Position numbers and translations under genes: made by a program. 64,000 nucleotides of DNA from Megascapheus bottae (lineage: Eukaryota > Chordata > Mammalia > Rodentia > Geomyidae). Positions 1 to 64,000 of this stretch are shown here, in pieces; position 1 is the first letter of the stretch; each line of letters begins with the position of its first letter. The notes below the pieces were generated by a model that saw only the letters and a list, made by a program, of their open reading frames with translations, ran no database searches and was not told the DNA's origin. The stretch spans positions 1,672,498 through 1,736,497 of the forward strand of contig JANJXV010000159.1 in assembly GCA_024803745.1 (NCBI GenBank), in the 5' to 3' direction.

Positions 1-669
1 TGTGAAGTCATAGTACGGAGGTGTGTGAAATCACAGAAAGGAGTTTTGTGAAGTCACAGAATGGAGCTGTGTGAAGTCAGAACGGAGGTGTGTGAAGTCA
101 TAGAATGGAGGTGTGTGAAGTCAGAATGGAGGTGTGTGAACTCATAGAATGGAGGTGTGTGAAGTCCCAGAATGTAGGTGTGTGAATTCATAGAATGGAG
201 GTGTGTGAAGTCATAGAATGGAGGTGTGTGAAGTCATAGAATGGAGGTGTGTGAATTCATAGATTGGAGGTGTGTGAAGTCACAGAATGGAGGTTTGTGT
301 ACTCAAAATGGAGGTGTTTGAAGTCAAAGAATGGAGGTGTGTGAAGTCATAGAATGGAAGTGTGTGAAGTCATAGAATGGAGGTGTGTGAACCCAGAATG
401 CAGGTTTGTGAAGTCACAGAATCGAGGTTTGTGAAGTCATACAATGGAGGTGTGTGAAGTCAAAGAATGGATGTTTCTAAAGTAAGGATGAAGGTGTGTG
501 AAGTCATAGAATGGAGGTGTGTGAAGTCAAAATGGAGGTGTGTGAACTCATAGAATGGAGGTGTGTGAACTCATAGAATTGAGGTGTGTGAAGTCATGGA
601 ATGGAGTTGTGTGAAGTCCAAGAATGGAGGTGTGTGAAGTAAAAGAATGGAGGTGTGTGAAGTCAGAAT
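1..669 (+). repeat. Diverged satellite segment left of LTR 1
   Basis: Only monomers are present. The first 100 bases contain the marker GAGTTTTGTGAAG (from 41) followed by GGAGCTGTGTGAAG, a pair found 17 times in the window, usually upstream of an LTR. Here the marker lies 635 bp before the LTR, against 252 bp in the homogeneous copies, so this segment has extra monomers or is a different unit type. No gene is seen. Confidence 0.9.
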
Positions 670-675
670 GGAGGT
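670..675. repeat. Target site duplication GGAGGT, left (LTR 1)
   Basis: GGAGGT sits immediately left of the LTR and is repeated immediately right of it at 995-1000. GGAGGT is the first six bases of the satellite monomer, so the insertion cut between the GGAGGT and GTGTG parts of one monomer. The same pair flanks each of the 13 complete copies. Confidence 0.85.
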
Positions 676-819
676 TGCCGGGGCCAACCGGCGGCAAACC
701 AGGGTTCGCAGATTGGGGTTCCTGAAATCGGGGGCAAGGACTAGCAAGAAATAGAAGAGAGACAGACACAGCGGGTCCGGGATGTCTGCAGTCCAGGTAA
801 AGACTGCTGAGACTGCCGG

Positions 820-825
820 TTTATT
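820..825 (-). promoter_or_regulatory. AATAAA polyadenylation signal in LTR
   Basis: TTTATT on the + strand reads AATAAA on the minus strand, about 170-175 bases from the 5' end of the LTR. This is the usual place for the U3/R boundary region and poly(A) signal. It occurs in every complete copy at LTR start +144 (for example 9809-9814 and 29377-29382). Whether it is used is unknown. Confidence 0.6.
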
Positions 826-900
826 TTCCACTCCCCCTTCTTCCCTCCTCCTGACCCAGGGAACCTCCAGGTGTTACATTCATATGGTAATTCTCAGGTC

Positions 901-908
901 ATTTGCAT
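901..908 (-). promoter_or_regulatory. Octamer (POU) motif ATGCAAAT in LTR U3
   Basis: ATTTGCAT on the + strand is the exact octamer ATGCAAAT on the LTR sense strand, about 87-94 bases from the LTR 5' end. It is intact in all 13 complete copies (LTR start +225, for example 7832-7839). POU-domain factors bind this motif in other promoters. Activity here is inference. Confidence 0.5.
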
Positions 909-1000
909 AGAATAGGGCCTGAAAGCAATAAGACAATAAAGCCATCGTCTGATGCAAGCCAAGGTACAGTTTGATTCCACTCTGGCTCACAACAGGAGGT

Positions 1001-4000
1001 GTGTGAAGTCACAGAATTGAAGTGTGTGAAGTCAAAATGGAGGTGTGTGAAGTCACAGAATGGAGGTCTGTGAAGACACAGAATAGAGGTGTGTGAAGTC
1101 AGAATGGAGGTGTGTGAAGTCAGAATGGAGGTGTGTGAAATCATAGAATGGAGGTGTGTGAAGCTACAACGCAGGTGTGTGAACTCATGGAAAGAAGGTG
1201 TGTGAAGTAAAATTGCAGGTGTGTGAAGTCATAGAATGGAGGTGTGTGAAGTCATAGAATGGAGGTGTGTGAAGTCACAGAATGGAGGTGTGTGAAGTCA
1301 TAGAATGGAGTTGTGTGAAGTCCCAGAATGGAGGTGTGTGAAGTCACAGAATGGAGGTGTGTGAAGTCATAGAATGGAGGTGTGTGAAATCATAGAATGG
1401 AGGTGTGTGAAGTCAGAGTGGAGGTGTGTCAAGTCATAGAATTGAGGTGTGTGAAGTTTTAGAGAATGGAGGTGTGTGAAGTCAGAATGAAGGTGTCTGA
1501 AGTCACAGAAAGGAGGTGTGTGAAGTCACAGAATGGATGTTTGTGAAGTAAGAATGAAGGTGTTTGAAGTCATAGAATGGAGGTGTGAGAAGTAACAGAA
1601 TGGAGGTGTGTGAAGTCATAGAATGGAGGTGTGTGAAGTCATAGAATTGAGGTGTGTGAAGTCATAGAATGGAGGTGTGTGAAGTCACAGAATGGAGGTG
1701 TATGAACTCAGAATGGAGGTGTGTGAAGTCATAGACTGAGGTGGGTGAAGTCATAGAAAGGAGGTGTGGGAAGTCATAGAATGGAGGAGTGTGAAGTCAT
1801 AGAGTGGAGGTGAGTGAAGTCACAGATTCGAGGTCTGTGATGTCATAGAATGGAAGTGTGTGAAGTCAAAATGGAGGTGTGTGAAATCATAGAATGGAGA
1901 TGTGTGAACTCATAGAATGGAGTTGTGTGACCTCACAATGGAAGAGTGTGAAGTCATAGAATGGAGGTGTGAGAAGTCACAGAATGGACGTGTGTGAAGT
2001 CATAAAATGAAGGTGTGTGAACTAAGAATGGAGGTGTGTGAAGTCATAGATGTAGGTGTGTAAAGTCATAGTATGGAGGTTTGTGAAATCACAGAATGGA
2101 GTTTTGTGAAGTCACAGAATGGAGCTGTGTGAAGTCAGAACGGAGGTGTGTGAAGTCATAGAATGGAGGTGTGTGAACTCATAGAATGGAGGTGTGTGAA
2201 GTCACAATGGAGGAGTGTGAAGTCATAGAATTTAGGTGTGTGAAGTCACAAAATGGAGGTGTGTGAAGTCATAGAATGGAGGTGTGTGAAGTCATAGAAT
2301 GGAGGTGTGTGAAGTCAGAATGGAGATGCGTGAAGTCACAGAATTGAGGTGTGTGAAGTCACAGAATGGAGGTGTGTGAAGTCAGAATGAAGGTGTGTGA
2401 AATCACATAATGGAGGTGTGTGAAGTCACAGAATGGATATTTGTGATGTAAGAATGAAGGTGTTTGAAGTCATAGAGTGGAGGTGTGTGAAGTCGCAGAA
2501 TGGAGGTGTGTGAAGTCATAGAATGGAGGTGTGTGAAGTCATAGAATTGAGGTGTGTGAAGTCATAGAATGGAGGTGTGTGAAGTCATAAAATGGAGGTG
2601 TGTGAACTCATAGAATGGAGGTGTGTGAAGTGAAAATGGAGTTGTGTGAAGTCATAGAATGGTGGTTTTTGATGTCAACGAATGGAGGTGTGTGAAGTCA
2701 GAGAATGGAGGTGTGTGAACTCAGAATGGAGGTGTGTGAAGTCACAGAATGTAGGTTTGTGAAGTCATAGAATGGAGGTGTGTGAAGTCAGAGAATGGAT
2801 GTTTCTGAAGTAAGAATGAATGTGTGTGAAGTCATAGAATGGAGGTGTGTGAAGTCAAATTGGAGGTGTGTGAACTCATAGAATGGAGGTGTGTGAACTC
2901 ATAGAATGGAGTGTGTGAAGTCATGGAATGGAGGTGTGTGAAGTCAAAGAATGGAGGTGTGTGAAGTGAAACAATAGAGGTGTGTGAAGTCACAGAATGG
3001 AGGTGTGTGAAGTCACAGAATGGAAGCGTGTGAAGTCAAAACGGAGGTGTGTGAAGTCACAGAATGGAGGTGTGTGAAGTCACAGAATGGAGGTGTGTGA
3101 AGTCATAGAATGGAGGTGTGTGAAATCATAGAATGGAGGTATGTGAAGTCAGAATGGAGGTGTGTGAAGTCACAGAATGGAGGTGTGTGAAGTCACAGAA
3201 TGGAGGTGTGTGAAGTCAGAATGAAGGTGTGTGAAGTCACAGAATGGAGGTGTGTGAAGTCACAGAATGGAGGTGTGTGAAGTAAGAATGAAGGTGTTTG
3301 AAGTCATAGAGTGGAGGTGTGTGAAGTCACAGAATGGAGGTTTGTGAAGTCATAGAATGGAGGTGTGTGAAGTCAGAGAATGGATGTTTCTGAAGTAAGA
3401 ATGAATGTGTGTGAAGTCATAGAATGGAGGTGTGTGAAGTCAAATTGGAGGTGTGTGAACTCATAGAATGGAGGTGTGTGAACTCATAGAATGGAGTGTA
3501 TGAAGTCATGGAATGGAGGTGTGTGAAGTCAAAGAATGGAGGTGTGTGAAGTCAGAATGAAGGTGTGTGAAATCACAGAATGGAGGTGTGTGAAGTCACA
3601 GAATGGATGTTTGTGAAGTAAGAATGAAGGTGTTTGAAGTCATAGAGAGGAGGTGTGTGAAGTCATAGAATTGAAGTGTGTGAAGTCATAGAATGGAGGT
3701 GTGTGAAGTCATAAAATGGAGGTGTGTGAACTCATAGAATGGAGGTGTGTGAAGTTAAAATGGAGTTGTGTGAAGTCATAGAATGGTGGTTTTGATGTCA
3801 ACGAATGGAGGTGTGTGAAGTCACAGAATGGAGGTGTGTGAACTCAGAATAGAGGTGTGTGAAGTCACAGAATGGAGGTTTGTGAAGTCATAGAATGTCG
3901 GTGTGTGAAGTCAGAATGGAGGTGTGTGAAGTCATAAAATGGAGGTGTGTGAACTCATAGAATGGAGGTGTGTGAAGTTAAAATGGAGTTGTGTGAAGTC

Positions 4001-7000
4001 ATAGAATGGTGGTTTTTGATGTCAACGAATGGAGGTGTGTGAAGTCAGAGAATGGAGGTGTGTGAACTCAGAATGGAGGTGTGTGAAGTCACAGAACGGA
4101 GGTTTGTGAAGTCATAGAATGGAGGTGTGTGAAGTCCGAGAATGGATGTTTCTGAAGTAAGAATGAATGTGTGTGAAGTCATAGAATGGAGGTGTGTATA
4201 GTCAAATTGGAGGTGTGTGAACTCATAGAATGGAGGTGTGTGAACTCATAGAATGGAGTGTGTGAAGTCATGGAATGGAGGTGTGTGAAGTCAAAGAATG
4301 GAGGTGTGTGAAGTGAAACAATAGAGGTGTGTGAAGTCACAGAATGGAGGTGTGTGAAGTCACAGAATGGAAGTGTGTGAAGTCAAACCGGAGGTGTGTG
4401 AAGTCACAGAATGGAGGTGTGTGAAGTCACAGAATGGAGGTGTGTGAAGTCATAGAATGGAGGTGTGTGAAATCATAGAATGGAGGTATGTGAAGTCAGA
4501 ATGGAGGTGTGTGAAGTCACAGAATGGAGGTGTGTGAAGTCACAGAATCGAGGTGTGTGAAGTCAGAATGAAGGTGTGTGAAGTCACAGAATGGAGGTGT
4601 GTGAAGTCACAGAATGGAGGTGTGTGAAGTAAGAATGAAGGTGTTTGAAGTCATAGAGTGGAGGTGTGTGAAGTCACAGAATGGAGGTGTGTGAAGTCAG
4701 AATGGAGGTGAGTGAAGTCATAGAATGGAGGTGTTTGAAGTCATAAAATGGAGGTGTGTGAACTCATAGAATGGAGGTGTGTGAAGTCAAAATGGAGTTG
4801 TGTGAAGTCATAGAATGATGTTTTTTGATATCAACGAATGGAAGTGTGTGAAGTCATAGAATGGAGGTGTGTGAAGTCAGATTGGAGGTATGTGAAATCA
4901 CAGAATGGAGGTGTGTGAAGTCACAGAATGGAGGTGTGTAAACTCAGAATGTAGGTGTGTGAAGCCACAGAATGGAGGTGTGTGAAGTCATAGAATGGAA
5001 GTGTGTGAAATCATAGAATGGAGGTGTGTGAAGTCACAGAATTGAGGTGTGTGAAGTCAGAATGGAGGTGTGTGAAGTCAGAATGGAGGTGAGTGAAGTC
5101 ATAGAATGGAGGTTTGTGATGTCATAGAATAGAGGTCTGTGAACTCAGAATGGAGGTTTGTGAAGTCATAGAATGGAGGTGTGTGAACTCAGAATGGAGG
5201 TGTGTGACGTCACAGAATGGAGGTGTGTGAAGTCAGAGAATGGATGATTCTGAAGTAAGAATGAAGGTGTGTGAAGTCATATAATGGAGATGTGTGAAGT
5301 CAAATTGGAGGTGTGTGAACTCATAGAATGGAGGTGTGTGAACTCATAGAATGGAGGTTTGTGACATCATGGAATGGCGGTGTGTGAAGTCAAAGAATGG
5401 AGGTGTGTGAAGTGAAACAATAGAGGTGTGTGAAGTCACAGAATGGAGGTGTGTGAAGTCACAGATTGGAATTGTGTGAAGGCAAAACGGAGGCGTGTGA
5501 AGTCACAGAATGTAGGTGTGTTAAGTCACAGAATGGAGGTGTGTGAAGTCAAAAAGGTGGTGTGTGAAGTCACAGAATGGATGTGTGTGAATTCATAGAA
5601 TGGAGCTGTGTGAAGTCAGAATGGAGGTGTGTGAAGTCAGAATGGAGGGGTGTGAAGTCAGATTGGAGGTGTGTGAAGTCGCAGAATGGAGGTGTGTGAA
5701 GTCATAGAATGGAGGTGTGTGAAATCATAGAATGGAGGTGTGTGAAGTCAGAATGGAGGTGTGTCAAGTCACAGAATTGAGGTGTGTGAAGTCAGAGAAC
5801 GGAGGTGTGTGAAGTCAGAATGAAGGTGTGTGAAGTCACAGAAAGTAGGTGTGTGAAGTCACAGAATGGATGTTTGTGCAGTAAGAATGAAGGTGTTTGA
5901 AGTCATAGAATGGAGGTGTGTGAAGTCACAGAATGGAGGTGTGTGAAGTCATAGAATGGAGGTGTGTGAGGTCATAGAATTGAGGTGTGTGAAGTCATAG
6001 AATGGAGGTGTGTGAAGTCACAGAATGGAGGTGTGTGAAGTCAGAATGGAGGTGTGTGAAGTCATAGACTGAGGTGGGTGAAGTCATAGAAAGGAGTTGT
6101 GGGAAGTCATAGAATGGAGGAGTGTGAAGTCATAGAGTGGAGGTGAGTGAAGTCACAGATTCGAGGTCTGTTATGTCATAGAATGGAGGTGTGTGAAGTA
6201 AGAATGGAGGTGTGTGAAATCATAGAATGGAGATGTGTGAACACATAGAATGGAGTTGTGTGACGTCACAATGGAAGAGTGTGAAGTCATAAAATGAAGG
6301 TGTGTGAAGTCAGAATGGAGGTATGTGAAGTCACAGAATGGAGGTGTGTGAACTCAGAATGGAGGTGTGTGAAGACATAGATGGAGGTGTGTGAAGTCAT
6401 AGTATGGAGGTGTGTGAAATCACAAAATGGAGTTTTGTGAATTCACAGAATGGAGCTGTGTGAAGTCAGAACGGAGGTGTGTGAAGTCATAGAATGGAGG
6501 TGTGTGAAGTCAGAATGGAGGTGGGTGAACTCATAGAATGGAGGTGTGTGAAGTCACAATGGAGGTGTGTGAAGTCATAGAATTTAGGTGTGTGAAGTCA
6601 CAAAATGGAGGTGTGTGAAGTCGTAGAATGGAGGTGTGTGAAGTCATAGAATGGAGGAGTGTGAAGTCAGAATGGAGGTGTGTGAAGTCATAGAATGGAG
6701 GTTTGTGAAGTCACAGAATGGAGGTGTGTGAAGTCAGAATGAAGGTGTGTGAAGTCACAGAATGGAGGTGTGTGAAGTCACAGAATGGATGTTTGTGAAG
6801 TAAGAATGAAGGTGTTTGAAGTCATAGAGTGGAGGTGTGTGAAGTCACAGAATGGAGGTGTGTGAAGTCATAGAATGGACGTCTGTGAAGTCATAGAATT
6901 GAGGTGTGTGAAGTCATAGAATGGAGGTGTGTGAAGTCATAAAATGGAGGTGTGTGAACTCATAGAATGGAGGTGTGTGAAGTCAAAACTTAGTTGTGTA

Positions 7001-7387
7001 AAGTGATAGAATGGTGTTTTTTGATGTCAACGAATGGAGGTGTGTGAAGTCATAGAATGGAGGCGTGTGAAGTCAGATTGGAGGTGTGTGAAATCACAGA
7101 ATGGAGGTGTGTGAAGTCACAGAATGGAGTTGTGTGAACTCAGAATGTAGGTGTGTGAAGCCACAGAATGGAGGTGTGTGAAGTCATAGAATGGAAGTGT
7201 GTGAAATCACAGAATGGAGGTGTGTGAAGTCACAGACTTAAGGTGTGTGAAGTCAGAATGCAGGTGTGTGAAGTCAGAATGGAGGTGAGTGAAGTCATAG
7301 AATGGAGGTGTGTGAAGTCATAGAATGGAGGTCTGTGAACTCAGAATGGAGGTTTGTGAAGTCATAGAATGGAGGTGTGTGGAATCA
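1001..7387 (+). repeat. LTR-free diverged satellite, 6.4 kb
   Basis: Only monomers. Marker GAGTTTTGTGAAG occurs at 2099 and 6430. The divergent TTTTTGATGTCAACG monomer class occurs at about 2661, 3785, 4009, 4817 and 7013. The order of variants in roughly 4.8-6.9 kb matches roughly 44.2-46.3 kb and 56.4-58.5 kb: the TTGATATCAA monomer to the GAGTTTTG marker is about 1.6 kb in all three. Local tandem duplication is likely around 2.5-4.3 kb, where the same landmark string recurs. No gene or RNA gene is seen. Confidence 0.85.
2661..2683 (+). repeat. Divergent 23-bp monomer class (TTTTTGATGTCAACG)
   Basis: This monomer keeps the 23-bp length and the AAT end but replaces GTGTGTGAAGTCATAG with a T-run followed by GATGTCAACG. 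About forty copies occur, for example near 3785, 4009, 4817, 7013, 8510, 8981, 13966, 26937, 30136, 33335, 36534, 41535, 44260, 52487 and 63045, nearly always once per subunit. Subtypes differ in the bases before the T-run. One subtype contains the perfect palindrome TTGATATCAA (for example near 4826 and 41545). It is a good higher-order repeat landmark. A function is not known. Confidence 0.8.
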
Positions 7388-7606
7388 CAGAATGGAGGTG
7401 TGTGAAGTCATAGAATGGAGGTGTGTGAAGTCACAGAATGGAGGTGTGTGAATTCATAGAATGGAGGTGTGTGAAGTCATAGAATGGAGGTGTGTGAAGT
7501 CATAGAATGGAGGTGTGTGAATTCATAGAATGGAGGTGTGTGAAGTCCAAGAATGGAGGTGTGTGAAGTCAAAGAATGGAGGTGTGTGAAGTCACAGAAT
7601 GGAGGT

Positions 7607-7925
7607 TGCCGGGGCCAACCGGCGGCAAACCAAGGTTCGCAGATTGGGGTTCCTGAAATCGGGGGCAAGGACTAGCAAGAAATAGAAGTGAGAGAGACAC
7701 TGCGGGTCCGGGATGTCCGCAGTCCAGGTAAAGATTGCCGAGACTGCCGGTTTATTTTCCACTCCCCCTTCTTCCCTCCTCCTGACCCAGGGAACCTCCA
7801 GGTGTTACATTCATATGGTAATTCTCAGGTCATTTGCATAGAATAGGGCCAGAAAGCAATAAGACAATAAAGCCATCGTCTGATGCAAGCCAAGGTACAG
7901 TTTGATTCCAATCTGGCTCACAACA
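7607..7925 (-). mobile_element. Solo ERV LTR, copy 2
   Basis: Full length, 319 bp, TG...CA ends, GGAGGT at 7601-7606 and 7926-7931. It shares AAACCAAGG and AGTGAGA...CACTGCGGG with copy 3 only, which places these two as sisters made by the 2058-bp duplication. Private changes are GAGAGAGACACTG and a C-to-A change giving TCCAATCTGGC. The octamer and AATAAA are intact. Confidence 0.82.
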
Positions 7926-9664
7926 GGAGGTGTGTGAAGTCACAGAATTGAAGTGTGTAAAGTCAAAATGGAGGTGTGTGAAGTCACAGAATGGAAGTCT
8001 GTGAAGACACAGAATAGAGGTGTGTGAAGTCAGAATGGAGGTGTGTGAAGTCAGAATGGAGGTGTGTGAAATCATAGAATGGAGGTGTGTGAAGACACAA
8101 CGCAGGTGTGTGCACTCATGGAATGAAGGTGTGTGAAGTAAAAGTGAAGGTGTGTGAAGTCATAGAATGGAGGTGTGTGAAGTCATAGAATGGAGGTGTG
8201 TGAAGTCACAGAATGGAGGTGTGTGAAGTCATAGAATGGAGGTGTGTGAAGTCACAGAATGGAGGTGTGTGAAGTCATAGAATGGAGGTGTGTGAAGTCA
8301 TAGAATGGAGGCGTGTGAAGTAATAGAATGGAGGACTGTGAACTCAGAATTGAGGTTTGTGAAGTCATAGAATGGAGGTGTGTGAAGTCACAGAATGGAG
8401 GTGTGTGAAGTCATAGAATGGAGGTGTGTGAAGTCATAAAATGGAGGTGTGTGAATTCATAGAATGGAGGTGTGTGAAGTCACAATGGAGTTGTGCGAAG
8501 TCATAGAATGGTTGTTTTTGATGTCAACGAATGGAGGTGTGTGAAGTCATAGAATGGAGGTGTGTGAAGTCATAGAATGGAGGTGTGTGAAATCATAAAA
8601 CGGAAGTGTGTGAAGTCAAAGAATTGAGGTGTGTGAAGTCAGAATGGAGGTTTGTGAAGTCAAAATGGAGGTGTGTGAAGTCATAGAATGGAAGTGTGTG
8701 AAGTCATAGAATGGAGGTCTGTGAACTCAGAATGGAGGTGTGTGAAGTCACAGAATGGAGGTGTGTGAACTCAGAATGGAGGTGTGTGAAGTCACAGAAT
8801 GGAGGTTTGTGAAGTCATAGAATGGAGGTGTGTGAAGTCAGAGAATGGATGTTTCTGAAGTAAGAATGGAGGTGTGTGAACTCATAGAATGGAGGTGTGT
8901 GAAGTCATAAAATGGAGGTGTGTGAACTCATAGAATGGAGGTGTGTGAAGTCAAAATGGAGTTGTGTGAAGTCATAGAATAATGTTTTTTGATATCAACG
9001 AATGGAAGTGTGTGAAGTCATAGAATGGAGGTGTGTGAAGTCAGATTGGAGGTATGTGAAATCACAGAATGGAGGTGTGTGAAGTCACAGAATGGAGGTG
9101 TGTAAACTCAGAATGTAGGTGTGTGAAGCCACAGAATGGAGGTGTGTGAAGTCATAGAATGGAAGTGTGTGAAATCATAGAATGGAGGTGTGTGAAGTCA
9201 CAGAATTGAGGTGTGTGAAGTCAGAATGGAGGTGTGTGAAGTCAGAATGGAGGTGACTGAAGTCATAGAATGGAGGTGTGTGATGTCATAGAATAGAGGT
9301 CTGTGAACTCAGAATGGAGGTTTGTGAAGTCATAGAATGGAGGTGTGTGAACTCAGAATGGAGGTGTGTGAAGTCACAGAATGGAGGTGTGTGAAGTCAC
9401 AGAATGGAGGTGTGTGAATTCATAGAATGGAGGTGTGTGAAGTCATAGAATGGAGGTGTGTGAAGTCATAGAATGGAGGTGTGTGAAGTCACAGAATGGA
9501 GGTGTGTGAATTCATAGAATGGAGGTGTGTGAAGTCATAGAATGGAGGTGTGTGAAGTCATAGAATGGAGGTGTGTGAATTCATAGAATGGAGGTGTGTG
9601 AAGTCCAAGAATGGAGGTGTGTGAAGTCAAAGAATGGAGGTGTGTGAAGTCACAGAATGGAGGT

Positions 9665-9983
9665 TGCCGGGGCCAACCGGCGGCAAACCAAGGTTCGCAG
9701 ATTGGGGTTCCTGAAATCGGGGGCAAGGACTAGCAAGAAATAGAAGTGAGACAGACACTGCGGGTCCGGGATGTCCGCAGTCCAGGTAAAGATTGCCGAG
9801 ACTGCCGGTTTATTTTCCACTCCCCCTTCTTCCCTCCTCCTGACCCAGGGAACCTCCAGGTGTTACATTCATATGGTAATTCTCAGGTCATTTGCATAGA
9901 ATAGGGCCAGAAAGCAATAAGACAATAAAGCCATCGTCTGATGCAAGCCAAGGTACAGTTTGATTCCACTCTGGCTCACAACA
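9665..9983 (-). mobile_element. Solo ERV LTR, copy 3
   Basis: Full length, 319 bp, flanked by GGAGGT (9659-9664 and 9984-9989). It is the sister of copy 2 (AAACCAAGG, AGTGAGACAGACACTGC). It keeps the C-rich CTTCTTCCC and AACCTCC forms seen in copies 1, 11, 12 and 13, so it lies outside the homogenised group of copies 4-10. Confidence 0.82.
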
Positions 9984-11271
9984 GGAGGTGTGTGAAGTCA
10001 CAGAATTGAAGTGTGTGAAGTCAAAATGGAGGTGTGTGAAGTCACAGAATGGAAGTCTGTGAAGACACAGAATAGAGGTGTGTGAAGTCAGAATGGAGGT
10101 GTGTGAAGTCAGAATGGAGGTGTGTGAAATCATAGAATGGAGGTGTGTGAAGCCACAACGCAGGTGTGTGCACTCATGGAATGAAGGTGTGTGAAGTAAA
10201 AGTGAAGGTGTGTGAAGTCATAGAATGGAGGTGTGTGAAGTCATAGAATGGAGGTGTGTGAAGTCACAGAATGGAGGTGTGTGAAGTCATAGAATGGAGG
10301 TGTGTGAAGTCACAGAATGGAGGTGTGTGAAGTCATAGAATGGAGGTGTGTGAAGTCATAGAATGGAGGCGTGTGAAGTAATAGAATGGAGGACTGTGAA
10401 CTCAGAATTGAGGTTTGTGAAGTCATAGAATGGAGGTGTGTGAAGTCACAGAATGGAGGTGTGTGAAGTCATAGAATGGAGGTGTGTGAAGTCATAAAAT
10501 GGAGGTGTGTGAATTCATAGAATGGAGGTGTGTGAAGTCACAATGGAGTTGTGCGAAGTCATAGAATGGTTGTTTTTGATGTCAACGAATGGAGGTGTGT
10601 GAAGTCATAGAATGGAGGTGTGTGAAGTCATAGAATGGAGGTGTGTGAAATCATAAAATGGAAGTGTGTGAAGTCAAAGAATTGAGGTGTGTGAAGTCAG
10701 AATGGAGGTGTGTGAAGTCAAAATGGAGGTGTGTGAAGTCATAGAATGGAAGTGTGTGAAGTCATAGAATGGAGGTCTGTGAACTCAGAATGGAGGTGTG
10801 TGAAGTCACAGAATGGAGGTGTGTGAACTCAGAATGGAGGTGTGTGAAGTCACAGAATGGAGGTTTGTGAAGTCATAGAATGGAGGTGTGTGAAGTCAGA
10901 GAATGGATGTTTCTGAAGTAAGAATGGAGGTGTGTGAACTCATAGAATGGAGGTGTGTAAAGTCATAAAATGGAGGTGTGTGAACTCATAGAATGGAGGT
11001 GTGTGAAGTCAAAATGGAGTTGTGTGAAGTCATAGAATGATGTTTTTTGATATCAACGAATGGAAGTGTGTGAAGTCATAGAATGGAGGTGTGTGAAGTC
11101 AGATTGGAGGTATGTGAAATCACAGAATGGAGGTGTGTGAAGTCACAGAATGGAGGTGTGTAAACTCAGAATGTAGGTGTGTGAAGCCACAGAATGGAGG
11201 TGTGTGAAGTCATAGAATGGAAGTGTGTGAAATCATAGAATGGAGGTGTGTGAAGTCACAGAATTGAGGTG

Positions 11272-14200
11272 TGTGAAGACAGAATGGAGGTGTGTGAAGT
11301 CAGAATGGAGGTGAGTGAAGTCATAGAATGGAGGTGTGTGATGTCATAGAATAGAGGTCTGTGAACTCAGAATGGAGGTTTGTGAAGTCATAGAATGGAG
11401 GTCTGTGAACTCAGAATGGAGGTGTGTGAAGTCACAGAATGGAGGTGTGTGAAGTCAGAGAATGGATGATTCTGAAGTAAGAATGAAGGTGTGTGAAGTC
11501 ATATAATGGAGATGTGTGAAGTCAAATTGGAGGTGTTGAACTCATAGAATGGAGGTGTGTGAATTCATAGAATGGAGGTTTGTGACATCATGGAATGGCG
11601 GTGTGTGAAGTCAAAGAATGGAGGTGTGTGAAGTGAAACAATAGAGGTGTGTGAAGTCACAGAATGGAGGTGTGTGAAGTCACAGATTGGAATTGTGTGA
11701 AGGCAAAACGGAGGCGTGTGAAGTCACAGAATGGAGGTGTGTTAAGTCACAGAATGGAGGTGTGTGAAGTCAAAAAGGTGGTGTGTGAAGTCACAGAATG
11801 GATGTGTGTGAATTCATAGAATGGAGCTGTGTGAAGTCAGAATGGAGGTGTGTGAAGTCAGAATGGAGGGGTGTGAAGTCAGATTGGAGGTGTGTGAAGT
11901 CGCAGAATGGAGGTGTGTGAAGTCATAGAATGGAGGTGTGTGAAATCGTAGAATGGAGGTGTGTGAAGTCAGAATGGAGGTGTGTCAAGTCACAGAATTG
12001 AGGTGTGTGAAGTCAGAGAATGGAGGTGTGTGAAGTCAGAACGAAGGTGTGTGAAGTCACAGAAAGTAGGTGTGTGAAGTCACAGAATGGATGTTTGTGC
12101 AGTAAGAATGAAGGTGTTTGAAGTCATAGAATGGAGGTGTGTGAAGTCACAGAATGGAGGTGTGTGAAGTCATAGAATGGAGGTGTGTGAGGTCATAGAA
12201 TTGAGGTGTGTGAAGTCATAGAATGGAGGTGTGTGAAGTCACAGAATGGAGGTGTGTGAAGTCAGAATGGAGGTGTGTGAAGTCATAGACTGATTTGGGT
12301 GAAGTCATAGAAAGGAGTTGTGGGAAGTCATAGAATGGAGGAGTGTGAAGTCATAGAGTGGAGGTGAGTGAAGTCACAGATTCGAGGTCTGTTATGTCAT
12401 AGAATGGAGGTGTGTGAAGTAAGAATGGAGGTGTGTGAAATCATAGAATGGAGATGTGTGAACACATAGAATGGAGTTGTGTGACGTCACAATGGAAGAG
12501 TGTGAAGTCATAAAATGAAGGTGTGTGAAGTCATAGAATAGAGGTGTGTGAAGTCACAGAATGGAGATATGTGAACACATAGAATGGAGTTGTGTGATGT
12601 CACAATGGAAGTGTGTGAAGTCACAGAATGGAGGTGTGAAAAGTCACAGAATGGAGGTGTGTGAAGTCATAAAATGAAGTTGTGTGAAGTCAGAATGGAG
12701 GTGTGTGAAGTCACAGAATGGAGGTGTGTGAACTCAGAATTGAGGTGTGTGAAGTCATAGATGGAGGTGTGTGAAGTCATAGTATGGAGGTGTGTGAAAT
12801 CACAGAATGGAGTTTTGTGAAGTCACAGAATGGAGCTGTGTGAAGTCAGAAGGGAGGTGTGTGAAGTCATAGAATGGAGGTGTGTGAAGTCAGAATGGAG
12901 GTGTGTGAACTCATAGAATGGAGGTGTGTGAAGTCACAATGGAGGTGTGTGAAGTCATAGAATGGAGGTGTGTAAATTCGTAGAATGGAGGTGTGTGAAG
13001 TCCAAGAATGGAGGTGTGTGAAGTCAAAGAATGGAGGTGTGTGAAGTCACAGAATGGAGGTTGCTGGGGCCAACCGGCGGCAAACCAGGGTTCGCAGATT
13101 GGGGTTCCTGAAATCGGGGGCAAGGACTAGCAAGAAATAGAAGAGAGACAGACACAGCGGGTCCGGGATGTCCGCAGTCCATGTAAAGATTGCCGAGACT
13201 GCCGGTTTATTTTCCACTCCCCCTTCCTCCCTCCTCCTGACCCAGGGAACTTCCAGGTGTTACATTCATATGGTAATTCTCAGGTCATTTGCATAGAATA
13301 GGGCCAGAAAGCAATAAGACAATAAAGCCATCGTCTGATGCAAGCCAAGGTACAGTTTGATTCCACTCTGGCTCACAACAGGAGGTGTGTGAAGTCACAG
13401 AATTGAAGTGTGTGAAGTCAAAATGGAGGTGTGTGAAGTCACAGAATGGAAGTCTGTGAAGACACAGAATAGAGGTGTGTGAAGTCAGAATGGAGGTGTG
13501 TGAAGTCAGAATGGAGGTGTGTGAAATCATAGAATGGAGGTGTGTGAAGCCACAACGCAGGTGTGTGAACTCATGGAATGAAGGTGTGTGAAGTAAAATT
13601 GCAGGTGTGTGAAGTCATAGAATGGAGGTGTGTGAAGTCATAGAATGGAGGTGTGTGAAGTCACAGAATGGAGGTGTGTGAAGTCATAGAATGGAGGTGT
13701 GTGAAGTCACAGAATGGAGGTGTGTGAAGTAATAGAATGGAGGTGTGTGAAGTCATAGAATGGAGGTGTGTGAAGTAATAGAATGGAGGACTGTGAACTC
13801 AGAATTGAGGTTTGTGAAGTCATAGAATGGAGGTGTGTGAAGTCACAGAATGGAGGTGTGTGAAGTCATAGAATGGAGGTGTGTAAAGTCATAAAATGGA
13901 GGTGTGTGAATTCATAGAATGGAGGTGTGTGAAGTCACACTGGAGTTGTGTGAAGTCATAGAATGGTTGTTTTTGATGTCAACGAATGGAGGTGTGTGAA
14001 GTCATAGAATGGAGGTGTGTGAAGTCAGATTGGAGGTGTGTGAAATCACAGAATGGAGGTGTGTCAACTCAGAAATGAGGTGTGTGAAGTCATAGAATGG
14101 AGGTGTGTGAAGTCATAGAATGGAGGTGTGTGAAATCATAAAATGGAAGTGTGTGAAGTCAAAGAATTGAGGTGTGTGAAGTCAGAATGGAGGTGTGTGA

Positions 14201-14450
14201 AGTCAAAATGGAGGTGTGTGAAGTCAAAGAATGGAAGTGTGTGAAGTCATAGAATGGAGGTCTGTGAACTCAGAATGGAGGTGTGTGAAGTCACAGAATC
14301 GAGGTGTGTGAACTCAGAATGGAGGTGTGTGAAGTCACAGAATGGAGGTTTGTGAAGTCATAGAATGGAGGTGTGTGAAGTCAGAGAATGGATGTTTCTG
14401 AAGTAAGAATGGAGGTGCGTGAACTCATAGAATGGAGGTGTGTGAAGTCA
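11272..14450 (+). repeat. 3.18-kb duplicated block, first copy
   Basis: This block matches 15953-19131 at a constant offset of 4681 bp and includes LTR 4. Matching begins near AGAATGGAGG at 11281 (15962) and ends where TGTGAAGTCA is followed by AATTGG at 14451 but by CAG at 19132. Shared oddities include AGGTGTTGAACTC (a lost TG), CTGATTTGGGTG and GAATGGAGATATGTG. One visible difference is TGATGTCA at 12595 against TGACGTCA at 17276, a C-to-T change at a CpG. Confidence 0.85.
13062..13380 (-). mobile_element. Solo ERV LTR, copy 4
   Basis: Full length, 319 bp, GGAGGT at 13056-13061 and 13381-13386. First of the homogenised subtype shared by copies 4-10: it begins TGCTGGGG instead of TGCCGGGG on the + strand, has CCTTCCTCCC instead of CTTCTTCCC, AACTTCC instead of AACCTCC, and CCATGTAAAG instead of CCAGGTAAAG. 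The GAGTTTTG marker is 252 bp upstream, as in all of this group. Confidence 0.82.
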
Positions 14451-15952
14451 AATTGGAGGTGTGTGAAGTCAAAGAATGGAGGTGTGTGAAGTGAAACAAT
14501 AGAGGTGTGTGAAGTCACAGAATGGAGGTGTGTGAAGTCACAGAATGGAAGTGTGTGAAGTCAAAACGGAGGTGTGTGAAGTCACAGAATGGAGGTGTGT
14601 GAAGTCATAATGGAGGTGTGTGAAATCACAGAATGGAGGTGTGTGAATTCATAGAACGGAGGTGTGTGAAGTCATAGGATCGAGGTGTGTGAAGTCACAG
14701 AGTGGAGGTGTGTGAAGTCACAGAATGGAGGTGTGTGAAGTCACAGAATGGAGGTGTGTGAACTCAGAATGGAGGTGTGTGAAGCCACAGAATGGAGGTG
14801 TGTGAAGTCATAGAATGGAAGTGTGTGAAGTCATAGAATGCAGGTGTGTGAAATCATAAAATGGAGGTGTGTGAACTCATAGAATGGAGGTGTGTGAAGT
14901 CAAAATGGAGTTCTGTGAAGTCATAGAATGGTGTTTTTTGATGTCAACGAATGGAGGTGTGTGAAGTCATAGAATGGAGGCGTGTGAAGTCAGATTGGAG
15001 GTGTGTGAAATCACAGAATGGAGGTGTGTGAAATCACAGAATGGAGTTGTGTGAACTCAGAATGTAGGTGTGTGAAGCCACAGAATGGAGGTGTGTGAAG
15101 TCATAGAATGGAAGTGTGTGAAATCATAGAATGGAGGTGTGTGAAGTCACAGATTACGGTGTGTGAAGTCAGAATGGAGGTGTGTGAAGTCAGAATGGAG
15201 GTGAGTGAAGTCATAGAATGGAGGTGTGTGAAGTCATAGAATGGAGGTCTGTGAACTCAGAATGGAGGTTTGTGAAGTCATAGAATTGAGGTGTGTGAAC
15301 TCAGAATGGAGGTGTGTGAAGTCACAGAATGGAGGTGTGTTAAGTCATAGAATGGAGGTTTGTAAAATCACAGAATGGAGGTGTGTTAATTCATTGAATG
15401 GAGGTGTGTGAAGTCATAGGATCGAGGTGTGTGAAGTCACAGAATGGAGGTGTGTGAAGTCACAGAATGGAGGTGTGTGAAGTCATAGAATGGAGGTGTG
15501 TGAATTCAGAATGTAGGTGTGTGAAGCCACAGAATGGAGGTGTGTGAAGTTATAGAATGAAAGTGTGTGAAGTCATAGAAAGGAGGTGTGTGAACACAGG
15601 ATGGAGGTGTGTGAAGTCACAGAATGGAGGTTTGTGAAGTCATAGAATGGAGGTGTGTGAAGTAAGAGAATGGATGTTTCTGAAGTAAGAATGAAGGTGT
15701 GTGAAGTCATAGAATGGAGATGTGTGAAGTCAAATTGGACGTGTGTGAACTCATAGAATGGAGGTTTGTGAGGTCATGGAATGGCGGTGTTTGAAGTCAA
15801 AGAATGGAGGTGTGTGAAGTGAAACAATAGAGGTGTGTGAAGTCACAGAATGGAGGTGTGTTAAGTCATAGAATGGAGGTTTGTAAAATCACAGAATGGA
15901 GGTGTGTTAATTCATTGAATGGAGGTGTGTGAAGTCATAGGATCGAGGTGTG
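14451..15952 (+). repeat. LTR-free satellite between duplicated blocks
   Basis: Only monomers. This stretch matches 19919-21419 at an offset of 5468 bp (4681 plus a 787-bp duplication) and then the second 1665-bp unit at a further 1665 bp. It contains the GAAACAATAGAGG variant followed by GTCAAAACGG, a string that resembles the LTR insertion point without an LTR. No gene is seen. Confidence 0.8.
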
Positions 15953-18900
15953 TGAAGTCACAGAATGGAGGTGTGTGAAGTCAGAATGGAGGTGAGTGAA
16001 GTCATAGAATGGAGGTGTGTGATGTCATAGAATAGAGGTCTGTGAACTCAGAATGGAGGTTTGTGAAGTCATAGAATGGAGGTCTGTGAACTCAGAATGG
16101 AGGTGTGTGAAGTCACAGAATGGAGGTGTGTGAAGTCAGAGAATGGATGATTCTGAAGTAAGAATGAAGGTGTGTGAAGTCATATAATGGAGATGTGTGA
16201 AGTCAAATTGGAGGTGTTGAACTCATAGAATGGAGGTGTGTGAACTCATAGAATGGAGGTTTGTGACATCATGGAATGGCGGTGTGTGAAGTCAAAGAAT
16301 GGAGGTGTGTGAAGTGAAACAATAGAGGTGTGTGAAGTCACAGAATGGAGGTGTGTGAAGTCACAGATTGGAATTGTGTGAAGGCAAAACGGAGGCGTGT
16401 GAAGTCACAGAATGGAGGTGTGTTAAGTCACAGAATGGAGGTGTGTGAAGTCAAAAAGGTGGTGTGTGAAGTCACAGAATGGATGTGTGTGAATTCATAG
16501 AATGGAGCTGTGTGAAGTCAGAATGGAGGTGTGTGAAGTCAGAATGGAGGGGTGTGAAGTCAGATTGGAGGTGTGTGAAGTCGCAGAATGGAGGTGTGTG
16601 AAGTCATAGAATGGAGGTGTGTGAAATCGTAGAATGGAGGTGTGTGAAGTCAGAATGGAGGTGTGTCAAGTCACAGAATTGAGGTGTGTGAAGTCAGAGA
16701 ATGGAGGTGTGTGAAGTCAGAACGAAGGTGTGTGAAGTCACAGAAAGTAGGTGTGTGAAGTCACAGAATGGATGTTTGTGCAGTAAGAATGAAGGTGTTT
16801 GAAGTCATAGAATGGAGGTGTGTGAAGTCACAGAATGGAGGTGTGTGAAGTCATAGAATGGAGGTGTGTGAGGTCATAGAATTGAGGTGTGTGAAGTCAT
16901 AGAATGGAGGTGTGTGAAGTCACAGAATGGAGGTGTGTGAAGTCAGAATGGAGGTGTGTGAAGTCATAGACTGATTTGGGTGAAGTCATAGAAAGGAGTT
17001 GTGGGAAGTCATAGAATGGAGGAGTGTGAAGTCATAGAGTGGAGGTGAGTGAAGTCACAGATTCGAGGTCTGTTATGTCATAGAATGGAGGTGTGTGAAG
17101 TAAGAATGGAGGTGTGTGAAATCATAGAATGGAGATGTGTGAACACATAGAATGGAGTTGTGTGACGTCACAATGGAAGAGTGTGAAGTCATAAAATGAA
17201 GGTGTGTGAAGTCATAGAATAGAGGTGTGTGAAGTCACAGAATGGAGATATGTGAACACATAGAATGGAGTTGTGTGACGTCACAATGGAAGTGTGTGAA
17301 GTCACAGAATGGAGGTGTGAAAAGTCACAGAATGGAGGTGTGTGAAGTCATAAAATGAAGTTGTGTGAAGTCAGAATGGAGGTGTGTGAAGTCACAGAAT
17401 GGAGGTGTGTGAACTCAGAATTGAGGTGTGTGAAGTCATAGATGGAGGTGTGTGAAGTCATAGTATGGAGGTGTGTGAAATCACAGAATGGAGTTTTGTG
17501 AAGTCACAGAATGGAGCTGTGTGAAGTCAGAAGGGAGGTGTGTGAAGTCATAGAATGGAGGTGTGTGAAGTCAGAATGGAGGTGTGTGAACTCATAGAAT
17601 GGAGGTGTGTGAAGTCACAATGGAGGTGTGTGAAGTCATAGAATGGAGGTGTGTAAATTCGTAGAATGGAGGTGTGTGAAGTCCAAGAATGGAGGTGTGT
17701 GAAGTCAAAGAATGGAGGTGTGTGAAGTCACAGAATGGAGGTTGCTGGGGCCAACCGGCGGCAAACCAGGGTTCGCAGATTGGGGTTCCTGAAATCGGGG
17801 GCAAGGACTAGCAAGAAATAGAAGAGAGACAGACACAGCGGGTCCGGGATGTCCGCAGTCCATGTAAAGATTGCCGAGACTGCCGGTTTATTTTCCACTC
17901 CCCCTTCCTCCCTCCTCCTGACCCAGGGAACTTCCAGGTGTTACATTCATATGGTAATTCTCAGGTCATTTGCATAGAATAGGGCCAGAAAGCAATAAGA
18001 CAATAAAGCCATCGTCTGATGCAAGCCAAGTTACAGTTTGATTCCACTCTGGCTCACAACAGGAGGTGTGTGAAGTCACAGAATTGAAGTGTGTGAAGTC
18101 AAAATGGAGGTGTGTGAAGTCACAGAATGGAAGTCTGTGAAGACACAGAATAGAGGTGTGTGAAGTCAGAATGGAGGTGTGTGAAGTCAGAATGGAGGTG
18201 TGTGAAATCATAGAATGGAGGTGTGTGAAGCCACAACGCAGGTGTGTGAACTCATGGAATGAAGGTGTGTGAAGTAAAATTGCAGGTGTGTGAAGTCATA
18301 GAATGGAGGTGTGTGAAGTCATAGAATGGAGGTGTGTGAAGTCACAGAATGGAGGTGTGTGAAGTCATAGAATGGAGGTGTGTGAAGTCACAGAATGGAG
18401 GTGTGTGAAGTAATAGAATGGAGGTGTGTGAAGTCATAGAATGGAGGTGTGTGAAGTAATAGAATGGAGGACTGTGAACTCAGAATTGAGGTTTGTGAAG
18501 TCATAGAATGGAGGTGTGTGAAGTCACAGAATGGAGGTGTGTGAAGTCATAGAATGGAGGTGTGTAAAGTCATAAAATGGAGGTGTGTGAATTCATAGAA
18601 TGGAGGTGTGTGAAGTCACACTGGAGTTGTGTGAAGTCATAGAATGGTTGTTTTTGATGTCAACGAATGGAGGTGTGTGAAGTCATAGAATGGAGGTGTG
18701 TGAAGTCAGATTGGAGGTGTGTGAAATCACAGAATGGAGGTGTGTCAACTCAGAAATGAGGTGTGTGAAGTCATAGAATGGAGGTGTGTGAAGTCATAGA
18801 ATGGAGGTGTGTGAAATCATAAAATGGAAGTGTGTGAAGTCAAAGAATTGAGGTGTGTGAAGTCAGAATGGAGGTGTGTGAAGTCAAAATGGAGGTGTGT

Positions 18901-19131
18901 GAAGTCAAAGAATGGAAGTGTGTGAAGTCATAGAATGGAGGTCTGTGAACTCAGAATGGAGGTGTGTGAAGTCACAGAATCGAGGTGTGTGAACTCAGAA
19001 TGGAGGTGTGTGAAGTCACAGAATGGAGGTTTGTGAAGTCATAGAATGGAGATGTGTGAAGTCAGAGAATGGATGTTTCTGAAGTAAGAATGGAGGTGCG
19101 TGAACTCATAGAATGGAGGTGTGTGAAGTCA
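15953..19131 (+). repeat. 3.18-kb duplicated block, second copy
   Basis: Second copy of 11272-14450 at +4681, including LTR 5. The copies appear nearly identical by eye. The right end runs into a 787-bp tandem duplication, so the end at 19131 is where this block meets the repeated unit. Confidence 0.85.
17743..18061 (-). mobile_element. Solo ERV LTR, copy 5
   Basis: Full length, 319 bp, GGAGGT on both sides (17737-17742 and 18062-18067). Copies 4-10 subtype (TGCTGGGG, CCTTCCTCCC). A private G-to-T change at 18031 gives CCAAGTTACAG and separates it from copy 4, its partner at 4681 bp. Confidence 0.82.
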
Positions 19132-19918
19132 CAGAATGGAGGTGTGTGAAGTCATAGAATGGAGGTGTGTGAAGTCACAGAATGGAGGTGTGTGAAGTAA
19201 TAGAATGGAGGTGTGTGAAGTCATAGAATGGAGGTGTGTGAAGTAATAGAATGGAGGACTGTGAACTCAGAATTGAGGTTTGTGAAGTCATAGAATGGAG
19301 GTGTGTGAAGTCACAGAATGGAGGTGTGTGAAGTCATAGAATGGAGGTGTGTAAAGTCATAAAATGGAGGTGTGTGAATTCATAGAATGGAGGTGTGTGA
19401 AGTCACACTGGAGTTGTGTGAAGTCATAGAATGGTTGTTTTTGATGTCAACGAATGGAGGTGTGTGAAGTCATAGAATGGAGGTGTGTGAAGTCAGATTG
19501 GAGGTGTGTGAAATCACAGAATGGAGGTGTGTCAACTCAGAAATGAGGTGTGTGAAGTCATAGAATGGAGGTGTGTGAAGTCATAGAATGGAGGTGTGTG
19601 AAATCATAAAATGGAAGTGTGTGAAGTCAAAGAATTGAGGTGTGTGAAGTCAGAATGGAGGTGTGTGAAGTCAAAATGGAGGTGTGTGAAGTCAAAGAAT
19701 GGAAGTGTGTGAAGTCATAGAATGGAGGTCTGTGAACTCAGAATGGAGGTGTGTGAAGTCACAGAATCGAGGTGTGTGAACTCAGAATGGAGGTGTGTGA
19801 AGTCACAGAATGGAGGTTTGTGAAGTCATAGAATGGAGGTGTGTGAAGTCAGAGAATGGATGTTTCTGAAGTAAGAATGGAGGTGCGTGAACTCATAGAA
19901 TGGAGGTGTGTGAAGTCA
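18345..19918 (+). repeat. 787-bp tandem duplication (two units)
   Basis: Units are 18345-19131 and 19132-19918. The string GGAGGACTGTGAACTC recurs with ACTGTG at 18471 and 19258, 787 bp apart. Flanking order shows the corresponding part of 13664-14450 is single copy, so this duplication came after the 4681-bp one. It was probably unequal exchange or replication slippage between monomers. Confidence 0.85.
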
Positions 19919-22900
19919 AATTGGAGGTGTGTGAAGTCAAAGAATGGAGGTGTGTGAAGTGAAACAATAGAGGTGTGTGAAGTCACAGAATGGAGGTGTG
20001 TGAAGTCACAGAATGGAAGTGTGTGAAGTCAAAACGGAGGTGTGTGAAGTCACAGAATGGAGGTGTGTGAAGTCATAATGGAGGTGTGTGAAATCACAGA
20101 ATGGAGGTGTGTGAATTCATAGAACGGAGGTGTGTGAAGTCATAGGATCGAGGTGTGTGAAGTCACAGAGTGGAGGTGTGTGAAGTCACAGAATGGAGGT
20201 GTGTGAAGTCACAGAATGGAGGTGTGTGAACTCAGAATGGAGGTGTGTGAAGCCACAGAATGGAGGTGTGTGAAGTCATAGAATGGAAGTGTGTGAAGTC
20301 ATAGAATGCAGGTGTGTGAAATCATAAAATGGAGGTGTGTGAACTCATAGAATGGAGGTGTGTGAAGTCAAAATGGAGTTCTGTGAAGTCATAGAATGGT
20401 GTTTTTTGATGTCAACGAATGGAGGTGTGTGAAGTCATAGAATGGAGGCGTGTGAAGTCAGATTGGAGGTGTGTGAAATCACAGAATGGAGGTGTGTGAA
20501 ATCACAGAATGGAGTTGTGTGAACTCAGAATGTAGGTGTGTGAAGCCACAGAATGGAGGTGTGTGAAGTCATAGAATGGAAGTGTGTGAAATAATAGAAT
20601 GGAGGTGTGTGAAGTCACAGATTACGGTGTGTGAAGTCAGAATGGAGGTGTGTGAAGTCAGAATGGAGGTGAGTGAAGTCATAGAATGGAGGTGTGTGAA
20701 GTCATAGAATGGAGGTCTGTGAACTCAGAATGGAGGTTTGTGAAGTCATAGAATTGAGGTGTGTGAACTCAGAATGGAGGTGTGTGAAGTCACAGAATGG
20801 AGGTGTGTTAAGTCATAGAATGGAGGTTTGTAAAATCACAGAATGGAGGTGTGTTAATTCATTGAATGGAGGTGTGTGAAGTCATAGGATCGAGGTGTGT
20901 GAAGTCACAGAATGGAGGTGTGTGAAGTCACAGAATGGAGGTGTGTGAAGTCATAGAATGGAGGTGTGTGAATTCAGAATGTAGGTGTGTGAAGCTACAG
21001 AATGGAGGTGTGTGAAGTTATAGAATGAAAGTGTGTGAAGTCATAGAAAGGAGGTGTGTGAACACAGAATGGAGGTGTGTGAAGTCACAGAATGGAGGTT
21101 TGTGAAGTCATAGAATGGAGGTGTGTGAAGTAAGAGAATGGATGTTTCTGAAGTAAGAATGAAGGTGTGTGAAGTCATAGAATGGAGATGTGTGAAGTCA
21201 AATTGGACGTGTGTGAACTCATAGAATGGAGGTTTGTGAGGTCATGGAATGGCGGTGTTTGAAGTCAAAGAATGGAGGTGTGTGAAGTGAAACAATAGAG
21301 GTGTGTGAAGTCACAGAATGGAGGTGTGTTAAGTCATAGAATGGAGGTTTGTAAAATCACAGAATGGAGGTGTGTTAATTCATTGAATGGAGGTGTGTGA
21401 AGTCATAGGATCGAGGTGTGTGAAGTCACAGAATGGAGGTGTGTGAAGTCAGAATGGATGTGAGTGAAGTCATAGAATGGAGGTGTGTGATGTCATAGAA
21501 TAGAGGTCTGTGAACTCAGAATGGAGGTTTGTGAAGTCATAGAATGGAGGTCTGTGAACTCAGAATGGAGGTGTGTGAAGTCAAATTGGAGGTGTGTGAA
21601 GTCAAAGAATGGAGGTGTGTGAAGTGAAACAATAGAGGTGTGTGAAGTCACAGAATGGAGGTGTGTGAAGTCACAGAATGGAAGTGTGTGAAGTCAAAAC
21701 GGAGGTGTGTGAAGTCACAGAATGGAGGTGTGTGAAGTCATAATGGAGGTGTGTGAAATCACAGAATGGAGGTGTGTGAATTCATAGAACGGAGGTGTGT
21801 GAAGTCATAGGATCGAGGTGTGTGAAGTCACAGAGTGGAGGTGTGTGAAGTCACAGAATGGAGGTGTGTGAAGTCACAGAATGGAGGTGTGTGAACTCAG
21901 AATGGAGGTGTGTGAAGCCACAGAATGGAGGTGTGTGAAGTCATAGAATGGAAGTGTGTGAAGTCATAGAATGCAGGTGTGTGAAATCATAAAATGGAGG
22001 TGTGTGAACTCATAGAATGGAGGTGTGTGAAGTCAAAATGGAGTTCTGTGAAGTCATAGAATGGTGTTTTTTGATGTCAACGAATGGAGGTGTGTGAAGT
22101 CATAGAATGGAGGCGTGTGAAGTCAGATTGGAGGTGTGTGAAATCACAGAATGGAGGTGTGTGAAATCACAGAATGGAGTTGTGTGAACTCAGAATGTAG
22201 GTGTGTGAAGCCACAGAATGGAGGTGTGTGAAGTCATAGAATGGAAGTGTGTGAAATAATAGAATGGAGGTGTGTGAAGTCACAGATTACGGTGTGTGAA
22301 GTCAGAATGGAGGTGTGTGAAGTCAGAATGGAGGTGAGTGAAGTCATAGAATGGAGGTGTGTGAAGTCATAGAATGGAGGTCTGTGAACTCAGAATGGAG
22401 GTTTGTGAAGTCATAGAATTGAGGTGTGTGAACTCAGAATGGAGGTGTGTGAAGTCACAGAATGGAGGTGTGTTAAGTCATAGAATGGAGGTTTGTAAAA
22501 TCACAGAATGGAGGTGTGTTAATTCATTGAATGGAGGTGTGTGAAGTCATAGGATCGAGGTGTGTGAAGTCACAGAATGGAGGTGTGTGAAGTCACAGAA
22601 TGGAGGTGTGTGAAGTCATAGAATGGAGGTGTGTGAATTCAGAATGTAGGTGTGTGAAGCCACAGAATGGAGGTGTGTGAAGTTATAGAATGAAAGTGTG
22701 TGAAGTCATAGAAAGGAGGTGTGTGAACACAGAATGGAGGTGTGTGAAGTCACAGAATGGAGGTTTGTGAAGTCATAGAATGGAGGTGTGTGAAGTAAGA
22801 GAATGGATGTTTCTGAAGTAAGAATGAAGGTGTGTGAAGTCATAGAATGGAGATGTGTGAAGTCAAATTGGACGTGTGTGAACTCATAGAATGGAGGTTT

Positions 22901-23247
22901 GTGAGGTCATGGAATGGCGGTGTTTGAAGTCAAAGAATGGAGGTGTGTGAAGTGAAACAATAGAGGTGTGTGAAGTCACAGAATGGAGGTGTGTTAAGTC
23001 ATAGAATGGAGGTTTGTAAAATCACAGAATGGAGGTGTGTTAATTCATTGAATGGAGGTGTGTGAAGTCATAGGATCGAGGTGTGTGAAGTCACAGAATG
23101 GAGGTGTGTGAAGTCAGAATGGATGTGAGTGAAGTCATAGAATGGAGGTGTGTGATGTCATAGAATAGAGGTCTGTGAACTCAGAATGGAGGTTTGTGAA
23201 GTCATAGAATGGAGGTCTGTGAACTCAGAATGGAGGTGTGTGAAGTC
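19918..23247 (+). repeat. 1665-bp tandem duplication (two units)
   Basis: Units are 19918-21582 and 21583-23247. Both begin AAATTGGAGGTG after TGTGAAGTC and contain GTTAATTCATTGAATGG twice, AGATTACGGTG, and GTGTTTTTTGATG. At 23248 the sequence resumes as at 16115, so the junction is explained by simple tandem duplication. No LTR lies in either unit. Confidence 0.85.
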
Positions 23248-24383
23248 ACAGAATGGAGGTGTGTGAAGTCAGAGAATGGATGATTCTGAAGTAAGAATGA
23301 AGGTGTGTGAAGTCATATAATGGAGATGTGTGAAGTCAAATTGGAGGTGTTGAACTCATAGAATGGAGGTGTGTGAACTCATAGAATGGAGGTTTGTGAC
23401 ATCATGGAATGGCGGTGTGTGAAGTCAAAGAATGGAGGTGTGTGAAGTGAAACAATAGAGGTGTGTGAAGTCACAGAATGGAGGTGTGTGAAGTCACAGA
23501 TTGGAATTGTGTGAAGGCAAAACGGAGGCGTGTGAAGTCACAGAATGGAGGTGTGTTAAGTCACAGAATGGAGGGGTGTGAAGTCAGAATGGAGGTGTGT
23601 GAAGTCATAGACTGATTTGGGTGAAGTCATAAAAAGGAGTTGTGGGAAGTCATAGAATGGAGGAGTGTGAAGTCATAGAGTGGAGGTGAGTGAAGTCACA
23701 GATTCGAGGTCTGTTATGTCATAGAATGGAGGTGTGTGAAGTAAGAATGGAGGTGTGTGAAATCATAGAATGGAGATGTGTGAACACATAGAATGGAGTT
23801 GTGTGACGTCACAATGGAAGAGTGTGAAGTCATAAAATGAAGGTGTGTGAAGTCATAGAATAGAGGTGTGTGAAGTCACAGAATGGAGATATGTGAACAC
23901 ATAGAATGGAGTTGTGTGACGTCACAATGGAAGTGTGTGAAGTCACAGAATGGAGGTGTGAAAAGTCACAGAATGGAGGTGTGTGAAGTCATAAAATGAA
24001 GTTGTGTGAAGTCAGAATGGAGGTGTGTGAAGTCACAGAATGGAGGTGTGTGAACTCAGAATTGAGGTGTGTGAAGTCATAGATGGAGGTGTGTGAAGTC
24101 ATAGTATGGAGGTGTGTGAAATCACAGAATGGAGTTTTGTGAAGTCACAGAATGGAGCTGTGTGAAGTCAGAAGGGAGGTGTGTGAAGTCATAGAATGGA
24201 GGTGTGTGAAGTCAGAATGGAGGTGTGTGAACTCATAGAATGGAGGTGTGTGAAGTCACAATGGAGGTGTGTGAAGTCATAGAATGGAGGTGTGTAAATT
24301 CGTAGAATGGAGGTGTGTGAAGTCCAAGAATGGAGGTGTGTGAAGTCAAAGAATGGAGGTGTGTGAAGTCACAGAATGGAGGT

Positions 24384-24702
24384 TGCTGGGGCCAACCGGC
24401 GGCAAACCAGGGTTCGCAGATTGGGGTTCCTGAAATCGGGGGCAAGGACTAGCAAGAAATAGAAGAGAGACAGACACAGCGGGTCCGGGATGTCCGCAGT
24501 CCATGTAAAGATTGCCGAGACTGCCGGTTTATTTTCCACTCCCCCTTCCTCCCTCCTCCTGACCCAGGGAACTTCCAGGTGTTACATTCATATGGTAATT
24601 CTCAGGTCATTTGCATAGAATAGGGCCAGAAAGCAATAAGACAATAAAGCCATCGTCTGATGCAAGCCAAGGTACAGTTTGATTCCACTCTGGCTCACAA
24701 CA
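24384..24702 (-). mobile_element. Solo ERV LTR, copy 6
   Basis: Full length, 319 bp, GGAGGT on both sides (24378-24383 and 24703-24708). Copies 4-10 subtype; I see no difference from copy 4. The GAGTTTTG marker lies 252 bp upstream. Confidence 0.82.
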
Positions 24703-26033
24703 GGAGGTGTGTGAAGTCACAGAATTGAAGTGTGTGAAGTCAAAATGGAGGTGTGTGAAGTCACAGAATGGAAGTCTGTGAAGACACAGAATAGAGGTGT
24801 GTGAAGTCAGAATGGAGGTGTGTGAAGTCAGAATGGAGGTGTGTGAAATCATAGAATGGAGGTGTGTGAAGCCACAACGCAGGTGTGTGAACTCATGGAA
24901 TGAAGGTGTGTGAAGTAAAATTGCAGGTGTGTGAAGTCATAGAATGGAGGTGTGTGAAGTCATAGAATGGAGGTGTGTGAAGTCACAGAATGGAGGTGTG
25001 TGAAGTCATAGAATGGAGGTGTGTGAAGTCACAGAATGGAGGTGTGTGAAGTAATAGAATGGAGGTGTGTGAAGTCATAGAATGGAGGTGTGTGAAGTAA
25101 TAGAATGGAGGACTGTGAACTCAGAATTGAGGTTTGTGAAGTCATAGAATGGAGGTGTGTGAGGTCATAGAATTGAGGTGTGTGAAGTCATAGAATGGAG
25201 GTGTGTGAAGTCACAGAATGGAGGTGTGTGAAGTCAGAATGGAGGTGTGTGAAGTCATAGACTGATTTGGGTGAAGTCATAGAAAGGAGTTGTGGGAAGT
25301 CATAGAATGGAGGAGTGTGAAGTCATAGAGTGGAGGTGAGTGAAGTCACAGATTCGAGGTCTGTTATGTCATAGAATGGAGGTGTGTGAAGTAAGAATGG
25401 AGGTGTGTGAAATCATAGAATGGAGATGTGTGAACACATAGAATGGAGTTGTGTGACGTCACAATGGAAGAGTGTGAAGTCATAAAATGAAGGTGTGTGA
25501 AGTCATAGAATAGAGGTGTGTGAAGTCACAGAATGGAGATATGTGAACACATAGAATGGAGTTGTGTGACGTCACAATGGAAGTGTGTGAAGTCACAGAA
25601 TGGAGGTGTGAAAAGTCACAGAATGGAGGTGTGTGAAGTCATAAAATGAAGTTGTGTGAAGTCAGAATGGAGGTGTGTGAAGTCACAGAATGGAGGTGTG
25701 TGAACTCAGAATTGAGGTGTGTGAAGTCATAGATGGAGGTGTGTGAAGTCATAGTATGGAGGTGTGTGAAATCACAGAATGGAGTTTTGTGAAGTCACAG
25801 AATGGAGCTGTGTGAAGTCAGAAGGGAGGTGTGTGAAGTCATAGAATGGAGGTGTGTGAAGTCAGAATGGAGGTGTGTGAACTCATAGAATGGAGGTGTG
25901 TGAAGTCACAATGGAGGTGTGTGAAGTCATAGAATGGAGGTGTGTAAATTCGTAGAATGGAGGTGTGTGAAGTCCAAGAATGGAGGTGTGTGAAGTCAAA
26001 GAATGGAGGTGTGTGAAGTCACAGAATGGAGGT

Positions 26034-26352
26034 TGCTGGGGCCAACCGGCGGCAAACCAGGGTTCGCAGATTGGGGTTCCTGAAATCGGGGGCAAGGACT
26101 AGCAAGAAATAGAAGAGAGACAGACACAGCGGGTCCGGGATGTCCGCAGTCCATGTAAAGATTGCCGAGACTGCCGGTTTATTTTCCACTCCCCCTTCCT
26201 CCCTCCTCCTGACCCAGGGAACTTCCAGGTGTTACATTCATATGGTAATTCTCAGGTCATTTGCATAGAATAGGGCCAGAAAGCAATAAGACAATAAAGC
26301 CATCGTCTGATGCAAGCCAAGGTACAGTTTGATTCCACTCTGGCTCACAACA
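26034..26352 (-). mobile_element. Solo ERV LTR, copy 7 (3199-bp unit 1)
   Basis: Full length, 319 bp, GGAGGT on both sides (26028-26033 and 26353-26358). Copies 4-10 subtype. It starts 742 bp into the first 3199-bp unit and is shared with the second 1650-bp unit. Confidence 0.82.
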
Positions 26353-28652
26353 GGAGGTGTGTGAAGTCACAGAATTGAAGTGTGTGAAGTCAAAATGGAG
26401 GTGTGTGAAGTCACAGAATGGAAGTCTGTGAAGACACAGAATAGAGGTGTGTGAAGTCAGAATGGAGGTGTGTGAAGTCAGAATGGAGGTGTGTGAAATC
26501 ATAGAATGGAGGTGTGTGAAGCCACAACGCAGGTGTGTGAACTCATGGAATGAAGGTGTGTGAAGTAAAATTGCAGGTGTGTGAAGTCATAGAATGGAGG
26601 TGTGTGAAGTCATAGAATGGAGGTGTGTGAAGTCACAGAATGGAGGTGTGTGAAGTCATAGAATGGAGGTGTGTGAAGTCACAGAAAGGAGGTGTGTGAA
26701 GTAATAGAATGGAGGTGTGTGAAGTCATAGAATGGAGGTGTGTGAAGTCATAGAATGGAGGACTGTGAACTCAGAATTGAGGTTTGTGAAGTCATAGAAT
26801 GGAGGTGTGTGAAGTCACAGAATGGAGGTGTGTGAAGTCATAGAATGGAGGTGTGTAAAGTCATAAAATGGAGGTGTGTGAATTCATAGAATGGAGGTGT
26901 GTGAAGTCACACTGGAGTTGTGTGAAGTCATAGAATGGTTGTTTTTGATGTCAACGAATGGAGGTGTGTGAAGTCATAGAATGGAGGTGTGTGAAGTCAG
27001 ATTGGAGGTGTGTGAAATCACAGAATGGAGGTGTGTCAACTCAGAAATGAGGTGTGTGAAGTCATAGAATGGAGGTGTGTGAAATCATAAAATGGAAGTG
27101 TGTGAAGTCAAAGAATTGAGGTGTGTGAAGTCAGAATGGAGGTGTGTGAAGTCAAAATGGAGGTGTGTGAAGTCAAAGAATGGAAGTGTGTGAAGTCATA
27201 GAATGGAGGTCTGTGAACTCAGAATGGAGGTGTGTGAAGTCACAGAATCGAGGTGTGTGAACTCAGAATGGAGGTGTGTGAAGTCACAGAATGGAGGTTT
27301 GTGAAGTCATAGAATGGAGGTGTGTGAAGTCAGAGAATGGATGTTTCGGAAGTAAGAATGGAGGTGTGTGAACTCATAGAATGGAGGTGTGTGAAGTCAA
27401 ATTGGAGGTGTGTGAAGTCAAAGAATGGAGGTGTGTGAAGTGAAACAATAGAGGTGTGTGAAGTCACAGAATGGAGGTGTGTGAAGTCACAGAATGGAAG
27501 TGTGTGAAGTCAAAACGGAGGTGTGTGAAGTCACAGAATGGAGGTGTGTGAAGTCACAGAATGGAGGTGTGTGAAGTCCAAAAGGTGGTGTGTGAAGTCA
27601 CAGGATGGAGGTGTGTGAAGTCATAATGGAGGTGTGTGAAATCACAGAATGGAGGTGTGTGAATTCATAGAACGGAGGTGTGTGAAGTCATAGGATCGAG
27701 GTGTGTGAAGTCACAGAGTGGAGGTGCGTGAAGTCACAGAATGGAGGTGTGTGAAGTCACAGAATGGAGGTGTGTGAACTCAGAATGGAGGTGTGTGAAG
27801 CCACAGAATGGAGGTGTGTGAAGTCATAGAATGGAAGTGTGTGAAGTCATAGAATGGAGGTGTGTGAAATCATAAAATGGAGGTGTGTGAACTCATAGAA
27901 TGGAGGTGTGTGAAGTCAAAATGGAGTTCTGTGAAGTCATAGAATGGTGTTTTTTGATGTCAACGAATGGAGGTGTGTGAAGTCATAGAATGGAGGCGTG
28001 TGAAGTCAGATTGGAGGTGTGTGAAATCACAGAATGGAGTTGTGTGAACTCAGAATGTAGGTGTGTGAAGCCACAGAATGGAGGTGTGTGAAGTCATAGA
28101 ATGGAAGTGTGTGAAATCATAGAATGGAGGTGTGTGAAGTCACAGATTACGGTGTGTGAAGTCAGAATGGAGGTGTGTGAAGTCAGAATGGAGGTGAGTG
28201 AAGTCATAGAATGGAGGTGTGTGAAGTCATAGAATGGAGGTCTGTGAACTCAGAATGGAGGTTTGTGAAGTCATAGAATTGAGGTGTGTGAACTCAGAAT
28301 GGAGGTGTGTGAAGTCACAGAATGGAGGTGTGTTAAGTCATAGAATGGAGGTTCGTAAAATCACAGAATGGAGGTGTGTTAATTCATTGAATGGAGGTGT
28401 GTGAAGTCATAGGATCGAGGTGTGTGAAGTCACAGAATGGAGGTGTGTGAAGTCACAGAATGGAGGTGTGTGAAGTCATAGAATGGAGGTGTGGGAAGTC
28501 ATAGAATGGAGGAGTGTGAAGTCATAGAGTGGAGGTGAGTGAAGTCACAGATTCGAGGTCTGTTATGTCATAGAATGGAGGTGTGTGAAGTAAGAATGGA
28601 GGTGTGTGAAATCATAGAATGGAGATGTGTGAACACATAGAATGGAGTTGTG

Positions 28653-28773
28653 TGACGTCACAATGGAAGAGTGTGAAGTCATAAAATGAAGGTGTGTGAA
28701 GTCATAGAATAGAGGTGTGTGAAGTCACAGAATGGAGATATGTGAACACATAGAATGGAGTTGTGTGACGTCA
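28653..28773. promoter_or_regulatory. Pair of palindromic CRE sites TGACGTCA
   Basis: Two monomers, 113 bp apart, carry a perfect TGACGTCA palindrome (28653-28660 and 28766-28773), the classic cAMP response element core. The consensus monomer has TGAAGTCA, one base away. Other starts I located: 5205, 6261, 12482, 17163, 17276, 23804, 23917, 25454, 25567, 31852, 31965, 35051, 35164, 39998, 42744, 45703, 49162, 54889, 57861, 59096, 60265 and 63398. Binding or activity is inference. Confidence 0.45.
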
Positions 28774-29232
28774 CAATGGAAGTGTGTGAAGTCACAGAAT
28801 GGAGGTGTGAAAAGTCACAGAATGGAGGTGTGTGAAGTCATAAAATGAAGTTGTGTGAAGTCAGAATGGAGGTGTGTGAAGTCACAGAATGGAGGTGTGT
28901 GAACTCAGAATTGAGGTGTGTGAAGTCATAGATGGAGGTGTGTGAAGTCATAGTATGGAGGTGTGTGAAATCACAGAATGGAGTTTTGTGAAGTCACAGA
29001 ATGGAGCTGTGTGAAGTCAGAAGGGAGGTGTGTGAAGTCATAGAATGGAGGTGTGTGAAGTCAGAATGGAGGTGTGTGAACTCATAGAATGGAGGTGTGT
29101 GAAGTCACAATGGAGGTGTGTGAAGTCATAGAATGGAGGTGTGTAAATTCGTAGAATGGAGGTGTGTGAAGTCCAAGAATGGAGGTGTGTGAAGTCAAAG
29201 AATGGAGGTGTGTGAAGTCACAGAATGGAGGT

Positions 29233-29551
29233 TGCTGGGGCCAACCGGCGGCAAACCAGGGTTCGCAGATTGGGGTTCCTGAAATCGGGGGCAAGGACTA
29301 GCAAGAAATAGAAGAGAGACAGACACAGCGGGTCCGGGATGTCCGCAGTCCATGTAAAGATTGCCGAGACTGCCGGTTTATTTTCCACTCCCCCTTCCTC
29401 CCTCCTCCTGACCCAGGGAACTTCCAGGTGTTACATTCATATGGTAATTCTCAGGTCATTTGCATAGAATAGGGCCAGAAAGCAATAAGACAATAAAGCC
29501 ATCGTCTGATGCAAGCCAAGGTACAGTTTGATTCCACTCTGGCTCACAACA
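29233..29551 (-). mobile_element. Solo ERV LTR, copy 8 (3199-bp unit 2)
   Basis: Full length, 319 bp, GGAGGT on both sides (29227-29232 and 29552-29557). No difference seen from copy 7, 3199 bp upstream. AATAAA (minus) at 29377-29382. Confidence 0.82.
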
Positions 29552-32431
29552 GGAGGTGTGTGAAGTCACAGAATTGAAGTGTGTGAAGTCAAAATGGAGG
29601 TGTGTGAAGTCACAGAATGGAAGTCTGTGAAGACACAGAATAGAGGTGTGTGAAGTCAGAATGGAGGTGTGTGAAGTCAGAATGGAGGTGTGTGAAATCA
29701 TAGAATGGAGGTGTGTGAAGCCACAACGCAGGTGTGTGAACTCATGGAATGAAGGTGTGTGAAGTAAAATTGCAGGTGTGTGAAGTCATAGAATGGAGGT
29801 GTGTGAAGTCATAGAATGGAGGTGTGTGAAGTCACAGAATGGAGGTGTGTGAAGTCATAGAATGGAGGTGTGTGAAGTCACAGAAAGGAGGTGTGTGAAG
29901 TAATAGAATGGAGGTGTGTGAAGTCATAGAATGGAGGTGTGTGAAGTCATAGAATGGAGGACTGTGAACTCAGAATTGAGGTTTGTGAAGTCATAGAATG
30001 GAGGTGTGTGAAGTCACAGAATGGAGGTGTGTGAAGTCATAGAATGGAGGTGTGTAAAGTCATAAAATGGAGGTGTGTGAATTCATAGAATGGAGGTGTG
30101 TGAAGTCACACTGGAGTTGTGTGAAGTCATAGAATGGTTGTTTTTGATGTCAACGAATGGAGGTGTGTGAAGTCATAGAATGGAGGTGTGTGAAGTCAGA
30201 TTGGAGGTGTGTGAAATCACAGAATGGAGGTGTGTCAACTCAGAAATGAGGTGTGTGAAGTCATAGAATGGAGGTGTGTGAAATCATAAAATGGAAGTGT
30301 GTGAAGTCAAAGAATTGAGGTGTGTGAAGTCAGAATGGAGGTGTGTGAAGTCAAAATGGAGGTGTGTGAAGTCAAAGAATGGAAGTGTGTGAAGTCATAG
30401 AATGGAGGTCTGTGAACTCAGAATGGAGGTGTGTGAAGTCACAGAATCGAGGTGTGTGAACTCAGAATGGAGGTGTGTGAAGTCACAGAATGGAGGTTTG
30501 TGAAGTCATAGAATGGAGGTGTGTGAAGTCAGAGAATGGATGTTTCGGAAGTAAGAATGGAGGTGTGTGAACTCATAGAATGGAGGTGTGTGAAGTCAAA
30601 TTGGAGGTGTGTGAAGTCAAAGAATGGAGGTGTGTGAAGTGAAACAATAGAGGTGTGTGAAGTCACAGAATGGAGGTGTGTGAAGTCACAGAATGGAAGT
30701 GTGTGAAGTCAAAACGGAGGTGTGTGAAGTCACAGAATGGAGGTGTGTGAAGTCACAGAATGGAGGTGTGTGAAGTCCAAAAGGTGGTGTGTGAAGTCAC
30801 AGGATGGAGGTGTGTGAAGTCATAATGGAGGTGTGTGAAATCACAGAATGGAGGTGTGTGAATTCATAGAACGGAGGTGTGTGAAGTCATAGGATCGAGG
30901 TGTGTGAAGTCACAGAGTGGAGGTGCGTGAAGTCACAGAATGGAGGTGTGTGAAGTCACAGAATGGAGGTGTGTGAACTCAGAATGGAGGTGTGTGAAGC
31001 CACAGAATGGAGGTGTGTGAAGTCATAGAATGGAAGTGTGTGAAGTCATAGAATGGAGGTGTGTGAAATCATAAAATGGAGGTGTGTGAACTCATAGAAT
31101 GGAGGTGTGTGAAGTCAAAATGGAGTTCTGTGAAGTCATAGAATGGTGTTTTTTGATGTCAACGAATGGAGGTGTGTGAAGTCATAGAATGGAGGCGTGT
31201 GAAGTCAGATTGGAGGTGTGTGAAATCACAGAATGGAGTTGTGTGAACTCAGAATGTAGGTGTGTGAAGCCACAGAATGGAGGTGTGTGAAGTCATAGAA
31301 TGGAAGTGTGTGAAATCATAGAATGGAGGTGTGTGAAGTCACAGATTACGGTGTGTGAAGTCAGAATGGAGGTGTGTGAAGTCAGAATGGAGGTGAGTGA
31401 AGTCATAGAATGGAGGTGTGTGAAGTCATAGAATGGAGGTCTGTGAACTCAGAATGGAGGTTTGTGAAGTCATAGAATTGAGGTGTGTGAACTCAGAATG
31501 GAGGTGTGTGAAGTCACAGAATGGAGGTGTGTTAAGTCATAGAATGGAGGTTCGTAAAATCACAGAATGGAGGTGTGTTAATTCATTGAATGGAGGTGTG
31601 TGAAGTCATAGGATCGAGGTGTGTGAAGTCACAGAATGGAGGTGTGTGAAGTCACAGAATGGAGGTGTGTGAAGTCATAGAATGGAGGTGTGGGAAGTCA
31701 TAGAATGGAGGAGTGTGAAGTCATAGAGTGGAGGTGAGTGAAGTCACAGATTCGAGGTCTGTTATGTCATAGAATGGAGGTGTGTGAAGTAAGAATGGAG
31801 GTGTGTGAAATCATAGAATGGAGATGTGTGAACACATAGAATGGAGTTGTGTGACGTCACAATGGAAGAGTGTGAAGTCATAAAATGAAGGTGTGTGAAG
31901 TCATAGAATAGAGGTGTGTGAAGTCACAGAATGGAGATATGTGAACACATAGAATGGAGTTGTGTGACGTCACAATGGAAGTGTGTGAAGTCACAGAATG
32001 GAGGTGTGAAAAGTCACAGAATGGAGGTGTGTGAAGTCATAAAATGAAGTTGTGTGAAGTCAGAATGGAGGTGTGTGAAGTCACAGAATGGAGGTGTGTG
32101 AACTCAGAATTGAGGTGTGTGAAGTCATAGATGGAGGTGTGTGAAGTCATAGTATGGAGGTGTGTGAAATCACAGAATGGAGTTTTGTGAAGTCACAGAA
32201 TGGAGCTGTGTGAAGTCAGAAGGGAGGTGTGTGAAGTCATAGAATGGAGGTGTGTGAAGTCAGAATGGAGGTGTGTGAACTCATAGAATGGAGGTGTGTG
32301 AAGTCACAATGGAGGTGTGTGAAGTCATAGAATGGAGGTGTGTAAATTCGTAGAATGGAGGTGTGTGAAGTCCAAGAATGGAGGTGTGTGAAGTCAAAGA
32401 ATGGAGGTGTGTGAAGTCACAGAATGGAGGT

Positions 32432-32750
32432 TGCTGGGGCCAACCGGCGGCAAACCAGGGTTCGCAGATTGGGGTTCCTGAAATCGGGGGCAAGGACTAG
32501 CAAGAAATAGAAGAGAGACAGACACAGCGGGTCCGGGATGTCCGCAGTCCATGTAAAGATTGCCGAGACTGCCGGTTTATTTTCCACTCCCCCTTCCTCC
32601 CTCCTCCTGACCCAGGGAACTTCCAGGTGTTACATTCATATGGTAATTCTCAGGTCATTTGCATAGAATAGGGCCAGAAAGCAATAAGACAATAAAGCCA
32701 TCGTCTGATGCAAGCCAAGGTACAGTTTGATTCCACTCTGGCTCACAACA
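32432..32750 (-). mobile_element. Solo ERV LTR, copy 9 (3199-bp unit 3)
   Basis: Full length, 319 bp, GGAGGT on both sides (32426-32431 and 32751-32756). No difference seen from copies 7 and 8. Confidence 0.82.
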
Positions 32751-35630
32751 GGAGGTGTGTGAAGTCACAGAATTGAAGTGTGTGAAGTCAAAATGGAGGT
32801 GTGTGAAGTCACAGAATGGAAGTCTGTGAAGACACAGAATAGAGGTGTGTGAAGTCAGAATGGAGGTGTGTGAAGTCAGAATGGAGGTGTGTGAAATCAT
32901 AGAATGGAGGTGTGTGAAGCCACAACGCAGGTGTGTGAACTCATGGAATGAAGGTGTGTGAAGTAAAATTGCAGGTGTGTGAAGTCATAGAATGGAGGTG
33001 TGTGAAGTCATAGAATGGAGGTGTGTGAAGTCACAGAATGGAGGTGTGTGAAGTCATAGAATGGAGGTGTGTGAAGTCACAGAAAGGAGGTGTGTGAAGT
33101 AATAGAATGGAGGTGTGTGAAGTCATAGAATGGAGGTGTGTGAAGTCATAGAATGGAGGACTGTGAACTCAGAATTGAGGTTTGTGAAGTCATAGAATGG
33201 AGGTGTGTGAAGTCACAGAATGGAGGTGTGTGAAGTCATAGAATGGAGGTGTGTAAAGTCATAAAATGGAGGTGTGTGAATTCATAGAATGGAGGTGTGT
33301 GAAGTCACACTGGAGTTGTGTGAAGTCATAGAATGGTTGTTTTTGATGTCAACGAATGGAGGTGTGTGAAGTCATAGAATGGAGGTGTGTGAAGTCAGAT
33401 TGGAGGTGTGTGAAATCACAGAATGGAGGTGTGTCAACTCAGAAATGAGGTGTGTGAAGTCATAGAATGGAGGTGTGTGAAATCATAAAATGGAAGTGTG
33501 TGAAGTCAAAGAATTGAGGTGTGTGAAGTCAGAATGGAGGTGTGTGAAGTCAAAATGGAGGTGTGTGAAGTCAAAGAATGGAAGTGTGTGAAGTCATAGA
33601 ATGGAGGTCTGTGAACTCAGAATGGAGGTGTGTGAAGTCACAGAATCGAGGTGTGTGAACTCAGAATGGAGGTGTGTGAAGTCACAGAATGGAGGTTTGT
33701 GAAGTCATAGAATGGAGGTGTGTGAAGTCAGAGAATGGATGTTTCGGAAGTAAGAATGGAGGTGTGTGAACTCATAGAATGGAGGTGTGTGAAGTCAAAT
33801 TGGAGGTGTGTGAAGTCAAAGAATGGAGGTGTGTGAAGTGAAACAATAGAGGTGTGTGAAGTCACAGAATGGAGGTGTGTGAAGTCACAGAATGGAAGTG
33901 TGTGAAGTCAAAACGGAGGTGTGTGAAGTCACAGAATGGAGGTGTGTGAAGTCACAGAATGGAGGTGTGTGAAGTCCAAAAGGTGGTGTGTGAAGTCACA
34001 GGATGGAGGTGTGTGAAGTCATAATGGAGGTGTGTGAAATCACAGAATGGAGGTGTGTGAATTCATAGAACGGAGGTGTGTGAAGTCATAGGATCGAGGT
34101 GTGTGAAGTCACAGAGTGGAGGTGCGTGAAGTCACAGAATGGAGGTGTGTGAAGTCACAGAATGGAGGTGTGTGAACTCAGAATGGAGGTGTGTGAAGCC
34201 ACAGAATGGAGGTGTGTGAAGTCATAGAATGGAAGTGTGTGAAGTCATAGAATGGAGGTGTGTGAAATCATAAAATGGAGGTGTGTGAACTCATAGAATG
34301 GAGGTGTGTGAAGTCAAAATGGAGTTCTGTGAAGTCATAGAATGGTGTTTTTTGATGTCAACGAATGGAGGTGTGTGAAGTCATAGAATGGAGGCGTGTG
34401 AAGTCAGATTGGAGGTGTGTGAAATCACAGAATGGAGTTGTGTGAACTCAGAATGTAGGTGTGTGAAGCCACAGAATGGAGGTGTGTGAAGTCATAGAAT
34501 GGAAGTGTGTGAAATCATAGAATGGAGGTGTGTGAAGTCACAGATTACGGTGTGTGAAGTCAGAATGGAGGTGTGTGAAGTCAGAATGGAGGTGAGTGAA
34601 GTCATAGAATGGAGGTGTGTGAAGTCATAGAATGGAGGTCTGTGAACTCAGAATGGAGGTTTGTGAAGTCATAGAATTGAGGTGTGTGAACTCAGAATGG
34701 AGGTGTGTGAAGTCACAGAATGGAGGTGTGTTAAGTCATAGAATGGAGGTTCGTAAAATCACAGAATGGAGGTGTGTTAATTCATTGAATGGAGGTGTGT
34801 GAAGTCATAGGATCGAGGTGTGTGAAGTCACAGAATGGAGGTGTGTGAAGTCACAGAATGGAGGTGTGTGAAGTCATAGAATGGAGGTGTGGGAAGTCAT
34901 AGAATGGAGGAGTGTGAAGTCATAGAGTGGAGGTGAGTGAAGTCACAGATTCGAGGTCTGTTATGTCATAGAATGGAGGTGTGTGAAGTAAGAATGGAGG
35001 TGTGTGAAATCATAGAATGGAGATGTGTGAACACATAGAATGGAGTTGTGTGACGTCACAATGGAAGAGTGTGAAGTCATAAAATGAAGGTGTGTGAAGT
35101 CATAGAATAGAGGTGTGTGAAGTCACAGAATGGAGATATGTGAACACATAGAATGGAGTTGTGTGACGTCACAATGGAAGTGTGTGAAGTCACAGAATGG
35201 AGGTGTGAAAAGTCACAGAATGGAGGTGTGTGAAGTCATAAAATGAAGTTGTGTGAAGTCAGAATGGAGGTGTGTGAAGTCACAGAATGGAGGTGTGTGA
35301 ACTCAGAATTGAGGTGTGTGAAGTCATAGATGGAGGTGTGTGAAGTCATAGTATGGAGGTGTGTGAAATCACAGAATGGAGTTTTGTGAAGTCACAGAAT
35401 GGAGCTGTGTGAAGTCAGAAGGGAGGTGTGTGAAGTCATAGAATGGAGGTGTGTGAAGTCAGAATGGAGGTGTGTGAACTCATAGAATGGAGGTGTGTGA
35501 AGTCACAATGGAGGTGTGTGAAGTCATAGAATGGAGGTGTGTAAATTCGTAGAATGGAGGTGTGTGAAGTCCAAGAATGGAGGTGTGTGAAGTCAAAGAA
35601 TGGAGGTGTGTGAAGTCACAGAATGGAGGT

Positions 35631-35949
35631 TGCTGGGGCCAACCGGCGGCAAACCAGGGTTCGCAGATTGGGGTTCCTGAAATCGGGGGCAAGGACTAGC
35701 AAGAAATAGAAGAGAGACAGACACAGCGGGTCCGGGATGTCCGCAGTCCATGTAAAGATTGCCGAGACTGCCGGTTTATTTTCCACTCCCCCTTCCTCCC
35801 TCCTCCTGACCCAGGGAACTTCCAGGTGTTACATTCATATGGTAATTCTCAGGTCATTTGCATAGAATAGGGCCAGAAAGCAATAAGACAATAAAGCCAT
35901 CGTCTGATGCAAGCCAAGGTACAGTTTGATTCCACTCTGGCTCACAACA
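35631..35949 (-). mobile_element. Solo ERV LTR, copy 10 (3199-bp unit 4)
   Basis: Full length, 319 bp, GGAGGT on both sides (35625-35630 and 35950-35955). Last of the TGCTGGGG subtype; the next LTR is 14,090 bp away and belongs to the older TGCCGGGG type. Confidence 0.82.
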
Positions 35950-38087
35950 GGAGGTGTGTGAAGTCACAGAATTGAAGTGTGTGAAGTCAAAATGGAGGTG
36001 TGTGAAGTCACAGAATGGAAGTCTGTGAAGACACAGAATAGAGGTGTGTGAAGTCAGAATGGAGGTGTGTGAAGTCAGAATGGAGGTGTGTGAAATCATA
36101 GAATGGAGGTGTGTGAAGCCACAACGCAGGTGTGTGAACTCATGGAATGAAGGTGTGTGAAGTAAAATTGCAGGTGTGTGAAGTCATAGAATGGAGGTGT
36201 GTGAAGTCATAGAATGGAGGTGTGTGAAGTCACAGAATGGAGGTGTGTGAAGTCATAGAATGGAGGTGTGTGAAGTCACAGAAAGGAGGTGTGTGAAGTA
36301 ATAGAATGGAGGTGTGTGAAGTCATAGAATGGAGGTGTGTGAAGTCATAGAATGGAGGACTGTGAACTCAGAATTGAGGTTTGTGAAGTCATAGAATGGA
36401 GGTGTGTGAAGTCACAGAATGGAGGTGTGTGAAGTCATAGAATGGAGGTGTGTAAAGTCATAAAATGGAGGTGTGTGAATTCATAGAATGGAGGTGTGTG
36501 AAGTCACACTGGAGTTGTGTGAAGTCATAGAATGGTTGTTTTTGATGTCAACGAATGGAGGTGTGTGAAGTCATAGAATGGAGGTGTGTGAAGTCAGATT
36601 GGAGGTGTGTGAAATCACAGAATGGAGGTGTGTCAACTCAGAAATGAGGTGTGTGAAGTCATAGAATGGAGGTGTGTGAAATCATAAAATGGAAGTGTGT
36701 GAAGTCAAAGAATTGAGGTGTGTGAAGTCAGAATGGAGGTGTGTGAAGTCAAAATGGAGGTGTGTGAAGTCAAAGAATGGAAGTGTGTGAAGTCATAGAA
36801 TGGAGGTCTGTGAACTCAGAATGGAGGTGTGTGAAGTCACAGAATCGAGGTGTGTGAACTCAGAATGGAGGTGTGTGAAGTCACAGAATGGAGGTTTGTG
36901 AAGTCATAGAATGGAGGTGTGTGAAGTCAGAGAATGGATGTTTCGGAAGTAAGAATGGAGGTGTGTGAACTCATAGAATGGAGGTGTGTGAAGTCAAATT
37001 GGAGGTGTGTGAAGTCAAAGAATGGAGGTGTGTGAAGTGAAACAATAGAGGTGTGTGAAGTCACAGAATGGAGGTGTGTGAAGTCACAGAATGGAAGTGT
37101 GTGAAGTCAAAACGGAGGTGTGTGAAGTCACAGAATGGAGGTGTGTGAAGTCACAGAATGGAGGTGTGTGAAGTCCAAAAGGTGGTGTGTGAAGTCACAG
37201 GATGGAGGTGTGTGAAGTCATAATGGAGGTGTGTGAAATCACAGAATGGAGGTGTGTGAATTCATAGAACGGAGGTGTGTGAAGTCATAGGATCGAGGTG
37301 TGTGAAGTCACAGAGTGGAGGTGCGTGAAGTCACAGAATGGAGGTGTGTGAAGTCACAGAATGGAGGTGTGTGAACTCAGAATGGAGGTGTGTGAAGCCA
37401 CAGAATGGAGGTGTGTGAAGTCATAGAATGGAAGTGTGTGAAGTCATAGAATGGAGGTGTGTGAAATCATAAAATGGAGGTGTGTGAACTCATAGAATGG
37501 AGGTGTGTGAAGTCAAAATGGAGTTCTGTGAAGTCATAGAATGGTGTTTTTTGATGTCAACGAATGGAGGTGTGTGAAGTCATAGAATGGAGGCGTGTGA
37601 AGTCAGATTGGAGGTGTGTGAAATCACAGAATGGAGTTGTGTGAACTCAGAATGTAGGTGTGTGAAGCCACAGAATGGAGGTGTGTGAAGTCATAGAATG
37701 GAAGTGTGTGAAATCATAGAATGGAGGTGTGTGAAGTCACAGATTACGGTGTGTGAAGTCAGAATGGAGGTGTGTGAAGTCAGAATGGAGGTGAGTGAAG
37801 TCATAGAATGGAGGTGTGTGAAGTCATAGAATGGAGGTCTGTGAACTCAGAATGGAGGTTTGTGAAGTCATAGAATTGAGGTGTGTGAACTCAGAATGGA
37901 GGTGTGTGAAGTCACAGAATGGAGGTGTGTTAAGTCATAGAATGGAGGTTCGTAAAATCACAGAATGGAGGTGTGTTAATTCATTGAATGGAGGTGTGTG
38001 AAGTCATAGGATCGAGGTGTGTGAAGTCACAGAATGGAGGTGTGTGAAGTCACAGAATGGAGGTGTGTGAAGTCATAGAATGGAGGT

Positions 38088-41000
38088 GTGTGAATTCAGA
38101 ATGTAGGTGTGTGAAGCCACAGAATGGAGGTGTGTGAATTTATAGAATGAAAGTGTGTGAAGTCATAGAAAGGAGGTGTGTGAACACAGAATTGAGGTGT
38201 GTGAAGTCACAGAATGGAGGTTTGTGAAGTCATAGAATGGAGGTGTGTGAAGTAAGAGAATGGATGTTTCTGAAGTAAGAATGAAGGTGTGTGAAGTCAT
38301 AGAATGGAGATGTGTGAAGTCAAATTGGACGTGTGTGAACTCATAGAATGGAGGTTTGTGAGGTCATGGAATGGTGGTGTTTGAAGTCAAAGAATGGAGG
38401 TGTGTGAAGTGAAACAATAGAGGTGTGTGAAGTCACAGAATGGAGGTGTGTGAAGTCACAGATTGGAAGTGTGTGAAGTCAAAACGGAGGTGGGTGAAGT
38501 CACAGAATGGAGGTGTGTGAAGTCACAGATTGGAAGTGTGTGAAGTCAAAACGGAGGTGGCTGAAGTCACAGAATGGAGGTGTGTGAAGTCATAGATTGG
38601 AAGTGTGTGAAGTCAAAACGGAGGTGTGTGAAGTCACTGAATGGAGGTGTGTGAAGTCAGAGAATGGAGGTGTGTGAAGTCAAAAAGGTGGTGTGTGAAG
38701 TCACAGAATGGATGTGTGTGATTTCATAGAATGGAGCTGTGTGAATTCAGAATGGAGGTGTGTGAAGTCAGAATGGAGGGGTGGGTAGTCAGAATGGAGG
38801 TGTGTGAAGTCACAGAATGGAGGTGTGTAAGTCATAGAATGGAGGTGTGTGAAATCATAAAATGAAGGTGTGTGAAGTCAGAGTGGAGGTGTGTCACGTC
38901 ACAGAATTGAGGTGTGTGAAGTCAGAGAATGGAGGTGTGTGAAGTCAGAATGAAGGTGTGTGAAGTCACAGAAAGGAGGTGTGTGAAGTCAGAGAATGGA
39001 TGTTTGTGAAGTAAGAATGAAGGTGTTTGAATTCATAGAATGGAGTTTTGTGAAGTCACAGAATGGAGGTGTGTGAAGTCATAGAATGGAGGTGTGTGAA
39101 GTCATAGAATTGAGGTGTGTGAAGTCATAGAATGGAGGTGTGTGAAGTCACAGAATGGAGGTGTGTGAAATCACAGAATGGAGGTGTGTGAAGTCAGAAT
39201 GAAGGTGTGTGAAATCACAGAATGGAGGTAAGTGAAGTCAGAGAATGGATGTTTGTGAAGTAAGAATGAAGGTGTTTGAAGTCATAGAGTGGAGGTGTGT
39301 GAAGTCACAGAATGCAGGTGTGTGAAGTCATAAAATGGAGGTGTGTGAACTCATAGAATGGAGGTGTGTGAAGTTAAAATGGAGTTGTGTGAAGTCATAG
39401 AATGGTGGTTTTTGATGTCAACGAATGGAGGTGTGTGAAGTCACAGAATGGAGGTGTGTGAACTCAGAATGGAGGTGTGTGAAGTCACAGAATGGAGGTT
39501 TGTGAAGTCATAGAATGGAAGTGTGTGAAGTCACAGAATGGAGGTTTGTGAACTCCGAATGGAGGTGTGTGAAGTCACAGAATGGAGGTTTTTGAAGTCA
39601 TAGAATGGAGGTGTGTGAAGTCAGACAATGGAGGTGTGTGAAGTCAGAATGAAGGTGTGTGAAGTCACAGAAAGGAGGTGTGTGAAGTCACAGAATGGAT
39701 GTTTGTGAAGTAAGAATGAAGGTGTTTGAAGTCATAGAATGGAGGTGTGTGAAGTCACAGAATGGAGGTGTGTGAAGTCAGAATGGAGGAGTGTGAAGTC
39801 ATAGACTGAGGTGGGAGAAGTCATAGAAAGGAGGTGTGGGAAGTCATAGAATAGAGGAGTGTGAAGTCATAGAGTGGAGGTGAATGAAGTCACAGATTCG
39901 AGGTCTGTGATGTCATAGAATGGAGGTGTGTGAAGTCAGAATGGAGGTGTGTGAAATCACAGAATGAAGATGTGTGAACTCAGAGAATGGAGTTGTGTGA
40001 CGTCACAATGGAAGAGTGTGAAGTCATAGAATGGAGGTGTGAGAAGTCACAGAATGGAGGTGTGTGAAGTCATAAAATGAAGGTGTGTGAAGTCAGAATG
40101 GAGGTGTGTGAAGTCACAGAATGGAGGTGTGTGAAGTCAAAAAGGTGATGTGTGAAGTCACAGAAAGGAGGTGTGTGAATTCATAGTATGGAGGTGTGTG
40201 AAATCACAGAATGGAGTTTTGTGAAGTCACAGAATGGAGCTGTGTGAATTCAGAACGGAGGTGTGTGAAGTCATAGAATGGAGGTGTGTGAAGTCAGAAT
40301 GGAGGTGTGTGAAGTCAGAATGGAGGTGTGTGAAGTCACAGAATTGAGGTGTGTGAAGTCACAGAATGGAGGTGTGTGAAGTCAGAATGAAGGTGTGTGA
40401 AATCACAGAATGGAGGTGTGGGAAGTCACAGAATGGATGTTTGTGAAGTAAGAATGAAGGTGTTTGAAGTCATAGAGTGGAGGTGTGTGAAGTCACAGAA
40501 TGGAGGTGTGTGAAGTCATAGAATGGAGGTGTGTGAAGTCATAGAATTGAGGTGTGTGAAGTCATAGAATGGAGGTGTGTGAAGTCATAAAATGGAGGTG
40601 TGTGAACTCATAGAATGGAGATGTGTGAAGTTAAAATGGAGTTGTGTGAAGTCATAGAATGGTGGTTTTTGATGTCAACGAATGGAGGTGTGTGAAGTCA
40701 GAGAATGGAGGTGTGTGAACTCAGAATAGAGGTGTGTGAAGTCACAGAATGGAGGTTTGTGAAGTCATAGAATGGAGGTGTGTGAAGTCAGAGAATGGAT
40801 GTTTCTGAAGTAAGAATGAATGTGTGTGAAGTCACAGAATGGAGGTGTGTGAAGTCAAATTGGAGGTGTGTGAACTCATAGAATGGAGGTGTGTGAACTC
40901 ATAGAATGGAGTGTGTGAAGTCATGGAATGGAGGTGTGTGAAGTAAGAATGAAGGTTTTGAAGTCATAGAGTGGAGGTGTGTGAAGTCACAGAATGGAGG

Positions 41001-44000
41001 TGTATGAAGTGAAACAATAGAGGTGTGTGAAGTCACAGAATGGAGGTGTGTGAAGTCACAGAATGGAAGTGTGTGAAGTCAAAACGGAGGTGTGTGAAGT
41101 CACAGAATGGAGGTGTGTGAAGTCACAGAATGGAGGTGTGTGAAGTCATAGAATGGAGGTGTGTGAAATCATAGAATGGAGGTATGTGAAGTCAGAATGG
41201 AGGTGTGTGAAGTCACAGAATGGAGGTGTGTGAAGTCACAGAATGGAGGTGTGTGAAGTCAGAATGAAGGTGTGTGAAATCACAGAATGGACGTGTGTGA
41301 AGTCACAGAATGGAGGTGTGTGAAGTAAGAATGAAGGTGTTTGAAGTCATAGAGTGGAGGTGTGTGAAGTCACAGAATGGAGGTGTGTGAAGTCAGATTG
41401 GAGGTGTGTGATATCACAGAATGGAGGTGTGTGAAGTCAAAGAATGGAGGTGTGTGAAGTCATAAAATGGAGGTGTGTGAACTCATAGAATGGAGGTGTG
41501 TGAAGTCAAAATGGAGTTGTGTGAAGTCATAGAATGATGTTTTTTGATATCAACGAATGGAAGTGTGTGAAGTCATAGAATGGAGGTGTGTGAAGTCAGA
41601 TTGGAGGTATGTGAAATCACAGAATGGCGGTGTGTGAAGTCACAGAATGGAGGTGTGTAAACTCAGAATGTAGGTGTGTGAAGCCACAGAATGGAGGTGT
41701 GTGAAGTCATAGAATGGAAGTGTGTGAAATCATAGAATGGAGGTGTGTGAAGTCACAGAATTGAGGTGTGTGAAGTCAGAATGGAGGTGTGTGAAGTCAG
41801 AATGGAGGTGAGTGAAGTCATAGAATGGAGGTGTGTGATGTCATAGAATAGAGGTCTGTGAACTCAGAATGGAGGTTTGTGAAGTCATAGAATGGAGGTG
41901 TGTGAACTCAGAATGGAGGTGTGTGAAGTCACAGAATGGAGGTGTGTGAAGTCACAGATTGGAATTGTGTGAAGGCAAAACGGAGGCGTGTGAAGTCACA
42001 GAATGGAGGTGTGTTAAGTCACAGAATGGAGGTGTGTGAACTCAAAAAGGTGGTGTGTGAAGTCACAGAATGGATGTGTGTGAATTCATAGAATGGAGCT
42101 GTGTGAAGTCAGAATGGAGGTGTGTGAAGTCAGAATGGAGGGGTGTGAAGTCAGATTGGAGGTGTGTGAAGTCGCAGAATGGAGGTGTGTGAAGTCATAG
42201 AATGGAGGTGTGTGAAATCATAGAATGGAGGTGTGTGAAGTCAGAATGGAGGTGTGTCAAGTCACAGAATTGAGGTGTGTGAAGTCAGAGAATGGAGGTG
42301 TGTGAAGTCAGAATGAAGGTGTGTGAAGTCACAGAAAGGAGGTGTGTGAAGTCACAGAATGGATGTTTGTGCAGTAAGAATGAAGTCATAGAATGGAGGT
42401 GTGTGAAGTCACAGAATGGAGGTCTGTGAAGTCATAGAATGGAGGAGTGTGAGGTCATAGAATTGAGGTGTGTGAAGTCATAGAATGGAGGTGTGTGAAG
42501 TCACAGAATGGAGGTGTGTGAAGTCAGAATGGAGGTGTGTGAAGTCATAGACTGAGGTGGGTGAAGTCATAGAAAGGAGTTGTGGGAAGTCATAGAATGG
42601 AGGAGTGTGAAGTCATAGAGTGGAGGTGAGTGAAGTCACAGATTCGAGGTCTGTTATGTCATAGAATGGAGGTGTGTGAAGTAAGAATGGAGGTGTGTGA
42701 AATCATAGAATGGAGATGTGTGAACACACAGAATGGAGTTGTGTGACGTCACAATGGAAGAGTGTGAAGTCATAAAATGAAGGTGTGTGAAGTCAGAATG
42801 GAGGTATGTGAAGTCACAGAATGGAGGTGTGTGAACTCAGAATGGAGGTGTGTGAAGTCATAGATGGAGGTGTGTGTAGTCATAGTATGGAGGTGTGTGA
42901 AATCACAGAATGGAGTTTTGTGAAGTCACAGAATGGAGCTTTGTGAAGTCAGAACGGAGGTGTGTGAAGTCATAGAATGGAGGTGTGTGAAGTCAGAATA
43001 GAGGTGGGTGAACTCATAGAATGGATGTGTGTGAAGTCACAATGGAGGTGTGTGAAGTCATAGAATTTAGGTGTGTGAAGTCACAAAATGGAGGTGTGTG
43101 AAGTCATAGAATGGAGGTGTGTGAAGTCATAGAATGGAGGTGTGTGAAGTCAGAATGGAGGTGTGTGAAGTCACAGAATTGAGGTGTGTGAAGTCACAGA
43201 ATGGAGGTGTGTGAAGTCAGAATGAAGGTGTGTGAAATCACAGGATGGAGGTGTGTGAAGTCACAGAATGGATGTTTGTGAAGTAAGAATGAAGGTGTTT
43301 GAAGTCATAGAGTGGAGGTGTGTGAAGTCACAGAATGGAGGTGTGTGAAGTCATAGAATGGAGGTGTATGAAATCATAGAATTGAAGTGTGTGAAGTCAT
43401 AGAATGGAGGTGTGTGAAGTCATAAAATGGAGGTGTGTGAACTCATAGAATGGAGGTGTGTGAAGTTAAAATGGAGTTGTGTGAAGTCATAGAATGGTGG
43501 TTTTGATGTCAACGAATGGAGGTGTGTGAAGTCACAGAATGGAGGTTTGTGAAGTCATAGAATGGAGGTGTGTGAAGTCAGAGAATGGATGTTTCTGAAG
43601 TAAGAAGGAATGTGACTGAAGTCATAGAATGGAGGTGTGTGAAGTCAAATTGGATGTGTGTGAACTCATAGAATGGAGGTGTGTGAACTCATAGAATGGA
43701 GGTGAGTGAAGTCATGGAATGGAGGTGTGTGAAGTCAAAGAATGGAGGTGTGTGAAGTGAAACAATAGAGGTGTGTGAAGTCACAGAATGGAGGTGTGTG
43801 AAGTCACAGAATGGAAGTGTGTGAAGTCAAAACGGAGGTGTGTGAAGTCACAGAATGGAGGTGTGTGAAGTCACAGAATGGAGGTGTGTGAAGTCATAGA
43901 ATGGAGGTGTGTGAAATCATAGAATGGAGGTATGTGAAGTCAGAATGGAGGTGTGTGAAGTCACAGAATGGAGGTGTGTGAAGTCACAGAATCGAGGTGT

Positions 44001-47000
44001 GTGAAGTCAGAATGAAGGTGTGTGAAGTCACAGAATGGAGGTGTGTGAAGTCACAGAATGGAGGTGTGTGAAGTAAGAATGAAGGTGTTTGAAGTCATAG
44101 AGTGGAGGTGTGTGAAGTCACAGAATGGAGGTGTGTGAAGTCAGAATGGAGGTGAGTGAAGTCATAGAATGGAGGTGTGTGAAGTCATAAAATGGAGGTG
44201 TGTGAACTCATAGAATGGAGGTGTGTGAAGTCAAAATGGACTTGTGTGAAGTCATAGAATGATGTTTTTTGATATCAACGAATGGAAGTGTGTGAAGTCA
44301 TAGAATGGAGGTGTGTGAAGTCAGATTGGAGGTATGTGAAATCACAGAATGGAGGTGTGTGAAGTCACAGAATGGAGGTGTGTAAACTCAGAATGTAGGT
44401 GTGTGAAGCCACAGAATGGAGGTGTGTGAAGTCATAGAATGGAAGTGTGTGAAATCATAGAATGGAGGTGTGTGAAGTCACAGAATTGAGGTGTGTGAAG
44501 TCAGAATGGAGGTGTGTGAAGTCAGAATGGAGGTGAGTGAAGTCATAGAATGGAGGTGTGTGATGTCATAGAATAGAGGTCGGTGAACTCAGAATGGAGG
44601 TTTGTGAAGTCATAGAATGGAGGTGTGTGAACTCAGAATGGAGGTGTGTGAAGTCACAGAATGGAGGTGTGTGAAGTCAGAGAATGGATGATTCTGAAGT
44701 AAGAATGAAGGTGTGTGAAGTCATATAATGGAGATGTGTGAAGTCAAATTGGAGGTGTGTGAACTCATAGAATGGAGGTGTGTGAACTCATAGAATGGAG
44801 GTTTGTGACATCATGGAATGGCAGTGTGTGAAGTCAAAGAATGGAGGTGTGTGAAGTGAAACAATAGAGGAGTGTGAAGTCACAGAATGGAGGTGTGTGA
44901 AGTCACAGATTGGAATTGTGTGAAGGCAAAACGGAGGCGTGTGAAGTCACAGAATGGAGGTGTGTTAAGTCACAGAATGGAGGTGTGTGAAGTCAAAAAG
45001 GTGGTGTGTGAAGTCACAGAATGGATGTGTGTGAATTCATAGAATGGAGCTGTGTGAAGTCAGAATGGAGGTGTGAAGTCAGAATGGAGGGGTGTGAAGT
45101 CAGATTGGAGGTGTGTGAAGTCGCAGAATGGAGGTGTGTGAAGTCATAGAATGGAGGTGTATGAAATCATAGAATGGAGGTGTGTGAAGTCAGAATGGAG
45201 GTGTGTCAAGTCACAGAATTGAGGTGTGTGAAGTCAGAGAATGGAGGTGTGTGAAGTCAGAATGAAGGTGTGTGAAGTCACAGAAAGTAGGTGTGTGAAG
45301 TCACAGAATGGATGTTTGTGCAGTAAGAATGAAGGTGTTTGAAGTCATAGAATGGAGGTGTGTGAAGTCACAGAATGGAGGTGTGTGAAGTCATAGAATG
45401 GAGGTGTGTGAGGCCATAGAAATGAGGTGTGTGAAGTCATAGAATGGAGGTGTGTGAAGTCACAGAATGGAGGTGTGTGAAGTCAGAATGGAGGTGTGTG
45501 AAGTCATAGACTGAGGTGGGTGAAGTCATAGAAAGGAGTTGTGGGAAGTCATAGAATGGAGGAGTGTGAAGTCATAGAGTGGAGGTGAGTGAAGTCACAG
45601 ATTCGAGGTCTGTTATGTCATAGAATGGAGGTGTGTGAAGTAAGAATGGAGGTGTGTGAAATCATAGAATGGAGATGTGTGAACACATAGAATGGAGTTG
45701 TGTGACGTCACAATGGAAGAGTGTGAAGTCATAAAATGAAGGTGTGTGAAGTCAGAATGGAGGTATGTGAAGTCACAGAATGGAGGTGTGTGAACTCAGA
45801 ATGGAGGTGTGTGAAGACATAGATGGAGGTGTGTGAAGTCATAGTATGGAGGTGTGTGAAATCAAAAAATGGAGTTTTGTGAAGTCACAGAATGGAGCTG
45901 TGTGAAGTCAGAACGGAGGTGTGTGAAGTCATAGAATGGAGGTGTGTGAAGTCAGAATGGAGGTGGGTGAACTCATAGAATGGAGGTGTGTGAAGTCACA
46001 ATGGAGGTGTGTGAAGTCATAGAATTTAGGTGTGTGAAGTCACAAAATGGAGGTGTGTGAAGTCGTAGAATGGAGGTGTGTGAAGTCATAGAATGGAGGA
46101 GTGTGAAGTCAGAATGGAGGTGTGTGAAGTCACAGAATTGAGGTGTGTGAAGTCACAGAATAGAGGTGTGTGAAGTCAGAATGAAGGTGTGTGAAATCAC
46201 AGAATGGAGGTGTGTGAAGTCACGGAATGGATGTTTGTGAAGTAAGAATGAAGGTGTTTGAAGTCATAGAGTGGAGGTGTGTGAAGTCACAGAATGGAGG
46301 TGTGTGAAGTCATAGAATGGAGGTGTGTGAAGTCATAGAATTGAAGTGTGTGAAGTCATAGAATGGAGGTGTGTGAAGTCATAAACTGGCGGTGTGTGAA
46401 CTCATAGAATGGAGGTGTGTGAAGTTAAAATGGAGTTGTGTGAAGGCATAGAATGGTGGTTTTGATGTCAACGAATGGAGGTGTGTGAAGTCACAGAATG
46501 GAGGTGTGTGAACTCAGAATAGAGGTGTGTGAAGTCACAGAATGGAGGTTTGTGAAGTCATAGAATGGAGGTGTGTGAAGTCAGAGAATGGATGTTTCTG
46601 AAGTAAGAAGGAATGTGTGTGAAGTCATAGAACGGAGGTGTGTGAAGTCAAATTGGATGTGTGTGAACTCATAGAATGGAGGTGTGTGAACTCATAGAAT
46701 GGAGGTGAGTGAAGTCATGGAATGGAGGTGTGTGAAGTCAAAGAATGGAGGTGTGTGAAGTGAAACAATAGAGGTGTGTGAAGTCACAGAATGGAGGTGT
46801 GTGAAGTCACAGAATGGAAGTGTGTGAAGTCAAAACGGAGGTGTGTGAAGTCACAGAATGGAGGTGTGTGAAGTCACAGAATGGAGGTGTGTGAGTCAAA
46901 AAGTTGGTGTGTGAAGTCACAGAATGGAGGTGTGTGAAGTCATAGAATGGAGGTGTGTGAAGTCACAGAATGGAGGTGTGTGAAGTCAGAATGAAGGTGT

Positions 47001-49714
47001 GTGAAGTCACAGAATGGAGGTGTGTGAAGTCACAGAATGGATGTTTGTGAAGTAAGAATGAAGGTGTTTGAAGTCATAGAGTGGAGGTGTGTGAAGTCAC
47101 AGAATGGAGGTGTGTGAAGTCATAGAATGGACGTCTGTGAAGTCATAGAATTGAGGTTTGTGAAGTCATAGAATGGAGGTGTGTGAAGTCATAAAATGGA
47201 GGTGTGTGAACTCATAGAATGGAGGTGTGTGAAGTCAAAACTTAGTTGTGTAAAGTCATAGAATGGTGTTTTTTGATGTCAACGAATGGAGGTGTGTGAA
47301 GTCATAGAATGGAGGCGTGTGAAGTCAGATTGGAGGTGTGTGAAATCACAGATTGGAGGTGTGTGAAGTCACAAAATGGAGTTGTGTGAACTCAGAATGT
47401 AGGTGTGTGAAGCCACAGAATGGAGGTGTGTGAAGTCATAGAATGGAAGTGTGCGAAATCACAGAATGGAGGTGTGTGAAGTCACAGACTTAACGTGTGT
47501 GAAGTCAGAATGCAGGTGTGTGAAGTCAGAATGGAGGTGAGTTAAGTCATAGAATGGAGGTGTGTGAAGTCATAGAATGGAGGTCTGTGAACTCAGAATG
47601 GAGGTGTGTGAAGTCATAGAATGGAGGTGTGTGGAATCACAGAATGGAGGTGTGTGAAGTCATAGAATGGAGGTGTGTGAAGTCATAAAATGGAGGTGTG
47701 TGAATTCATAGAATGGAGGTGTGTGAAGTCACACTGGAGTTGTGTGAAGTCATATAATGGTTGTTTTTGATGTCAACGAATGGAGGTGTGTGAAGTCATA
47801 GAATGGAGGTGTGTGAAGTCAGATTGGAGGTGTGTGAAATCACAGAATGGAGGTGTGTCAACTCAGAAATGAGGTGTGTGAAGTCATAGAATGGAGGTGT
47901 GTGAAGTCATAGAATGGAAGTGTGTGAAATCATACAATGGAGGTGTGTGAAGTCAAAGAACTGAGGTGTGTGAAGTCAGAATGGAGGTGTGTGAAGTCAG
48001 AATGGAGGTGTGTGAAGTCATAGAATGGAAGTGTGTGAAGTCATAGAATGGAGGTCTGTGAACTCAGAATGGGGGTTTGTGAAGTCATAGAATGGAGGTG
48101 TGTGAAATCACAGAATGGAGGTGTGTGAATTCATAGAATGGAGGTGTGTGAAATCATAGGATCGAGGTGTGTGAAGTCACAGAATGGAGGTGTGTGAAGT
48201 CACATAATGGAGGTGTGTGAAGTCACAGAATGGAGGTGTGTGAACACAGAATGGAGGTGTGTGAAGCCACAGAATGGAGGTTTGTGAAGTCACAGAATGG
48301 ATGTGTGTGAAGTCACATAATGGAGGTGTGTGAAGTCACAGAATGGAGGTGTGTGAACACAGAATGGAGGTGTGTGAAGCCACAGAATGGAGGTTTGTGA
48401 AGTCACAGAATGGAGATGTGTGAAGTCAATTTGAAGGTGTGTGAACTCATAGAATGGAGGTGTGTGAACTCATAGAATGGATGTTTGTGAAGTCTGGAAT
48501 GGCGCTGTGTGAAGTCAAAGAATGGTGGTGTGTGAAGTGAAACAATAGAGGTGTGTGAAGTCACAGCATGGAGGTGTGTGAAGTCACAGATTGGAAGTGT
48601 GTGAAGGCAAAACGGAGGTGTGTGAAGTCACAGAATGGAGGTGTGTGAAGTCACAGAATGGAGGTGTGTGAAGTCAAAAAGGTGATGTGTGAAGTCACAG
48701 AAAGGAGGTGTGTGAATTCATAGAATGGAGCTTTGTGAAGTCAGAATGGAGGTGTGTGAAGTCAGAATGGAGGTGTGTGAAGTCACAGAATGGAGGTGTG
48801 TGAAGTCATAGAATGGAGGTGTGTGAAATCATAGAATGGAGGTGTGTGAAGTCAGAATGGAGGTGTGTCAAGTCACAGAATTGAGGTGTGTGAAGTCAGA
48901 GAATGGAGGTGTGTGAAGTCAGAATGAAGGTGTGTGAAGTCACAGAAAGGAGGTGTGTGAAGTCACAGTATGGATGTTTCTGAAGTAAGAATGAAGGTGT
49001 TTGAAGTCATAGAATGGAGGTGTGTGAAGTCAAAGAATGGAGGTGTGTGAAGTCATAGAATGTAGGTGTGTGAAGTCATAGAATTGAGGTGTGTGAATCA
49101 TAGAATAGAGGTGTGTGAAGTCACAGAATGGAGATATGTGAACACATAGAATGGAGTTGTGTGACGTCACAATGGAAGTGTGTGAAGTCACAGAATGGAG
49201 GTGTGAGAAGTCACAGAATGGAGGTGTGTGAAGTCATAAAATGAAGTTGTGTGAAGTCAGAATGAAGGTGTGTGAAGTCACAGAATGGAGGTGTGTGAAC
49301 TCAGAATGGAGGTGTGTGAAGTCATAGATGGAGGTGTGTGAAGTCATAGTATGGAGGTGTGTGAAATCACAGAATGGAGTTTTGTGAAGTCACAGAATGG
49401 AGCTGTGTGAAGTCAGAAGGGAGGTTTGTGAAGTCATAGAATGGAGGTGTGTGAAGTCAGAATGGAGGTGTGTGAACTCATAGAATGGAGGTGTGTGAAG
49501 TCACAATGGAGGTGTGTGAAGTCATAGAATGGAGGTGTGTGAAGTCACAGAATGGAGGTGTGTGAATTCATAGAATGGAGGTGTGTGAAGTCATAGAATG
49601 GAGGTGTGTGAAGTCATAGAATGGAGGTGTGTGAATTCATAGAATGGAGGTGTGTGAAGTCCAAGAATGGAGGTGTGTGAAGTCAAAGAATGGAGGTGTG
49701 TGAAGTCACAGAAT
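38088..49714 (+). repeat. LTR-free higher-order satellite, 11.6 kb
   Basis: Only monomers. GAGTTTTG markers at 40214, 42913, 45872 and 49377 give unit lengths of about 2.7, 2.96 and 3.5 kb. TTGATATCAA-type monomers at about 41541 and 44266 (2725 bp apart) and GGTTTTGATGTC monomers at about 43501 and 46460 (2959 bp apart) support a unit near 2.7-3 kb with indels. At 38,450-38,620 a short string, CACAGATTGGAAGTGTG then AAAACGGAGGTG, occurs three times at close spacing, a local amplification. Segment 39.2-43.5 kb matches 54.1-58.6 kb. No gene is seen. Confidence 0.85.
39190..43560 (+). repeat. LTR-free block duplicated at 54.1-58.6 kb, first copy
   Basis: The rare string GGAGGTAAGTGAAGTC at about 39224 recurs at 54115 (offset 14,891). 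The next GAGTTTTG marker keeps nearly that offset (40214 and 55104). Later landmarks (42913 and 58030; 43501 and 58618) are offset by a further 226 bp, so one copy has an indel, probably a loss near 41.95 kb here where GTCACAGATTGG follows early. Ends are approximate. Confidence 0.75.
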
Positions 49715-49720
49715 GGAGGT

Positions 49721-50039
49721 TGCCGGGGCCAACCGGCGGCAAACCAGGGTTCGCAGATTGGGGTTCCTTAAATCGGGGGCAAGGACTAGCAAGAAATAGA
49801 AGAGAGACAGACACAGCGGGTCCGGGATGTCCACAGTCCATGTAAAGATTGCCGAGACTGCCGGTTTATTTTCCACTCCCCCTTCTTCCCTCCTCCTGAC
49901 CCAGGGAACCTCCAGGTGTTACATTCATATGGTAATTCTCAGGTCATTTGCATAGAATAGGGCCAGAAAGCAATACGACAATAAAGCCATCGTCTGATGC
50001 AAGCCAAGGTAGAGTTTGATTCCACTCTGGCTCACAACA
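49721..50039 (-). mobile_element. Solo ERV LTR, copy 11
   Basis: Full length, 319 bp, GGAGGT at 49715-49720 and 50040-50045. TGCCGGGG, CTTCTTCCC type, but it carries CCATGTAAAG like copies 4-10, so it looks intermediate or converted. Private changes: CCTTAAATCGG (near 49769), TGTCCACAG and CAATACGAC. GGTAGAG is shared only with copy 12. The GAGTTTTG marker is 344 bp upstream, as for copy 14. Confidence 0.82.
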
Positions 50040-50045
50040 GGAGGT

Positions 50046-51567
50046 GTGTGAAGTCACAGAATTGAAGTGTGTGAAGTCAAAATGGAGGTGTGTGAAGTCA
50101 CAGAATGGAAGTCTGTGAAGACACAGAATAGAGGTGTGTGAAGTCAGAATGGAGGTGTGTGAAGTCAGAATGGAGGTGTGTGAAATCATAGAATGGAGGT
50201 GTGTGAAGCCACAACGCAGGTGTGTGCACTCATGGAATGAAGGTGTGTGAAGTAAAAGTGAAGGTGTGTGAAGTCATAGAATGGAGGTGTGTGAAGTCAT
50301 AGAATGGAGGTGTGTGAAGTCACAGAATGGAGGTGTGTGAAGTCATAGAATGGAGGTGTGTGAAGTCACAGAATGGAGGTGTGTGAAGTCATAGAATGGA
50401 GGTGTGTGAAGTCATAGAATGGAGACGTGTGAAGTAATAGAATGGAGGACTGTGAACTCAGAATTGAGGTTTGTGAAGTCATAGAATGGAGGTGTGTGAA
50501 GTCACAGAATGGAGGTGTGTGAAGTCATAGAATGGAGGTGTGTGAAGTCATAAAATGGAGGTGTGTGAATTCATAGAATGGAGGTGTGTGAAGTCACAAT
50601 GGAGTTGTGTGAAGTCATAGAATGGTTGTTTTTGATGTCAACGAATGGAGGTGTGTGAAGTCATAGAATGGAGGTGTGTGAAGTCATAGAATGGAGGTGT
50701 GTGAAATCATAAAATGGAAGTGTGTGAAGTAAAAGAATTGAGGTGTGTGAAGTCAGAATGGAGGTCTGTGAACTCAGAATGGAGGTGTGTGAAGTCACAG
50801 AATGGAGGTGTGTGAACTCAGAATGGAGGTGTGTGAAGTCACAGAATGGAGGTTTGTGAAGTCATAGAATGGAGGTGTGTGAAGTCAGAGAATGGATGTT
50901 TCTGAAGTAAGAACGGAGGTGTGTCAACTCATAGAATGGAGGTGTGTGAAGTCAAATTGGAGGTGTGTGAAGTCAAAGAATGGAGGTGTGTGAAGTGAAA
51001 CAATAGAGGTGTGTGAAGTCACAGAATGGAGGTGTGTGAAGTCACAGAATGGAAGTGTGTGAAGTCAAAACGGAGGAGTGTGAAGTCACAGAATGGAGGT
51101 GTGTGAAGTCATAGAATGGAGGTGTGTGAAGTCCAAAAGGTGGTGTGTGAAGTCACAGAATGGAGGTGTGTGAAGTCATAATGGAGGTGTGTGAAATCAC
51201 AGAATGGAGGTGTGTGAATTCATAGAACGGAGGTGTGTGAAGTCATAGGATCGAGGTGTGTGAAGTCACAGAGTGGAGGTGTGTGAAGTCACAGAATGGA
51301 GGTGTGTGAAGTCACAGAATGCAGGTGTGTGAACTCAGAATGGAGGTGTGTCAAGTCACAGAATTGAGGTGTGTGAAGTCATAGAATGGAGGTGTGTGAA
51401 GTCAGAATGGAGGTGTGTGAACTCATAGAATGGAGGTGTGTGAAGTCACAATGGAGGTGTGTGAAGTCATAGAATGGAGGTGTGTAAATTCATAGAATGG
51501 AGGTGTGTGAAGTCCAAGAATGGAGGTGTGTGAAGTCAAAGAATGGAGGTGTGTGAAGTCACAGAAT
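50046..51567 (+). repeat. Satellite between LTR 11 and LTR 12
   Basis: Only monomers, in the same variant order as the right flanks of LTRs 2 and 3 (GTGTGCACTCATGG at about 50223, then GGACTGTGAACTC, then a TTTTTGATGTCAACG monomer at about 50630). The unit is short (LTR spacing 1853 bp), so part of the longer unit has been deleted. No gene is seen. Confidence 0.8.
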
Positions 51568-51573
51568 GGAGGT

Positions 51574-51892
51574 TGCCGGGGCCAACCGGCGGCAAACCAG
51601 GGTTCGCAGATTGGGGTTCCTGAAATCGGGGGCAAGGACTAGCAAGAAATAGAAGAGAGACAGACACAGCGGGTCCGGGATGTCCGCAGTCCAGGTAAAG
51701 ATTGCCGAGACTGCCGGTTTATTTTCCACTCCCCCTTCTTCCCTCCTCCTGACCCAGGGAACCTCCAGGTGTTACATTCATATGGTAATTCTCAGGTCAT
51801 TTGCATAGAATAGGGCCAGAAAGCAATAAGACAATAAAGCCATCGTCTGATGCAAGCCAAGGTAGAGTTTGATTCCACTCTGGCTCACAACA
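51574..51892 (-). mobile_element. Solo ERV LTR, copy 12
   Basis: Full length, 319 bp, GGAGGT on both sides (51568-51573 and 51893-51898). TGCCGGGG, CCAGGTAAAG, CTTCTTCCC, AACCTCC. Shares GGTAGAG with copy 11, so the two are sisters apart from the conversion-like patch in copy 11. Confidence 0.82.
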
Positions 51893-51898
51893 GGAGGT

Positions 51899-54800
51899 GT
51901 GTGAAGTCACAGAATTGAAGTGTGTGAAGTCAAAATGGAGGTGTGTGAAGTCACAGAATGGAAGTCTGTGAAGACACAGAATAGAGGTGTGTGAAGTCAG
52001 AATGGAGGTGTGTGAAGTCAGAATGGAGGTGTGTGAAATCATAGAATGGAGGTGTGTGAAGCCACAACGCAGGTGTGTGAACTCATGGAATGAATGTGTG
52101 TGAAGTAAAATTGCAGGTGTGTGAAGTCATAGAATGGAGGTGTGTGAAGTCATAGAATGGAGGTGTGTGAAGTCACAGAATGGAGGTGTGTGAAGTCATA
52201 GAATGGAGGTGTATGAAGTCACAGAATGGAGGTGTGTGAATTCATAGAATGGAGGTGTGTGAAGTCATAGAATGGAGGTGTGTGAAGTAATAGAATGGAG
52301 GACTGTGAACTCAGAATTGAGGTTTGTGAAGTCATAGAATGGAGGTGTGTGAAGTCACAGAATGGAGGTGTGTGAAGTCATAGAATGGAGGTGTGTAAAG
52401 TCATAAAATGGAGGTGTGTGAATTCATAGAATGGAGGTGTGTGAAGTCACACTGGAGTTGTGTGAAGTCATAGAATGGTTGTTTTTGATGTCAACGAATG
52501 GAGGTGTGTGAAGTCATAGAATGGAGGTGTGTGAAGTCAGATTGGAGGTGTGTGAAATCACAGAATGGAGGTGTGTCAACTCAGAAATGAGGTGTGTGAA
52601 GTCATAGAATGGAGGTGTGTGAAGTCATAGAATGGAGGTGTGTGAAATCATAAAATGAAAGTGTGTGAAGTCAAAGAATTGAGGTGTGTGAAGTCAGAAT
52701 GGAGGTGTGTGAAGTCAAAATGGAGGTGTGTGAAGTCATAGAATGGAAGTGTGTGAAGTCATAGAATGGAGGTCTGTGAACTCAGAATGGAGGTGTGTCA
52801 AGTCACAGAATCGAGGTGTGTGAACTCAGAATGGAGGTGTGTGAAGTCACAGAATGGAGGTTTGTGAAGTCATAGAATGGAGGTGTGTGAAGTCAGAGAA
52901 TGGATGTTTCTAAAGTAAGAATGGAGGTGTGTGAACTCATAGAATGGAGGTGTGTGAAGTCAAATTGGAGGTGTGTGAAGTCAAAGAATGGAGGTGTGTG
53001 AAGTGAAACAATAGAGGTGTGTGAAGTCACAGAATGGAGGTGTGTGAAGTCACAGAATGGAAGTGTGTGAAGTCAAAACGGAGGTGTGTAAAGTCACAGA
53101 ATGGAGGTGTGTGAAGTCATAATGGAGGTGTGTGAAATCACAGAATGGAGGTGTGTGAATTCATAGAACGGAGGTGTGTGAAGTCATAGGATCGAGGTGT
53201 GTGAAGTCACAGAGTGGAGGTGTGTGAAGTCACAGAATGGAGGTGTGTGAAGTCACAGAATGGAGGTGTGTGAACTCAGAATGGAGGTGTGTGAAGACAC
53301 AGAATGGAGGTGTGTGAAGTCATAGAATGGAAGTGTGTGAAGTCATAGAATGGAGGTGTGTAAAATCATAAAATGGAGGTGTGTGAACTCATAGAATGGA
53401 GGTGTGTGAAGTCAAAATGGAGTTGTGTGAAGTCATAGAATGGTGTTTTTTGATGTCAACGAATGGAGGTGTGTGAAGTCATAGAATGGAGGCGTGTGAA
53501 GTCAGATTGGAGGTGTGTGAAATCACAGAATGGAGGTGTGTGAAGTCACAGAATGGAGTTGTGTGAACTCAGAATGTAGGTGTGTGAAGCCACAGAATGT
53601 AGGTGTGTGAAGTCATAGAATGGAAGTGTGTGAAATCATAGAATGGAGGTGTGTGAAGTCACAGATTACGGTGTGTGAAGTCAGAATGGAGGTGTGTGAA
53701 GTCAGAATGGAGGTGTGTGAAGTCATAGAATGGAGGTGTGTGAAGTCATAGAATGAAGGTCTGTGAACTCAGAATGGAGGTTTGTGAAGTCATAGAATTG
53801 AGGTGTGTGAACTCAGAATGGAGGTGTGTGAAGTCACAGAATGGAGGTGTGTGAAGTCATAGAATGGAGGTTTGTAAAATCACAGAATGGAGGTGTGTTA
53901 ATTCATTGAATGGAGGTGTGTGAAGTCATAGGATCGAGGTGTGTGAAGTCACAGAATGGAGGTGTGTGAAGTCACAGAATGGAGGTGTGTGAAGTCATAG
54001 AATGGAGGTGTGTGAATTCAGAATGGAGGTGTGTGAAGCCACAGAATGGAGGTGTGTGAAGTCACAGAATGGAGGTGTGTGAAGTCAGAATGAAGGTGTG
54101 TGAAATCACAGAATGGAGGTAAGTGAAGTCAGAGAATGGATGTTTGTGAAGTAAGAATGAAGGTGTTTGAAGTCATAGAGTGGAGGTGTGTGAAGTCACA
54201 GAATGCAGGTGTGTGAAGTCATAAAATGGAGGTGTGTGAACTCATAGAACGGAGGTGTGTGAAGTTAAAATGGAGTTGTGTGAAGTCATAGAATGGTGGT
54301 TTTTGATGTCAACGAATGGAGGTGTGTGAAGTCACAGAATGGAGGTGTGTGAACTCAGAATGGAGGTGTGTGAAGTCACAGAATGGAGGTTTGTGAAGTC
54401 ATAGAATGGAAGTGTGTGAAGTCACAGAATGGAGGTGTGTGAACTCAGAATGGAGGTGTGTGAAGTCACAGAATGGAGGTTTGTGAAGTCATAGAATGGA
54501 GGTGTGCGAAGTCAGACAATGGAGGTGTGTGAAGTCAGAATGAAGGTGTGTGAAGTCACAGAAAGGAGGTGTGTGAAGTCACAGAATGGATGTTTGTGAA
54601 GTAAGAATGAAGGTGTTTGAAGTCATAGAATTGAGGTGTGTGAAGTCACAGAATGGAGGTGTGTGAAGTCAGAATGGAGGAGTGTGAAGTCATAGACTGA
54701 GGTGGGAGAAGTCATAGAAAGGAGGTGTGGGAAGTCATAGAATAGAGGAGTGTGAAGTCATAGAGTGGAGGTGAATGAAGTCACAGATTCGAGGTCTGTG

Positions 54801-57800
54801 ATGTCATAGAATGGAGGTGTGTGAAGTTAGAATGGAGGTGTGTGAAATCATAGAGTGAAGATGTGTGAACTCAGAGAATGGAGTTGTGTGACGTCACAAT
54901 GGAAGAGTGTGAAGTCATAGAATGGAGGTGTGAGAAGTCACAGAATGGAGGTGTGTGAAGTCATAAAATGAAGGTGTGTAAAGTCAGAATGGAGGTGTGT
55001 GAAGTCACAGAATGGAGGTGTGTGAACTCAGAATGGAGGTGTGTGAAGTCCTAGATGGAGGTGTGTGAAGTCATAGTATGGAGGTGTGTGAAATCACAGA
55101 ATGGAGTTTTGTGAAGTCACAGAATGGAGCTCTGTGAATTCAGAACGGAGGTGTGTGAAGTCATAGAATGGAGGTGTGTGAAGTCAGAATGGAGGTGTGT
55201 GAAGTCAGAATGGAGGTGTGTGAAGTCACAGAATTGAGGTGTGTGAAGTCACAGAATGGAGGTGTGTGAAGTCAGAAAGAAGGTGTGTGAAATCACAGAT
55301 TGGAGGTGTGTGAAGTCACAGAATGGATGTTTGTGAAGTAAGAATGAAGGTGTTTGAAGTCATAGAGTGGAGGTGTGTGAAGTCACAGAATGGAGGTGTG
55401 TGAAGTCATAGAATGGAGGTGTGTGAAGTCATAGAATGGAGGTGTGTGAAGTCATAGAATGGAGGTGTGTGAAGTCATAAAATGGAGGTGTGTGAACTCA
55501 TAGAATGGAGGTGTGTGAAGTTAAAATGGAGTTGTGTGAAGTCATAGAATGGTGGTTTTTGATGTCAACGAATGGAGGTGTGTGAAGTCAGAGAATGGAG
55601 GTGTGTGAACTCAGAATGGAGGTGTGTGAAGTCACAGAATGGAGGTTTGTGAAGTCATAGAATGGAGGTGTGTGAAGTCAGAGAATGGATGTTTCTGAAG
55701 TAAGAATGAATGTGTGTGAAGTCACAGAATAGAGGTGTGTGAAGTCAAATTGGAGGTGTGTGAACTCATAGAATGGAGGTGTGTGAACTCATAGAATGGA
55801 GTGTGTGAAGTCATGGAATGGAGGTGTGTGAAGTAAGAATGAAGGTGTTTGAAGTCATAGAGTGGAGGTGTGTGAAGTCACAGAATGGAGGTGTGTGAAG
55901 TGAAACAATAGAGGTGTGTGAAGTCACAGAATGGAGGTGTGTGAAGTCACAGAATGGAAGTGTGTGAAGTCAAAACGGAGGTGTGTGAAGTCACAGAATG
56001 GAGGTGTGTGAAGTCACAGAATGGAGGTGTGTGAAGTCATAGAATGGAGGTGTGTGAAATCATAGAATGGAGGTATGTGAAGTCAGAATGGAGGTGTGTG
56101 AAGTCACAGAATGGAGGTGTGTGAAGTCACAGAATGGAGGTGTGTGAAGTCAGAATGAAGGTGTGTGAAGTCACAGAATGGACGTGTGTGAAGTCACAGA
56201 ATGGAGGTGTGTGAAGTAAGAATGAAGGTGTTTGAAGTCATAGAGTGGAGGTGTGTGAAGTCACAGAATGGAGGTGTGTGAAGTCAGATTGGAGGTGTGT
56301 GAAATCACAGAATGGAGGTGTGTGAAGTCATAGAATGGAGGTGTGTGAAGTCATAAAATGGAGGTGTGTGAACTCATAGAATGGAGGTGTGTGAAGTCAA
56401 AATGGAGTTGTGTGAAGTCATAGAATGATGTTTTTTGATATCAACGAATGGAAGTGTGTGAAGTCATAGAATGGAGGTGTGTGAAGTCAGATTGGAGGTA
56501 TGTGAAATCACAGAATGGAGGTGTGTGAAGTCACAGAATGGAGGTGTGTAAACTCAGAATGTAGGTGTGTGAAGCCACAGAATGGAGGTTTGTGAAGTCA
56601 TAGAATGGAAGTGTGTGAAATCATAGAATGGAGGTGTGTGAAGTCACAGAATTGAGGTGTGTGAAGTCAGAATGGAGGTGTGTGAAGTCAGAATGGAGGT
56701 GAGTGAAGTCATAGAATGGAGGTGTGTGATGTCATAGAATAGAGGTCTGTGAACTCAGAATGGAGGTTTGTGAAGTCATAGAATGGAGGTGTGTGAACTC
56801 AGAATGGAGGTGTGTGAAGTCACAGAATGGAGGTGTGTGAAGTCAGAGAATGGATGATTCTGAAGTAAGAATGAAGGTGTGTGAAGTCATATAATGGAGA
56901 TGTGTGAAGTCAAATTGGAGGTGTGTGAACTCATAGAATGGAGGTGTGTGAACTCATAGAATGGAGGTTTGTGACATCATGGAATGGCGGTGTGTGAAGT
57001 CAAAGAATGGAGGTGTGTGAAGTGAAACAATAGAGGTGTGTGAAGTCACAGAATGGAGGTGTGTGAAGTCACAGATTGGAATTGTGTGAAGGCAAAACGG
57101 AGGCGTGTGAAGTCACAGAATGGAGGTGTGTTAAGTCACAGAATGGAGGTGTGTGAAGTCAAAAAGGTGGTGTGTGAAGTCACAGAATGGATGTGTGTGA
57201 ATTCATAGAATGGAGCTGTGTGAAGTCAGAATGGAGGTGTGTAAAGTCAGAATGGAGGGGTGTGAAGTCAGATTGGAGGTGTGTGAAGTCACAGAATGGA
57301 GGTGTGTGAAGTCATAGAATGGAGGTGTGTGAAATCATAGAATGGAGGTGTGTGAAGTCAGAATGGATGTGTGTCAAGTCACAGAATTGAGGTGTGTGAA
57401 GTCAGAGAATGGAGGTGTGTGAAGTCAGAATGAAGGTGTGTGAAGTCACAGAAAGGAGGTGTGTGAAGTCACAGAATGGATGTTTGTGAAGTAAGAATGA
57501 AGTCATAGAATGGAGGTGTGTGAAGTCACAGAATGGAGGTGTGTGAAGTCATAGAATGGAGGTGTGTGAGGTCATAGAATTGAGGTGTGTGAAGTCATAG
57601 AATGGAGGTGTGTGAAGTCACAGAATGGAGGTGTGTGAAGTCAGAATGGAGGAGTGTGAAGTCATAGACTGAGGTGGGTGAAGTCATAGAAAGGAGTTGT
57701 AGGAAGTCATAGAATGGAGGAGTGTGAAGTCATAGAGTGGAGGTGAGTGAAGTCACAGATTCTAGGTCTGTTATGTCATAGAATGGAGTTGTGTGAAGTA

Positions 57801-60681
57801 AGAATGGAGGTGTGTGAAATCATAGAATGGAGATGTGTGAACACATAGAATGGAGTTGTGTGACGTCACAATGGAAGAGTGTGAAGTCATAAAATGAAGG
57901 TGTGTGAAGTCAGAATGGAGGTATGTGAAGTCACAGAATGGAGGTGTGTGAACTCAGAATGGAGGTGTGTGAAGTCATAGATGGAGGTGTGTGAAGTCAT
58001 AGTATGGAGGTGTGTGAAATCACAGAATGGAGTTTTGTGAAGTCACAGAATGGAGCTGTGTGAAGTCAGAACGGAGGTGTGTGAAGTCATAGAATGGAGG
58101 TGTGTGAAGTCAGAATGGAGGTGGGTGAACTCATAGAATGGAGGTGTGTGAAGTCACAATGGAGGTGTGTGAAGTCATAGAATTTAGGTGTGTGAAGTCA
58201 CAAAATGGAGGTGTGTGAAGTCATAGAATGGAGGTGTGTGAAGTCATAGAATGGAGGTGTGTGAAGTCAGAATGGAGGTGTGTGAAGTCACAGAATTGAG
58301 GTGTGTGAAGTCACAGAATGGAGGTGTGTGAAGTCAGAATGAAGGTGTGTGAAATCACAGAATGGAGGTGTGTGAAGTCACAGAATGGATGTTTGTGAAG
58401 TAAGAATGAAGGTGTTTGAAGTCATAGAGTGGAGGTGTGTGAAGTCACAGAATGGAGGTGTGTGAAGTCATAGAATGGAGGTGTATGAAATCATAGAATT
58501 GAAGTGTGTGAAGTCATAGAATGGAGGTGTGTGAAGTCATAAAATGGAGGTGTGTGAACTCATAGAATGGAGGTGTGTGAAGTTAAAATGGAGTTGTGTG
58601 AAGTCATAGAATGGTGGTTTTGATGTCAACGAATGGAGGTGTGTGAAGTCACAGAATGGAGGTTTGTGAAGTCAAAGAATGGAGGTGTGTGAAGTGAAAC
58701 AATAGAGGTGTGTGAAGTCACAGAATGGAGGTGTGTGAAGTCACAGAATGGAAGTGTGTGAAGTCAAAACGGAGGTGTGTGAAGTCACAGAATGGAGGTG
58801 TGTGAAGTCACAGAATGGAGGTGTGTGAAGTCAAAAAGTTGGTTTGTGAAGTCACAGAATGGAGGTGTGTGAAGTCATAGAATGGAGGTGTGTGAAGTCA
58901 AAGAATGGAGGTTTGTGAAGTCAGAATGAAGGTGTGTGAAGTCACAGAATGGAGGTGTGTGAAGTCACAGAATGGATGTTTGTGAAGTAAGAATGAAGGT
59001 GTTTGAAGTCATAGAGTGGAGGTGTGTGAAGTCACAGAATGGAGGTGTGTGAAGTCATAGAATGGAGGTCTGTGAAGTCATAGAATTGAGGTGTGTGACG
59101 TCATAGAATGGAGGTGTGTGAAGTCATAAAATGGAGGTGTGTGAACTCATAGAATGGAGGTGTGTGAAGTCAAAACTGAGTTGTGTAAAGTCATAGAATG
59201 GTGTTTTTTGATGTCAACGAATGGAGGTGTGTGAAGTCATAGAATGGAGGCGTGTGAAGTCAGATTGGAGGTGTGTGAAATCACAGAATGGAGGTGTGTG
59301 AAGTCACAGAATGGAGTTGTGTGAACTCAGAATGTAGGTGTGTGAAGCCAAAGAATGGAGGTGTGTGAAGTCATAGAATGGAAGTGTGTGAAATCACAGA
59401 ATGGAGGTGTGTGAAGTCACTGACTTAAGGTGTGTTAAGTCAGAATGTAGGTGTGTGAAGTCAGAATGGAGGTGAGTGAAGTCATAGAATGGAGGTGTGT
59501 GAAGTCATAGAATGGAGGTCTGTGAACTCAGAATGGAGGTTTGTGAAGTCATAGAATGGAGGTGTGTGAAATCACAGAATGGAGGTGTGTGAAGTCATAG
59601 AATGGAGGTGTGTGAAGTCATAAAATGGAGGTGTGTGAATTCATAGAATTGAGGTGTGTGAGGTCACACTGGAGTTGTGTGAAGTCATAGAATGGTTGTT
59701 TTTGATGTCAACGAATGGAGGTGTGTGAAGTCATAGAATGGAGGTGTGTGAAGTCAGATTGGAGGTGTGTGAAATCACAGAATGGAGGTGTGTCAACTCA
59801 GAAATGAGGTGTGTGAAGTCATAGAATGGAGGTGTGTGAAGTCATAGAATGGAAGTGTGTGAAATCATAGAATGGAGGTGTGTGAAGTCAAAGAACTGAG
59901 GTGTGTGAAATCAGAATGGAGGTGTGTGAAGTCAGAATGGAGGTGTGTGAAGTCACAGAAAGGAGGTGTGTGAAGTCACAGTATGGATGTTTGTGAAGTA
60001 AGAATGAAGGTGTTTGAAGTCATAGAATGGAGGTGTGTGAAGTCAAAGAATGGAGGTGTGTGAAGTCATAGAATGGAGGTGTGTGAAGTCATAGAATTGA
60101 GGTGTGTGAAGTCATAGAATAGAGGTGTGTGAAGTCACAGAATGGAGGTGTGTGAAGTCAGAATGGAGGTGTGTGAAGTCATAGACTGAGGTGGGTGAAG
60201 TCATAGAAAGGAGGTGTGGGAAGTCATAGAATGGAGATATGTGAACACATAGAATGGAGTTGTGTGACGTCACAATGGAAGTGTGTGAAGTCATAGAATG
60301 GAGGTGTGAGAAGTCACAGAATGGAGGTGTGTGAAGTCATAAAATGAAGTTGTGTGAAGTCAGAATGGAGGTGTGTGAAGTCACAAAATGGAGGTGTGTG
60401 AACTCAGAATGGAGGTGTGTGAAGTCATAGATGGAGGTGTGTGAAGTCATAGTATGGAGGTGTGTGAAGTCATAGAATGGAGGTGTGTGAAGTCCAAGAA
60501 TGGAGGTGTGTGAAGTCAAAGAATGGAGGTGTGTGAAGTCAGAATGGAGGTGTGTGAACTCATAGAATGGAGGTGTGTGAAGTCACAATGGAGGTGTGTG
60601 AGGTCATAGAATGGAGGTGTGTGAAGTCCAAGAATGGAGGTGTGTGAAGTCAAAGAATGGAGGTGTGTGAAGTCACAGAAT
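51899..60681 (+). repeat. Mostly LTR-free satellite, 8.8 kb
   Basis: Only monomers. Up to about 54.0 kb the order follows the right flank of LTR-bearing units (52.0-53.9 kb resembles 13.4-15.5 kb). It then switches to the LTR-free type, including the 54.08-58.66 kb copy of 39.2-43.5 kb, with GAGTTTTG markers at 55104 and 58030. Near 60490-60540 there is a string matching the left flank of the LTR (GTCCAAGAATGG then GTCAAAGAATGG) with no LTR after it. No gene is seen. Confidence 0.85.
54080..58660 (+). repeat. LTR-free block duplicated from 39.2-43.5 kb, second copy
   Basis: Partner of 39190-43560, about 14.9 kb away, with the LTR 11 and LTR 12 region between them. It keeps about 226 bp absent from the first copy. 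Point differences are scattered (for example GAGCTCTGTG at about 55128), so it is older than the 3199-bp array. Confidence 0.75.
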
Positions 60682-60687
60682 GGAGGT

Positions 60688-61006
60688 TGCCGGGGCCAAC
60701 CGGAGGCAAACCAGGGTTCGCAGATTGGGGTTCCTGAAATCGGGGGCAAGGACTAGCAAGAAATAGAAGAGAGACAGACACAGCGGGTCCAGGATGTCTG
60801 CAGTCCAGGTAAAGATTGCCGAGACTGCCGGTTTATTTTCCACTCCCCCTTCTTCCCTCCTCCTGACCCAGGGAACCTCCAGGTGTTACATTCATATGGT
60901 AATTCTCAGGTCATTTGCATAGAATAGGGCCAGAAAGCAATAAGACAATAAAGCCATCGTCTGATGCAAGCCAAGGTACAGTTTGATTCCACTCTGGCTC
61001 ACAACA
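60688..61006 (-). mobile_element. Solo ERV LTR, copy 13
   Basis: Full length, 319 bp, GGAGGT on both sides (60682-60687 and 61007-61012). CCGGAGGCAAAC (instead of CCGGCGGCAAAC) is shared only with copy 14. It also has GTCCAGGATGTCTGC, and GATGTCTGCAG is shared with copy 1. Confidence 0.82.
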
Positions 61007-61012
61007 GGAGGT

Positions 61013-63950
61013 GTGTGAAGTCACAGAATTGAAGCGTGTGAAGTCAAAATGGAGGTGTGTGAAGTCACAGAATGGAAGTCTGTGAAGACACAGAATAGAG
61101 GTGTGTGAAGTCAGAATGGAGGTGTGTGAAGTCAGAATGGAGGTGTGTAAAGTCATAGAATGGAGGTGTGTGAAGCCACAACGCAGGTGTGTGAACTCAT
61201 GGAATGAAGGTGTGTGAAGTAAAATTGCAGGTGTGTGAAGTCATAGAATGGAGGTGTGTGAAGTCATAGAATGGAAGTGTGTGAAGTCAAAACGGAGGTG
61301 TGTGAAGTCACAGAATGGAGGTGTGTGAAGTCACAGAATGGAGGTGTGTGAAGTCAAAAAGTTGGTTTGTGAAGTCACAGAATGGAGGTGTGTGAAGTCA
61401 CAGAATGGAGGTGTGTGAAGTCATAGAATGGAGGTGTGTGAAGTCATAAAATGGAGGTGTGTGAATTCATAGAATGGAGATGTGTGAAGTCACAATGGAT
61501 TTGTGTGAAGTCATAGAATGTTTGTTTTTGATGTCAACGAATGGAGGTGTGTGAAGTCATAGAATGGGGGTGTGTGAAGTCACAGAATGGAGGTGTGTGA
61601 AGTCATAATGGAGGTGTGTGAAATCACAGAATGGAGGTGTGTGAATTCATAGAACGGAGGTGTGTGAAGTCATAGGATCGAGGTGTGTGAAATCACAGAA
61701 TGGAGGTGTGTCAACTCAGAAATGAGGTGTGTGAAGTCACAGAATGGAGGTGTGTGAAGTCATAGAATGGAGGTGTGTGAAATCATAAAATGGAGGTGTG
61801 TGAAGTCAAAAAATTGAGGTGTGTGAAGTCAGATTGGAGGTGTGTGAAGTCAAAATGGAGGTGTGTGAAGTCATAGAATGGAAGTGTGTGAAGTCATAGA
61901 ATGGAGGTCTGTGAACTCTGAATGCGGGTTTGTGAAGTCATAGAATGGAGGTGTGTGAACTCAGAATGGCGGTGTGTGAAGTCACAGAATGGAGGTGTGT
62001 GAAGTCATAATGGAGGTGTGTGAAATCACAGAATGGAGGTGTGTGAATTCATAGAACGGAGGTGTGTGAAGTCATAGGATCGAGGTGTGTGAAGTCACAG
62101 AGTGGAGGTGTGTGAAGTCACAGAATGGAGGTGTGTGAAGTCACAGAATGGAGGTGTGTGAACTCAGAATGGAGGTGTGTGAAGCCACAGAATGGAGGTG
62201 TGTGAAGTCATAGAATGGAAGTGTGTGAAGTCATAGAGTGGAGGTGTGTGAAGGAAGAATGGAGGTGTGTGAAGTCACAGAATGGAGGTGTGTGAACTCA
62301 GAATGGAGGTGTGTGAAGTCACAGAATGGAGGTTTGTGAAGTCATAGAATGGAGGTGTGTGAAGTCAGAGAATGGATGTTTCTGAAGTAAGAATGAAGGT
62401 GTGTGTAGTCATAGAATGGAGGTGTGTTAAGTCAAATTGGAGGTGTGTGAACTCATAGAATGGAGGTGTGTGAACTCATAGAATGGAGGTGTGTGAAGTC
62501 ATGGAATGGAGGTGTGTGAAGTCAAAGAATGGAGGTGTGTGAAGTGAAACAATAGAGGTGTGTGAAGTCACAGAATGGAGTTGTGTGAAGTCACAGAATA
62601 GAAGCGTGTGAAGTCAAAACGGAGGTGTGTGAAGTCACAGAATGGAGGTGTGTGAAGTCACAGAATGGAGGTGTGTGAAGTCCAAAAGGTGGTGTGTGTA
62701 GTCACAGAATGGAGGTGTGTGAAGTCATAGAATGGAGGTGTGTGCAGTCACAGAATGGAGGTATGTGAAGTCACAGAATGGAGGTGTGTGAAGTCCAAAA
62801 GGTGGTGTGTGTAGTCACAGAATGGAGGTGTGTGAAGTCATAGAATGGAGGTGTATGAAGTCACAGAATGGAGGTGTGTGAAGTCACAGACTTAAGGTGT
62901 GTGAAGTCAGAATGTAGGTGTGTGAAGTCAGAATGGAGGTGAGTGAAGTCATAGAATGGAGGTGTGTGAAGTCACAGAATGGAGGTGTGTGAAGTCATAG
63001 AATGGAGGTGTGTGAAGTCACACTGGAGTTGTGTGAAGTCATAGAATGGTTGTTTTTGATGTCAACTCAGAAATGAGGTGTGTGAAGTCACAGAAAGGAG
63101 GTGTGTGAAGTCACAGTATGGATGTTTGTGAAGTAAGAATGAAGGTGTTTGAAGTTATAGAATGGAGGTGTGTGAAGTCAAAGAATGGAGGTGTGTGAAG
63201 TCATAGAATGGATTGGTGTGAAGTCATAGAATTGAGGTGAGTGAAGTCATAGAATAGAGGTGTGTGAAGTCACAGAATGGAGGTGTGTGAAGTCAGAATG
63301 GAGGTGTGTGAAGTCATAGACTGAGGTGGGTGAAGTCATAGAAAGGAGGTGTGGGAAGTCATAGAATGGAGATATGTGAACATAGAATGGAGTTGTGTGA
63401 CGTCACAATGGAAGTGTGTGAAGTCATAGAATGGAGGTGTGAGAAGTCACAGAATGGGGGTGTGTGAAATCATAAAATGAAGTTGTGTGAAGTCAGAATG
63501 GAGGTGTGTGAAGTCACAGAATGGAGGTGTGTGAACTCAGAATGGAGGTGTGTGAAGTCATAGATGGAGGTGTGTGAAGTCATAGTATGGAGGTGTGTGA
63601 AATCACAGAATGGAGTTTTGTGAAGTCACAGAATGGAGCTGTGTGAAGGCAGAAGGGAGGTGTGTGAAGTCATAGAATGGAGGTGTGTGAAGTCAGAATG
63701 GAGGTGTGTGAACTCATAGAATGGAGGTGTGTGAAGTCACAATGGAGGTGTGTGAAGTCATAGAATGGAGGTGTGTGAAGTCACAGAATGGAGGTGTGTG
63801 AATTCATTGAATGGAGGTGTGTGAAGTCATAGAATGGAGGTGTGTGAAGTCATAGAATGGAGGTGTGTGAATTCATAGAATGGAGGTGTGTGAAGCCCAA
63901 GAATTGAGGTGTGTGATGTCAAAGAATGGAGGTGTGTGAAGTCACAGAAT
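61013..63950 (+). repeat. Satellite between LTR 13 and LTR 14
   Basis: Only monomers. The LTR spacing of 3269 bp is close to the 3199-bp unit but the variant order differs: GTCATAATGGAGG plus GAACGGAGG recurs at about 61.6 and 62.0 kb, and a CCAAAAGGTGGTGTG string recurs at about 62.68 and 62.79 kb. These are small internal duplications. The GAGTTTTG marker is at 63613. No gene is seen. Confidence 0.8.
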
Positions 63951-63956
63951 GGAGGT

Positions 63957-64000
63957 TGCCGGGGCCAACCGGAGGCAAACCAGGGTTCGCAGATTGGGGT
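63957..64000 (-). mobile_element. Solo ERV LTR, copy 14, cut by window end
   Basis: The first 44 bases on the + strand (the 3' end of the LTR) are present, preceded by GGAGGT at 63951-63956. CCGGAGGCAAAC links it to copy 13. The rest lies beyond the window. Confidence 0.78.

What the first reader, a model, noticed from the sequence alone, without database searches (positions are those of the whole stretch)
670..64000. One LTR insertion with a satellite-derived target duplication, amplified to 14 copies
All 14 copies share orientation and junction, and the 13 complete ones share the same 319-bp length and the same 6-bp duplication GGAGGT, which is the start of the monomer. Independent insertions would differ in phase and orientation. 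So a provirus inserted once, became a solo LTR, and was then carried by satellite amplification. Seen: junctions and lengths. Known: 6-bp duplications are typical of class II ERVs, and cattle 1.711b satellite is a precedent for an LTR-like insert in a satellite. Inferred: order of events.
Basis: partly seen in the sequence, partly recalled or inferred. Interest (0 to 1): 0.8.

Follow-up and report, generated by a model that had tools for sequence, protein, structure and literature searches.

The report
Solo viral LTR amplified inside satellite
A single leftover end-piece of an ancient virus landed once in a 23-letter tandem repeat of an animal (probably a rodent) and was then copied more than a thousand times together with that repeat, much like a known case in human centromeres.

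Summary
Confirmed: 14 copies, 13 complete at 319 bp, one orientation, bounded by GGAGGT. In 264 kb, 47 of 47 copies share orientation and junction, with shared monomers for about 200 bp left and 350-400 bp right before array background. Fifty-seven copies from six contigs form one clade against 20 dispersed copies (100/96). The piece is an LTR: of 20 dispersed loci, 14 have exact, all different 6-bp duplications and 4 abut a polypurine tract with shared internal sequence. The junction has 1,712 matches in the genome at up to 2 mismatches. New: other insertions of the same or related LTRs lie in this satellite elsewhere, 56 exact hits in 16 other gap/orientation classes; 16 of 56 were read and none joins the window clade. 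So one founder of at least 17 was hugely amplified; the next largest junction has 10 exact copies. Counts differ in sensitivity (2 mismatches against exact). Closest precedent: human HERV-K111. Not settled: primer binding site, pol, host species, chromosome position, empty site genome-wide.

The parts
1..64000 (+). 23-bp / 21-bp tandem satellite (unit TGTGAAGTCATAGAATGGAGGTG), interrupted by 14 LTR copies; continues past both window ends
670..675 (+). left copy of the 6-bp target duplication GGAGGT (first LTR)
676..994 (-). LTR copy 1, 319 bp; TG...CA ends; viral sense is the minus strand (the polypurine tract of dispersed copies lies beside the CAACA end)
995..1000 (+). right copy of GGAGGT
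7607..7925 (-). LTR copy 2
9665..9983 (-). LTR copy 3
13062..13380 (-). LTR copy 4 (identical to the copies at 24384, 26034, 29233, 32432, 35631)
17743..18061 (-). LTR copy 5
24384..24702 (-). LTR copy 6
26034..26352 (-). LTR copy 7
29233..29551 (-). LTR copy 8
32432..32750 (-). LTR copy 9
35631..35949 (-). LTR copy 10
49721..50039 (-). LTR copy 11
51574..51892 (-). LTR copy 12
60688..61006 (-). LTR copy 13
63957..64000 (-). LTR copy 14, cut by the window end; complete (319 bp) in the neighbouring sequence
25267..34903 (+). stretch that matches itself at a lag of 3,199 bp (99.9%): about four tandem copies of a 3.2-kb block with one LTR each
47618..64000 (+). window part of a 29.6-kb stretch (47618-77232 in window numbering) repeated about 41.7 kb downstream at 99.5-99.8%, with its LTR copies

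Best explanation
One provirus of an LTR family that is dispersed through this genome integrated into one monomer of a 23-bp satellite and duplicated GGAGGT (shown: junction, target duplication, dispersed family). Its two LTRs recombined to leave a solo LTR (inferred: no internal sequence in 57 checked copies). The satellite's ordinary turnover, unequal exchange and block duplication with some gene conversion, then copied the LTR with its neighbouring monomers along the array and onto arrays on other contigs, to about 1,700 places (copying shown; the exact recombination process inferred). Similarity around the LTR ends at different distances in different copies, so only a core of about 200 bp left and 350-400 bp right is shared by nearly all. 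The LTR was most likely a passenger: 16 other gap/orientation classes of insertion of the same or related LTRs sit in the same satellite, the largest with 12 exact hits.
For: 47 of 47 copies in 264 kb have one orientation and 319 bp; the left duplication is GGAGGT in 45 and GGAGGC in 2, the right GGAGGT in 47. Ten further copies on C243, C1616, C52, C65 and C144 have the same junction and neighbouring monomers. Right flank 95-98% identical over the first 350 bp and left 89-95% over the first 200 bp, against a background near 87%, ending at copy-specific distances. Tree: 57 window-type copies one clade against 20 dispersed (100/96, bootstrap not settled; 54 copies 100/96) and against 20 dispersed plus 16 other satellite insertions (99/96). 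At positions 18, 96, 230, 284 and 314 none of 20 dispersed copies has a satellite state; a 1-bp deletion near 143 is in 54 of 54 satellite copies against 1 of 20. The satellite-type LTR end with the flanks that the pattern admits (about 42% of possible ones): 0 exact matches in the genome, against 593 at one mismatch. Copies with more similar LTRs have more similar 1-kb flanks (Spearman -0.24, 0 of 1,000 permutations as low). Blocks copied at 99.5-99.9%.
Against: No uninterrupted target with both diagnostic flanks in 264 kb: the best joined-flank match has 10 mismatches in 149; the genome-wide search for it did not complete. A Mantel test of LTR distance against right-400 distance gave r = 0.008 (866 of 2,000 permutations as high; left-200 gave 0.30, 0 of 2,000); a few copies (153236, 155229) lose flank similarity close to the LTR, so exchange near the LTR has partly unlinked it. 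The 20 dispersed copies are the first listed and only flanks admitted by the pattern, so a closer dispersed relative may have been missed. Position 230 G also occurs in 6 of the 12 related-subfamily LTRs, so that one state is not unique. Of the 1,712 junction matches only 57 copies were read on both sides, so proviruses among the rest are not excluded.
Confidence: 0.92

Rival explanations
1. Many independent insertions aimed at the same base of the monomer by a sequence-preferring integrase.
For: The satellite is hit repeatedly: 56 exact hits of the same or related LTR ends in 16 other gap/orientation classes.
Against: Those insertions are spread over phases and both orientations, and the 16 read are outside the window clade. 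The window copies share unusual neighbouring monomers and private bases. The 14 exact target duplications at dispersed loci are all different.
Confidence: 0.02
2. The LTR cassette of roughly 0.9 kb (LTR plus about 200 and 400 bp) spread mainly by gene conversion or by reinsertion of extrachromosomal circles into pre-existing array, rather than by unequal exchange and block duplication.
For: Nearly all copies share only a short core, and flank identity falls to background beyond it. LTR and right-400 distances are unlinked.
Against: Large blocks with several LTRs are copied intact (3.2 kb in four copies; 29.6 kb). Closely related LTRs share more similar 1-kb flanks and longer extensions. Similarity does not end at one fixed distance.
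Confidence: 0.2
3. The LTR itself drives the amplification, for example as a recombination or transcription start site.
For: This junction reaches 1,712 matches and a second solo LTR of the same subfamily in opposite orientation (TTTGAC duplication) has 10 exact junction copies, about 2.5 kb apart where clustered.
Against: LTR-free array is block-duplicated too: -57105 to -52967 at lag 2,940 and 81075 to 86173 at lag 5,045 in window numbering hold no LTR, and the 60 kb left of the window has only 3 copies. The other insertion classes have 1 to 12 exact hits.
Confidence: 0.08
4. An assembly artefact: one locus repeated by misassembly.
For: Some blocks are 99.8-99.9% alike; the assembly has 2,786 contigs.
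Against: Copies carry distinct substitutions (20 variable columns in 13 copies) and different flank end points; the junction lies on many contigs.
Confidence: 0.03

Closest known systems
HERV-K111 (and K222) in human pericentromeric repeats CER:D22Z3 / pCER:D22Z8 (PMC4425911, passages read)
   Same: An ERV insertion in a tandem repeat with a fixed 6-bp target duplication (GAATTC for K111), spread within and between chromosomes by recombination; the paper estimates about 207 to 968 K111 copies per diploid genome. K111 and K222 are described as two independent insertions in similar repeats, as there are several insertions here.
   Different: Here only a solo LTR is seen in 57 checked copies, the satellite unit is 23 bp (CER: eight 48-bp segments), the host is another animal, and there are 16 other insertion classes.
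Cattle 1.711b satellite with an LTR-like insert
   Same: As recalled, a satellite unit that contains an inserted LTR-like element, amplified together with it.
   Different: PMC7644632 (passage) gives only a size of about 2.6 kb for the 1.711b monomer; here spacing of LTRs is irregular, 1.65 to 14.1 kb. The LTR-like nature was not found in any passage seen here.
LTR11B_BT in the cattle X centromere (PMC12663436, passage)
   Same: An LTR annotated over a large part (477 kb) of a centromere.
   Different: The passage gives no junction, target duplication or single-origin test; other parts of the paper were not read.
Solo LTRs and tandem repeats in rye subtelomeric heterochromatin (PMC4857426, abstract and outline)
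   Same: Solo LTRs strongly enriched beside tandem arrays; recombination proposed as the engine of expansion.
   Different: Plant repeats; elements in the regions flanking the arrays rather than one junction inside them.

Membership tests
LTR of an endogenous retrovirus | TG...CA ends conserved between copies | tested here: met
   13 of 13 complete window copies and 19 of 20 dispersed loci; in L043 the alignment stops one base short, at position 318 of 319
LTR of an endogenous retrovirus | Short target duplication of constant length, different at each locus | tested here: met
   14 of 20 dispersed loci exact 6 bp, 1 with one mismatch, 1 (L046) with 5 bp; the other 4 are one end of a provirus
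LTR of an endogenous retrovirus | Polypurine tract directly before the 3' LTR, with shared internal sequence | tested here: met
   4 of 20 dispersed loci (L035, L041, L042, L043): tract beside the LTR and 1.14-1.2 kb of 94.9-99.2% identical internal sequence
LTR of an endogenous retrovirus | tRNA primer binding site after the 5' LTR | not tested
   genome search asked four times, never answered
Class II (ERVK-like) ERV | pol / gag of betaretrovirus-like type | not tested
   only about 1.2 kb next to the 3' LTR was seen; longest stop-free stretch in the three sense frames 125 codons; the 6-bp duplication is suggestive only
Solo LTR | One LTR between the two target duplications, no internal sequence | tested here: met
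   57 of 57 copies read on both sides; not read for the other junction matches
K111-type satellite-amplified ERV | One integration: same junction and duplication in all descendants, one clade | tested here: met
   57 copies:
K111-type satellite-amplified ERV | Pericentromeric position on several chromosomes | not testable with these tools
   contigs carry numbers only; the junction is on many contigs

The most novel reading that the evidence does not exclude
This satellite is a natural competition between founder insertions: the same and related LTRs sit in it in 17 gap/orientation classes, yet one solo LTR reached about 1,700 copies, a second about 10, and the rest stayed rare. If the winner's rise is not drift, the solo LTR or its monomer context gives the array an advantage, for example antisense transcription from the LTR that aids heterochromatin, or a recombination hotspot.
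Probability: 0.08. Interest if true: 0.75.

Novelty: new member of a known kind. Interest (0 to 1): 0.45.

Why it matters
It is a clean marker inside a satellite: one insertion, one junction, many descendants. The LTR and its private bases let one trace block duplication, exchange and spread between contigs in an array that otherwise looks uniform. The rarer independent insertions in the same satellite give an internal control for how often amplification happens. It repeats, in another animal and with a solo LTR, what K111 did in human centromeres.

Tried and rejected
Considered and rejected: independent targeted insertions (single clade, shared flanks, other phases exist); chance (control 0); a phase-specific or orientation-specific integrase.

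Led nowhere: an LTR 35-mer in viral contigs, 0 matches; tRNA and Rfam scans of the window, 0; an Rfam scan of 16 of the 20 dispersed loci gave two tRNA-family matches just above the gathering score. In that scan the left 60-mer alone also occurs, within 3 mismatches, at many LTR-free places, and so do random phase-matched 60-mers, so a single short flank word is not diagnostic by itself; random 149-mers mostly have a near-identical copy elsewhere (36 of 39 with at most 1 mismatch), whereas the joined flanks do not (10). Literature: one search found no paper for its four terms; K111 came up and again; some searches gave side material (listings only, apart from the papers named). A Mantel test of LTR against right-400 distance showed no link; with 1-kb flanks on both sides and ranks a link appears. 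Host identity: ID-like matches in 6 loci (76-87%), B1-reference matches in 2 loci (80-87%) and Alu-reference matches in 2 loci (83-88%, 33-47 bp; Alu and B1 are related, recalled), none to the B2 reference. This suggests a rodent outside the mouse-like group, nothing firmer. The cytochrome-oxidase search for the host did not complete.
Full report
Observation. The window is one satellite array from end to end, unit TGTGAAGTCATAGAATGGAGGTG, with 23-bp and 21-bp variants. It holds 14 LTR copies; 13 are complete at 319 bp and the 14th is cut by the window end but is complete in the next piece. All lie on the same strand and all have GGAGGT at each side that lies in the window. The 13 copies differ at 20 of 319 columns, at most 10 between two copies, and six are identical.

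Surroundings. The window is part of a 2.84-Gb, 2,786-contig genome. In 264 kb around it (200 kb fetched plus the window) the array has no edge and holds 47 copies: 47 of 47 in one orientation and 319 bp long, right GGAGGT in 47, left GGAGGT in 45 and GGAGGC in 2. Ten more copies read on five other contigs (C243 six, C1616 one, C52, C65 and C144 one each) have the same junction and neighbouring monomers, two of them (C65, C144) with a different second monomer on the left. Genome-wide the left junction has 1,712 matches at up to two mismatches and its reversed control none; the places that the answer listed (about 100) were all exact. Apart from the copies read above, these matches were not read individually.

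One origin. The monomers beside the LTR are shared: right flank 95-98% identical in the first 350 bp and left flank 89-95% in the first 200 bp, then array background of about 87%. The distance at which similarity stops differs from copy to copy, as expected if exchanges eroded one founder's surroundings. In a tree with 20 dispersed copies the satellite copies are one clade (54 copies, 100/96; 57 copies, 100/96 with the bootstrap not settled). At positions 18, 96, 230, 284 and 314 none of the 20 dispersed copies has a satellite state, and a 1-bp deletion near 143 is in 54 of 54 satellite copies and 1 of 20 dispersed; the state at 230 also occurs in 6 of 12 related-subfamily LTRs read later. A pattern for the satellite-type LTR end with a flank whose last three bases are not G, not G and not T (about 42% of possible flanks) gave 593 matches at one mismatch and none without mismatch. 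Mean distance is 1.9% among satellite copies, 4.4% among dispersed, 5.7% between. With neutral rates of a few per billion years per site (recalled), 1.9% would put the common ancestor of the copies in the low millions of years; gene conversion makes this a lower limit.

It is an LTR. The 20 dispersed loci (first 20 of 593, so not a random sample) begin and end at the same bases as the satellite copies, with one base short in L043. Fourteen have exact 6-bp duplications, all different; one has one mismatch and one has 5 bp. In the other four the LTR abuts a polypurine tract and shares 94.9-99.2% identical internal sequence of 1.14-1.2 kb. That fixes the viral sense as the minus strand of the window. 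In three sense frames the internal pieces have no stop-free stretch over 125 codons; gag, pol and the primer binding site were not seen, so class II rests on the duplication length.

How it was copied. Recent steps are visible: a 3,199-bp unit in about four tandem copies at 99.9%, and a 29.6-kb stretch (47,618 to 77,232 in window numbering) repeated about 41.7 kb further on at 99.5-99.8%, each carrying its LTRs. LTR-free stretches are duplicated as well. Pairs with identical LTRs have 1-kb flanks 94-95% alike, pairs with ten or more differences 87.5-90% (Spearman -0.24, 0 of 1,000 permutations as low). A Mantel test of LTR against the first 400 bp on the right gave no link (r 0.008, 866 of 2,000 as high), against the left 200 bp a link (r 0.30, 0 of 2,000). 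This points to exchange or conversion close to the LTR on the right in some copies, as one search shows for 153236 and 155229. No uninterrupted target with both flanks was found in 264 kb (best 10 mismatches of 149); the genome-wide version was asked 16 times and never answered.

Other insertions in the same satellite. Two patterns looked for LTR ends in the satellite at other phases: 37 exact matches in the opposite orientation (control 0) and 19 in the same orientation (control 1). They fall in 9 and 7 gap classes, 28 junction strings. Being exact matches with a fixed satellite word, these counts are lower bounds and not on the same footing as the 1,712. Sixteen of the 56 were fetched, covering 15 of the 16 classes, and read. 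Four belong to the same LTR subfamily (92-94% identity): two solo LTRs with exact duplications ACACAA (C230) and TTTGAC (C784), and two beside a polypurine tract (C388, C98). Twelve are related LTRs with 69-88% identity over part or most of the length, several beside a polypurine tract; no target duplication was confirmed for these. None of the 16 joins the window clade, which stays whole (99/96). The TTTGAC junction occurs 10 times, about 2.5 kb apart where clustered: a second, small amplification of an independent solo LTR in the opposite orientation. A related-subfamily junction (GTGAGTTCA) occurs 6 times; whether by amplification or by overlapping contigs was not tested.

Comparison. The closest match is HERV-K111: one insertion in a centromeric repeat, one 6-bp duplication, spread by recombination within and between chromosomes, about 207-968 copies per diploid genome (PMC4425911, passages). 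In rye, solo LTRs are enriched beside subtelomeric tandem arrays (PMC4857426, abstract), and the cattle X centromere holds 477 kb annotated as one LTR (PMC12663436, passage). A search for 'solo LTR', 'satellite DNA', '23 bp' and 'amplified' together found no paper; that library lacks most subscription journals, so this does not show absence from print.

Verdict. A real and well-supported case of a solo LTR carried by satellite amplification; a new member of a known kind, notable for its scale and for the independent insertions that act as controls.

Noticed in passing
G000 C784:159523, 263392, 265870, 268391, 270914; C1730:65755, 68278, 70756; C809:245161; C1615:27026: A second solo LTR of the same subfamily (one copy, L058, read), opposite orientation, duplication TTTGAC, 10 exact junction copies, about 2.5 kb apart where clustered: a parallel, smaller amplification.
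   Followed up: partly
L054, L056, L060, L064, L065, L067: Related LTRs (about 69-71% identity to the window LTR, with the same TGCCGGGGCC end) inserted in the same satellite; in four the LTR end directly abuts a polypurine tract, in two a tract lies a few bases on, so proviruses as well as solo LTRs seem to lie in it.
   Followed up: partly
G000 C2:77137309, 77477750, 77770010, 78290396, 78586932: Five dispersed-type LTR ends with the same ATA flank, same strand, within 1.45 Mb: looks like a segmentally duplicated LTR locus.
   Followed up: no
G000 C1616:13595, 19407, 22587, 28397: Four of the five C1616 copies listed span 318 bp, a 1-bp shorter sublineage of the satellite LTR.
   Followed up: no
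L050 (C65) and L051 (C144): A 320-bp sublineage with one extra G after position 54 and a different left neighbouring monomer but the same right flank.
   Followed up: partly
window numbering -60000 to 204000: LTR density is uneven: 3 copies in the 60 kb left of the window, 14 starting in the window, 30 in the 140 kb to the right.
   Followed up: no
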